Assembly: GCF_026151205.1 (NCBI RefSeq)
Contig: NC_087072.1
Span: forward strand, 3,865,375-3,929,374
DNA length: 64,000 bases
Origin: Bolinopsis microptera
Lineage: Eukaryota > Ctenophora > Tentaculata > Lobata > Bolinopsidae
Direction: 5' to 3'
A program made the translations under genes and the position numbers. The notes beneath the pieces are model-generated. The model was not told the DNA's origin. It worked only from the letters and a program-made list of their open reading frames with translations, and did not search any database. Of the stretch, positions 1-64,000 are shown piece by piece. The first letter of the stretch is position 1. Each line of letters begins with the position of its first letter.

Positions 1-513
1 ATTATTTTTAATCGGATGACCGATCAGTGATATAATACAAATTCGGCATACCCTTCACCAAATATAATTTTAACTCAGTCGTCAGTTCAGACAGGTTAAA
101 AACGAGTTTTAAAATGAAATCACTGTAATGAAGTCATTGGAAATTTATAAAGTCATCAAGTGAAGTGGTTATAACATTAAAAAGTAGGCTGTCTGAAATC
201 ATCCTGAAACAAAAATGATAGGGAAATTTGTAATGGCTGTTTGAACAATTCTCCCGTCAGAATGCAGAAGTCATCGTTCATTTCGCATATCATGATTCAT
301 TACCACATATTTTAAAGACAGATATAATAAAACATAATACGATTTGCATACATGTACGGTATTGTCCATAAAATACGGAATATATATTTTCATAGGAGAT
401 CAAAGTGTGAGAAGACCGGCCAGACTGATGATAAGAAGAGCGGTTACGTGATCAAAGTATCACGTAAAACCTAAGGTGTGTAAGTGAGTTAGTGAGTGTC
501 CAGTAGCGCTGTT
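1..513. other. AT-rich intergenic DNA
   Basis: No exon, RNA gene or recognisable repeat was found here. It is the far upstream flank of the vWD gene; the last part runs into its promoter. Confidence 0.6.
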
Positions 514-690
514 TGACGTCACTCTTCTCGCACTATGTTATCGTATGTCTCTCCCTGTGTCACGTGGGTCACGTGGGTTGATGACGCACCGACAGCCGGA
601 TTTTGTAGGGTGGGTGTAGAGGGTGAGGGAGTTGCATCACGGCGTCATGGTTTGGTATAAATGTTCCTCCTGCACAGTTATCCTCACATT
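514..690 (+). promoter_or_regulatory. TATA promoter of the Ig/vWD gene
   Basis: A TATAAAT box lies at 656-662, and a plausible initiator (TCACATT) follows at about 684-690, the normal 25-30 bp spacing. Upstream are a perfect cAMP-response-type site TGACGTCA at 514-521 and two CACGTG E-boxes 9 bp apart at 561-566 and 570-575. The start codon is at 777, giving a leader of about 90 nt. The motifs are seen; factor binding is inference. Confidence 0.6.
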
Positions 691-776
691 TAACCGATCT
701 TTTCTATCGACTTGAATATTTTACATTTGTAAACTCACCTACTTTTCTGTTCAACACATTTCTTGTGAATTTTGAC

Positions 777-3275
777 ATGACTCTTCGAGTGATTGCTTTA
801 CTCCTAGCCCTCTCTGTTGCTGCCCTCTCTTACGAGTACGATGATGATCAAGAACAAGCCTGTTCTTTCGGAGGAATGAAATACCTGTGCGAGAACTACG
901 AAATCTGCTCTGAGTTCGGACTGATTGACGAGGACGCTAAGAACGCTCTTTGTGGAGCTTATCTCGATGAACTGAACTTTAGCCCAAGTAATGGTCCTGC
1001 CTCCACCTCTGATACAAGGGTCCACACTGAGCAACCCACAACAGACTCCCTGAGGGAGACTGAGTACCCCACCTCTGATTTCTTCACTACTAATAACGCT
1101 GTAACCACCAAAGACTCGTACTCGTCCCCTCAGACTACCGATGCTGATGATAGCTTCACCACTTACCAGTTTACTACTGGGGCAGAGGATGAACCCACAG
1201 TGGACCCTGAAGTTGTGAGACGACCCCCAGTCATCACCATTGCTCCAGTCAATATTACTGTTGCTCCTGGTGGAACTGGTAGATTTGACTGCGAAGCAAA
1301 GGCCGCCATGACCCCTCAGATTACCCTTACCAGGAAAGACCAGCTGTCCAGACCCAACCTGGAATCCTTCAATGCTTTCAGCAGTGGTCATGTCAGTCAG
1401 ACGACCATCAACTCCATCACAATCAACAATGTGGACGAACCTAACGAAGGCTGGTACACCTGTCTTGCCTGCAACAGACACGGCTGTGATGAACACGACG
1501 CCTACCTGACTGTACTGGATCTGTGTGAGGGAGTGACCTGCCCCGGGGAGAAACAGTGTGTCGGGAACTACGCTGCTGGACACGGACATACCTGTGAGTG
1601 TCCTTCATACTGTGATAGAGCTGACATGTTCGCCAGTGACTTTGTCTGCTCTAACTATTGTGAGGAACAATTCAACGAGTGCCTGATGAAGGACGATGCC
1701 TGCAGGAACGACAAGTTCGGAATTGAAGTCATGAACAAAGGGAGATGTGGCAAGGTCGAGCACCCAGAGATCGTGGAAGAGGAATTCACTTATGGAGTCT
1801 TCGAACTGGTAGAGGGTGATGAACTGATTCTCGAATGTAATGCTATAGGATTCCCTGAGCCTGAAATAGTGTGGTACAGACACGACGAGATTGTAGGATA
1901 TGGCAACTACCTGATAAAGTCTGTCTCTGTCGCTGATGGTGGGGAGTATACTTGCGAGGCTGTGAACTGCATGACCACCAAAGTTAGTAAAATTCTAGCT
2001 GCCGTCGTAGTCAAAGAAATCCCTCCTCCTCCCCCTGCTATTGTAACCACTGCTGCACCGGTCATCACATCCACTGAACCAGCTTCCTTCGACAACATCA
2101 TCGTGGAAACCCCTAGAGCTACTTGTGCGGTAAGTTCTAGCTTAAGTGTTATTATTCAAAATGATAGTTTTCCAGTGTTGTATTTTATTACATGTTTGTC
2201 AATTACGCAAAATATTCATTTTGTGTTACCCAAAGTTATATATTTCCTATTTTATTTCAAAGATATTCGCATCCAAACTGACGTATCTCAATCTTACAGG
2301 TATACGGAGACCCTCATTTTCTGACCTACGACATGAACGCCTACACCTACATGGGACTGTGTGACAATGTCCTGGCTAATGGCTATGGACTGTGAATCTG
2401 CACGCTGGTTCGTCTACGGAAGAATGAGGCCCTGTGGAAAGACTGGTGGTTCCTGCTTGGAGTCTGTCACCGTCTTCGTGAACAACGATATTCTCGAGCT
2501 CCAGAGAGGATGGTTGGTTAACAATAACGGAACGAAGCTCGTCACCAAGAACCGTAAAAATGAAGAGATCGTCGTGAAAGGAAAAAACCAAGATTTCACC
2601 TTAATATTTGACGGAGCTATGCTCACTCTCACCGCTATCCTCGACACCAGAGCGACCGCCACCCCTGGAGTCTACGAACAAGACAAGATCGTTGTCCGTT
2701 GGGATGGCTTCGTCTCAGTTCAGATCCAGACACCCATCAGCACCAGAACTTGTGGAATGTGCGGTAACAACGACGGCAGACCTGAGAACGATATGACAAC
2801 TCGTCGTCGTAAGATGACCGACAATGTAGACGAGTTCGGAAACAGCTGGCAGATCGACCCAATGAGAAGATGTCCTGAAACCCAGAAAGCAAGAACATCA
2901 AAGGAGGTGTGCGGAGAGAGGTACCAGGAAGTGAAGACGGAGTGTGAGCGAGTGTTCAGCATCTCCAAGTTCCAGGGTTGTATCGCAGCTGGACACGACA
3001 CTGCCCAGTGGGTAGACAGTTGTGTCTACGACGAGTGCGAGGGACTTATGCAGAAAGAGGAGTTGCCTCCTAAATGTGTGGTGGCTCAAGCTTATGCTAC
3101 TCAGTGCGGTAACCTGTTCTGGCAGAAAGGAGACACTGCTCCTAGGATTAACAACGATATCACCAACTGGGAGATGGAAGCTGGATGTCCCGATGAAGCA
3201 AAGAGGTTCCAACCTATCCTGGACACGGGATGTCCCCAACCTACTCTCGAGGAGGAACTCGCTGGGACCTTCTAA
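777..3275 (+). CDS. Secreted Ig / Kazal-like / von Willebrand D-C8 protein, apparently frameshifted
   Basis: Two exons, 777-2129 and 2300-3275 (donor GTAAGT, acceptor TTACAG, phase 0). The ATG at 777 opens a signal peptide (residues 1-18); an apparent upstream in-frame start at 765 is GTG. Order: Cys-rich N-terminus; Thr/Ser-rich mucin-like linker (about 70-145); Ig domain (about 150-250, ending in a GWYTCLAC motif); Cys-rich follistatin/Kazal-like unit (about 252-335); second Ig domain (about 340-420, GGEYTCEA); Pro-rich hinge; vWD domain starting at GDPHFLTYD in exon 2, with CGMCGNNDG; and a C8-type Cys-rich tail. Likely an extracellular-matrix or mucus component. Oddity: near 2372-2386 exon 2 changes frame. 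The expected Cys-x-x-Val-Leu-Ala-x-Asp-Cys stretch is restored only if 7 bases of a GGCTAAT/GGCTATG near-repeat are disregarded. It could be a real null allele or a sequence error. Confidence 0.8.
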
Positions 3276-4066
3276 ATCAACTAAAAAAACTACAATTTAT
3301 ATAAACTTTATTTGTTACGGACGATTGTTCTGCACTTTTAAATGAAATTGCATAAAATTGCTGATCGTATTTGATAAGATGATATTATAAAACTTTTAAA
3401 TATATAACTTTTTATACCATTGCTAAACTTTATTTTCACGTACGATGATATATATTTCTAATGAAATTTTACTTACCAAATACAAAGGGTATTTTATAAT
3501 TATTTGAATTTATTTGAAGGGGGTATTTTTGCTTCTGTTTTGTTTTATGTTTTATAGTTTTCAGATTTTCTTTTATAAACTTGCTTATACCTTCTTGTGT
3601 CTGACCACAGCTACAGAAATGAGTTCATCACAAAGTTATAAATACATCACAAATTGTGCCTTCAAATGAACTGGACAGAAGTCCTCCAATAGTGTAAAAT
3701 AGATTTATGATAAATGCATGGTATAACGTGTTTAACAATTACTTTCATACAGTTGTAAGTAAATACTAACTACCACTGAAGGTTTTTACAATACACATAT
3801 TACATTTGAATTATCCACTTTTCCAGAGCAGAGAGAGTTGCAAATCAGATTAAATACTTTTGCACTGCTATTTGCAACACACAAAAACAAACTGTTAGCA
3901 ACCAAATTGGTTAGTTTGCTCGTTAATACATGTTTAATGTTTATGACATGTTTTCAACATCCACTGAACCATTTCAGCAAGTTTTTTAACACAGATATTT
4001 GCTCTCTAAGAAATGGAATGACGTAATACATCGATGTAATAGATCGATTTGTACCATTTAGTAAGC
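3276..4066. other. Intergenic AT-rich DNA
   Basis: The 3' flank of the vWD gene and upstream flank of the three-finger gene. AT-rich with no supported exon; a 62-codon open frame at 3838-4026 has no recognisable domain and looks fortuitous. Confidence 0.5.
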
Positions 4067-7000
4067 ATGGTCTGGAAAAATTCAATTTTACGGATCATCA
4101 TCTTCGTGAGAATAGCTTGTGAAGTTTCTAGTTTTAAATGTCAGACCTGCAACAGTGTGTATAAATTCGAGGGGAGACAGCAAATATCATCGGAACCAGG
4201 TACTGCAGGTTACTTGATGTGATATGTATAATATATTGTATACACATTGAATATTTTACATTGTACATACATATTACATATACACATTGTGTATATCATG
4301 AAGCTTAAACTACTCGTGTGTAGAAGACATGTATCCAATAAAGCTTACTTTAAGTACTTACTTCCTTGCGTCACCCGGTCATGATTAGTAATATAGAGGA
4401 CAATTAGTAGTTGTCACGTGATATGGCTGCAAATAGTGAAGAAGTCTGAGACTACCTGAGTAGAAGATAAAAGATGAAGCTGAAGAGGAGTTCTATTTCA
4501 ATTCAAATTGTTGCAAATTCATGACGTTTTATTTTTGGGGGGGGGGGGGGGGGGGGGGGGGGCCAACCATATTAAAGTATATTAAAATGTAGGATTTTTC
4601 CCGATTTTGACCCGGGGATATACTTTAATATACTTTAATATACAGGGTGGGCCAAAAGTCAGTACCCATACGTTGGCCTTTATAGCTCAGTCACTGAGTG
4701 CCCAATTTAAATACTTCTTTCTGGTATGACTTAGTACCACCACTGGTTCGAGGAATTTGTCAACTCGATAAATATTCGCGGTCATTTTTTTCAAATGGAG
4801 GTTCATTTTCACATTTATTTGATAGTTTGGATAATCGGATCAAGCTAAATGTTATTGAATTGTGTTTGGCCATTCGAATTACGTGTGTCCTGAAAGAATT
4901 AGAACTGTAGCTTCTCAGATGACCGAGATATGAAGCATAACGAGTTTATTCATTACGTGTGATCAGGTGATTGGTTTACCTAATCACGTGATAAGGTGCC
5001 CCGGTTAACTACCCCGTTAAACATTATGGGAATTAAGGGTGCCCAATTAAGGTGTCGTGTCACGGTGTCACATAATCACCCAGTCAATATTGTTAACGAG
5101 ATACAGAAAATGCTTGATAACTTCGTCATTTCTAATCTGTTTTGCCTCATGTTTTCAGATCATATGCAACATTTGATAATCTACCGTCTCTGAAAAAATT
5201 AGGCGTTCAGCATGTTCAGAGAAAAAAATATAGGTGTTTTAATATTAAATGGGCGTGGTCTAAAATATTCGAATTTTCAAATTTTGACGACGGAATCCTC
5301 GAACCAGTAAGTACAGTATGCCATCTGCAAAGCAACAGCTCTCAAATAAAAAACAAGGCGGAGCTATTAAGGCCAACGTATGGGTACTGACTTTTGGCCC
5401 ACCCTGTACTTTAATATATCCCTATCTCCTTGGAGGCCTACATCAAAAATTGTTGCCCAAAATAAGCTTGAAATGCAATTCTTAATCGATTCCAAAAAGT
5501 TCTTGAAAAAATATTGAAAACTGATGGAGTTATTTCAATTTTAATGAAGTCATTTTGGCTAGTATGCCGAACCGAGATATTATGTGCAATTTTCCCAATT
5601 TTGTTCATGGAGGTCTTTTTACTTAGTATCCACTATATTCAACAAACACTGAGTTATATCTTTCACATAGAATTAGTCTCATTAAAAAATATTGAAATTT
5701 TATCGAATTTGGGCAAAAGCGAATTTGGGCAAAAGCGTATGCCCAAATATGGGCATATTTTTTAAAGCTCATAGCTCAGCCAATTTTTGACCAATCTGGA
5801 TGGAAATTCATGTACTAGTCCTAAAACAGGCTTATCTTGCGAATCTGAGTGAAAAATATAGTTCATCATGTAAATCTTAACGAAGAATATAAATCTTCTA
5901 ATTGTAGGTATATTAAAGTATATTAAAATGTAAGATTTTTTCCGATTTTGACCCGGGGATATACTTTAATATACTTTAATATGGTTGCCCCCCCCCCCCC
6001 CTATTTTTGATGTGTAATTGTATTGCAGGCTGTCACAACACGACTTGCAACCCGGAGCTGTACGGGGACACTGAGAAGTGTTTCGCACTGGCGTACGATA
6101 AGATAGATAAAAGATTGAACACTCTGGTAGAGTCTCTGGAAGTAAGAGGCTGTCTGTGGCGAACCGAGCAAATGACAGCGGTTAGGAAGAACAAGAAAGA
6201 TATAAACGAGGATGTTCTAGTGCATTTCGAGAAGGAAGTGGCTTATCAAACTTTGAGCGATGTGCTCGATAATAAATTGAGAGGGTATGTTGAAACCAAT
6301 AGTGATTCTATATTTCATTTCTTATTCTTTGGCATTTCTACTTAACAGTTCTTGTTTGAAGTTTCCGTTTTGAAAGGGTGGTTCGACAGTGAACTTTTTT
6401 CTTCATGCCGTAAAAAAGATAGACTCAGAGCTAAATTTAAAATTTCTGGTTCTATTTCTGATGAGTTAAAGTTTGTTACTAGCCGTAAAGATTTTAAGAG
6501 GCTTTCATCAGCCAAAATAAGAGACAATCTTTTCAATAGTGATGATCCAGCGCTTATAACTAAGAAGTTTTGGTCACATGTTAAGTATAAATCTAACTCC
6601 TGCCGTATTCCTAATTGTGTTAGTTATTCTGGACAGCTTCGGTTCAAACCCAAAGCTCAAGCTGAACTTTTCAATTCTTTCTTTTATAACCAGTTTTCGG
6701 ATCCTTCACTTTATGACACTGACATCTCCTATGTCAATGATGTTGATTTTGATATTGACTTCGATCATCGGGATGTTCGTAAGCTTCTTTCAAATATTAA
6801 TTCAAATAAAGCCCAGGGACCAGATGGCATACACGGTAAAATTCTCAAAAATTGTTCCGTAGGTTTAGCTTACCCTCTAACATGCATTTTTCGTGGATCT
6901 TACAACAGCGGCTACATTCCACAAGAATGGAAACTTGCAAATGTTGTCCCAATATTTAAGAAAGGTAAGAAAAGTGAGGTTGAAAACTATAGACCAATAT

Positions 7001-9058
7001 CCCTTACTTGTTTAGTCATGAAAGTTTTTGAGCGCATTGTTAAACGTAAACTGCTTTCTTTGACAAGTACCCTTCTTGATCCCAGGCAGCATGGTTTTCT
7101 AGAGCACAAGTCATGCACAACCAATATGGTTGACTTTTGTGATAGCCTGGCATTGTCTCTTAACGAAAACATTATCAATCATGTTGTGTATTTTGATTTT
7201 GCTAAGGCATTTGATTCTGTAAATCATGATATCCTTCTTCATAAGCTAAAGACCTTATATAACATTGATGGTACACTTCTCAAATTTCTTACCAATTACC
7301 TTCAAGGCCGTTACCAAAGAGTGGTTATTGGTAATGAGATGTCATCTACCCTCTCAGTTAATTCTGGTGTCCCCCAGGGCTCTATTCTTGGTCCCTTACT
7401 TTTTGTATTGTTTATCAATGATATTCCTCTTGGCCTTTCGGATAATACTGATATTGTTTTGTATGCCGATGATACAAAAATCTGGCGTAAAATACATTCA
7501 TCTTCTGATAATACTAATTTACAAATGGATATAGACTATCTCTCTGACTGGGCACTAAGAAACAAAATGCGATTCCATCCAGCAAAATGTAAAGTGCTTA
7601 TTGTTTCAGGAAAACCATCTTTATCTCCTCCATTCGCATATAATCTTGATGGCTCTCCTCTTGTGTATGTAGAGTTAGAAAAAGATCTTGGAGTCGATGT
7701 TACTCCTAAGCTAAGTTGGAATAGTCAGTGCGACAGAATTTATACTAAGGCCTGCCAACAACTTGGTATGGTCAGAAGAGATGGCCATATTGTCATTGAT
7801 CAGAAACGTCGCCGGGCGCTTTACCTCTCCCTGGTTCGTAGCCAATTCGAAAATTGTTCCATAATCTGGCGCCCTTGTAATAAATCACTTAGTGATAAAT
7901 TAGAAAGTCTCCAAAAGAGAGCTATTAAATGGATTCTGTCTGAAGAGGGCCGCAGTTATCCACCTGAGCAATATGTCAAAAAGTGCAAGCTTGTCGACAT
8001 TCTCCCTTTGTCTCAAAAGTTTGACTTGAATGATCTTATTTTTTTCCACAAAGTTCTTAACAATTTAATTCCTGTATTGCTGCCTCACTATCTCTCTTTA
8101 TATCAGGGCACTTCTCGACTAAGACGTTGCCACCTCGACAGTCTGTCTATTGTGTCATCAATTTTACCTAAGTTAAGTCAGAATTCACACACCACATGTA
8201 CCTCAAATAGCCCACTGGCAAAATCATTTTTCTACAGAACCCATATACTGTGGAATGGACTCCCTTTACAGGTAAGACAGATTGTGTCTCCTAGTCTTTT
8301 CAAAGCTGAGGTCACTAAGCATCTATGGAAATGTTTATTGGATAGTGAAACAACAGTCTAGCCTAGTCTCTTTGCTCCCCATATTATTATTATTTTTGTT
8401 TTATTAATTTTTTTATCTACCTTCCTATACTTTCAACATCATATCACACTTCACCCGCACACCTTCTCACACATTAATGACCATTTCAGACCTGTATCTA
8501 ATGTATCTGGAATTTGACGTATTGAAATACCAATTTTGACTCTATATCCACAGTTATTCACCATGGATTTGTTTGTTCTTAAATAGTTTTTCATAAATTT
8601 TTGGATTTAGATTAATTCGATGTAATGGGTCCAAGTTACTGCGGACATAGTTCACTATGTGTTTACCGTGTTTGGGTGCCCATCATATTTTACAGATGGG
8701 GGCGATATTTTGAACGATTCTATTTTATATTCATCTATTGCTGTACTCTGTAAAATTTGAAAAGTATTTAATAAAAAAAAAAATAATACTTATAGCTGAA
8801 TGGTTCAGGCTGGTTACAAGTGGGGACAAAGATAGCACTCTCCGAGTAAGTGGGGGCTACATCTGTGACACGGACAACTGCAACGACCATACCCCCAACT
8901 CTCCCGCCAAAACAGCCGTGACAGTCGCACTGTTTCTCTTGATATCTGCCGTCACTCTGGTGATTCTTACGGTTATCATCATCTTCTTCCACTTCCTGAT
9001 GTGGTGGCTGGAGAAAGTGTATAAGGTGGACACTAGCCAGGAGACACCCTGCAGATAA
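4067..9058 (+). CDS. Single-pass three-finger (Ly6/uPAR-type) membrane protein
   Basis: Three exons, 4067-4199, 6029-6284 and 8809-9058, join in phases 1 and 2 to give about 212 residues. Exon 1 encodes a signal peptide and the first finger start (FKCQTCNS, the usual LxCxxC opening). Exon 2 encodes the middle with further cysteines (CHNTTCNPE, GDTEKCF, RGCLWR). Exon 3 ends the fold with CDTDNCN, the family's C-terminal Cys-x-x-x-x-Cys-Asn signature. A hydrophobic segment of about 25 residues and a short basic tail follow, so it is anchored by a transmembrane helix rather than the common GPI anchor. Intron 1 holds a poly-G-ended element whose right end is only about 27 bp from the exon 2 acceptor. 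Intron 2 holds a LINE. Ligand and function cannot be read from sequence. Confidence 0.8.
4537..6001. mobile_element. Poly-G/poly-C-ended element 1 (1.46 kb)
   Basis: A G run (4537-4562) opens the element and a C run (5988-6001) closes it. Just inside are inverted repeats: CAACCATATTAAAGTATATT on the left and its reverse complement on the right. Two related 75-bp blocks, each with TTAAAGTATATT-type inverted ends around CCGATTTTGACCCGGGG, sit at about 4568-4642 and 5907-5985. The 7-bp sequence TATTTTT directly flanks both ends (4530-4536 and 6002-6008), consistent with target duplication. No coding capacity of its own. It carries a nested Tc1/mariner-type MITE and lies in intron 1 of the three-finger gene. 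Confidence 0.75.
4643..5406. mobile_element. Tc1/mariner-type MITE nested in element 1
   Basis: Terminal inverted repeats of about 36 bp begin CAGGGTGGGCCAAAAGT and end with the reverse complement. A TA dinucleotide flanks each side (4641-4642, 5407-5408), the hallmark Tc1/mariner duplication. The 764-bp interior has no intact transposase. A stretch near 4785-4850 recurs near 57370-57430, so the parent element is dispersed in the genome. Confidence 0.8.
6352..8361 (+). CDS. LINE reverse transcriptase, 5'-truncated (Jockey/CR1-like)
   Basis: An uninterrupted 669-codon frame contains the reverse-transcriptase core in order: a pre-core region, QGPDGIHGK, FDFAKAFDSVNH, SGVPQGSILGPLLF, the catalytic YADDTKIW box, and a thumb/C-terminal region ending near SLFKAEVTKHLW. 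It would copy LINE RNA at a nicked target. The apurinic endonuclease half expected at the N-terminus is missing, so this is a typical 5'-truncated insertion. The 3' tail runs to an A-rich tract at about 8768-8784. The insertion sits inside intron 2 of the three-finger gene in sense orientation; the downstream acceptor at 8809 is about 25 bp past the A-tract. The intact frame suggests recent insertion. Confidence 0.9.
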   Translation: MFEVSVLKGWFDSELFSSCRKKDRLRAKFKISGSISDELKFVTSRKDFKRLSSAKIRDNLFNSDDPALITKKFWSHVKYKSNSCRIPNCVSYSGQLRFKPKAQAELFNSFFYNQFSDPSLYDTDISYVNDVDFDIDFDHRDVRKLLSNINSNKAQGPDGIHGKILKNCSVGLAYPLTCIFRGSYNSGYIPQEWKLANVVPIFKKGKKSEVENYRPISLTCLVMKVFERIVKRKLLSLTSTLLDPRQHGFLEHKSCTTNMVDFCDSLALSLNENIINHVVYFDFAKAFDSVNHDILLHKLKTLYNIDGTLLKFLTNYLQGRYQRVVIGNEMSSTLSVNSGVPQGSILGPLLFVLFINDIPLGLSDNTDIVLYADDTKIWRKIHSSSDNTNLQMDIDYLSDWALRNKMRFHPAKCKVLIVSGKPSLSPPFAYNLDGSPLVYVELEKDLGVDVTPKLSWNSQCDRIYTKACQQLGMVRRDGHIVIDQKRRRALYLSLVRSQFENCSIIWRPCNKSLSDKLESLQKRAIKWILSEEGRSYPPEQYVKKCKLVDILPLSQKFDLNDLIFFHKVLNNLIPVLLPHYLSLYQGTSRLRRCHLDSLSIVSSILPKLSQNSHTTCTSNSPLAKSFFYRTHILWNGLPLQVRQIVSPSLFKAEVTKHLWKCLLDSETTV

Positions 9059-9634
9059 TCTCACACACGGTGTTCAGACATCAGGCACAGGGTCAACTAA
9101 TATAATTTCACATGACAAGATCAGTATTCTATGGATTATCGTATATCTTTGTATTGGGTTCTTTGAATATTTTTGATAATCACAGGGTTTATCAAAGAGT
9201 TTTCTCATATTTGCCTTTTGTTTGTAATTTGTTTTATCGTTGTATAGTAATGTTTATCTGTTTATAATACTGTAATGATTAAATAGTATCAGCGTATCTG
9301 GATTGCACTAATTTGTATTTCCAAATGAAACAGATAATTTTGCGAGTAGAAGGGGTTTTATTTAGTTTAACATAACATTTCAATTTTCTTAAATACATAT
9401 TCTTAAAACATGAAAACAAGCTGATACATACCATGCTACACCCTGCTACTACTATCATACTTTGTAATGTATAACTTCAAATATTATCACCTTTATCATA
9501 ACTCAAACTGATAATATGGCCTGTCTTGCATCACAAAATCTATAAATGGTCTACTTATGATTATTAATTGGAAATTATAACAAAGACTTTCCCATTTCAT
9601 ATCGAATGAAGTTTGCCAATATTGCCATTGTATA
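9059..9634. other. 3' flank of the three-finger gene
   Basis: AT-rich DNA holding the presumed 3' untranslated region. No other feature seen. Confidence 0.5.
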
Positions 9635-9636
9635 CC

Positions 9637-9745
9637 TTACTCGGGATTATTATAACCGGGATAAAGTGGTGGGTTTTGGAAGATTCCGCCATATTTTTCC
9701 CGGTCATAAATTTTACCAGTCATAAAAAAACCCGCCGACTCAGAT
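9637..9745. repeat. MITE-like repeat, left copy
   Basis: It starts ATACCTTACTCGGGA and contains two inverted CCCGG-rich blocks. A second copy lies at about 27524-27640, where the same end sequence occurs in reverse complement (TCCCGAGTAAGGTAT). The copies bracket the 17-kb palindrome at about 50 bp and 600 bp. They are probably two independent copies of a small element with imperfect internal dyad symmetry. Confidence 0.55.
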
Positions 9746-9802
9746 TATGGGGTTCCAAGGGGGTGGTGATCATCATATTTTACCTGAAGTCTCATATGTA
9801 TG

Positions 9803-10390
9803 GCGGCCGAGATGGCTCACCTAAATTTTCACTGAAAATTTGTAATTTAAAAATTAATTATACAATTAATCACAAAATAAAAACGATTTTAAATTTGATT
9901 TCTAAAATTATTTTAAAATTTAAATTAAAAACGATTTTCATATTGAAATTAAAAACAATTCTCATTTTGAAAACGGTTTTGATTTCGATTTTGATTTTGA
10001 TTTTGATTTAAATTTTGATTTTGATTTCAATTTTGATTTTGATTTTGAAAACGATATTGATTTTGACTTTAAAAACGATATCGATTTTGATTTTAAAAAC
10101 GATATTGGTTTTGATTTTAAAAACGATATTGATTTTGATTTTGAAAACGATATTGATTTTGATTTTGAAAACGGTATCTATTTTGATTTTGAAAACGATA
10201 TTGATTTTGATTTTGAAAACGTTTTTGATTTTGAAAACGGTTTTGATTTTGAAAACGATTTTTATTTTGCAAACGATTTGCACGTACGTTTATATAGGTG
10301 AGCCATCTCGGCCACGCGCAAAAAAAACCATTTTCAAATTTGAAAATGAAAATGATTTTGTTTTGCGCGTGGCCGAGATGGCTCACCTAT
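9803..10390. repeat. Minisatellite with GGCCGAGATGGCTCACC ends, left arm
   Basis: The 17-mer GGCCGAGATGGCTCACC occurs at about 9804, inverted at about 10299, and direct again at about 10370. The first two bracket an array of ATTTTGATTTTGAAAACGAT-like units (9960-10270). The last two form a short hairpin around an AT-rich loop, with GCGCG next to the 17-mer. Exact mirror at 26326-26913. The 17-mer vaguely resembles a tRNA box A, but no B box follows. Confidence 0.8.
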
Positions 10391-11120
10391 ATGTACGTAC
10401 GTGCTGCGCCACGTTAATGATTTTAAAACGTATGCGCGTTCCATATTGACCGCTTTTACATATTCTGCATCAGAAATTGCCATATAACACGTGGGAATAT
10501 GGCTATAAATATATTTTGCAGTATAGATTTTGGAAAGTGCTTATTAACCCGATAAACTCAGTGAATGTCCTTGCTGAACGGTCTGTGAAACAAGGAACTG
10601 AAACTGAGGGGTCCCGTGCAGTGCACTATAATAGTGCAAATTACATTTATAAATGGCAAATTCCTTATATGTTTAATGTTGCGGTCACGAGTCATCTCTG
10701 CTACCTATTTACCGTGCCTCCCGATTTATCATACGCAGTGGTTTTTTACCGCATGAAATTCACATTAGACCATGCATGCATCTCCCTTTCCCCGACAAGC
10801 ACGGCTAATCGGGAGATAACTATAACACTAGTTACCATCAGCCATACTCTATGATCCCAATAAATTTCATGAGCGTTATCGTTCATTCACTACCCGAACA
10901 AACGGTACATCAGCGCAATATATATATATTTTTTTAAATATATTCTATTTAATTTGACCAATTTTACTTTTGATATAACAGCACCTTTAAACTTAGATTA
11001 GAATGAACAACACCTTCATTATTAGGACAAAATAAATCATAAATAGTATTTAACAGAATATCAAAACAAACACACTTCTCCGTGCATTTTGGGTGCGCTG
11101 CAGACTATATGTCAAAAATA

Positions 11121-11366
11121 ACATAATTGGTACGATTTGGGAGCAACACGGCTCTAGGCAACTCTGTTGAAACTTTGAAAGGATAAGTGAAACGATACGA
11201 ATTTGGATTAAATTTAGATCAAAACCGACATTACGGCACGTATTGACCTCACTTCAGGTCTCATTATACCTCTGTGTAAGGCCAATACGTGCCGTAATGT
11301 CGGTTTTGATCTAGTTTTAACAGAGCTGCCTAGAGCCGCGATGCTCCATAATTGTACCAATTATGT
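11121..11366. mobile_element. Foldback MITE, left arm
   Basis: About 246 bp, nearly all inverted repeat. It starts ACATAATTGGTACGATT and ends with the reverse complement (with mismatches). A perfect inner pair, GATCAAAACCGACATTACGG and its complement, surrounds a short loop. It would extrude as a long hairpin. No coding capacity. Mirrored at 25350-25595. Confidence 0.75.
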
Positions 11367-11700
11367 ATCTAACTCACGCTTGGCCCTCCATGAACATTAC
11401 ACATATATTTCAAAATCCAACCCTGCTAAAAGGAATTTAGTTTGCGTTATATATTAAAAGTGGATTGATTTTTTAGGAGTACCAATTTTAAATTAATTAA
11501 TAGTAGATTTAATAACACACTCAAAGGTTAAAGATAACCAAATCACAATTTAGATCGGTGATTTGAACGTAGAGTACCATTTAAATTACTTAAATTAAAA
11601 TGAATACTTAAAATAGTCAAATAGTTCCACAGCCGCTTGCTGATTATTACAAAACTGGCTTCTCGAAATCGTTTTAAAAAACACTGTTTGCAAAGTGCTA

Positions 11701-12062
11701 CTACTGTCTTCGACTTCTGACGTCGGTTCGCACCAGGGTATAATGGCGTCTTAAATCTGCTATCTCAAGATCCTGAAAACATTAACCATACGTAATTATA
11801 TTGAAACTACATTTTTTATAATTGACCTGGACCACAGATACAACAATCAACATTTAACAACTCGAAAATATATGTCAAGAAATTAAGAGAAATCCGATAA
11901 ATGTGGATTACACGGTTATCGCACGGTTACCTCTTTGTAATACTGGATCAATGATGCCTCAACAATCTCGGATTGAAACGTAAGACCAATGCTGGTATTT
12001 TCAAGCTCCGAATGTGCGGTCACCAAGTCTTTTTCCTCCTGGCTTAAATGGATGCCACACTC
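11701..12062 (-). CDS. Two terminal exons of an unidentified gene, left-arm copy
   Basis: Reading the minus strand, 12062-11931 (132 nt) is bounded by TTTTTCACAG and GTAACC, and 11772-11701 (72 nt) by TGTTTTCAG and a TAG stop. Both keep one frame, giving 67 codons: an acidic segment with HLSQEEKDLV and SEIVEASLIQYY, then a basic tail with IADLRRHYTLVR. I do not recognise the family. Upstream exons were not found in the arm, so this looks like a captured 3' gene end or part of a large transposon gene. An identical mirror copy lies at 24654-25015. Confidence 0.55.
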
Positions 12063-12842
12063 CTGTGAAAAAAGATAATATTAAAGCCATAATATAACCG
12101 TTAAAGTCCTCTCTATGATATATATTATGTGCACTATTACTGTAATTTCATTCCTCGAACTAAGCTGAATCTCAAACACTAACCATGCCACTTATTAACA
12201 GCGATTGTTCAATTTATACTTTTATACAACTAATTTACATTTAATGCAACTTTTATTTTCCACCTGAAGTTAAAAGATTATAACCAAACCTTTATTAACA
12301 CGGCAAAGAAGATAATGCAATGTTAATAAACAAAAATCTGCCATATATTCTACGGCTCAAATACTCAAAAATCGGCCAAATTTGCTGTTATTATATTGGA
12401 CTGATCATATAAGCTGTGTTATTCGTTATTGTTGTGGTCGTTCATCCCACCACGTGGTATTCTTCCGGTTATAGTCATTCTCCGCTCATGCTAAGTTATA
12501 AGTAATTGGTTATCTTTTGCAACTGTTAACAATTGTCAATATGGTTGAATTGATTCATGGATATAGCAATATATTATATAACAATTGAATATGCTATACA
12601 ATATATGTACCTCGATATACCACTTTCATGATCTCATCATGCAGTGCAGTGTGCCGTGTTCATAGGCAAACTTAAGTAAATAGTACATTTATCGTTTCCC
12701 CTGTCAAGCACGGTATATCAAGGATTTAATGTATAGAATATCCCAAAGAGTACCTATATCGGTCATATCGGCTTGGCATCTAGGAACATATATAAGCTTC
12801 GATATTACACGCTATCTTGTTGTCCAACATTGTATCACACAA

Positions 12843-13008
12843 CACTACACTACACTACACTACACTACACTACACTACACTACACTACACTACACTACAC
12901 TACACTACACTACACTACACTACACTACACTACACTACACTACACTACACTACACTACACTACACTACACTACACTACACTACACTACACTACACTACAC
13001 TACACTAT
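12843..13008. repeat. (ACACT)n microsatellite, left arm
   Basis: A perfect pentanucleotide array of about 33 units. All three frames stay open because the unit lacks stops, producing spurious Thr/Leu/His/Tyr frames. The right-arm partner (about 23698-23874) is roughly two units longer. Confidence 0.95.
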
Positions 13009-13093
13009 TTGAGAAATTATAAAATAATTAATAAGGTCATAAACCGATTCGGTTCAGTACAGTTCTATAACGTTGGTATTATAGTATAATATA

Positions 13094-13191
13094 CAATCAA
13101 ACCTCCATTAACCAGGCCCCAATTTAACAGAATCCCCAATTTGGCACTTTTATTCATTTACTCAAAACCACGGTGAATTGAGGTTTGACTG
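13094..13191. mobile_element. Pogo/Tigger-like MITE, left arm
   Basis: A 98-bp element with ends CAATCAAACCTCCATT and AATTGAGGTTTGACTG, flanked by TA on both sides. The CAGTCAAACCTC-type terminus is characteristic of pogo/Tigger-like elements. Mirrored at 23515-23612. A lone related end occurs near 56746. Confidence 0.65.
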
Positions 13192-13571
13192 TATTATATG
13201 GCATCGTTCGCTAGTATTTAAACATAGAAATATAGCGTCCCAAAAAATTTATAGATTCAGCTAACACTGGATTTATAGATTCAGCTAACACTGGATCTAA
13301 TTTAGGAGTTCATTAGATAAACCATATCACGATATCACGATTAGGTTAGACTGTCTATGCTTTTCGGGACCCTATAGTTCATTCATTAAAAAACCACCCA
13401 CCCCAAGCCACGTGGAGGCCGATCTACCGTTTGGGGCTCACGGCTAATCTTGGTGGTGGTGGTGGTGGTTGTGGTGGTAAAAGAGCATACAAAGCCCATT
13501 TTTAACAACTTGAAGATTCTTGACTCGGTTAGTAAACATGCAAGCTTGGGAAATCCAATCAACTCCGACAA

Positions 13572-13850
13572 CTAGGAACCAATCATGACATATCCCCGAC
13601 AACTAGGAACCTCTGGAGATACAGCAACTGGGACAAAGGCGAGAAACACAACCAGCCTTGCGGCTCTAGCAAACTTCTTATCAGAATAATATAAAACTTT
13701 AAACTTCTTCGAAATGTTCCTCTGAAACAGCTTGACAGAGATGGAAGTAGCAATTGCTAATCTCCCACCCTGGCAAACTGTTCTGAATCGCATTCATGAC
13801 CGCTTTCTCAAAATCAATCATTATTGTACCAGTTTGTGGTGGTGGTGGTG
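13572..13850 (-). pseudogene. MULE transposase fragment, left arm, frameshifted
   Basis: The minus strand carries the DFEKAVMNAI...CYFHLCQAV core of a Mutator-like transposase. Relative to the right-arm copy there is one extra base near 13723-13726, which breaks the frame. About 80 bp containing a GGTGGT tract and AACTTGAAGATTCTTGACTC is directly repeated on both sides (about 13450 and 13840). Confidence 0.6.
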
Positions 13851-14300
13851 GTTGTGGTGGTAAAAGAGCATACAAAGCCCATTTTTAACAACTTGAAGAT
13901 TCTTGACTCGGTTAGTAAAGCGAAGTTCTAAGTTTAAGAAAAAAACTGTACATTTATATTAATATATTTTCTGGCTCTGCCACATCGTCAAAACTTGATA
14001 CATCTGATATTGCAATTTCAATTTCAAATGGTTTACAGCTTCACTTATATCATAAATAAATAAATATAAAGTTTACATGAACTTGAAGTGACCTGAAGAG
14101 TGAAGGAGCCTCTACAAGATTCATGATCTCTTAACGGGTGCCCTTCATAATATTCAGTACACCTGCCCTGAGCTAGCTCCATACATCATAAACATATATC
14201 GAGAACCTGCAAGACTGGTAATAGCAAGGACAGATGAGGAGATCTTAAGTGAAGAGGGTGTTACACAAGGGGACAATTATAGTGCAGGGACAATAGTGCA

Positions 14301-15590
14301 ATGGCCAAGTATTCCTGCTCTCTCATGCCACTAGTCCAAAATGTGTCATCAACGGGTATAGCCATAGGAAAAGATGACGACATCTCCAACATTGCTAAGA
14401 GGGAGCCTCAACTAGCATATGCTAGGTACATCCATGGACTTTCTAAGCGGTGGAACTATGTCTGTCGCACAACTCCAGACATAAGCAACAGATGGAAAGT
14501 AGGAGTCACCTTTATTCCAGCAGTATTAGACCGAATATTTAATTGCCCTGATATAACACAGAAGATCTTTGCCTTACCCTGCAGAGATGTGGGCCTGAGT
14601 ATATACGATCTGAGCCAGACAGCTGATCTTAAGTATGAATACTCACTCTTTGCCACAGAGAATCTTACTGATGCAATCTTAAATCAAGTATCAGAACATA
14701 CAGAGAATCATCAGAAGGCTGTTGAAGTAAAAGCTGAAATTTCGAGAAGAAGACAGCAGTTCTACAAGCAGAAACGTGAGGAAGTTCTACCAGAGCTTAA
14801 CCAGATACAGAAGCTTCAGCTTGATCTTGCAACAGAAAAGGGGGCAAGTTGCTGGTTAACATCACTCCCACTGCAGTCTTATGGATACTCATTCAACAAA
14901 AAGGAATTTAATGATGCTTTGGCCAAAGATATAATCTAAAAATCAAGGATACTTCAAGAAAGTGTGTCTGTGGAGAAACCAATACTATCAATCATCTCAT
15001 CTGCAAGTATGCAAGAAAGGTGGTTATGTAAACCTGAGACACAATTCCCTCAGAGATGTCATAGCTGAACTGATGCAGAATGCGGGATGCAGAGATGTAT
15101 GTGTGGAACCACCGTTGTTGCCAGTCAAGTTACCACCAGGTGCAAACACAGCAGAAGTAGCACGCTTAGATGTTAGTGCTAGAAGTGTTTTGAGCCTGTA
15201 AGAGAGCATTTTTTGATATTAGGGTCTTCCATGCCCCTGCACCCTCTAATCAAGCTTTGAACACTATAGCCAACATGTACAAGATCCATGAGAAACGAAA
15301 GAAGACTGCGTTTAACGCCCAAGTGTTGGAGATCAAGAGAGGTACGTTTGCACCAGTGGTTTTATCTACAACTTGTGGTATGGGGACGGAAGCCCAAGTT
15401 CTTACAAAAAGACTTGCAGAAAAAATGTCTACAAAATCTGGAATGAGATATTCAGATACCATCACTTTCTAAGGAAGAGGATCTGCTTTGATCTCTTATG
15501 AACCACAATCATTGCTCTACGTGGACGTCATGGAAAACGAAGAAGTGCTCCAGATGAAATAGAAGCACTGGATATCGATTGATTAGTAGC
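14301..15590 (+). pseudogene. Retroelement protein, C-terminal region, left arm
   Basis: Three consecutive frames read as one degenerate protein: 14301-14939 (212 codons; LAYARYIHGLSKRWNYV and KGASCWLTSLPLQSYGYS), then a Cys-rich CVCGETNTINHL...KGGYVNLRHNSLRD block with EPPLLPV, ANTAEVARLDV and FFDIRVFHAPAPSN, then HEKRKKTAFNAQVLEIKRG and LSTTCGMGTEA. I recognise this as the C-terminal half of a reverse-transcriptase-bearing protein common in invertebrate genomes; the exact class is uncertain. A frameshift near 14930 and another near 15195 break it. No polymerase core is present. Mirror: 21121-22406. Confidence 0.65.
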
Positions 15591-15982
15591 TCTTTACCAA
15601 AATTATGAGTGAATATTCCCTCAAAAAGGAGCCAATCACTCATGGTGTATTCAAATCAAGAGTAAAAAAAGTTATTCTCTCATCCTAGGGTAAAGGTGAC
15701 AAGAATATCTGGGCCCATTTGGCAAACTTCCTGAACTCAGGCAGCTTGAACGACTAAATTTGAAAAGCAAAAACTTCATGTCTGAATGAATTATTAGAAC
15801 CATATAAAAGTAAAGTGAAGTAAAGTACAAATTATGACATAACATCATCACACATGTCTACAAAGTATCAAATCACTATATGGAAAAATATAAATATCTT
15901 ACCACCAAAATCAATAAATTATTAACTACAACTTTATTAAAAAATTTCAAATAAGTTCAAAAAGCATCCCCAAAAGATAACC

Positions 15983-17561
15983 CTATTCATACTTCCCAGT
16001 GGAATAAAGATTTATAAATCGCTTTTTTGCCACAAAAGGGTGGAAATAAAGATAATCGTTATGCTTCTCTTTATTACTAACATAGCTAGGTCCTTCAATT
16101 CTCCCTAATACTTCATTTGAAACATTCCAAAAATGTGAATCATTAGAAATATCCTTAGCAATCATATCTTTTTAAACCCTTCTAATTTAATCTTAAAACT
16201 TAAAACAGTCACCGAGTTCTTAACATCTGGAGGAAGTTTGTTCCAGTAAGGAATAACTCGCTCTGGAAGAAATGAACTTTGGAGATTCCTAATCTTTGCC
16301 ATACTCTTACAACATCTGTTGGATGATACAAGATTAAGACCAGATCTGCTCACTTTGAACAAATCTGAGCCGTACTCGGTTAAACCATTAATAACCTTAA
16401 AAGCTTCAATAAGGTCCCCACGTATTCACCGCTCTGCCAGGGTTGTCAAATTGAGAATTTCCAGTATACGGTTGTAAGGAAGAGTACCCACCTCATTAAT
16501 AAGACGGGGTAAACCGCCTCTGGACGCTCTCCAGCTCCAAAACAATCCCCAAACTTCCATGAGCCGCAACTGGATTCCACAATTGGTCACAATACTCTAA
16601 ATGAGGTCTTATTAAAGCTTTATAGATGGTTATCATAACTCCTTTTTCCCTTATTACTAAATTTCTTATAATCCAACATATCATACGATTTGCTTTAGAA
16701 ATGCATGCTTTTATCTGCTCATTCCAAAGCAAGGAGTTATGGGTAATAACCCCCAAGGGTTTTACACCCTGGAGCCAAATCCAACGCTACTCACAACACC
16801 CCAGCAAAGATGTACAGCAAGCATGAGAGAGAGAAAGAAAGGAAATATGGAGACCGCTGTGTACAGATTGAAAAAGGAACCTGCAATGGCCTTCAAGTAT
16901 TCTCGACCACCGGAGGTATGGGCCCACAGGCTACCATGTTCCTTAAACGAGTAGCAACACTTCTGGCAGCCAAGACCAGCCAGGACAAAAGCCTCATTAT
17001 GGCAAATCTCAGACGTCGTTTGCAGTTTGAGCTACTTAAGGCAGTATTGATTGCAGTGAGAGGACACAGAGGACGGTATTATGAGAAAGCAATACCTGTT
17101 GACGAACTGGACCTAAATCTTGCACAAACCACCAACGATGAAGACAGGGGTGATGATGTTCATGATGAAGATGATGAAGTTGATGATGAGGCTGAGAATG
17201 TAGAGGAAGAGGTTTCAGAAGAGTGAGCTGAAAAGAAGACAAGTTTCTATTCTAATTTATTGATTATTATATTTATTGCAATAAACATATAATATTCATT
17301 ACTCCAGGAGTGATGACAGGATATAGAAAAAAATAACCCCCCAGTCTTTTTCCTGAGCAGATGCTTCAAGTTTTATACCATTAACAAAATTTAAGTTAGG
17401 ATTATTATTAAGATTAACATGAACTACTTTACATTTGGCAGGATTGAACTTTAAAAGCCAAATACTCTCCCAAACTTCCAATTCTGCAATATCATCAGCA
17501 ACACTCTTATGTTTAGCCGCATTACCAATCAGCTTAAGATCATCAGCAAATAATTTTATTT
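15983..17561 (-). pseudogene. LINE reverse-transcriptase fragment with nested insertion, left arm
   Basis: Minus strand: a catalytic-box remnant FADDLKLIG at the spacer edge, then VWESIWLLKFNPAKCKVVHV, an interruption, then NEQIKACISKANRM, IRPHLEYCDQLWNPVAAHG and a long C-terminus ending FVAKKRFINLYSTGKYE. This is the palm-to-tail part of a CR1/Jockey-type LINE. The break is a 577-bp insertion at 16755-17331. Stops and frame changes elsewhere mark it as dead. Confidence 0.7.
16755..17331 (+). mobile_element. 5'-truncated retroelement tail inserted in the LINE, left arm
   Basis: Encodes HEREKERKYGDRCVQIEKG, FSTTGGMGPQATMFLKRVA and an acidic tail to a stop near 17226, then a 3' region with AATAAA and a terminal A-run. 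The protein is homologous to, but distinct from, the last part of the 14301-15590 fragment. AATAACCCCC directly repeats at 16745-16754 and 17332-17341, the target duplication of target-primed reverse transcription. Confidence 0.75.
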
Positions 17562-18271
17562 TGTAATAAAATGTCACAAAAGGAGCAGACCTTAAAGGAA
17601 AAAGTAATAAGTATATGATAAAAACGATGTGAAAAAGTATGAATGGGTACTCACTACTCCACATCAATGAGAATACATAAAAACAACAAGTAATAAAATT
17701 AAACGTCAGAAAAGTAACCAAACAGAGTGCAAAGGGGTTACGAAATGCAACAATAACGCAAAAAACTATTATGAATTCTTTTGAAAATATGACAGTATTT
17801 GTGTAAGCGCTCGATTTTCATAATACAATGTGAATTTTCTAAACTTTGCGCGGCGCACCTAAAATTTTGGTTCCACTTAAAATTAATTTTTTGCTCATAA
17901 TTGTATCTAATATATTTAAACTAAATGTAATTACAAGATACATGGTTTAAAAATTTCAAAATACAGCAGCTAAGTACAAAAAATAAAATGCGCGCAAAAA
18001 GCCTAAAATTTGACCACTTTTTTTGATTTTTACCCAAGGAAAAATGAAACTATTTCTTTTATTTTAGTATCATTTTGTGCGGTTATGTTCGAGCTATCGT
18101 TATGCAAATTTTGGTGATATTTCAACGAAATTAACTTGCTCAAAAGTTCAAAAAACATGGTTTTTTGGCCCAACAATCAGTTTTTTGCGATTTTACCCGG
18201 GGAAACTCAGTCCAATCATTTTTTCTTATTTTTGCTGTATATAAATGATTTACCTGATATAGTTAAGAATA
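17562..18271. other. Palindrome spacer
   Basis: About 0.7 kb of AT-rich, non-mirrored DNA between the arms. It ends on each side at the same point of the LINE fragment (next to FADDLKLIG). No gene seen. Confidence 0.7.
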
Positions 18272-18501
18272 AAATAAAATTATTTGCTGATGATCTTAAG
18301 CTGATTGGTAATGCGGCTAAACATAAAAGTGTTGCTGATGATATTGCAGAATTGGAAGTTTGGGAGAGTATTTGGCTTTTAAAGTTCAATCCTGCCAAAT
18401 GTAAAGTAGTTCATGTTAATCTTAATAATAATCCTAACTTAAATTTTGTTAATGGTGTAAAACTTGAAGCATCTGCTCAGGAAAAAGACTGGGGGGTTAT
18501 T

Positions 18502-19075
18502 TTTTTCTATATCCTGTCATCACTCCTGGAGTTGTGAATATTATATGTTTATTGCAATAAATATAATAATCAATAAATTAGATAAGAAACTTGTCTTCTT
18601 TTCAGCTCACTCTTCTGAAACCTCTTCCTCTACATTCTCAGCCTCATCATCAACTTCATCATCTTCATCATCAACATCATCACCCCTGTCTTCATCGTTG
18701 GTGGTGTGTGCAAGATTTAGGTCCAGTTCGTCAACAGGTATTGCTTTCTCATAATACCGTCCTCTGTGTCCTCTCACTGCAATCAATACTGTCTTAAGTA
18801 GCTCAAACCGCAAACGACGTCTGAGATTTGCCATAATGAGGCTTTTGTCCTGGCTGGTCTTGGCTGCCAGAAGTGTTGCTACTCGTTTAAGGAACATGGT
18901 AGCCTGTGGGCCCATACCTCCGGTGGTCGAGAATACAAGGCCATTGCAGGTTCCTTTTTCAATCTGTACACAGCGGTCTCCATATTTCCTTTCTTTCTCT
19001 CTCTCATGCTTGCTGTACATCTTTGCTGGGGTGTTGTGATTAGCGTTGGATTTGGCTCCAGGGTGTAAAACCCTT
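18502..19075 (-). mobile_element. 5'-truncated retroelement tail, right arm
   Basis: Mirror of 16755-17331, flanked by GGGGGTTATT at 18492-18501 and 19076-19085. The encoded HEREKERKYGDRC frame is on the minus strand (18607-19020) and ends in acidic Asp/Glu repeats. It has lost one codon relative to the left copy (GTCNGLV region). Confidence 0.75.
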
Positions 19076-19270
19076 GGGGGTTATTACCCATAACTCCTTG
19101 CTTTGGAATGAGCAGATAAAAGCATGCATTTCTAAAGCAAATCGTATGATATGTTGGATTATAAGAAATTTAGTAATAAGGGAAAAAGGAGTTATGATAA
19201 CCATCTATAAAGCTTTAATAAGACCTCATTTAGAGTATTGTGACCAATTGTGGAATCCAGTTGCGGCTCA

Positions 19271-20149
19271 TATGATCTGCTGGATTGTAAGGAACTTAGT
19301 TATTAGAGAAAAGGTTGTAATGATATCTATTTATAAAGCTTTGATAAGACCTCATCTTGAGTATTGTGTTCAATTGTGGAATCCAGTTGCGGCTCATGGA
19401 AGTTGGGGGACTGTTTTGGAGCTGGAGAGCGTCCAGAGGCGGTTTACCCGTCTTATTAATGAGGTGGGTACTCTTCCATACAGCCGTAGACTGGATATAC
19501 TCAATTTGACAACGCTGGCAGAGCGGCGAATACGTGGGGACCTTATTGAAGCTTTTAAAGTAACTAGTGGTTTGACTGAATATGGATCGGGTTTGTTCAG
19601 AATGAGCAGATCTGGTCTTAATTTAGTTTCAACCAATAGATGTAGTAAGAGTGTAACTAAAGTCAGGAATATTCAGTCTTCTTTTCTTCCGGAGCGAGTC
19701 ATTCCTTATTGGAACAAACTCCCTTCAGATGTCAAGAACTGCTCGACAGTTTTAAGCTTTAAAGTTAGATTGGAAGGATTTAAGAAAGAGATGATTTCTA
19801 AAAACAGTGTAAATGATTTTTATTTTTGGACTGTTTCGAATGAAGTTTTAGGGAAAATTGAAGGACCGAGTTATTTAAGCAATAAAGAGAGACATAATGA
19901 ATATCTTTGGTTTCATCCTTTTGTGGCAAAGAAGCGTTTTATAAATCTTTATTCCACTGGGAAGTATTAATGAATTATTTATAGATAATGTATTAGATTT
20001 TATTAGTTAAAATTGAATTTATTAAATTATTAATGTTGATGGAAAAGTATATTTATTTAAAGTATTTTTCTATTTAGTGCAATGATATTTTGTAGACACT
20101 TGTGATGATGTTATGTCATAATCTTTACTTACTTACTTACTACTTACTC
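19271..20149 (+). mobile_element. LINE 3' end inserted only in the right arm
   Basis: A 5'-truncated copy of the same LINE family, from an ICWIVRNLVIREKVV block to a stop at 19970, then about 180 bp ending TTACTTACTTACTACTTACT. It interrupts the sequence GGCTCATGG that is continuous in the left arm, with CTCA(T) at both borders. Because the left arm lacks it, it either arrived after the arms formed or was removed from the left. Confidence 0.7.
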
Positions 20150-21120
20150 ATGGAAGTTTGGGGATTGTTTTGGAGCTGGAGAGCGTCCAGAGGCGGTTTA
20201 CCCGTCTTATTAATGAGGTGGGTACTCTTCCTTACAACCGTATACTGGAAATTCTCAATTTGACAACCCTGGCAGAGCGGTGAATACGTGGGGACCTTAT
20301 TGAAGCTTTTAAGGTTATTAATGGTTTAACCGAGTACGGCTCAGATTTGTTCAAAGTGAGCAGATCTGGTCTTAATCTTGTATCATCCAACAGATGTTGT
20401 AAGAGTATGGCAAAGATTAGGAATCTCCAAAGTTCATTTCTTCCAGAGCGAGTTATTCCTTACTGGAACAAACTTCCTCCAGATGTTAAGAACTCGGTGA
20501 CTGTTTTAAGTTTTAAGATTAAATTAGAAGGGTTTAAAAAGATATGATTGCTAAGGATATTTCTAATGATTCACATTTTTGGAATGTTTCAAATGAAGTA
20601 TTAGGGAGAATTGAAGGACCTAGCTATGTTAGTAATAAAGAGAAGCATAACGATTATCTTTATTTCCACCCTTTTGTGGCAAAAAAGCGATTTATAAATC
20701 TTTATTCCACTGGGAAGTATGAATAGGGTTATCTTTTGGGGATGCTTTTTGAACTTATTTGAAATTTTTTAATAAAGTTGTAGTTAATAATTTATTAATT
20801 TTGGTGGTAAGATATTTATATTTTTCCATATAGTGATTTGATACTTTGTAGACATGTGTGATGATGTTATGTCATAATTTGTACCTTACTTCACTTTACT
20901 TTTATATGGTTCTAATAATTCATTCAGACATGAAGTTTTGCTTTTCAAATTTAGTCGTTCAAGCTGCCTGAGTTCAGGAAGTTTGCCAAATGGGCCCAGA
21001 TATTCTTGTCACCTTTACCCTGGGATGAGAGAATAACTTTTTTTACTCTTGATTTGAATACACCATGAGTGATTGGCTCCTTTTTGAGGGAATATTCACT
21101 CATAATTTTGGTAAAGAGCT

Positions 21121-22406
21121 ACTAATCAATCGATATCCAGTGCTTCTATTTCATCTGGAGCACTTCTTCGTTTTCCATGATGTCCACGTAGAGCAATGAT
21201 TGTGGTTCATAAGAGATCAAAGCAGATCCTCTTCCTTAGAAAGTGATGGTATCTGAATATCTCATTCCAGATTTTGTAGACATTTTTCTGCAAGTCTTTT
21301 TGTAAGAACTTGGGCTTCCGTCCCCATACCACAAGTTGTAGATAAAACCACTGGTGCAAACGTACCTCTCTTGATATCCAACACTTGGGCGTTAAACGCA
21401 GTCTTCTTTCGTTTCTCATGGCTCTTGTACATGTTGGCTATAGTGTTCAAAGCTTGATTAGAGGGTGCAGGGGCATGGAAGACCCTAATATCAAAAAATG
21501 CTCTCTTACAGGCTCAAAACACTTCTAGCACTAACATCTAAGCGTGCTACTTCTGCTGTGTTTGCACCTGGTGGTAACTTGACTGGCAACAACGGTGGTT
21601 CCACACATACATCTCTGCATCCCGCATTCTGCATCAGTTCAGCTATGACATCTCTGAGGGAATTGTGTCTCAGGTTTACATAACCACCTTTCTTGCATAC
21701 TTGCAGATGAGATGATTGATAGTATTGGTTTCTCCACAGACACACTTTCTTGAAGTATCCTTGATTTTTAGATTATATCTTTGGCCAAAGCATCATTAAA
21801 TTCCTTTTTGTTGAATGAGTATCCATAAGACTGCAGTGGGAGTGATGTTAACCAGCAACTTGCCCCCTTTTCTGTTGCAAGATCAAGCTGAAGCTTCTGT
21901 ATCTGGTTAAGCTCTGGTAGAACTTCCTCACGTTTCTGCTTGTAGAACTGCTGTCTTCTTCTCGAAATTTCAGCTTTTACTTCAACAGCCTTCTGATGAT
22001 TCTCTGTATGTTCTGATACTTGATTTAAGATTGCATCAGTAAGATTCTCTGTGGCAAAGAGTGAGTATTCATACTTAAGATCAGCTGTCTGGCTCAGATC
22101 GTATATACTCAGGCCCACATCTCTGCAGGGTAAGGCAAAGATCTTCTGTGTTATATCAGGGCAATTAAATATTCGGTCTAATACTGCTGGAATAAAGGTG
22201 ACTCCTACTTTCCATCTGTTGCTTATGTCTGGAGTTGTGCGACAGACATAGTTCCACCGCTTAGAAAGTCCATGGATGTACCTAGCATATGCTAGTTGAG
22301 GCTCCCTCTTAGCAATGTTGGAGATGTCGTCATCTTTTCCTATGGCTATACCCGTTGATGACACATTTTGGACTAGTGGCATGAGAGAGCAGGAATACTT
22401 GGCCAT
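21121..22406 (-). pseudogene. Retroelement protein, C-terminal region, right arm
   Basis: Mirror of 14301-15590; the first 212-codon frame (22406-21768) is identical at protein level in both arms. The middle and last frames show a few substitutions, for example KSHEKRKK against KIHEKRKK. Same frameshifts, so the inactivating changes predate the mirrored state or were homogenised. Confidence 0.65.
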
Positions 22407-22831
22407 TGCACTATTGTCCCTGCACTATAATTGTCCCCTTGTGTAACACCCTCTTCACTTAAGATCTCCTCATCTGTCCTTGCTATTACCAGTCTTGCAG
22501 GTTCTCGATATATGTTTATGATGTATGGAGCTAGCTCAGGGCAGGTGTACTGAATATTATGAAGGGCACCCGTTAAGAGATCATGAATCTTGTAGAGGCT
22601 CCTTCACTCTTCAGGTCACTTCAAGTTCATGTAAACTTTATATTTATTTATTTATGATATAAGTGAAGCTGTAAACCATTTGAAATTGAAATTGCAATAT
22701 CAGATGTATCAAGTTTTGACGATGTGGCAGAGCCAGAAAATATATTAATATAAATGTACAGTTTTTTTCTTAAACTTAGAACTTCGCTTTACTAACCGAG
22801 TCAAGAATCTTCAAGTTGTTAAAAATGGGCT

Positions 22832-23134
22832 TTGTATGCTCTTTTACCACCACAACCACCACCACCACCACAAACTGGTACAATAATGATTGATTTTGAG
22901 AAAGCGGTCATGAATGCGATTCAGAACAGTTTGCCAGGGTGGGAGATTAGCAATTGCTACTTCCATCTCTGTCAAGCTGTTCAGAGGAACATTTCGAAGA
23001 AGTCTAAAGTTTTATATTATTCTGATAAGAAGTTTGCTAGAGCCGCAAGGCTGGTTGTGTTTCTCGCCTTTGTCCCAGTTGCTGTATCTCCAGAGGTTCC
23101 TAGTTGTCGGGGATATGTCATGATTGGTTCCTAG
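22832..23134 (+). pseudogene. MULE transposase fragment, right arm
   Basis: A 100-codon frame with a Pro-rich start from a CCACCA tract, then IMIDFEKAVMNAIQN, GWEISNCYFHLCQAVQRNI and FARAARLVVFLAFVPV. The DFE...C-x-x-H pattern is the core of Mutator-like transposases (D and C-x2-H motifs). Only about 70 residues of core remain, so it is non-functional, but unlike the left copy its frame is intact. Confidence 0.6.
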
Positions 23135-23514
23135 TTGTCGGAGTTGATTGGATTTCCCAAGCTTGCATGTTTACTAACCGAGTCAAGAATCTTCAAGTTG
23201 TTAAAAATGGGCTTTGTATGCTCTTTTACCACCACAACCACCACCACCACCACCAAGATTAGCCGTGAGCCCCAAACGGTAGATCGGCCTCCACGTGGCT
23301 TGGGGTGGGTGGTTTTTTAATGAATGAACTATAGGGTCCCGAAAAGCATAGACAGTCTAACCTAATCGTGATATCGTGATATGGTTTATCTAATGAACTC
23401 CTAAATTAGATCCAGTGTTAGCTGAATCTATAAATCCAGTGTTAGCTGAATCTATAAATTTTTTGGGACGCTATATTTCTATGTTTAAATACTAGCGAAC
23501 GATGCCATATAATA

Positions 23515-23612
23515 CAGTCAAACCTCAATTCACCGTGGTTTTGAGTAAATGAATAAAAGTGCCAAATTGGGGATTCTGTTAAATTGGGGCCTGGTTAATG
23601 GAGGTTTGATTG
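23515..23612. mobile_element. Pogo/Tigger-like MITE, right arm
   Basis: Mirror copy of 13094-13191, with the same CAGTCAAACCTC end and TA flanks. Confidence 0.65.
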
Positions 23613-23697
23613 TATATTATACTATAATACCAACGTTATAGAACTGTACTGAACCGAATCGGTTTATGACCTTATTAATTATTTTATAATTTCTCAA

Positions 23698-23874
23698 ATA
23701 GTGTAGTGTAGTGTAGTGTAGTGTAGTGTAGTGTAGTGTAGTGTAGTGTAGTGTAGTGTAGTGTAGTGTAGTGTAGTGTAGTGTAGTGTAGTGTAGTGTA
23801 GTGTAGTGTAGTGTAGTGTAGTGTAGTGTAGTGTAGTGTAGTGTAGTGTAGTGTAGTGTAGTGTAGTGTAGTGT
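23698..23874. repeat. (AGTGT)n microsatellite, right arm
   Basis: Complement of the left-arm ACACT array and about two units longer, which shifts the paired-coordinate sum from 36716 to about 36706. Confidence 0.95.
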
Positions 23875-24653
23875 TGTGTGATACAATGTTGGACAACAAG
23901 ATAGCGTGTAATATCGAAGCTTATATATGTTCCTAGATGCCAAGCCGATATGACCGATATAGGTACTCTTTGGGATATTCTATACATTAAATCCTTGATA
24001 TACCGTGCTTGACAGGGGAAACGATAAATGTACTATTTACTTAAGTTTGCCTATGAACACGGCACACTGCACTGCATGATGAGATCATGAAAGTGGTATA
24101 TCGAGGTACATATATTGTATAGCATATTCAATTGTTATATAATATATTGCTATATCCATGAATCAATTCAACCATATTGACAATTGTTAACAGTTGCAAA
24201 AGATAACCAATTACTTATAACTTAGCATGAGCGGAGAATGACTATAACCGGAAGAATACCACGTGGTGGGATGAACGACCACAACAATAACGAATAACAC
24301 AGCTTATATGATCAGTCCAATATAATAACAGCAAATTTGGCCGATTTTTGAGTATTTGAGCCGTAGAATATATGGCAGATTTTTGTTTATTAACATTGCA
24401 TTATCTTCTTTGCCGTGTTAATAAAGGTTTGGTTATAATCTTTTAACTTCAGGTGGAAAATAAAAGTTGCATTAAATGTAAATTAGTTGTATAAAAGTAT
24501 AAATTGAACAATCGCTGTTAATAAGTGGCATGGTTAGTGTTTGAGATTCAGCTTAGTTCGAGGAATGAAATTACAGTAATAGTGCACATAATATATATCA
24601 TAGAGAGGACTTTAACGGTTATATTATGGCTTTAATATTATCTTTTTTCACAG

Positions 24654-25015
24654 GAGTGTGGCATCCATTTAAGCCAGGAGGAAAAAGACTTGGTGACCGC
24701 ACATTCGGAGCTTGAAAATACCAGCATTGGTCTTACGTTTCAATCCGAGATTGTTGAGGCATCATTGATCCAGTATTACAAAGAGGTAACCGTGCGATAA
24801 CCGTGTAATCCACATTTATCGGATTTCTCTTAATTTCTTGACATATATTTTCGAGTTGTTAAATGTTGATTGTTGTATCTGTGGTCCAGGTCAATTATAA
24901 AAAATATAGTTTCAATATAATTACGTATGGTTAATGTTTTCAGGATCTTGAGATAGCAGATTTAAGACGCCATTATACCCTGGTGCGAACCGACGTCAGA
25001 AGTCGAAGACAGTAG
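24654..25015 (+). CDS. Two terminal exons of an unidentified gene, right-arm copy
   Basis: Exons 24654-24785 and 24944-25015 have clean splice signals (TTTTTTCACAG, GTAACC; TTTTCAG) and end in TAG. They encode 67 residues, identical in sense to the left arm. Preserved splice sites and an open frame in two copies argue for real exons rather than noise. Identity unknown. Confidence 0.55.
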
Positions 25016-25349
25016 TAGCACTTTGCAAACAGTGTTTTTTAAAACGATTTCGAGAAGCCAGTTTTGTAATAATCAGCAAGCGGCTGTGGAACTATTTGAC
25101 TATTTTAAGTATTCATTTTAATTTAAGTAATTTAAATGGTACTCTACGTTCAAATCACCGATCTAAATTGTGATTTGGTTATCTTTAACCTTTGAGTGTG
25201 TTATTAAATCTACTATTAATTAATTTAAAATTGGTACTCCTAAAAAATCAATCCACTTTTAATATATAACGCAAACTAAATTCCTTTTAGCAGGGTTGGA
25301 TTTTGAAATATATGTGTAATGTTCATGGAGGGCCAAGCGTGAGTTAGAT

Positions 25350-25595
25350 ACATAATTGGTACAATTATGGAGCATCGCGGCTCTAGGCAGCTCTGTTAAA
25401 ACTAGATCAAAACCGACATTACGGCACGTATTGGCCTTACACAGAGGTATAATGAGACCTGAAGTGAGGTCAATACGTGCCGTAATGTCGGTTTTGATCT
25501 AAATTTAATCCAAATTCGTATCGTTTCACTTATCCTTTCAAAGTTTCAACAGAGTTGCCTAGAGCCGTGTTGCTCCCAAATCGTACCAATTATGT
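25350..25595. mobile_element. Foldback MITE, right arm
   Basis: Mirror of 11121-11366. Confidence 0.75.
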
Positions 25596-26325
25596 TATTT
25601 TTGACATATAGTCTGCAGCGCACCCAAAATGCACGGAGAAGTGTGTTTGTTTTGATATTCTGTTAAATACTATTTATGATTTATTTTGTCCTAATAATGA
25701 AGGTGTTGTTCATTCTAATCTAAGTTTAAAGGTGCTGTTATATCAAAAGTAAAATTGGTCAAATTAAATAGAATATATTTAAAAAAATATATATATATTG
25801 CGCTGATGTACCGTTTGTTCGGGTAGTGAATGAACGATAACGCTCATGAAATTTATTGGGATCATAGAGTATGGCTGATGGTAACTAGTGTTATAGTTAT
25901 CTCCCGATTAGCCGTGCTTGTCGGGGAAAGGGAGATGCATGCATGGTCTAATGTGAATTTCATGCGGTAAAAAACCACTGCGTATGATAAATCGGGAGGC
26001 ACGGTAAATAGGTAGCAGAGATGACTCGTGACCGCAACATTAAACATATAAGGAATTTGCCATTTATAAATGTAATTTGCACTATTATAGTGCACTGCAC
26101 GGGACCCCTCAGTTTCAGTTCCTTGTTTCACAGACCGTTCAGCAAGGACATTCACTGAGTTTATCGGGTTAATAAGCACTTTCCAAAATCTATACTGCAA
26201 AATATATTTATAGCCATATTCCCACGTGTTATATGGCAATTTCTGATGCAGAATATGTAAAAGCGGTCAATATGGAACGCGCATACGTTTTAAAATCATT
26301 AACGTGGCGCAGCACGTACGTACAT

Positions 26326-26913
26326 ATAGGTGAGCCATCTCGGCCACGCGCAAAACAAAATCATTTTCATTTTCAAATTTGAAAATGGTTTTTTTTGCGC
26401 GTGGCCGAGATGGCTCACCTATATAAACGTACGTGCAAATCGTTTGCAAAATAAAAATCGTTTTCAAAATCAAAACCGTTTTCAAAATCAAAAACGTTTT
26501 CAAAATCAAAATCAATATCGTTTTCAAAATCAAAATAGATACCGTTTTCAAAATCAAAATCAATATCGTTTTCAAAATCAAAATCAATATCGTTTTTAAA
26601 ATCAAAACCAATATCGTTTTTAAAATCAAAATCGATATCGTTTTTAAAGTCAAAATCAATATCGTTTTCGAAATCAAAATCAAAATTGAAATCAAAATCA
26701 AAATTTAAATCAAAATCAAAATCAAAATCGAAATCAAAACCGTTTTCAAAATGAGAATTGTTTTTAATTTCAATATGAAAATCGTTTTTAATTTAAATTT
26801 TAAAATAATTTTAGAAATCAAATTTAAAATCGTTTTTATTTTGTGATTAATTGTATAATTAATTTTTAAATTACAAATTTTCAGTGAAAATTTAGGTGAG
26901 CCATCTCGGCCGC
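26326..26913. repeat. Minisatellite with GGTGAGCCATCTCGGCC ends, right arm
   Basis: Mirror of 9803-10390. The terminal 17-mer at about 26896-26912 forms the right end of the palindrome, next to GCCATACATATG. Confidence 0.8.
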
Positions 26914-26923
26914 CATACATATG

Positions 26924-28954
26924 TGCTAGAGAAGACTTTTGAAGCAGTGGATGGAGGGCTGTAACTTTATTGGCGGTTGCTACCATAATTTCGTTATAAA
27001 AATCACAATTTGGTTATAGAAATCAGATTTCAGGGTGGACCGTGATTCTCACTTTTCTTGCCCATGAAGTGAGTAAACTGTGCCACTATTTCATGGTCCA
27101 CGGTGGATTGATTACTGGAGCAGTTGAAGATGCAAAGCCAAGACGTTCCCCAATACCAAGCGGTGGGCAGGAAATTAAGCTCCGGCTGACCTTCAGAGCA
27201 GTGGCCCATTAGCGGACAAAATGAAAGTTTTGTTAAGACAACAATACAACTTCGAATTTGACTGTCAGCAGCAGGGTGATATAAATAATGATAATGGAGG
27301 GGACATTAGCGATAATGAGAATGAGAATACGCTTTAATGAAGATTTGACTTATTATTGCTATAGATTTATTTTCCTTCAAATACTAGACGTGTCTTTTTT
27401 TCTATTTCTGAGTAATATCAGTAACTGTAAATTGAAATAGCTTCTTTAACAAGTAACAAAAACAGAAATTTCGGTTGAAAATTTGTTGACCTCTGAAAAA
27501 AAACTTGAAAGGTCGGCCACCGGTAAATACATGACCGGGATAATTTGGCGGGTTTTGGGAAATTCCTCCATATTTTTCCCGGTTATTAATTTTCCCAGTC
27601 ATAAATTAACCCGCTATAATATTCCCGAGTAAGGTATGCAAGGGGAGAGAGTAGAATTAATGCCCACCAGCGCTATTATATGTCCTGATAACGCTAAAAG
27701 TTAACAAACGAAGACTGCTAGCGTCTGCCTTAGATAAATTAGCACTTAAAACTAAATTGTTTTAAATGCAAATAAAATAATGGAACGACTCACATTCTAA
27801 ACACAGTTTAAAAACAGGTACTAATTAATTAACATGGCCATTGGTTAACACACATACATAAACACGTAGGGTAAGTGGTAAGTATAGGAATTATATTTTA
27901 ATGACGAGAAATAATTTAATGATAAAAACATCTAGCAACCTTTTTGTCAAATTCGGCGTTCATCTTTACTTGTTTTCCATATTCATTATCCATAGTCGGT
28001 AATAGAATACGAATTTCGAACATCTATCAGTGTAAAAACCTATGAAGGCGTCCAGAAATGATCTCATGGGTTTTGGGCATTTTCTTATCCATTGCCTAAT
28101 TTTCCCAAACTCTCGAATTATGGACAATGGACATCCACCCCTCACCCTACTGATTTAATTTCTGCATGACCCCAAAAGTAAGACGAATCTCATTGTTTCA
28201 AAACATATTTCGAAGTTTTGCATTTTGTGCGCTAGTGTACACAAATTGAAAGAAAAGATAACGAGATTTGTCCATCAATTATGCAGAGTCTTTATAAATC
28301 TGTTTTGAAACATGTCGTGTTCTTTCATTCAAATAGTGGGCGTTAAATAAAAGAAATAGCCGGTTAATAATAGTTAATACCATAAGCGATAATAATTTAG
28401 TAAAAATAAACTTAAAGTCAGATTAAATATATATTTTATACAATGTTTCAATAATCGAAATTTTAACAAATAGTGTAGAATACTTATACATAGAAGTAAA
28501 GAAAAGATAAAAATCCGTTGATTAAAAACCTCTTCATCCATAAATGTCGTAGAAAAGACATGTATATTGTAAAAACAGGTTTATTTTGCTGATTCAAGAA
28601 TATGTATTACGCACGGGCCTCAACACACCTCATCGATCCCTCATGTGTACAATAATGTGCTAGGGAAATCACCAATTCTTCAGTTTTCACTTCCTTCATC
28701 TTTTCACCAATAATGAAATACTATATTTAATTTATCTTACATCTATCAAATAAACCGACGTTCAAAGGACGTGAACAAGATCAGTTCTAAAGTCATCATT
28801 ATCAATATCAACCCAAATATAAGTCCATTGTCTGCACAACATAGCACACCTGCGTCGAGCACCAAATCTGACTACAGCAATGTAATCATACAGATCAGTA
28901 TAACATTATTATCTCCAGTAGCATAAGATAAAAGTTGGGCCTCCTGCCACATCT
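26924..28954. other. Intergenic region between palindrome and SKP2
   Basis: Holds the right copy of the MITE-like repeat (about 27524-27640) and otherwise AT-rich DNA. A short acidic frame at about 27220-27336 (QQYNFEFDCQQQGDINNDN) ends in TAA and could be the tail of a transposon protein; unsupported. The 3' untranslated region of SKP2 should lie just below 28955. Confidence 0.5.
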
Positions 28955-31900
28955 CTAAACTCGAAATTGCCGTTCCCAAAGACGAGATACACCTTTTGGC
29001 ACGTGCAATGTGGTGCAAGGGCGCGCGATGTCTGACGTGTCTTTCTTGTTTAGCTGCACGTGCGGAAACTTCACCCTGAAAGTAAACAAATGTTAGGAGA
29101 GCTGGGCTTGAGAAAATGTTTCTGTATTAACTATTCACAGACTAGTCTAGAGGTCAAATATGCAGTATTTAAAACAACAGCTGAAAACAGTAATAAATAA
29201 AACATAATATTTTACTTCATTTTCTCCTTGAAGTCCATGAACCGCTCGTTAATGATAGAAGGAAAGGAGTTGAAATATTTGAGATGGTTCATCTTGAAGG
29301 CCCAACTGAGGACGTCAAGTGAGGACAGCTCGTACACTCTACTACAACTCAGCTCCTCCAGTCTGGGACAGTTCTTAGCCAGATAGGCCAGGGCTGAAAG
29401 ATAAGGGTTTAATTAGAAGGTCCGTTAACATTCACTGTTTTAGAAATGTGTATTATAAATCGGTGTATAAATGCAAATTGAAATTTCATTCAAGATTCAA
29501 TTTTTCGGTAGCAATTTTTCATCAAAAATAAACGTTCAAATTTTGTCTTATTAACTTGGGGGGGGATGTAACCCAAAAAAACCCAATCCCAGTATGACCT
29601 TTTTCAGGGTAGGAGTTGGGTTTTTTTGGGTTTTTTTGGGTTTTTTACAAATTTTTCATTTGAAGGAAATAAAATCATGTAGGCACCTAGCAAAACAATT
29701 ATCAGTACAACATCACTGTTGTGGTTCATCACTACAACATCACAATAGATATAATCGCTTAAATATCACCCAAAAGCAGTATTTTATTCACTGATGTGCT
29801 CAGAAGAAGTTGGCCATCCAGATATGATATCAGCCATATGTAATGCTCACTTCGATGGCCATGGCAAATTGAGTTAGTAGGGACGCAACTCACTGAAGAC
29901 CCCAACCCTGACCGCAACCGGTACGAGAGGAATAAAGCCTTTCTTCTCACCTTCACGATCTCTGTTTCCGTTTTCCTGATCATCCGCTTAACGAGAAACC
30001 ATGCTCTTTCTCCAACTGAAAGAATCTTGCAGTTACCATCAGCTGCATGATCACATGTGATATTAAGTGATATCTTCGCTTGTTTATGGCCCTGGAGTCG
30101 CTAAAATCTTGACTGGCATGGGATGGCATTCGATCTCGCCCTCCATTGAGGCAAACCTCAACAGCCGTATCATGATGCAGAGCATCACCATACACACTAC
30201 ACAGTTACTATTTTCGCCCATTCCTCTGATGAGTCAATATCCTCCACTTCCTCTTCTTCATCATCTGTTTCCGCTTCGTCACTCTCTGCTCCGTCAGAAG
30301 ATGGTTGGAAAGCCTCTCCTTCAAAGTTACAGTGTTCTTGAAGGAGTTCTCTACCCCTTGAGACTCCCTTCTTCATAGCTTGTAACAATCTTGGGATTGA
30401 AGTATCTTTACCTCTAAATAGTTTCTGCTTTCGGATGCGGTATAACAACAGCTTGTTGCGAGGGTGGGCAACTGTTACAGGGATAAAACTTTTGCCGAGT
30501 GCATCAAGCTCGAGGGAACGTTTTGATTTGCCCATGCCAACCAACATATTCTTAGAACACAGATTAGTTCTAATGCCTGCATGGAGGCCTATGCGCAGGA
30601 AAGCATAAAGTTTGCTCGCAGGCATCGGATGTAAACAGTCAGGGCATAAAGTGTTGATAACTGTTGTCAGCTGTTACACTGAGAATGTACAGCATCAGAC
30701 CCTCGAATGTAATAATCGCATCGTCAAAATTTTTACAAGTAGGCAGGTGGTCTTTCAATGGTTGTGTGAAGCTTAGGTGGCCCAAGGCGTCACCGCTGGA
30801 TAGAAGCTGGGTGGAAGCCCTGGTCTGATGTGAGGCTCCCAGAACTTTGAAAAGGGGTATCCTGCTGGTGCCCTCTTCCAGACACTCATCGGACAGCATG
30901 ATGAAAGCCACTACCTCCGCGTGGTGAAGACTGGATACTGGACAGGGGGTCCAGGCTAAAGGCAGGACGGTCGACGGGAGACATTGAGCCCCGGAAGTTC
31001 AATAATTTGATATATTGACTCCTTAACTCTTGGTCTACAAGAGGCTTTGAGACTCGTAAATCTTTACTGTGGATTGCACAGTAGCTAAAGAGGTGTTGGC
31101 TGTTACCCTGTTCAACCTAGTCTACTATGCATACCCAGCTAGACTGGACCACACTCTGGTAGTCAGGAAACGGCTCCCTATGCCCGGGGTACCGGGTAAC
31201 GAGGTAGTCAAGGGAAGGGTTAGTCCCCGCTAAAGTGTAGCTCTGTTCTCACTCTAACGTCCTTATGCTTTGGGATAAAATCGGAAAGTCCCACACTGGA
31301 GCAGGTGACGATTGGGTAAGGATTACAACTGATGCTGTTGGGTAGAAAAAGGAAGTGTCACATGATTTGTCTTGTATAGCATATATGTTCGTGTAATTAC
31401 ATGCTCAAGATACCCAAGATATTATGGTGAGAGTTAAAGATGGCTATTGTTCAAGCGGATGCCCTTAACCTTTTAGTGGCGCAAGAGTTAAGAACACAAT
31501 CCACTGCCAATGTGCAGGGGACTGCACAGGATTGTGAGCCAACTGAAAAGTCAAGATGAAGTTTATCAACAGCTTAAGGGTTAAAGCCCCTTATTTTTCT
31601 AGTGGAAGTGGTTGCCGGGGTAATTACGCTGCTATTACAGAAGCTGATGACTCGGTCTCCACAACACGACAACCTATTTCTACAGAAAGTCAAACAAGAA
31701 AACATCAACAAAATATGAACATCAATTGTATTGTATCATGTAAAAGGACTGCTAAGGTTAGCACATTTAACATAAGAACAGCCAGAGAACAGCACAAACG
31801 CATTGAACTTGCAGAACTATTTTCTCGAAGCAAGCTGCACATCCTTGCCCTGCAAGAATCGAACATCGGGTAGTGCATGCTGATTGCTGAGAATACCAGA

Positions 31901-34900
31901 ATAGAAAAGATGAACAAAGGGATTCATCCAGTGATCTCATCTGCGTGGAGAAACGCAGCTGGCGCTTCTAATGGGAGAGTAGAAATCATCTTGACGAGGA
32001 CAGCAGCGCATATGAGGCTATAAGTCTTATAAAGTTATAAAATCTTACAGCGCAAGGATGCTCACCATGTCTCTTAATGGAAAGCCCAGGCTCACTGTCA
32101 TCACATGCTACAGTCCTACAGAAGCCTCATCTGATGAGGAGGCATGAAATCTTTTTTGTCTAAAACCAAGCCTCTTACAGTTAATTTAGTAGGAGAGGAG
32201 CCACACACAATAATTTCTAAAGTTCTAAGGACGGACATGCCTTAGAAGAAGTTGAGGATTTTAGTACAACGGAGCACGACTTTAGGTTATGCAAGGCCAA
32301 GGCATGGGCTGCCTACCACAAAATGTAGGCTATATGGAGGTCCAATTTGCGCCGAGATTTAAAGATCCGTCTGTTCAAGCTACGGTTGAATCAATCTTCC
32401 TGTATGGAACGAAAACGTGGACAATAACAGAATCTTTGAAGAAAAGAATAGACGGATGTTATAGTAGAATGCTTCGGATGGCCCTAAACGTGGACTGGAT
32501 AGGACATCGCACCAACAAGGAGGTCTTTGGATCACTCCCAAGAGTTATTTTGAAGATACAGGCCAGAAGAATGAGGTTGGCTGGGCACATCCAGCGACAT
32601 GATGACCTGGCAGCACACCAACTTCTCCTTTGGGAACCTAGGGAGGGGTAGACCACCGCTCACCTTCGTCGATAACCTAATAAGTGACACTGGACTCAAG
32701 AACACTGGAGAGATTAAGGAGCTTATGGCGGACAGAAAGCTTTGGAGACACATCATCGAGACTCGGACTCTGAAGCCGCCTTAAGTCAAGTCATTTAAGT
32801 CATGTGCTTTGACTTGCCCAATGCCCTTGACCTTCGTCATAGCCTCCTTCCATGACAGGAGAACACATTTGCCACGTTTGGCACATTTCCACTTTGTGCA
32901 TTCATATGGATTATATCTCGATGAACGTGACATCCTGTTTGCTATCGTGATAACATACTATCAATATAATTATAAACACACTTATATACTATGTAAACTA
33001 TCTATTAAGTTAAGACATGAGAACAACACGTAGGTAAGACTCAGTGGGAAATAATTCACATTCAATACAATTAATGAAATGGATAGAATTTTGTTTAAAT
33101 TTTGTTTAAAAAACCCAAAAAAACCCAAAAAAACCCAATCCCAGTATTACCTTTTCTTGGGTAGGAGTTGGGTTTTTTTGGGTTACACCCCCCCCCAACT
33201 TGGTTAGGTTTCATCAGATTATAATGAATGCATCGTAAATTTATGCTACATTTGAAATTTAAACCTCAGGTGCTAATTCGGACTAAAAGTAACATGATAC
33301 ACCCCTGCTTTTCCGATAGAATTAGTTTTGCTCTGTTTTGACGAATTCATGATTGAAAGTTTACCATTGTCGTTGACATTTGAGATTCTTTTCCTGGTTC
33401 AATTAATTGTCAATTGTAACGACATGTTAGGTAACCATTAACGATATTAATAAAGTTATCAAGGAGTTTCTCTCTCGAACCTATACATAATATATATAAT
33501 ATAGTATATACCTATACATAATATATATATACCTACTCTATACAATATATATATTTACGCTATAGAATGGACAGAGTTCGTGCAATATTGTTGTTTGTGT
33601 TACTCTCACTAGTGCATGCATCCTGCCAACTCTCAGGTAGGAATTACAGAAAAACATGCACAGTTTGTAGTCAAATTGTTATAACCCAATTTTTACCCGA
33701 TCCACTGATTCTGGTAATAACTAACTTTTTATCGGGTAAATTATTCAGATTTCTCAGAGACGAGGGCTACAATAGAAGCAAACACAACCCAAACAGCAAG
33801 CACAAGAAGTACGTATCATTCTCATTGACAGATAATCAGAGTCCTTTAGAAACCACATTTATGGTTGTTAAGTAACTAAACTGATTTTTAGCTCCCAGCG
33901 AATGATAGGATAATAAATAAACTGTAAGAGGACTTAAGCACCTTTTTCATGGTACATGTTGAAGTGTCCCTATTTGAAATAGATTATTCGGAAGGACTCT
34001 ACTGAGCTAGAACAAGAATTTTTAATTCTTACGGGAGTCGGTTCATTTAAATTCCACAGAACGCAGAAGTACCAAATGTTTCACCGCTCACTTAAGGACA
34101 CGTGGGCCAGTCCTGACACAGGTTAAATTTACTACTACTGAGAACTGCAAAGAACTGTGCCTTGCTACTGAGGGGTACGTTAAAGATTATTCAAATGTGG
34201 ATTCACAGATCGCATAGATCACTTCCTATAGATTTAACAACCTCCTTTGTCAAATCTTTCTATAGCTTCCGTTGAGAAATAGCTCTACTCTTCTAGATGC
34301 CAGGCGGCAGTAACCAGCCCACAGTATTGGTATTACAGAGAGTGTTTTGTAATAGGGGAGTACACCTTGACTACAGAGAATGCTTTTAAGTGGCACACAG
34401 CAGAGAGAACCTGCCTAGGTAAGGGTTCAGCAGGTATTTCGTATAATATTTTGCCATCAACTACTTTTTGGCCGAACTCACGAATGATGAGACTCAAGTT
34501 CTTAGTATGTGTTTGAGTACACACTTATCTTATCTAGAAATGTGCCTGTTTGCAGGTGAGAGGAGATGGAGAGATGACAGGAGATGCGGCAGTGGGTTCC
34601 CCCTACCTGACGGTACAGCGGCGGAGTGTAGCCCTTATGGGGGTAATCCTTGTTGTGCTAATCCTACCTGACGGTACAGCGGCGGAGTGTAGCCCTTATG
34701 GGGGTAATCCTTGTTGTGCTAATCCTACCTGACGGTACAGCGGCGGAGTGTAGCCCTTATGGGGGTAATCCTTGTTGTGCTACCTGACGGTACAGCGGCG
34801 GAGTGTAGCCCTTATGGGGGTAATCCTTGTTGTGCTACCTGACGGTACAGCGGCGGAGTGTAGCCCTTATGGGGGTAATCCTTGTTGTGCTAATCCTACC

Positions 34901-37900
34901 TGACGGTACAGCGGCGGAGTGTAGCCCTTATGGGGGTAATCCTTGTTGTGCTACCTGACGGTACAGCGGCGGAGTGTAGCCCTTATGGGGGTAATCCTTG
35001 TTGTGCTACCTGACGGTACAGCGGCGGAGTGTAGCCCTTATGGGGGTAATCCTTGTTGTGCTACTTGGGGATGGTGTAATAACAAGCATTGTAACTGTGA
35101 GGGGTGTGTTGATTACAGACAGGTTAAGCAGAGGAGAGATGCCGGTAAGACAGCGTTGTGGGGGGGGGGGGGGGGGGGATACTCACTGAATTCTAGTAGA
35201 GAGCCTGGTTGCAGTCCAGGCTCTTGTTGCTAAAATATCAGGTAGTAGTAGTAGTAGTAGTTAGTAGTTACTATTGACTTAAAATAAATCCCACAGAACG
35301 GCGAGACACTAAATGTTTCATTCCCAACAAACGAACAAGTGGGAAAGTCTTGATACGAGTTAAATACTCGTCTGATGAAGCCTGCAAGGAACTCTGTATG
35401 GCTACTGAGAGGTACGTTTACATGGCTACCGACAGGAGGTAGAGTCGAAATCATAAGACCTGTCTGCTGTCAACTCTGAATACAGTTAGGAAATAATGTG
35501 ACTGATTTGTGTGGTTTGAAGAGAGAAATGATAGCCCAGCCGATAATAGAAGTGACCTTATTGTGTTCGTATGTGTTGCTAGCTAGAATCTTATTTCTCA
35601 CAATATCAAGGGCCAGAGGTGCGTCATCATCTACTGTTTTAGGCAAATGGGACCTTTTGTGGTAGGTTCCAATAATTAAATCACACGATTAAATTGTCTT
35701 GTTGCATTTATTTATAAGATAATCACGCGATTCAGGCTAAGACGTCAATTCGATATAATTTCATTTCTTAATTCAATACCGGCAAGTCGAAAGTAAAGCG
35801 GAATAATAGATACGGACACTGGTGGGGTGGAGAACCATATTTATTTCCGTGTCGGAAAATATGGTCCACCTCCCTACCAGTATCCAAATCTATACCGCCT
35901 TGTAATGCGATGTACGTGACTTGGCGTATTTATGCCTCAAGACTAAAAACGCTTAACAATCGTATCTTTTTTGGTTCTTGGTTTTTCGCAAAATAGCTGA
36001 ATTATGCGGTCTTCAACTAAGATTGCTAAACTTGCTACTTTGTTGATCTTCAGCTTGGTGGCCGCAGGTAACAGTTCAACTTAATCTTCATTATTTAAAT
36101 TCTACAACTTTAATAATCTTCTTGGTCTATCACCAACACTTGATAACTTGATAACACGACAAAGGAACATGATTATTAAATTTTCAGAGCCCAATTTCCA
36201 GTTGATAGATTCTAGTGGTATCCCTATCGTCCTCCCAGGATTGGGGTTACTACTTTGTGACGGAGGAACTGTTTGTGATGATGGATTTTCTATGAACTCC
36301 GCGAATGCTATCTGTAAAGAAATTGGTTTCGACCTTGCAAAAAGCTGGGGTGCTGATCAGAATTGGCGAACTCTTCAAACTGGTTTTCCTATCGGTCTGG
36401 ATGACGTTGTATGTTTTACTCCGAGTTGGTCCTCTTGTACTTACACAACCTCGCACGACTGTGGACACAGTGAAGACGTCTACCTAACATGTGGCTGTTC
36501 TGGTTCAGTGTCATGCCCACCTGGACAGTACCATGTTTACATGTGCACATGTTCGCACTGCCCCTCAGATAGCTACCAGCCCACAGCAGGACCCTACACT
36601 TCCTGCACTCCTTGCCCTGGAACAACTACAGCAACACCAGGCTCCAGTTATTGCTCCTGCAATGCTGGCATGTTTTGGAACGAGACAGTGTCTCAATGTG
36701 AGAGTTGTGCCCAAGGTTTTGTAAGTCAGGAGGGCTCCCTTCAGTGTATGGCCTGCCCTTCAGGTTCCAATATTACCAACCAAAGTACATCATGCAGCTG
36801 CCCAGACGGCATGGAATGGAGTTGGACTGACCAGCAAGGCTCTTGTAAACCATGTTTATCAGGAACCTATAAAAACGCTAACAAAACATCTTGCACAATC
36901 TGTCCTCCAGGAACATCTTCACAAGTGGGGTCTAATCATTGCATATGCTCAGTAGGTTCCTACTGGAACGGGACAGCTTGTCAGGACTGTCTTGAAGGAA
37001 CTGTCAGCCAAAAGGGTGCCTCGCAATGTCTATCATGTCCTATTGGATGGGAGGCATTGGGTGCAGGGTCTTGTGGTTGTCCCGGAGGCATGACCTGGAT
37101 GTGGGATGAGAGCGGTCACGGATCTTGCGAACCATGTCTACAAGGAACCTACAAGAGTGACCAAATGGAGTCTTGTTCCAGTTGTCCTCTGGGCACTATG
37201 TCAACATTAGGTTCCGACCATTGCTCTTGCCGGGGAGGAATGTTCTGGAACGAAACATCCTGCCAGAACTGCTCGGACGGTATGACAAGTCATGCGGGAG
37301 CGTTTGAATGTGTGTCATGTCCAAAGGGATCAATAGTTCTGGCTGGAGGAGCAGCTTGTTCTTGTCTAGAAGGTGAGAAGTGGGATTGGGTTGAGTACTC
37401 TAATGGTTCTTGTAAATCATGTCAGCCAGGTTCTTTTAAGAGTGACTCCATGGCATTCTGCCAAACATGTCCGCCGGACTCTACTTCAAATGCAGGTTCT
37501 GGCCACTGTTTATGCAGTGCTGGTAAGTTCTGGAACTATACTCGTTGTGATGGTTGTGCCAAAGGTTCTGTTAGTCCTCCAGGTGCTCTCCAGTGTCTGC
37601 TTTGTCCACACAGTTCTCACACTGATACGGAGAAAACTATCTGCTCTTGCCCTTTCGGGAAATCGTGGAGTTGGAACGATGATGGGGAGGGGTTCTGCAG
37701 TTCAATTTCACTAAGCCTCATTTCAGGCCTTGTTCTCATCTCCACTTCGGGTTTCTTGGCACTGGTGTCACTAACTCTTGGCATCGTCTTGGTATCTCAG
37801 AAACTGAACAGAGGGAAAGATGACAAGAGTGCAGCAACAGTAGCATATGTTGTTGAAGGTGATGTGGAAATCAATCAGCGGAGTGGAATGGAGTGCTCCG

Positions 37901-40900
37901 GAGAGGATCTGATAGTTAGTCAGCCTGGTCAGGAAGTGGGTTGTGGTGCCGAAACTTTATTTTGTGGAGCGGACGACAACATCTATAACTCTTTGATCAA
38001 GCAATAGAAAATATCTCATGTAAAGATCAGTGTTGATTTGTAATTTTGTATCTCCACGTGATTTGCTGGTATTTATAGGTATTCTTCAATAGAATAGTAG
38101 AATGTAGAATGATATCGCAAAGACAAAAATATGTAGACGATATTTGATATTTGACGATATTTGAGTGAGAATATGAAAGAAACGTGACCAGACTAGAAAC
38201 TGATTTGGTATATATTATCAAGTTTAACGTGTACTTATATTATGTCTTATTGGAAATCCATTTCATTATTCATTCGAATATCAGGAGACTTTTTATTGCA
38301 GTATCCAGATCTTCTCATCACGAGAACCACTTCTATTTATGGACGGCGCCGCGAATAGAGAATCTATATTCTACAGTTTACTCGCACTGTTAGTAATAAT
38401 TTGACTATTGATACTTCTATATCAAAGCAGTTCAAATTCAATCTTCATATCGTCCAATCTTTGATTTTATTTCCCAGGTGTCAGGCTGCAGTCACTAGTC
38501 CATTGTCTTTGTACTGGACAGAGTGCTTTATAGTCGGGGATTACGCACTAACTACTGACAAGGCTGACGGGTGGCACACAGCAGCTAGAATTTGCTTCCA
38601 TCCTGCCTTCACAGAGGGTACTTCATAGATCTTATTACTTTCTAACTTATAATTCGAAAGTGTCTCTTTGCTCGTACGTATGACGATGGAAACGAGCACG
38701 TGCACGTACAAAGATTATTGAATGGGCATTATGATCGGATTTGTAGTTATTACGGTGTCGGGAACGTGTGTTTTACATTTAAATCGGCTGTATTTTCGGT
38801 TGGGATGGATAACTTTCGATGCGATAAAAAGCTCTTCTAACCTATAATCCCCAACAGAACGATGTTTAAAACCTAACTTATCTGCAACTGGGATTATATT
38901 ATCACGTGTTAAATACTCGTCTGATGAAGCGTGCAAGGAACTGTGTATCGCTACTGACAGGTACGTTCAGGAACTAGATAGTAGATACTTAACTCCTGCT
39001 TATAAAATTTAAACATTACTTTGGTCCATTAATTTTCCAACGTATTAATATTATGTATAATATCCTCCGATAGTTTCTTCATGTGAGATATATAAGCTGT
39101 CTCCCCCCCTGTATTAGTGATTCGTCTTGTTCAGGTGTCAGGCTATAGTAATATCAAATGATAGAGTAATTCGCTGTTTATTAGTCTCATGATTGAAATA
39201 CTGATAGTTGGATAATATCCGGTTGGAATAGACAATGCCTACATTCCTAACTTCCTGTTTCATTTGTCAGGTGTCAGGCTATAGTGATTGGTCCCCTGAC
39301 CTGGTATACGACAGAATGTTTTCTATATGGGGAGTACGACTTAACAACATACAAAGCTACAGGGTGGCACGCAGCTCTGAGAACGTGTTTTCATCCTGAG
39401 GGTTAATTTAAAAACTGGGCTCAATGAATAGAGTTGCCGTTGAGTATTCATTATGAAAATGTTTTGCTTGCTAAAAATCACTGGACAAATATTATGATCG
39501 TATGTTTTATTTTTGAAAATTATTTGCAATGGCGTTTTCAAATTTCATTTATCTGAACAAATGTCCAGAATTGGATACAGATACCCCATTTCATTTCGTA
39601 CATTAAAAGAATTTTATAAATCTGTTAAATTAACATTCTGGCACATTGCCAGATTTTTAAGATGCCACCTCATCCCTGTCGGTATTTAGTTTATAAAGCC
39701 TGTTTGTTTATTTTCGTCGACCGTAAAACTAATTTCACAGACCGTTCACCAGTATTTCATTGACGCTTGCTGATACACACACCGGATTCCGAATTAACGA
39801 TGAATGACCAGAAGAGCGTCCGACTAAATTAAATTCCACGGTCAGCTTTCGATACTGATTTTCCCTTGTCGTATTTCTTGCTACATGCCGTTTAGAATCG
39901 CGAGCGTTCGGCGTCATTCAGATTACATTCTTGATGACTGGTGATATTTATTAGTGGCAATTAGTGGTGGCTAATCCAATCCCTGCATCTCCATGTTGAT
40001 CACTTATGATGGAGGTCTCCACCTATACTACCAAAGATCGGGTGCAAAGCTCAGTATTTTGGTATATGTTACGTTTTTCATTGGTTTTAGACAAAATAGT
40101 TGGAAAATCGCCTTTTTTAATCTGGTCTGCAGATCATTCATTTCTAATAATTTTTTAAAACCATAAGAATATTTGTCTTTATAGTATTAGGGACTATTTT
40201 AAGGAGTTTTATTCAAAGCTTATCGTATTGCAAAACTGATAACCGATCTCCACCTGACAGTATTATGACGAGTAGATTGACAAAGAGTGTTCTAGTCTGT
40301 ATACTAGTGGGATGCGTGCGGAGTAAAGGGGCGACAGGAGGAAGGGGTGGAGGACGGGGTAAACCTCAGATAGAACAAGTGCAGCAAAACACTGGAGATC
40401 TCAGTAGTGTCAGGAACATCGGCATACTTGAAAATCACAACTGGTTTGTATATGGTCCAGTATTAGGCTGCATCTTTCTCATCACACTCTGTTTGGCGTA
40501 CGACAAGATCTACCGCTGCTACCTCTCTACACAGGATTTTGAAGAGAAGTTTGAGGAGCCAACCTTGGTGATCGATAGTCCTCCTAGTAGTGTAAACCAC
40601 AGCGAACAGAAACTCTTACTTACTATTGAGAAGCCTACTCAGGACAACTTGTCTGTTCTCTCTGTAAGAGAACAACAGACAAGACTGGCAGGGTCTGACA
40701 AGATGGGATCTACAGGGTACTCAGATACGGAGAGAATTGTGATCACGAGGAAACTATCAGAGAAACCTCACGAATCAGCCGGCCAGTATTGGATCAATGA
40801 TCATCAGAGATATCATGAGGCGATACCAACAAACGTGACTACACTTTCCGACACACAACACCAGGTTCTGAGCTCCAATTCACTAATGGAACATTGCCTC

Positions 40901-43900
40901 AAAACATTTCATTTGGAGTCCGCGAGGCCCGAAACATTGCATCTAGAGAAAAACAGTCAGGCGTTACTGCGGAAACAAGAAACACAGACAGGCGGAAGAT
41001 TTGAGAAGATGGAAGATCAACGGCAGAATGGCAGAAGGATGGATAGGGTGAGAAGCGAAACAGACCGAAGTGAGACAGCACGCAATTATAAAAGTCAGAG
41101 AAGTGATGGGAGGTCAGAAAAAGGGTCCATGGGTAGAAAAAACCTTGAACTGGTAACCTTGTTGCCTGCACAAACGCGTTAAAGAGAATTAAAGATGGTT
41201 GGGAATATTTATCTCTTACTACCCTCAGTCAGAGGATGAATTGTAATTTACCTTGGAGCGAACATTCCGCACGCCAATCCAACATTGTTGCTTACTTCTA
41301 AGGAAAGTGATACACACAAGGTTCTATGAATTTAGTGCTACTCAATTGACGTTGTTACATTTATGATTGAAGTTGTAGAAAGTCAACTAAACAGATCCAG
41401 ACAACACAATCTTTATTATCATGTTAATTAATTTCAGGACACAAATTAAGTTTAATAATATGTGTAATTAAGTTTAATAATATGTAGTATTATGTTTAGT
41501 AAATTTAAATTAAGTTTATTTTCTGTTTCTATAAATTCAAACTCATCCAGCAAAGAGCCTAATATAGACCATGTGCTGCGAAATAATGGCACTGTAACCA
41601 GAGTGTTTTGCAAAGAGTTATCATAAAATCAAGGACAGAACACATACCGTATCTATTGATCCGGATACAGTCGCTAATATCGAGAGAAGTGAGGTTAGGA
41701 AGATTGCTGGAGAGTAGCCGAATAGTTTCACAAGACACCGTGTCTCGGCCTCCGCTAATGTTAAGCTTCTCCATTGTTACACATCGCACTGCAGGGTTTA
41801 AATCAATTTTAGTGGCTATGATAGCAGTGAATATCCCGAATTTGGAGGGCAATTTGAAGGGCAAACTAATGATAATTACTCTATGTCATGCAGTAACCGC
41901 GCGGTTTCTCATAGTAGTTATAAATAGTATAGTACTATAAATAGTAGTGTTATTCAAGATAACTCGATCATCGTTATTAGTTAAAATAACAGAAAAGCAG
42001 GTTCTTTTGCGATAGTCAAAACGCGACAACTAGCGCTGGATGGCGACAACTAGCGCTATCCAGCGCTAGTTGTCGCCATCCAGCGCTAGTTGTCGCTATC
42101 CAGCGCTGGATAACGCTGGCCAGCGCTAAATATATATGTTCGATAATTGTCGCTATCCAGCGCTAGTTGTCGCCATCCAGCGCTAGTTGTCGCCATCCAG
42201 CGCTAGTTGTCGCTATCCAGCGCTAGTTGTCGCTGGCTATGCGACACTGTCGCACGCGATAGTTTGCGATGGCCAGCGCAACTGGCCATCGCAGAAAACA
42301 GTTCGATAACTAGCGCTGGATAGCGACAACTAGCGCTGGATAGCGACAACTAGCGCTGGATAGCGACAACTAGCGCTGGCCAGCGATATCCAGCGCAAAA
42401 TTTTTGCGCTATTGGGGGGGGGGGGGGGGGGGGGGGGGTGTCATGTCCGTCTATGTCCGCCTATGTCCTGTCCTTTTTGGATTCTATGAGACAACGGACG
42501 TGTTTTTTGGGACATTGGCGGACACGGACGGACATTGGCGGACTCGGACGGACATTGGCGGACTCGGACGGACATTGGCGGACTCGGACGGACATTGGCG
42601 GACCCGGACGGACATTGGCGGACTTGGATGGACATTGGTGGACATTAGCGGACATTGGTGGACATTAGCGGACAAACATTTTGAGGACTGAAGAGTACTG
42701 AAGAGTACTGAAGAGTACTGAGGAGGATGGCTGAGAAGGATGGCTGAGGAGGATGGCTGAGGAGGATGACTGAGGAGGATGACTGAGGAGGATGACTGAG
42801 AGGGAGGAGAAGGATCAGGAAGACCCAGGAGGAGGAGGAGGAGGAGGACCCAGAAGGAGGACCTAGGAGGAGGAGGAGGAGAACTGAGGAGGATGACTGA
42901 GGAGGAGGAGGATGGCTGAGGAGGATGACTGAGAGGGAGGAGGAGGAAGAGGAGGAAGAGGACTGAGGAGGAGGAGGAGAAGGACTGAGGAGGAGAAGGA
43001 GGACCCAGGAGGAGGAGGACCCAGGAGGAGGACCCAGGAGGAGGACCCAGGAAAAGGCCCCAGGAGGAGGAGGAGGACTGGGGAGGAGAAGAACTGTTGA
43101 GGACTGATGAGGAGGACTGAGGACGGGGAGGAAGAGTAGGAGGAGGACTGAGGAGGGGAGGAGGAAGAGGACTGGGGAGGATGGCTGAGAAGGATGGCTG
43201 AGGAGGATGGCTGAGGAGGATGACTGAGGAGGATGACTGAGGAGGATGACTGAGAGGGAGGAGAAGGATCAGGAAGACCCAGGAGGAGGAGGAGGAGGAC
43301 CCAGAAGGAGGACCTAGGAGGAGGAGGAGGAGAACTGAGGAGGATGACTCAGGAGGAGGAGGACTCAGGAGGAGGCACGAGGAGGACTGAGAAGGAGGAG
43401 GACTGAGGAGGACCCAGGAGGAGGACCCAGGAAAAGGCCCCAGGAGGAGGAGGAGGACTGGGGAGGAGGAGAACTGTTGAGGACTGATGAGGAGGACTGA
43501 GGACGAGGAGGAAGAGTAGGAGGAGGACTGAGGAGGGGAGGAGGAAGAGGACTGGGGAAGATCAGGAAGACCCAGGAGGACCCAGGAGGAGGAGGAGGAG
43601 GACCCAGGAGGAGGAGGAGGACTGAGGAGGACTGTGGAGGAGGACTGACGATGACTGAGAAGGAGGAGGACTGAGGAGTACTGAGGAGGATGGCTGAGGA
43701 GGATGGCTGGGGAGGATGGCTGAGGAGGATGACTGAGGAGGATGACTGAGAGGGAGGAGGAGGACTCAGGAGGAGGACTCAGAAGGAAGAGGAGGACTCA
43801 GGAGGAGGACTCAGGAGGAGGACTCAGGAGGAGGACTTAGGAGAAATGAGAAGGAGGACTGAGGAGAACTGAGGAGGAGGAGGAGGAGGAGGACTGAATA

Positions 43901-46900
43901 GGAGGAGGAGAAGGAGGGGGACTGGGAGAGGACTGGGGAGGAGGAATGATGAGAAGGATGAGGAGGAGGACCCAGGAGGAGGAGGACTGAGGACCGAGGA
44001 GGAAGAGGAGGAGGATGAAGAGGAGGAGGAGGACCCAGGAGGAGGAGGACTGAGGAGGAGGACTGAGGAGGACTGAGGAGGACTGAGGAGGATGGCTGAG
44101 GAGGATGACTGAGAGGGAAGAGGAGGAGGAGGACCGAGGAGGACTGAGAAGGAGGAGGAGGAGGACTGAATAGGAGGAGGAGGGGGACTGGGGAGGACTG
44201 AGGAGGAGGATGGAGGACTGAGGAGAAGGATGAGGAGGAGGACTGAGGAGGACTGAGGAGGAGGATGAAGAGGAGGAGGAGGAGGAGGACCCAGGAGGAG
44301 GAAGAGTAGGAGGAGGAAGCATCTAAATGTTATTTCCATTTTTGTCCGTTTTTGTCCATTTTTGTCCGTTTTTGTCCGCTCTATTTTTTGTCCGTTTTGA
44401 AAATATAGGGTACCGAACGGACAAAAAACATGATCCCCCTATAACAGCAAAAATTGAACATTTTATTTAGCAATTTAGGTGTCCATTAATGTCCGCCTAT
44501 GTCCGCCTATGTCCGTCTATGTCCGCCTATGTCCGTCTATGTCCGCCTATGTCCGCCTATGTCCGCCTATGTCCGCCTATGTCCGCCTATGTCCGTCTAT
44601 GTCCTGTCCTTTTTGGATTCTATGAGACAAGCGGACATAGACGGACGTGACACCCCCCCCCCCCCGCTATTACTCGTCAGCTAGCGCTGGCCAGCGCTAA
44701 CCAGCGCTAACCAGCGCTAACCAGTGCCCGCCAGTGCTAGCCAGCGCTAGCCAGCGCTGGCCAGCGCTAGCGCTAGCTGACGAATAATATCGCAACTATA
44801 TTGCGCTGGCCAGCGCTGGCTGACGAGTAATACTAATATCGAGCGTGCTTAATCACTCTATAGTCGATCTTCTCGAGATTGTTCTTAAAGGGCCCCCGAT
44901 GGTTGTAACCAACTTCAATCGATGCAATGTATTTTTGGACGCTAATTCCGAATCAACCCCCATGACATAGGGTTAAAATGCTCTCCTGACGAGATATTGG
45001 CGAAAAACTGTATCTATCACGTGATATGATTATGACCGTATAAGGAAGTTAGTCTAATTTCTCGTTAGGGTTAGGGTTTCAGCATATGTTTTTGTTAAGG
45101 ATTGGGTTAGGGTTAGGGTTGGAATCAGATTAGAGGGATAGGGTTTCAAAAAGTCGTTCAGAACCAGCAAGAGTCAGAGAATGGGTTAAAAAAGTCACGT
45201 GACAGTTGAGTGTAAAGTGATTAATCATCATCCGAGTAATATCGCAAGTATATGATTTTGATACATTGCGCTGGCTAGTGCTGGCCAGCGCTAGCTGACG
45301 AGTAATAGCGCAAAAATTTTGCGCTGGATATTGATGGCCAGCGCTGGCTATCGCTTAGCGCTGGCCAGCGCTAGTTGTCGCTATCCAGCGCTAGTTGTCG
45401 CTATCCAGCGCTAGTTATCGAACTGTTTTCTGCGATGGCCAGTTGCGCTGGCCATCGCAAACTATCGCGTGCGACAGTGTCGCATAGCCAGCGACAACTA
45501 GCGCTGGATAGCGACAACTAGCGCTGGATGGCGACAACTAGCGCTGGATGGCGACAACTAGCGCTGGATATCGACAATTATCGAACATATATATTTAGCG
45601 CTGGCCAGCGTTATCCAGCGCTGGATAGCGACAACTAGCGCTGGATGGCGACAACTAGCGCTGGATAGCGCTAGTTGTCGCCATCCAGCGCTAGTTGTCG
45701 CGTTTTGACTATCGCAAAAGAACCGAAAAGCAATATATTTAAAGTCACTATTGTGACGGTAAATTAGAACTAGACAGAAACAAAGTGTGAAGGGCCTGAA
45801 CGGAACCCCTCGGTTTCAGTTCCTTGTTTAGGGAGGAGGCTGGGAGCCCAGGGGAATTTTGTGGAATTATGTGTGACTCTATTATGGGGTTTGCCTAAAT
45901 CCATTAAGGCATTCCCGAAAATACCTCAAAATTCCTAAAATATCCCGTGGCTTATATTAACAATATATGATAGATGTCATTCTATGGTTGTATGGTGTTA
46001 TATATGCAATGAGGCATTAGTCTGTTGTCGGAAAGACATTTGAAAACATATTGCTAATTATTATATTATATTTCTTAGCAACGCCAATTTGAGTTAGAAA
46101 ATGTGAAGTCTTAAATGATTAAAAAGTTGAACTAACATGGGAAGAGTCTATTGTAGGTCTTCTCACTGATGTTGCACCACGCCATGTTCAGCTCCTTTAA
46201 CTTAGTGCAGTTCCGAGTTACAGCCACCAGCTGTGAAGCATTAACATTCTGGCACATGGCCAGGTTTAGGATCTGCAGTTGTGAGCACTGTGCCACAGCG
46301 CGCAGCACTGGCCCTGATATTGTTACAGACTCCAGGTTAAGCTTGACAAGGTTAGGAGCACAGTCCAGGAGGCGAGATAGTTGGGTGGGTAGGATGTTAC
46401 ACAGACCAAAGTCAGCGTACTCCAGTAAAATAGACTCTCTTCGCTGGAGTATCAGGATGTTAATCGTTTGTGTGATCTACCTTATTGGAACTTGCGTCAG
46501 GTTATAACCTCCAATAAAACCAAACCGTGGCTTCAAAATAATGTTTAAGATATGAACCTTTCTTGGTGACGGGGCAGTGCGTTCCTTGACGTCCCCACAG
46601 GAAAGTGACAAGTACTTTGTTCCGTATCCCAGGACAGTTAGTAACTTGTCGAAGGGTATAGCCCGCTGGGTCAGGTTGAATTGAGTCCACAGCAGCCTGT
46701 CGTACGATAACGCTCTCCAGTGTCGACACACCTGCCGGTTACATAGTTTAAATAATTAAATTAAAATTACGATTAAGGTAAATAGCTAGTGGCACACTGT
46801 TTCCTTTTCAAGGACTCGATACTCGTTACCATCCATTTGCCCTCTACTAAATGCTTCAAACCCATCTTGGATCAAAAGTTGTGAGATATAACAGGTGTTA

Positions 46901-49900
46901 AGAGTATAATATCTTTTCTTAAAAGCTATTTCCGTGACAACCTGTCGCAGTTAAATGGTGAAAAAAGTAAACCATATGCGCGAACTTTCGAGAAGACTAG
47001 GATCAATGACCTGTAATTAGGTGAACACGTGTTTACCACATGTTTAGGGTTTACCACATGTTTAGTGTTTACCACATGTTTAGTGTTTACCACGTGTTTA
47101 GGGTTTACCACGTGTTTAGTGTTTACCACGTGTTTAGTGTTTACCACGTGTTTAGGGTTTACCACGTGTTTAGTGTTTACCACGTGTTTAGGGTTTACCA
47201 CGTGTTTAGTGTTTACCACGTGTTTAGTGTTTACCACGTGTTTAGGGTTTACCATGTGTTTACGTTGGAAGGTCACCAACAGTGGAGCACACTTGACTGA
47301 ATCCAGATATATAAGTTAGTAAGTTCGTGATATAATTTTACAATCTCTTCAATCTGAATGAATGTGAGAAATTCATACTACTTTATTTTATACTTTAAAT
47401 AGTTTTTTGCGGAACCAACCCCAGCGAACTTTGGGTTCCGAACAGAAATTTAGGCTTATCTAAATCTTTTGCTTTTATTTCATCGAACGTATAGGCAATT
47501 GTAACTTTATAATCAGTAAGTGGCATTGCTAATTTAGCGTCGATAACATACAAATTACTTACATTTTAAGAACATCTGTCATGATAATTACTAAAAGGAA
47601 AGGCCCGAGAATTCAAGTTTCCACACTGATGCCTCTGTTACAGTTGGTAAACTGCTTACCCAAGCTAGTAAAGTAGTGACCTTCAAATCATTCTTATCTC
47701 TAATAATCCTGGAGTTCTTGAAACAAAAATCTCCAATGTTTTATTTCAGTTAATTAAATATGATGCCGAAGGACGCTGTGAATGATAGCTAGCTGTTATC
47801 CATTAAGCTGATTAAGAACCGAGTAAAGGCAACTACCACCCTGTTTTCCATAATAGTTTGTGGACTACTATCTAGTACTCATTACCAGTATTAGCAGCTG
47901 CTGGGCACATGTCTCTTCGAGGTAAAAATATGCGCATTTATAAACTTTATTTAATTAATGGCTTGTGAGCATGTTTGTTGAGAAACGTTAAGTGAAAGTG
48001 CTGGTGACGATGAGAAAGACCATAAACCAGGGATTCCTTCGGGAGCATGTAAGATTATATCCAAAGTTTGTTCGCCAATGGGGTGTGTCTGGGTGTCAAA
48101 GATCTTCAAGGTGGGTGCTACTTGTGATGAACTCTAGAAGGATGGGATGGTAATACTCGGTCTGGCCGTCTGGAAGCCCATAGAATTCCAGTTCAGAAAC
48201 CGAGTAAGGATGTGCGGCTACTGAGAAGCGTCCTTAAAGTTTATTTGGGTTAGAAACGACATCTGGGTCCCTATCCTCGCACAAGATTATTCTCAATTTT
48301 CTTGTTGTGTTCCACAAATATGAGGCCGAAGGACGCTGTGAATGTTAGCAGCTGTTATATAAGCTGATTAGTACGAGTAAAGGCAACTACCACCCTGTTT
48401 TCCATAGGGGGGGGGGGGGGGGGGGTCCAAGGGGAACTTTGGGGAGTTTTGGGGAACTTTTTTTTGGGGAACTTCAGGAAACCTGGGGGACTTTCCCAAA
48501 GTTCCCCAAAAAATTATCAATGAAACAAATAATTTTGGGGAATTTTGGGGAACTTTTTTTTGGGGAACTTCAGAAAGTTCCCCAAAATTCCCCAAAATTC
48601 CCCAAAGTTCCCCAAAAAAATTATCATGCCAAAAAAAATTATCATGCTGCAAGTATCAACAAGTAAGTTAAGATTATACTTTATAATAACACTAGAAAAC
48701 CCGTGGTCACAGGGAGGAAGCTAATATTGATAGTATTTTTTGTTAGTAAGTTTAATCTCATCAAAAAATATCCTACAAAACCGAAGATACAGCCCATTAA
48801 AATGTTGCTTGTGCTAAACACAGCGTAATATCAACAAAACCGATCAAAATGAAGTTAAAACAATCATTGCACGTGCACGTAACAACCCTCGTTACCATGG
48901 TTACTATGCAACTTCTTATTCCTCGTCTAATTTGCACGTGGGCGGTCGTAAAGAAATAATTCTTTGAATTATAGTAGAGATACATGTTAACATTAATGGG
49001 TATTAATGTATATTAGAGAAATTTTGAATAATTTTGAATAATTTTGGGGAATTTTGGGGAGTTTTGGGGAACTTTTTTTTGGGGAACTTCAGAAATCTTG
49101 GGGGACTTTACCAAAGTTCCCCAAAGTTCCCCTTGGACCCCCCCCCTCCATAATAGTGTGTAGACTACTATCTAGTACTCATTACCAGTATTAGCAGCTG
49201 CTGGGCACATGGTCTTAACGTATAAATAGCGTGTAATAGCTCAAATACTTAAGCAGTACTCATGTCACCAGTCCAGCTATTCCAACGATTAACACGTTAG
49301 TCTCTTTCAATCGTGTATCAAACTACGAGCTTTTAGATCGTAGGCATTTGTTTGTGTCCACACTAATTTCTAGGTGAGCTAAAGATGCACTACAATATTA
49401 GTAGTAAGAGTAGAGAGGCTAGTAAGCTAAATAATACTACTACTAGTTACTGTTAGCAAAACAGATCATTTATCCGTTTCTTTGTTTTATAAAATAAGTT
49501 TATTACAGGAAAAATAAAATGATCGACAACACATTGGTAAAGGTAACCAAAACAAACACCTGTGCTGCTAAAGAGTGTGCTAATTGTTTTATCGTGGTTT
49601 TGAAAACGAATTAACTTAGCACAAACCGTGCACAAACTGTAAAGTGTAGACCGTGAACGTGTTATTTTGCATACCATTCATATCTCTTCGAGGTAAAAAT
49701 ATGCGCATTTATAAACGTCATTTAATCAATGGCAATGTGACTTGTGAGCATGTTTGTTGCGAAACGTTAAGTTGATTAGATTGGTAAATCGTTGTCACGT
49801 GTCAGAAAAAAAGTTGATTCACCTGTACCTTCCCTCTTGCAACCAGGTCTATTTAAATACGATTTCATACGCTTGGCCAGTTTATAATCGAACCATCAAA

Positions 49901-52262
49901 TTGTTAGCATAATTTTTAATTTAAATGCGACAAATTTGGTAATTATGTTAGCAGATGTTTATGACACCATTATTACATATAAAGAGTTGTTTATCATTAT
50001 TGTATAACTATTAACTAAGGGGTAATGTGTGTGGGACTCTTTATCCTGCACGGCAAAGAATAGGGGCTCACGTCTACTCGTAGGATCCAAATTATTATCA
50101 TACTCAGTACTTAGTATTCAGTATTCACAGGTGACAGGTGTCGTTTTATGTAAACTTCCTGAATTTAGTCGAGACACCATTTCGCTATTTAATCCGGTAA
50201 ATGTTCCTAGTTTGTCAAATATGTTTATAATTAAAGCAGGTGTAGTTTTTTGTCGTATTTTTGGCTGTCTGCCGCGCCAATGCCCCTTTTCTGAGGTCGT
50301 TCCCCAGACTGCAAAATAGTAGTATACATGACTAGACATCGGTAAAGCTATTGTAGATTAATCTCAAAGCTTCGCTTAGCATTCAAATTTTTAATTCGTA
50401 TAAAATCCCTGCATTTTTAGATATCTAACATTTTACCATCAACAAATAAAGATAACTCCCGGTTTTTACTATTATAACTATTATTTTCTTCTGCCAGGTA
50501 TGGAGTCAACAACGAGCCAGATGCCTGAAAGTGGAGAAAACTTTCCGGAATCTCAACAGTCTTTGGGTCCTTTGCTACCAGCAAACCTGACCTTGGCTGT
50601 TGTTATATTCGCACTAAACAGCTTTGTTATTCACCATTACTACCCACAAAAAGCTAAGTTCGTCCCCTTAATGTACATGCTGATCAGCACAGCGGACAAT
50701 CTAGCTACCATTTTGTTGCTAGCACAGTATTTTATACTGTGGCTGATAGATCAACACTATCTCACCGACATTGTGACCGCATATTTGGTAACCCTCTCTG
50801 TAGCAGCTACTGGAATATTTTGGAAGATTTCAGTTTTCTCCAACGTTGTGCTATCAGTGTCCAGAACAATCAAAATCAAACGACCCTTTCAAAGGATTAG
50901 TGGGCGAATAGCTTTTATATCCATCGCTGGATATGGGACGTTTTGGGTGGTTTTAGCTCTTGTAGACGTGGTAATATTAGTAGGGATTGATGATATGGAA
51001 GCACTCGACATTTTCATGACCTATCCATGGTTAGGAACAGAAACAGCGAACTTGTTGGCCGCAATTGGGTGTAATGAGGATTGCTACCGAGAAATGCTGG
51101 GAAGATCAATCCTGTTTTCCCTCCTAGTATTGGCCTATCTGCTGCCTGTGCTGATAGTGGTTACTTGTATGGTTATACAGATTCTGTGGGTGAGGAGACC
51201 TCGTGATGTGGGGGCGGCAGGACCAAACAACCAGCATCACGTGACCATCACTATACTTCAGCTGACAGTCCTGTTCTTCTTCTGCCAAAGTGCTGCCACT
51301 GTTTGGTTTTTGTGGACTGATTTTATGTTCGAAAATACCTCCAACCTCCCACCGCGACAGTTAATTGATGGTGCTATCTATACAACCCTGCCTCTTCTCA
51401 ACGCTGCAGTAAGCCCAGTAATCATAATTGGCCGAAGCAAAGATCTCAGGAAAAGCTTCAAATCTCTGTGTGAGGCTATGTGTTGTTTTATGACTAAGAA
51501 CAGAAATGCTCCTCAATTAGGGTCTTCCACTATTGTTGTGAATACGAATACCCTGGATACGGCGATATAAATGATACAAAACTGATACAAAACTATCATG
51601 ATGCAACGTAACCAACGTAGGATACATGATAAATGATTAGTACTTACGAGGGCACATCGAAAGAGGTCTTCGAACTTTAGATAACTGAAAATCTTCAGAA
51701 CAACTTCATCCGCTGAGGTCTCCCATCTGTTAACCCGATCATTCGACAAACTTTGCCTCCAAAATGGTGACGATATCCATTCCGTGTGGTAGATGCCTAT
51801 GCAGATTTACTTATTACTATTGAAACGGAAATAACATCATGCTTTATCACTTACAATAGCTAGTTAGCACTCAAAATGTCTGACATGGATAAAATAACTC
51901 GACTTGGTTGCTGAGCACGACACGCACCAACCTGTTCGTGGTGTTTTCGGTGTGCAGATATGGATCATATCTTCCGAAGGAGGGTAGTTTTCTCTGGCCT
52001 CGTCAAAACCGTCTTCGCTCGTACTTTCCTCATCTGGTGACTGAGCAGATGCTGAAAGAAAAATATCATCAGAGGAACAGTTATAACATCTTCTGTTAAC
52101 TGCATATTCTAACATACTACATCTTAATTCTAGAGCATTTAATAGCTGCTAAGCTAGTTAAAACTTACTTTGTGTAGTGGAGACAGTTTTGGATCGTTTG
52201 TGCGCGTGTTCCACTGTCATTTCAGCGAGAGGGATCCGAGACTGACTCCTAGTGCATACCAT
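28955..52262 (-). CDS. SKP2: SKP2, F-box/leucine-rich-repeat substrate receptor
   Basis: Eight exons, read right to left: 52262-52169, 52051-51932, 51796-51648, 46731-46558, 46476-46167, 41788-41648, 29393-29216 and 29075-28955. All junction phases match and the total is about 428 residues, close to human SKP2 (424). Exon 3 ends in an F-box (ETSADEVVLKIFSYLKFEDL), continued by VCRHWRALSYDRLLW in exon 4. Exons 5-7 encode leucine-rich repeats (LVKLNLESVTIS, LQILNLAMCQNV, LKELNMAWC, LTSLDISDC, LEELSCSRVYEL). The last exon has FPHVQLN and IARP as in vertebrate SKP2 tails. It should bind SKP1 and deliver cell-cycle inhibitors to an SCF ubiquitin ligase. The exon 4/5 junction is the least certain: an 81-nt intron 46477-46557 works, and an alternative acceptor at 46443 also keeps frame. 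Introns hold other genes on the opposite strand. Confidence 0.88.
29759..30911 (-). pseudogene. Unidentified protein(s) inside poly-G element 2
   Basis: Consecutive minus-strand frames: 30911-30639 (FKVLGASHQTRASTQLLSSG, CKNFDDAIITFEGL), 30625-30197 (FLRIGLHAGIRTNLC, GKSFIPVTVAHPRNKLLLYR, then an acidic Asp/Glu-rich end) and weaker frames to 29759. The first two may be one protein split by a frameshift near 30630. I recognise no domain and no catalytic triad. Its position makes it a candidate for the element's own gene or a captured one. Confidence 0.35.
31556..32784 (+). pseudogene. RTE-type LINE remnant inside poly-G element 2
   Basis: 31556-31873 includes the start of an apurinic endonuclease domain (KVSTFNIRTAREQHK, LHILALQESN). 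32289-32651 carries the C-terminal reverse-transcriptase tail (ESIFLYGTKTWTITESLKK, CYSRMLRMALNVDW, RMRLAGHIQRHDDL). 32632-32784, in another frame, continues with RGRPPLTFVDNLISDTGL. The polymerase core is deleted and frames are broken. These motifs are typical of RTE-clade elements. Confidence 0.75.
33567..39406 (+). CDS. Secreted PAN/Apple-repeat protein with a hevein-like Cys module
   Basis: Exon 1 (33567-33636) is a signal peptide. Paired exons follow, each pair encoding one PAN/Apple-like domain: 34060-34174 with 34297-34418, 35297-35411 with 38478-38617, and 38858-38960 with 39271-39406. First halves share KCF...RVKYSSDEACKELC, second halves CQAAVTSP...ECF..GEY.LTT...GWHTA..TC. All introns obey the same 1-2-1 phase rule, so modules can shuffle. 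Between pairs 1 and 2 lies exon 34556-35144, encoding a Cys-rich module (RRCGSGFPLPDGTAAECSPY, CCATWGWCNNKHCNC, CVDYR) resembling hevein/chitin-binding folds. This exon is disrupted by a tandem repeat. The last exon may end at TAA 39404-39406 or splice further. A different gene (36004-38007) sits in the intron between 35411 and 38478. Confidence 0.7.
34609..35066 (+). repeat. Coding-exon tandem repeat, eight copies of 55 or 61 bp
   Basis: GACGGTACAGCGGCGGAGTG starts eight units at about 34609, 34670, 34731, 34785, 34841, 34902, 34958 and 35012. Units with AATCCTACCT are 61 bp and those with only TACCT are 55 bp. Neither is a multiple of 3, so each copy shifts frame and stops appear (for example ACC TGA). 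The segment is half of the hevein-like module; only the last copy runs into the module's second half. Confidence 0.9.
35160..35178. repeat. Isolated G run in PAN-gene intron
   Basis: Nineteen G just after the donor of the hevein-like exon. No flanking direct repeat and no partner C run nearby, so it is either a simple homopolymer or a decayed element end. Confidence 0.6.
36004..38007 (+). CDS. SRCR plus GCC2/GCC3-repeat single-pass membrane protein
   Basis: Exon 1 (36004-36067) encodes a signal peptide; exon 2 (36188-38007) encodes the rest; the phase 1 junction gives about 627 residues. After the signal comes an SRCR-like domain (about 25-115: GGTVCDDGFSMNSANAICKE, ending EDVYLTCG). Next are about eight tandem Cys-rich units of the GCC2/GCC3 (ephrin-receptor-like) type, with CPPGTSSQVGSNHCICS, GSYWNGTACQDC and related phrases, about 120-525. 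A transmembrane helix (about 530-556) and a 68-residue cytoplasmic tail follow. Many N-glycosylation sequons. Probably a surface receptor or adhesion protein. It lies within an intron of the PAN gene on the same strand and inside the SKP2 intron on the opposite strand. Confidence 0.8.
39126..39180 (+). pseudogene. Degenerate PAN second-half exon
   Basis: A splice-acceptor-like CTTGTTCAG is followed by GTGTCAGGCTATAGTAATATC, matching the start of exon 39271 (GTGTCAGGCTATAGTGATTG), but it hits a stop within 30 bp and then diverges. It is a truncated duplicate lying between two real PAN exons. Confidence 0.5.
39407..40264. other. Intergenic DNA between the PAN gene and the one-pass membrane protein
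   Basis: AT-rich, no supported exon; part of the long SKP2 intron. Confidence 0.5.
40265..41182 (+). CDS. Unidentified single-pass membrane protein
   Basis: One uninterrupted 305-codon frame. It has an N-terminal hydrophobic leader (residues about 5-20), a short Gly/Arg-rich ectodomain, one transmembrane segment (about 60-80, VLGCIFLITLCLAY), and a 220-residue cytoplasmic tail. The tail is Ser-rich in its first part and dense in Arg, Glu and Gln near the end (RRMDRVRSETDRSETARN). No domain is recognised. Topology would be type I. It is intronless and nested antisense in the SKP2 intron between exons 6 and 7, about 470 bp from exon 6. Confidence 0.55.
   Translation: MTSRLTKSVLVCILVGCVRSKGATGGRGGGRGKPQIEQVQQNTGDLSSVRNIGILENHNWFVYGPVLGCIFLITLCLAYDKIYRCYLSTQDFEEKFEEPTLVIDSPPSSVNHSEQKLLLTIEKPTQDNLSVLSVREQQTRLAGSDKMGSTGYSDTERIVITRKLSEKPHESAGQYWINDHQRYHEAIPTNVTTLSDTQHQVLSSNSLMEHCLKTFHLESARPETLHLEKNSQALLRKQETQTGGRFEKMEDQRQNGRRMDRVRSETDRSETARNYKSQRSDGRSEKGSMGRKNLELVTLLPAQTR
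42414..44665. mobile_element. Poly-G/poly-C-ended element 3 (2.25 kb)
   Basis: The G run is 42414-42438 and the C run 44653-44665. Inverted repeats TGTCAYGTCCGTCTATGTCC sit at both ends. Subterminal arrays are GGACATTGGCGGACTCGGAC units on the left and CGCCTATGTC units on the right, plus CCTTTTTGGATTCTATGAGA at both sides. GCTATT repeats directly at 42408-42413 and 44666-44671. It is nested in the 8-bp-duplication element, whose other half preserves the empty target. The interior is a polypurine minisatellite with no gene. Confidence 0.85.
42690..44325 (+). repeat. 1.6-kb polypurine GGAGGA minisatellite
   Basis: The + strand is almost entirely A and G in irregular GGAGGATGACTGA/GGAGGACCCAGG units, with larger internal duplications (for example 42721-42890 against about 43180-43345). 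Long frames on the minus strand (Pro/Ser/Leu-rich) are composition artefacts. Confidence 0.9.
45064..45145. repeat. Short interstitial TTAGGG repeats
   Basis: Clusters GTTAGGGTTAGGG and GGGTTAGGGTTAGGG with degenerate spacing, inside the 8-bp-duplication element. This is the metazoan telomere unit but too short to be a telomere. Confidence 0.6.
47028..47265. repeat. E-box minisatellite in SKP2 intron
   Basis: About thirteen units of roughly 18 bp, TTTACCACGTGTTTAGTG, alternating with a TTTAGGG variant. About nine to ten units contain the perfect E-box CACGTG; the outer ones have CACATG or CATGTG. Frames through it read as FTTCLV repeats and are not genes. Confidence 0.9.
47760..47960. repeat. 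Dispersed repeat copy with uninterrupted target
   Basis: Contains GCCGAAGGACGCTGTGAATG, CTACCACCCTGTTTTCCATA immediately followed by ATAG, and AGCAGCTGCTGGGCACATG. A second copy at 48312-49215 is split by poly-G element 4. A third fragment (TCTCTTCGAGGTAAAAATAT) recurs at about 49681. Confidence 0.8.
48407..49146. mobile_element. Poly-G/poly-C-ended element 4 (740 bp)
   Basis: The G run is 48407-48425 and the C run 49138-49146. Inverted repeats TCCAAGGGGAACTTTGGGGA lie just inside, followed by arrays built from TTTGGGGAACTTT/TTTTGGGGAAT. TCCATA repeats directly at 48401-48406 and 49147-49152; because the bases outside differ, the duplication is exactly 6 bp. No coding capacity. It interrupts one copy of a duplicated segment; the other copy is the empty site. 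Confidence 0.88.
49216..50499. other. SKP2 intron DNA upstream of the GPCR
   Basis: AT-rich. Contains a partial third copy of the duplicated segment (about 49681-49770). A TTCTTCTGCCAG acceptor directly precedes the GPCR start codon, so a non-coding first exon of that gene probably lies here but cannot be placed. Confidence 0.45.
50500..51570 (+). CDS. Divergent class A-like seven-helix receptor
   Basis: A single coding exon of 356 codons with seven hydrophobic segments: about 30-48, 56-78, 95-122, 132-158, 202-228, 246-270 and 284-305. It has an N-glycosylation sequon before helix 1 and a Cys-containing second extracellular loop (GCNEDCYREM). The helix 3 end reads SRTIKI where rhodopsin-type receptors have DRY, and helix 7 has AAVSPVIII in place of NPxxY. 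A Cys-rich tail (CEAMCCF) may be palmitoylated. Ligand unknown; probably a lineage-specific rhodopsin-like receptor. It is nested antisense in the SKP2 intron, its stop only about 77 bp from SKP2 exon 3. Confidence 0.75.
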   Translation: MESTTSQMPESGENFPESQQSLGPLLPANLTLAVVIFALNSFVIHHYYPQKAKFVPLMYMLISTADNLATILLLAQYFILWLIDQHYLTDIVTAYLVTLSVAATGIFWKISVFSNVVLSVSRTIKIKRPFQRISGRIAFISIAGYGTFWVVLALVDVVILVGIDDMEALDIFMTYPWLGTETANLLAAIGCNEDCYREMLGRSILFSLLVLAYLLPVLIVVTCMVIQILWVRRPRDVGAAGPNNQHHVTITILQLTVLFFFCQSAATVWFLWTDFMFENTSNLPPRQLIDGAIYTTLPLLNAAVSPVIIIGRSKDLRKSFKSLCEAMCCFMTKNRNAPQLGSSTIVVNTNTLDTAI

Positions 52263-52748
52263 TGCTTTCTTTTTCTTCAAGCCATCCTACGTATCAAGTT
52301 CATTACATAGATGGCGAGTCTATATCACGAAGCTAGTACGTATTCTAAGTTAATATGATATGGTGATGACTTATTATCGTTGAGCTACAAATCGTGCTGA
52401 TCAATCTTTTGAAAAAAGGACAAAGCTGATCATATCAATATGTTTTGGATGAATGTTTGTAATGAATATTATTCAAGTCAGAGAGATTACCATTACCTAC
52501 AAATTAACTTTTATAAAATAAATACTATACTCCATGGCTTATAATAAAGCTTTCTAACCTTCATCGATAAAAATTACAGTATGGCACTTGAGTATGAAAG
52601 TCGATAACGAAAATATCTGAAACTAAATACAATAAAAATTACTTCACTATAAATCTCGAACTGCTTTTCTAGGCCTAACAAAAATTCAGCTGGAAATGTC
52701 ACTGCACTGTCACAGTTTAAATGAATACAATTCCCTAATTTTCATGCT

Positions 52749-54389
52749 TTATGCTCCGTCGGCTAGGAAAGCAGCGTAACCGTCTCTATCCATCAGGTCG
52801 TCCAATTCAGACGAATCTGTGAGTTCAAGCTCAGCGATCCAACCTGAAACATTAGATTATGTTCAGAATATGTTTCGAACATTAAGAATTCGATTAAAAA
52901 CTATCAGTCCAAAACTAATAGCAGATACTCGCTCTTTGAGCGAATGGTTGATGTAGCCTATTTTCACGGAACGTTCTACAAAAAGCCGTGCTAAAACCAT
53001 GTGTTTGTGCCAGCCCGTGTTGTGCGCGCGCGTTATAAAGTGCTGGATCGAACTTTCCATATAAATCAGGCACATTAATGCTCACAATAAATAGTCTTTT
53101 CCGCGCGAAACCTGTTTTGTGTTGTTTGGAACACGCGGAATAGAATAGAAGTTATGACTTACGTGTTCAGTGATATGTCATAATTTAATATTTTGAAACG
53201 GTGAGTATAAAATGCAGACATTCAAGTCGTTAGGAATATATGAGTTAATTCTGATGTGTATCAGAAATTCCCCAAACGGGTACGAGCACCGGTAAATATT
53301 CTGAAAACATCATACAACCGATGAGTGTTTTAGTAACAGGCTGTCTCTAGAACTATAGACTTTTTGCGTCGCACAAATAAATAATAAGTCTGTCAACGAA
53401 GAAATTCATGACATATTTAGATGTGCACTTTAAATTATCTGAAGTATGCAAAAGCCAATAATAAATTGCACCGCTATTCTTACACAGCGCTAGAATCTAG
53501 TTATATAAAAAGTTCCTAACCTTCATCCTCAGGAGAAGAATTAATCATGCCGGGTTTATCTAATAGTTGTTCGTTAACTGCCTGAACAATGCCCCCCACT
53601 GGACAGTGTACGTCTCCTACAGCCTTAACACTTTCCACCGAACCTATTTCCTCTGGGAAGCGTTATTATTACTTTTGTGTTTATTGTTTTGATCGCGTGG
53701 TATACAATTGTGTCGAAACAATGAAGAAGAAGATCACACTTATCAGTAGCTACTATCAGTAGTTATCACAATTTGTACTGTACCTCCGGCGTCGAGCTCA
53801 GAGTCGAGTTCTGGTAACTCAACAAACACAACGTCCCCCAGGGCCGCTTGGGCGTGGTCTGTGATTCCTATTCTGAATTTATTACCCTCTACTTTGACCC
53901 ACTCGTGTGCTTCTGTGAAATACACTGAAAAAGTAAATTGTTAAACGTAAAAGTAACAATGATTGTATGTGATTCTGTGAAATACACTGAAAAAGTAAAT
54001 TGTTAATAAAGTAAGTAAAGTAAACTGTTACTGTGTTAGTCACGCTGATTGTATGCACATATTATGTCTATTGCGGGAGTCATGACAATTCAGTGTATTT
54101 GACATGCAGCTGACTCGAAATTATGAAAATATATTGATTTTTCATGGGGCCTAGGAAATTTCATCAATCAAATCTGACAGGTTATCAATGAATTTTTTGA
54201 TTTCTCATTGACTCTCCGATATTTTACAAAATTCAATCAGAAAATGATTTGTCAGGTCATTAGAATGATCACTAAAGTTATCAAAAGATGAAGTAAAATT
54301 CAATCTATCTGGAGTTACTTACTTGACAGGCACCTTCTTTGTGCGTAGAGCTGACGTAGGCAAACCCGGGAAGTCAACCTCAGTGCCAT
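52749..54389 (-). CDS. GCSH: Glycine cleavage system H protein, mitochondrial
   Basis: Four exons, 54389-54323, 53924-53784, 53643-53521 and 52843-52749, all joined in phase 1, encode 141 residues. Exon 1 is an Arg-rich, acid-free mitochondrial targeting sequence ([19 protein letters not shown]). The domain follows: [37 protein letters not shown], then [10 protein letters not shown] with the lipoyl-lysine, and [11 protein letters not shown] near the end, stopping with TAA. The protein shuttles the methylamine intermediate from the P protein to the T and L proteins in mitochondria. Its length suits the family after a short presequence. The SKP2 start lies about 490 bp downstream on the same strand. 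Confidence 0.93.
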
Positions 54390-55291
54390 TACCCTGACTA
54401 ATTAGTAGTAAATTAGTAATGAATACTTAATATTAATAAAGTAACATTTATAAAGTAAGTTATACGATGCGAAAACTGAAATTAGTAGACACTTGCTCAA
54501 ACCTCGTGCCAGCTAATGCATCATAATTTGTTAACACGAATATTACAATACGGAGTAAATCACTCACAATTAAATAAAACCAAAAAAATCAGTATAATAA
54601 GTTAAAACTACGACCAGAACTCAAATAAGATTATTCTATAATATGAGTGGATGAAAATCTAAGACATATGCTTAAAATAGCAGGAACTACGTCATAGATA
54701 TTACGGACTGCGATAATCGATACATAACAAAAATTGGTACCGCTAAATACTTTACCGCTAAATTTATATATCAATGTACATAATTAGCTTCTGACAAGTG
54801 GCGTAAAATCATTTTACCAAAATGTCAGAAAATGGAGAAAATTTGGAGAAAATGGAAAAACCTTTGTGTAAATTGATATTTCATTCCATGGATTTTAAGT
54901 TATTGGCGCCCCAACCCGAGTATCAAATACTTAGCCATTTAAGATATATAATCAAATCGCATAACTTTACAAAATAAATATACGCGGTTCCCAAAACAAC
55001 TTATCACAACTTCTAAAGATCAAATACAATATTAAAATTAGCATAAGTATAAATATAAAATAATTAAAACAAAGCAGCGCAAGAATTCAGAGATTAAATA
55101 AAACGATAAAACCCAGAGCTAAGATGGTAGTGGTACTAACCACTTTACATAAGTATGTAATTTATTTATAATTTCTCCATTATAATTTAAAGCAGAAGAG
55201 AGTATGACCCCAGCTAGACGGTAAGTAATAGGTCACGTTATCGCTACAACTACTAGTAGTAGTGGTAGTAGTGACTCGTAGTAGACTCGTA

Positions 55292-58200
55292 CTAAAGCTG
55301 AGCTAGTTCGTTACTTACCCTAATAAGATCCTCAATAATAAAATCTACATCTTCCACAGTGTTGTGAACACCCAGGCTGACACGAATAGAGTTCATAGCT
55401 ACTTCATACGAGACCTGCAAATTACATTGGTTATATTGGAATTGGTTACGATACTAATTTATTAGATACATACACGGAAATTACATTAATTTTACATTAG
55501 GTAAATTGTCACAAGCTTATCATAAGCTTGGCGATATACATCCCCAAAGATTTCTACTCATAAAATTCTCAAACTTGAAATTTCTCATTACTAGCTTTCA
55601 TTCCGGAGAACATATTTCCTATATTACGTTTGTACTCGAATATTCCTCCCGATACGATTTCTTGATGTACAAATTGTACATGTTATATATTTATAGATTT
55701 TTCCGAAGACTATTCCGTGGCTTTACTCTATGAGTCGTAAGATTAACGTTACAAGTACACTCAGAATTGAGTTGGATCCGATACGAGATTGGGGACGGGT
55801 CCTTTAAGTATAAACAAACAATGAGATACGATAAGAAGAACAAAGGTGCCCCGAGGGATTTTGTCCAAGTCACTATTCTGGCCACAGAAATTTCACTCCA
55901 CGGCCTGGTAATATTCAGCATCAGATAGTAATATTCAGTAATATTCGGTAATATTTGGTAATATTTTGTAATATTCCTGGTATTTCTCCATCTTATCCTG
56001 GAGGAAGGGCAAAGGAACTTAAGTCAAGCTTGAGAGTTGAGACTGAGTTATATAGTACTACTGAGTTGCCACTGTAATGAAACTCTTGTAACTGTAACTT
56101 CTAACTGACTCTAATGAAACTCTTACACACAATTTTTTGTCACTGGAGAGTAAATCGTCTTAATTTAAAGAAATAGTTGAGTATAATATGCTATGCTGTA
56201 GCTGTGTGCATATTCTTATGCATATCCCACACTTACGGTTATTTATATATTTGGCTTAATAATCCTAATATTTATGCACACTGAGCTTACCTATATAATA
56301 TATTATATACATGACAAACCACACACGACCTCAAACCATTACCCACAACCATGACCATTAGTTTGATTTAAGGTTACTTGCAGATGATAAGGACAGTGAT
56401 TTACCAAATAAGGCAGACTGCAAGGGTCCCTACCTACGAGCAACGGCCTTGCTGCTCGACAACTGACAAGGGCCCAGTGCCCTATCTCAGCGTCACGTGA
56501 TAAACCTGACATCCTGAGTTTGGTGGGCGACATATAAAGAATGACAAAAAAGCACTGGTTTGTATTACAACTCACCCCTGAGTTAAGGAGGATCTGGGAT
56601 GGTTTAGTAGTTGAGTGGCTGTGACATGCTGCTCCCTTACTTGCAATGAACTGGACTCCTTCCAACACGTTTACTGACCTGTAACAGGAACAACTTGTTA
56701 GCTGCTAAAGGGGGGGGGGGGGGGGGGGGGGGGGGCTGCTAAATACAGTCGAACCTCCATATACAGGGCACCTCCATATACATGGCCTCTTCTTTCCCTT
56801 TTACTCTTTTAGTATTGAAGTAATTCTATTATTGACCATATTTCAACATATTATGTTCTCGAAGGTAAAACTAATCAGTTAAAACTTGGCACTTAGTTAG
56901 TGCTTTGTGATTAATCGTGAGCCGATCCGACATCCAGAAAGGCGATATCGGCAGATAATCTGCGTGGAAATTCTGGAGGAAATTTGTATACCTGACCTTT
57001 TTTAGGGCACAAGACACCTGAAAATTGTGAGGAGGGAAACATTGATCTGCGATGAAACTTAAAACTTTCTGGATCTGGGGTTTCCATGCAGAACACTCAG
57101 AACACACCCAGAAGTTAAACCGTCCAGAAAAATTAATCTCATCAACTTTCTGAGGAGTGTTGAAGAGGACAAAGGATTAAATTTCCTACACTAATACCAG
57201 GTTAATTTAGTTAACACATATCAACCATAGGCTTAACGCGTCATCTCGTATCAATTACACACACACTTTTACTAACAGGTGTGGTAACTAGGATGTAGGA
57301 GAGATTTGGAATTTTTTCAAATTTGTGGACGTACAAAAGTATAAAATTATAAATTGTTGTTGTTGTTTGTTTTTTTTTCAAATGAAGGTTCATTTTCGCA
57401 TTTATTTGATAGTTTGGATAGTCGGATTGAGCTAATTTTTTTTCATTGTTCGCTTGGCAGAAATCCGTTTTTCAGCCATATTTCCGAAAATAAGCATTTT
57501 AAGGTATATTTTGCTTCATAAGTTGTATATCAATATGGCTATTAGGTACTTTGGTGTATCGGAATAGTTTCTACGACTTTTCCGGGCGGAAATGCCAAAA
57601 AGCACAGAAATTATGAACTGCGTCAAGCCGAAAACCGTTTTTTCAGCCATATTTCCGAAAATAAGAATTTTAAGGTATATGTTGCCTTGATCGTCTGATC
57701 AACTGTTGCCTGACTGTGGCCTAGCACTTCAGCAATATTGATATCATATTTTTTGATGGGAAAAGGATGAATTACTCGGAGACTTGAAGGCTTTCGAGGG
57801 CCAAATTAAAACTTATAATTCGATTGAAAATAAAGTGACAGAGAGAATAACTGGGTCCGTCCTAATCTGGAAAAGGACTGCGGAGACTGTGCGGAAAAAT
57901 GTTTACATAGACAGCATATTTACTATTTAGCATAACTAATCAGTATTTAGCATGAAGTATTTACTATTTAGCATAAAAATTCCTTATAGTTATTCCATGG
58001 TCAATTAAAAAAAATTCACTATAAGTTGCCAGTGGTGAAACGTACCTATATTAACGGGTGATAATCTTGGCAAAAATCGGTTTTTAGCCATATTTCCGAA
58101 AATAAGCATTTTAAGGTATATGTTGCTTTATAAGTTGTATATCAATATGGCTATTAGGAACATTTTGGTGTATCGGAATAGTCTCTACGACCTTCCTGGG

Positions 58201-61200
58201 CCAAAATACAACAATTCGAGTGACCGCAAAACCCTAGAAAAGGGTGTGGCCCAAAACGCCCTCATTGTATTTAGTACAAAAATGCAACGAAGTCCAACTG
58301 TTTTAAGCATCATCTAGAGAGGTGATAACCGTCGAGAAATCGCTTTTAACACGAAAAGCTAACGAGATGGCTTTTTAGAACGGTTGGTCTCCGCATAAGG
58401 TACTTACTATTAAAGTAAACAAATGTACCTCACCCCCACGAGAATCCACATCTATTAAACTTCAATTTATTATTATCATATCTTATTTGCCGAATTACCT
58501 GCAATTTTCCAGAAATATAGCAAAGTTAGAGGTGTTGGGCAATCTCAGAGAGTCTCTACAGTTTATGACGAGTTTATGGCCGAATGTTTCCACAAGTCTT
58601 GCCTCCAAGTAGCGCCGGCACTTCTCCATGTGCAGACTTTTCTGGGAGAGACCCTGTACTGCCAACTGAGCAGCGAGTCCTAGTCCTGGCGGTGATTACT
58701 ATTTAGAAACTACAGTATTAGTGCTATTTAGTAACTATTATAATTAAACATACACCATATATACGCCTATACAATGTCAGGTGGTTTCTGATACGCATTG
58801 CTTTGTACTTGACATGCTTTGTACACTCCAAACCAACATTACTACAGGGGCACATCATGTGTGCATGCTAGCAATCCACAACTTTACAATAATCAAGATA
58901 CAATTGGAGAACAGATTTAAAAACAATCCGACAAAAACTGGCATATTGTCAGGACTATAACGTGGTCACTGGTCAAATCAAAATAATTGTGGCTCCAAAA
59001 TATGAAGATTTTTTAAAATTCTAAATTACGGTAAAAGCTCGAATATAAGGAAAATCAACAAATAACCTTGTGTTATGTCACAACAATCCCCACAATGGGC
59101 AGCACTGGATACTGCCCCGAAGAAGAGAAGTTACTTAATCTCAATCACAAACCTGCTATCACAGTTCTCAGTTCATGGCCTGATGCCAGCTTCTTGCACC
59201 ACAAACCTGCTATCATAGGTGTATTCTCAGTTCCTGGCCTGATGACAGATACTTGTATCACAAACCTGCTATCATAGGTGTATTCTCAGTTCCTGGCCTG
59301 ATGCCAGATTCCTGTCCACCCCCGTATAACAGTGGAAGTAATGGTGCAGTAAGACGGTGATACAGCGCTCCAATACGTGGTCCATAGAACTTGTGTCCGA
59401 CCAGTGTCAGATAGTCCACTCTTAACTCTGCAACATCCACTGGGATCTTACCTGGGTTTAAACTTATAACTAGTAATATTTTACCTGGGCGTAATATTCG
59501 GCATAGCGAGTTTTTATAGCTCGAGCTTTAAGCTGTCAGGCCATGCTTATTATGGTCTTCAGCAGGCTTGTCCGCCGAGGCTAAATGGATCGGCGGCGGC
59601 GTTTCACTAAAATTACACCGGCGGCGGCGGCGTACGCCGGCGTGAGCCGTGAAATCAAGGCCAACTAAATTGAGGTCTATGAAATATGAATATGATCATG
59701 TACTTAATTTGGGTAATTTAGACTTAACTTCAACAAATGATGTTGGTATATTGTTATGGTATTATCTGCTATCAAATAAAAGTTGAGACAAATTGATACA
59801 ATTATTTTATTTAAGGTAAAATACACAAACAATAAATTATTGCTGAAATCAATGGATCTCTCAATCTTTTTTGTTGGAAACAAAATCATAGTTTTTAGAA
59901 CAAAACAGTGTATATTTGAAATTCTTAACATTCATCCTAGATCGCTGACTAAAAAGAATTAAACCTGCAGCCGACCAGGTTCTTTCAATTTCCGCACAAC
60001 TGGCAGGTATACAATGCACTATTCTTACTATTATTATCACTACTGACCCTGATTCTCAGAGCGAAATCACCACTCATATACAGCACAATTTCATGCATGC
60101 TCAATTGGTAGAGCAAGAGACGCGAAATCTCGAGGTTCTGGGATCATTCCCCAGTTGTCCCTAGTTTTTCAGAATTAATCATCACATATAGACAGCATGA
60201 GAGTAGGCCTGGCCATCTCGAAGTGATAATAATAATTAAATGTTTCGCAGATTGGCAATTGATCGGTGTAGTTGGTGTTGTACACACTGCACTGATAACG
60301 ATATCACGTTGTACGTGTAATGTAAATATAGTGTGGATAAATGCGAATATATATTCTAAATAACCAAAAAAATATTCTTACTATGTTTGAGAGTATTGGG
60401 AAAGTTTTTTGCCTATCGGCCCAAAATCTTAAAAGTTCGAATTGTAAAATTTCTTCTGCAGTCAAACTCATAAGTAGGTAGGTATCTGCTCAGTTCTTCT
60501 GATAATCAATATTGTTAAGTTAGCTAAAGGTGTGTATCATGTGTGTGTTGCCCCTAGCCGCTAATCGCTATCAGTAACACTGATATCTTCAAATGAAGAC
60601 AGAATTATTTTGAAGTCAGAAAATGCACGCCGTACGCCGATGTACGCCGGGGTGTATCGGCGGCGTTCGGCGTGGCAAAATCACCCGGCGGCGGCGGCGT
60701 TCGGCGGCGGCGGACAAGTTTCGCTACAATTATGTGTTCATTCTGCTTGAAGACCGTTCAGTTCTAGAAAAGTTCTACACTCTTTAAAACATCTCATATT
60801 GTGAGGGGTTAGTGGTCAGCCAATGGCCCTTGAAGAAATTCCCCTGTCACATAAATTACTTAAATTATGTAAATCACAGTGCTGGCAAGCACGACCGGGG
60901 AAATTTATACCACTTGATGACGTCATCAAGTTAAGCGTTTAAAAAAATTTAATTTTAACAAAATAACAACTTTTCAGGTCATTCAGGGTGGCCCAGAAGT
61001 ATCACTGATTAAGTGCTGGATCACGTATCTGCAAGATCTTAAAAGGGTCATAACTCGCTTAAATTGTGAACAACCAAATTGAAATTTTAGGGAAGCACTT
61101 CAATTATCAAACTTATGTGTCTATAAACTTTGAAGTTCCTAGCTTAAAGCGTTCTTACTTTATGGTGACAATAGTTGAAAAGAGGGAGCTGGAGTGGCGT

Positions 61201-62008
61201 ACCACACCCACTGTAATTAATTAAATTTGACGAAACTTTCAGGAAATCTAAGTTTGACCCATATCTATGATCTCTGAAATTTCTGTGCAATTCTAAGAAG
61301 AATAACGTGAGTTATTAAAGGGTTGCGTGTGTTCGGTTACATCTGGGTCACCCTGCATCTTGACAACGGAATCAACAATAATTGCAACAACATGAAAACT
61401 GTGTAAACAGCACTGTATTTCCGCGTAAGCAGCACAATAATTCCACAATCATTCCACATTTTACTTCCTACAAATACTTCTCTAGAATGGCGCCAGATTA
61501 CCTGCAAGGAAATTTCGGAGGAAATTTGGTGCTAAAGAGGTAAATTTTAGAAACCTTTCTGGTTGTGGGGCAAAGAGGACATTTTAGAAGACCTGCGCGG
61601 AATTTTAGAACTCTCTTCATGTGGGGTCCCCGGCCCAAATCATATTAGCATATTGAAATATGCTGTGTTAAGTAAATATGGATCCTTTTTGGATTCTGTG
61701 AGACAACGGACGTGTTTTTTGGGACATTGTCGGACATTAACGGACAAACATTATGAGAATTTTTCAGTTGCTGCAGGTTACAAAGTTCACTCACCTAAGG
61801 CTTGAGCAGCGTCTGTGTGGAAGAGAAGTCCAGGGAACTCCTTCTTCACCTTTCCAGCCATCTCCACTACATCAAACATTACACCAGTCTCATTGTTAGC
61901 CAGCATTATGGAGACAAGACGAGTCTGAGTGGTGCAGGCTGAGAGGACGTCCTCTACCTCCAGACCTCCTTTACTGTTCAGCTCTACTTCTGTTAGCGTT
62001 ATCAGACC
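55292..62008 (-). CDS. SCLY: Selenocysteine lyase, C-terminal five exons
   Basis: Exons 62008-61795, 59451-59266, 58685-58499, 56678-56576 and 55414-55292 join in phases 1, 1, 2 and 0 and end in TAG, giving 270 residues. Visible family motifs: [36 protein letters not shown] with the PLP lysine, [29 protein letters not shown], and the catalytic Cys in [17 protein letters not shown]. The GAACHS context fits selenocysteine lyase better than NFS1 (GSACTS). It releases selenium from selenocysteine, giving alanine, in the cytosol. The N-terminal third, with the substrate-binding start of the fold, is not in 62009-64000 and should lie past the window. Introns carry a hAT derivative and a solo G tract. 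Confidence 0.92.
56702..56743. repeat. Solo G tract between direct repeats
   Basis: About 26 G (56710-56735) directly flanked by CTGCTAAA on both sides (56702-56709, 56736-56743; 9 bp if the preceding G is counted). This looks like a homopolymer inserted with target duplication and no internal sequence. It lies in an SCLY intron. Confidence 0.6.
56930..57085. repeat. Dispersed repeat, copy 1
   Basis: CATCCAGAAAG, TCGGCAGATAATCTG and GGAAATTTG blocks recur near 61495-61580 and, inverted, near 62100-62230. No coding sense; probably a short interspersed element family of unknown type. Confidence 0.5.
57370..58170. repeat. Mariner-like debris and repeated blocks
   Basis: AGCCATATTTCCGAAAATAA followed by TTTTAAGGTATAT occurs at about 57475, 57647 and 58087. 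A block at about 57375-57430 matches the interior of the MITE at 4643-5406. No intact transposase frame. Confidence 0.55.
59145..59325. repeat. Threefold tandem copy of an SCLY exon end and splice donor
   Basis: About 58-60-bp units starting CACAAACCTGCTATCA occur at about 59148, 59201 and 59259. The last includes the real exon end (59266). Read on the gene strand, each copy carries [12 protein letters not shown]-like coding bases and a GCAG/GTTTGTG donor, so two decoy donors lie downstream in the intron. Reading past the first donor hits a stop at once. Confidence 0.75.
59861..60005 (-). pseudogene. hAT transposase C-terminal dimerisation domain remnant
   Basis: Minus strand reads [20 protein letters not shown], then [15 protein letters not shown], to a TGA. 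The ERxxSxAGxI pattern is the conserved start of the hAT C-terminal dimerisation domain. The catalytic part is deleted. Confidence 0.7.
60091..60160 (+). ncRNA. tRNA-like sequence, probable pseudogene
   Basis: A good A box (GCTCAATTGGTAGAGCA), a GAGA/TCTC anticodon-type stem and a weak B box (GGTTCTGGGATCATTCC). The loop lacks the invariant T33 and the acceptor stem does not pair, so it is likely a tRNA-derived remnant inside the hAT derivative. Confidence 0.35.
60984..61355. mobile_element. Short inverted-repeat MITE
   Basis: CAGGGTGGCCCAGAAGT at the left matches the complement of the right end (CAGGGTGACCCAGATGT). 372 bp, non-coding. Ends resemble those of the Tc1/mariner MITE at 4643, but clean TA flanks are absent. 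Confidence 0.6.
61681..61761. repeat. Fragment related to poly-G element 3
   Basis: CCTTTTTGGATTCTGTGAGA, CAACGGACGTGTTTTTTGGG, ACATTGTCGGACATTAACGG and ACAAACATT correspond to about 42470-42690 of element 3, but with only a stub of the tandem array and no G run. It lies in an SCLY intron 35 bp from exon 61795-62008. Confidence 0.75.
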
Positions 62009-63870
62009 CTGGTAACGTCCTTACAATGAGACTGTTTTAGTGAAACAGTTCTTTAAAACTCATTCATTTACACACAACCACAAAGTTTAAAATTTCCTCG
62101 CAGACCAATGTTCCCCCTAAAATTTTCTAATATACCCTAAAAAAGGTCCTAGGTCTTCTTAAACTTTCCTTTTTCGCACCAAATTTCCTTACAGATTATC
62201 TGCCGATCTGCTGTCTTTCTGGATGTGGGTTAACTGGGCAATCATCTAAATTTTCCTTATAATGGAATCTGTGATTCAGTAATTTATTTGTGATTCATTT
62301 GTGAACATTAATTTCTTAATATGATATAATATATCTGCTAAATACTTCAATGTTGTAAAATACTAGTTAATTGGTTTGGTAACGCCAATTATGTTTTATA
62401 ATTAATTCCTGAACTTTTGTAACATTCCTGATCAATAATTGTGTAACATGATATAGAAAACTGCAGAGATAAAGTACATACGATGTAGATTGTACTCACT
62501 AATAGGCAAGAATTTGCAAAGCTAAAGTTACCATGAAACTGTGATTTTCACTTTACATGCGGTGCTTGACTAAGTAGCGTACGTACGCGGTTTAATTGAA
62601 TAGTGACTTTAACGAGAAAGATTGCGGTGAATACCCTACATATTATGTTTTCGAAACTCCACACTTGGTCTAAGTAACTGCTAATTGTTATTCAACAAAG
62701 TATTAAAAGTAAAATTAGTGTACAGTGTATTAGTGTATATCAAATAAAGGGTAATATAAAGATGTCCAAACTATGCAAAATATGCAAAATACAGCTGCAC
62801 TGATTTTATTGTTATGCAGGGTGTTCCAATCAAAGTGAGCTTTACTGATGAAACTCAGGAATTCAGACGGCATACTTGAAGTTACGATCCCTGAGTTTCA
62901 TTTGCATACTCTCTTACTGTCGTATGAGAGTATGAACTCTCTCTACAGTTCAAACAGACCGCAATGAGTGCCTCCCCCTAATAAGCTTATAGTATTACAT
63001 AACAGTGAATCTTGCGGCTAACCTAATTATGATTTATGTACCAACGCTGCATATTATGTAGTAATGTGAGGGAGCGAGGGGGGAGAAAAAGTGAGTCATT
63101 GTCACATTTGTGGTACAAAACCATCAATTAAACCACTTACCACCGGCCGATTAAAAAAAATTTGCTTGTTGGCAATTTCGGAAATTTCCCACACACACAC
63201 CCACACACAGATTTACTGGGATTGTTAGTATTGATACATGACGTCTTGCATATTTGGGGACATTTAATATTTGGGGACATTAACATTTTAGGACATTTAA
63301 TTATTTAGAATTTAAAATATCTCCAGTCAGGACACTTTCAAACCATCTTGTACCTGACATGACATGACATGACATAACTACGTTTTCAAAATACACCCAA
63401 AAAAAGTCTTGTTAAAACAAAAAAACAAAAAACAAGAAGAACGGTTCTCCTTGTTAAAACAACAAAAACAAGTGAAATCGGCTGTCATCATCGGTTGGGG
63501 TGGATATTTTTTCCCGATCCATGACTCAAAGTGCCGAAGGCACAAAAGAGTCAAGGACAAGGGTTAGCGAACGAGGTTTTTTTTTGTATATGGTAGCTTT
63601 GCGACCGTACCTGCGAGCGACCGTACCTGCCTGCGCGCACACACTGTAATCGCCCACGTGACTACCTGCGCAAAGTTATTTTGCGGAATAATCCAAATTA
63701 GCTAATTGTTGGCGCGCGGCGCTGAACTGACCAAGTACATTGTTAATTTCACCATGTACATATCCCACTAGGCACTAATTGATAGCATACTATTATTATT
63801 TTGAGTTACTTATACTATTTTGCACGCATCCGTGTCGGGTGTCAGGTTGCATAAACAATAAGCATATGGT
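62009..63870. other. SCLY intron DNA
   Basis: No SCLY N-terminal exon is visible. Contents: an inverted copy of the dispersed repeat (62100-62230), a single inverted-repeat-like end GCAGGGTGTTCC at about 62818, a CA-rich stretch at 63190-63207, and AT-rich DNA. Confidence 0.5.
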
Positions 63871-64000
63871 GGGGGGAATGCAACGTCAATTAATGTCAAT
63901 TAATGTCAATTAATGTCAATTAATGTCAATTAATGTCAATTAATGTCAATGTCAGTTTTGCAAAATTTTGGAATACTGACATTAATTGACACGATATTTT
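63871..64000. mobile_element. Possible poly-G-headed element cut by the window end
   Basis: Six G followed by AATGCAACG and then about seven TGTCAATTAA units (63884-63948), and an inverted ACATTAATTGACA at the edge. G run plus short-period subterminal repeats matches the other poly-G elements, but the right end is outside the window. Confidence 0.4.

Follow-up and report, generated by a model that had tools for sequence, protein, structure and literature searches.

In this study, we analysed a 64,000-nucleotide window (C1:3865375-3929374) of the 264.65-Mb assembly of the comb jelly Bolinopsis microptera. The window holds four complete insertions that begin with a run of G and end with a run of C, and the left part of a fifth whose right end lies downstream. 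The features are listed below in positions of the window, unless a contig or locus is named.

4537-6001: Element 1; G26 at 4537-4562, C14 at 5988-6001; flanks TATTTTT at 4530-4536 and 6002-6008
~4569-4641 and 5910-5982: hairpin units of Element 1, in direct orientation
4643-5406: nested TIR element in Element 1, CAGGGTGGGCCAAAAGTC...GACTTTTGGCCCACCCTG, TA on both sides, read directly
29558-33196: Element 2 (family 2); G8 at 29558-29565, C9 at 33188-33196; flanks AACTT(G) at 29553-29558 and 33197-33202
~29570-29632 and 33122-33184: hairpin units of Element 2
30197-30673, minus strand: open reading frame of 'protein A' in Element 2, 158 aa from stop to stop, a fragment of a larger protein
31767-32785, plus strand: decayed remnant of a LINE-type endonuclease/reverse transcriptase in Element 2, open piece 32286-32651
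42414-44665: Element 3; G25 at 42414-42438, C13 at 44653-44665; flanks GCTATT at 42408-42413 and 44666-44671
~42443-42499 and 44579-44636: hairpin units of Element 3, which has an internal GAGGAGGACTG array
45271-45350, minus strand: paralogous empty site of Element 3, ...CCAGCGCAAAATTTTTGCGCTATTACTCGTCAGCTAGCGCTGG, single GCTATT
48407-49146: Element 4 (family 4); G19 at 48407-48425, C9 at 49138-49146; flanks TCCATA at 48401-48406 and 49147-49152
48431-48510 and 49046-49125: hairpin units of Element 4, 94% identical, direct
63870-64000: left part of Element 5; G6 at 63871-63876, 10-bp repeats GTCAATTAAT; flank ATATGG at 63864-63869
C1:3930062-3930067 (end = L061:67): right end of Element 5, C6; flank ATATGG at L061:68-73

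We take the nested element in Element 1 to be a mariner-type MITE, and we read the LINE-type remnant in Element 2 as cargo or an insertion. Element 3 sits inside an older inverted-repeat element (42000-45724) with arms of 366 bp that are 99% complementary, 20-bp units CGACAACTAGCGCTGGATAG and an 8-bp direct repeat GAAAAGCA on its flanks (41992-41999 and 45725-45732). The right part of the older element keeps the target of Element 3 uninterrupted, and this paralogous empty site with its one GCTATT counts in support of the target duplications being real. Elsewhere in the window, a very large palindromic structure (9793-26923) has arm segments of up to 3.2 kb at 100% complementarity and LINE-like frames; it may have arisen by a recent inverted duplication or reflect a fold-back in the assembly.

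Tract pairs, target duplications and copies in the genome

The initial annotation had described four insertions sharing a G-run/C-run layout, and all four are real, each having inverted tips and being flanked by ~6-bp direct repeats. Their coordinates hold to within 1 base, the single shift being the start of Element 2 (29558, not 29559), but the count has to be extended by the fifth insertion, with tracts G6/C6, that starts at 63870. The short flanking repeats proposed were likewise confirmed: TATTTTT (7 bp) in Element 1, GCTATT (6 bp) in Element 3, TCCATA (6 bp) in Element 4 and, in Element 2, either 5 bp (AACTT) or, with one tract G counted, 6 bp (AACTTG). The repeat of Element 5 is ATATGG.

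All pairs of a G run and a C run of at least 7 that lie up to 40 kb apart were scanned in the window and 60 kb downstream of it (L061-L066; 124,626 positions, 626 of those unread), with thresholds of 10 for the TIR score and 5 for the flanking repeat. Of the 15 pairs tested, exactly four combine inverted tips with flanking direct repeats of at least 5, and these are Elements 1-4, the very insertions claimed, whose TIR scores are 15-16 of 16 after an offset penalty. The remaining 11 fall below both thresholds, and none of the 16 control pairs in C..G order reaches either threshold in the same scan. No further complete pair with tracts of at least 7 was found in the 60-kb extension; the G6/C6 tracts of Element 5 fall short of that length.

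Long G runs are common in this region. Homopolymers of at least 12 in the 124 kb comprise eight of G, two of C, one of T and none of A, despite the A+T-rich sequence, and five of the eight G runs lie outside element tips; counted with overlaps on both strands, the whole genome holds 76,833 G20 words. Solo G runs at 35160, 84797, 100328 and 102228 (the last three in the extension) have no flanking repeat of at least 5. The run at 84797 is part of another repeat, and in copies of that repeat nearby the G or C runs are short. At 56710-56735, a solo G26 lacks an inverted repeat, yet the 8-bp direct repeat CTGCTAAA is present on both its flanks. By eye, L016:1489-1556 consists of G32, 12 bp (ATTACTCATGAT) and C24 between 7-bp direct repeats AGTATAT, for which we offer the reading of a near-empty element or an abortive event.

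Copies of two of the families were collected from the genome. The left end of family 2 gave 55 matches and 155 first-look candidates, from which 40 places (the window's included) were scored and 30 loci fetched; both ends of one copy of this family were read only in the window. Family 4 gave 258 first-look candidates and 40 scored places (again with the window's) that are identical over 101 bp, and it is likely, judging from that identity, that this family multiplied recently. Twelve of the 40 were fetched, none dropped, and with the window copy make a set of 13. Equal 6-mers stand on both sides in all 13 complete copies, three of them requiring one tract base (CACACA, TGTGCG, CACTTA). The targets are TACAAA, AACACT, TTTACA, TAAGCA, CACACA, TCAATA, TGTGCG, AACAGT, TGATAA, TGTGTA, TATATA, CACTTA and TCCATA, and none of their 156 cross-pairings is equal. 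T is the first base in 9/13 and A the last in 10/13; at the fetched left ends of family 2, T nearly always precedes the G tract.

A TSYAAC-type tip pattern (14 letters plus B) has 425 sites in the genome (244 + 181), while its reversed control has 13 (5 + 8). The 425 sites pool copies of the families from which the pattern was derived and exclude any whose last position is A; TSYAAC itself is matched exactly only by family 2 and by a sixth element (L028+L083). Among the first 100 of the 425 sites (C1-C3), neighbours up to 15 kb apart are inward-facing in 26 cases, tandem in three and outward-facing in one, and the inward-facing pairs span 93 to 6,976 bp. The sixth element has TCCAAC after the tract at both ends, lacks a target duplication and is perhaps a recombinant; in all other elements read at both ends, the duplication is about six bases long.

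Tract length and architecture of the ends

For family 2, the tract pattern was present in 28 of the 30 loci and yielded 29 entries (L034 occurs twice), with L054 and L056, whose tips are changed (by eye 11 and 6), left out of the counts. Sixteen of the 29 tracts are exactly 8 long, one is 5 (this copy abuts another), one is 6 and the rest are 9 to 41. In the 13 copies of family 4, nine of the 26 tracts are 8 and two are 7, and G and C tract lengths within a copy show no positive correlation (r = -0.37, n = 13). Pooled over both families, 25/55 tracts are 8, four are shorter and 26 are longer (up to 41). In addition, the tip of Element 2 is readable as G7A and those of Element 5 as TG6A (left) and G6TG (right), i.e., as eight positions with point changes, and the G6 of Element 5 may accordingly be read as a decayed G8. 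Since tract length peaks so sharply at 8, the encoded tip is probably G8, and the longer runs would have arisen by later slippage; mononucleotide runs turn unstable near a length of about eight. On account of this sharp mode, de novo addition of C to 3' ends was rejected.

Inside the tract, the inverted sequence is at least 16 bp in Elements 1-4, and 21-31 bp in Elements 1, 4 and 5 and in family 4 at large. The hexamer that follows the G tract is TGTAAC in family 2, TGTCAT/TGTCAC in Element 3, TCCAAG in family 4 and TCCAAC at both ends of the sixth element, and Elements 1 and 5 show CCAACC/CAACCA and ATGCAAC, i.e., a one-base shift. The initial statement that the termini are unlike apart from the homopolymer is thus correct in that the families differ in sequence, but hexamers after the tract are related in several of them. 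Because of the tract mode of 8, the point-changed copies of G8, the inverted inner sequence and the related hexamers, the ends look sequence-defined with G8 outermost, and the description of them as unspecific homopolymer tracts is not supported.

These results bear directly on the proposal that no specific sequence is needed and that the G/C tract as such, perhaps in quadruplex form, is what the enzyme recognises. Only the G tract is shared by all families, and both the solo G26, with its 8-bp repeat in spite of having no inverted repeats, and the G32/C24 structure in L016 (by eye) would be consistent with such recognition. Against it are the mode of exactly 8, the copies readable as point-changed G8, the inverted tips and hairpins of all five elements and the four solo runs that have no flanking repeat, and we regard it as very improbable. 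Recognition of G8 as a quadruplex is not required to account for the ends; an enzyme may nonetheless contact G8.

The subterminal repeats differ in sequence between families and keep a period of 10 bp. Lag 10 was the best of 27 lags in 9/10 ends of the five elements (background 99/2000), the two ends of an element not being independent, so that these count as five families and not as ten trials. The exception is the left end of Element 3, with a best lag of 20; a peak at 10 was also obtained for the left end of the L028 element. TRF units of the five elements are ATATACTTTA, TTGGGTTTTT, ATGTCCGCCT, AAAATTCCCC and GTCAATTAAT. The period alone is not diagnostic, because other repeats of the window (42054-42396 and 55927-55976) have units of 10 or 20 bp as well. 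Locus L003, taken at first for a member, was rejected: it has no convincing inverted tip, and its period test peaks at lag 12.

Each end folds as a hairpin composed of an array, a loop of about 26-35 nt and the inverse array. In the loop, the direct match between both ends beats the inverted one in 5/5 elements; loop orientation is the same at 28/29 left ends of family 2, and in 13/13 copies of family 4 the direct repeat is 80 bp long at 92-96% identity, against an inverted tip of 27-31 bp. Scores for the whole ends (direct/inverted) are 136/46 for Element 1, 106/75 for Element 2, 100/103 for Element 3, 135/44 for Element 4 and 69/42 for Element 5, the even result for Element 3, which is clearly direct in the loop only, being due to its long arrays. 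The ends of the sixth element (direct 22, inverted 19) have no common unit. In four of the five elements, the ends appear to be direct repeats, their inverted look arising from the near-palindromic sequence of each repeat. To our knowledge, few described DNA transposons have ends that are both inverted and directly repeated.

Based on the above, the elements are likely to be non-autonomous DNA transposons with G8/C8-type tips and a target duplication of about six bases that are moved in trans by a DDE-type transposase, with a cut predicted at the eight-G tip and a six-base stagger. A transposase made elsewhere would bind the repeats, whose 10-bp spacing would place them on the same side of the DNA helix; this would explain how the sequence can drift from family to family without a change in spacing. 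The enzyme would cut at the tip, with G8 as a cleavage-proximal contact. The cut tip would then be joined to target strands staggered by six bases, and after insertion the tract would lengthen by replication slippage. Element interiors are diverse (LINE pieces, GAGGAGGACTG arrays, the protein A fragment), and such DNA would be carried along as cargo. The GAGGAGGACTG array is present, by eye, in both Element 3 and the L028 element, and pieces of protein A in both Element 2 and the L028 element. Recombination between ends and interiors, or their separate capture, may account for this.

An addition to this interpretation is that the elements are composites, in which two direct hairpin units of one family mobilise the DNA between them and the inner tips have decayed. 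Loops that are direct at both ends in 5/5 elements, the diverse cargo and a facing tip pair 93 bp apart, about one unit in size (by coordinates alone), all point in this direction, while by eye an inner G8 tip survives in none of the five. We therefore see a composite origin as conceivable, if on balance doubtful.

Candidates for an enzyme

The initial annotation had seen no integrase, which holds within the window. The six frames of Element 2 have no match in Pfam, Elements 1 and 4 have no frame of at least 120 aa, and those of Element 3 are of low complexity only. No member with a transposase was found among the copies read. The longest of the listed facing tip pairs span 5.4-7.0 kb (C2:9517932-9524907, C1:17760751-17767439, C2:14403956-14410451, C3:9185227-9191310, C1:15629339-15635133 and C3:3296829-3302204).

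Two coding regions of Element 2 were considered and rejected. The first, protein A, gave nothing credible as a transposase in Pfam or NCBIfam. Its frame has 116 matches in the genome: close ones in frames of ~158-187 aa, as is typical of family 2 copies, and distant ones, 26-44% identical, whose open frames measure 126-590 aa. Two long relatives among database proteins are both Bolinopsis microptera gene models (P0128 and P0129); beyond protein A, they look receptor-like (a weak 7tm match below the cut-off) and show a match to DUF3517 (FAF-Y ubiquitin hydrolase at source). We offer the reading that these models, which join protein A cargo to a receptor-like and a ubiquitin-hydrolase-like protein, are exonised or wrongly joined. 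The AlphaFold model of P0129 is poor (pLDDT 42). As a guess, the segment ...TSDACEQLYAFLRIG... of protein A may hold the last acidic residue of a DDE fold.

The second, the reverse transcriptase, is of a common metazoan LINE type (369 relatives) and was not retained as the elements' own gene. By eye, the remnant resembles the reverse transcriptase of L003 (Pfam: no match); such frames are, by eye, frequent in the 60-kb extension and L003 has no good inverted tip, and a link between families through the reverse transcriptase was likewise dropped.

Profile matches in the genome (the best 150 for hAT, the best 150 for rve and 20 for PolB) were compared with the 100 of 425 tips listed, on C1-C3. 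At a distance of up to 5 kb from these tips lie 1/37 hAT, 0/38 rve and 0/3 PolB matches; within 10 kb, among the matches listed for these contigs, the numbers are one, one and none. The single close hAT match (C1:4702499; a 256-aa frame, E 2.2e-5, 626 bp from the tip) is the weakest of the 150 listed, apparently lies inside a family 2 copy, and could represent cargo or point towards the enzyme. Movement by a hAT6-type transposase, i.e., a hAT with 6-bp target duplications, draws support from this match and from the hAT6 families with duplications of this length that are described in part of PMC12730594. Only that 1/37 lies near a listed tip, and the G8 ends differ from the CA with which hAT ends usually start, making a hAT6 source unlikely.

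Less probable still is that the elements are MITE-like satellites of Polintons/Mavericks, with the 6-bp duplication made by a Polinton integrase and G8 serving protein-primed slide-back. The duplication has the Polinton length as described in part of PMC10045372, and the genome holds intact frames of the protein-primed polymerase PolB (1245-1261 aa). A start in a G run would suit slide-back, by analogy with tectiviruses. Opposing this, none of the three PolB matches on C1-C3 lies within 50 kb of a listed tip, and L067-L070 (~4.4 kb each around four PolB matches, short of the termini) contain no G or C runs of at least 6. The initial annotation had pointed to the 6-bp duplications of Polintons; that length is indeed shared and polymerase frames exist in this genome, yet nothing was found at the listed tips that connects them with these elements, and we consider a Polinton origin quite unlikely. 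A route through relatives was also tried and rejected: in viral_contigs, the L070 polymerase has no relative and the family 2 tip is absent. Polinton-type PolB frames of 1261 aa occur in inverted pairs 8-11 kb apart (C7:6691702/6702995, C9:6595755/6606125 and C9:663553/671611).

Comparison with known transposon groups

Transposons are assigned to groups by the sequence of their tips and the length of the duplication. As in a non-autonomous TIR DNA transposon, there are inverted tips, a duplication of fixed length, many dispersed copies and no enzyme inside, with L028+L083 as the exception and with Elements 1 (7 bp) and 2 (5 or 6 bp) departing from a length of 6; an autonomous partner with these tips was not found among the copies read. 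The elements resemble MITEs in being short and multi-copy, in their inverted tips, target duplications and internal deletion variants, and in having no enzyme of their own. They differ from them in the G8 outer tip, in a direct end score above the inverted one in 4/5 and in the family-specific arrays of 10-bp period. Foldback-type elements (Drosophila FB, Galileo) similarly have ends made up of tandem repeats with short units (10 bp in FB), but they have 9- or 7-bp duplications, long inverted ends and no G8.

Groups with 6-bp duplications were compared from the descriptions given in parts of PMC10045372, PMC3706591 and PMC12730594. With Polintons/Mavericks the elements share the duplication (13/13 in family 4, three with a tract base, and Elements 3, 4 and 5), in contrast to their facing tips being 0.09-7 kb apart with no PolB at listed tips; neither a Polinton polymerase nor an integrase lies inside them, as would also be the case for a non-autonomous derivative. 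IS3EU/GingerRoot likewise have a 6-bp duplication and TIRs, but are described as ending in TA..TA, occasionally TG..CA (PMC10045372, PMC12730594, in part), whereas the outermost bases here are G and C tracts. Dada, in the description in part of PMC3706591, has no terminal inverted repeats, unlike the G8 elements with their inverted tips. Dada inserts into one kind of multicopy small-RNA gene; the 13 family 4 targets, compared as 6-mers, differ mutually. The hAT6 group has the same duplication length (PMC12730594, in part), and differs from the elements in tip sequence and in that no enzyme is tied to G8 elements. On these grounds, Polinton membership is not supported, IS3EU and Dada lack fit in their defining features, and hAT6 remains a candidate.

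Neither homopolymer-tipped transposons nor such elements in comb jellies were found in the open-access literature, judged by listings. The remark that no class is defined by homopolymer ends is borne out insofar as no described class could be matched from that literature, but the ends look sequence-defined, with G8 outermost. A G8 tip masks itself by growing, and automated curation may discard it as a microsatellite. Comb jellies branch near the root of the animals, and little was found on their mobile elements.

The best reading is that the elements work like a cut-and-paste TIR element and belong to an unassigned group. More tentatively, they might constitute a new superfamily of animal DNA transposons whose enzyme reads architecture over sequence, i.e., a G8 tip, 10-bp-spaced repeats in a hairpin of the same orientation and a fixed 6-bp stagger, with the letters free to drift. 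The kept 10-bp spacing together with the drifting sequence leads to a clear prediction on how such an enzyme would bind.
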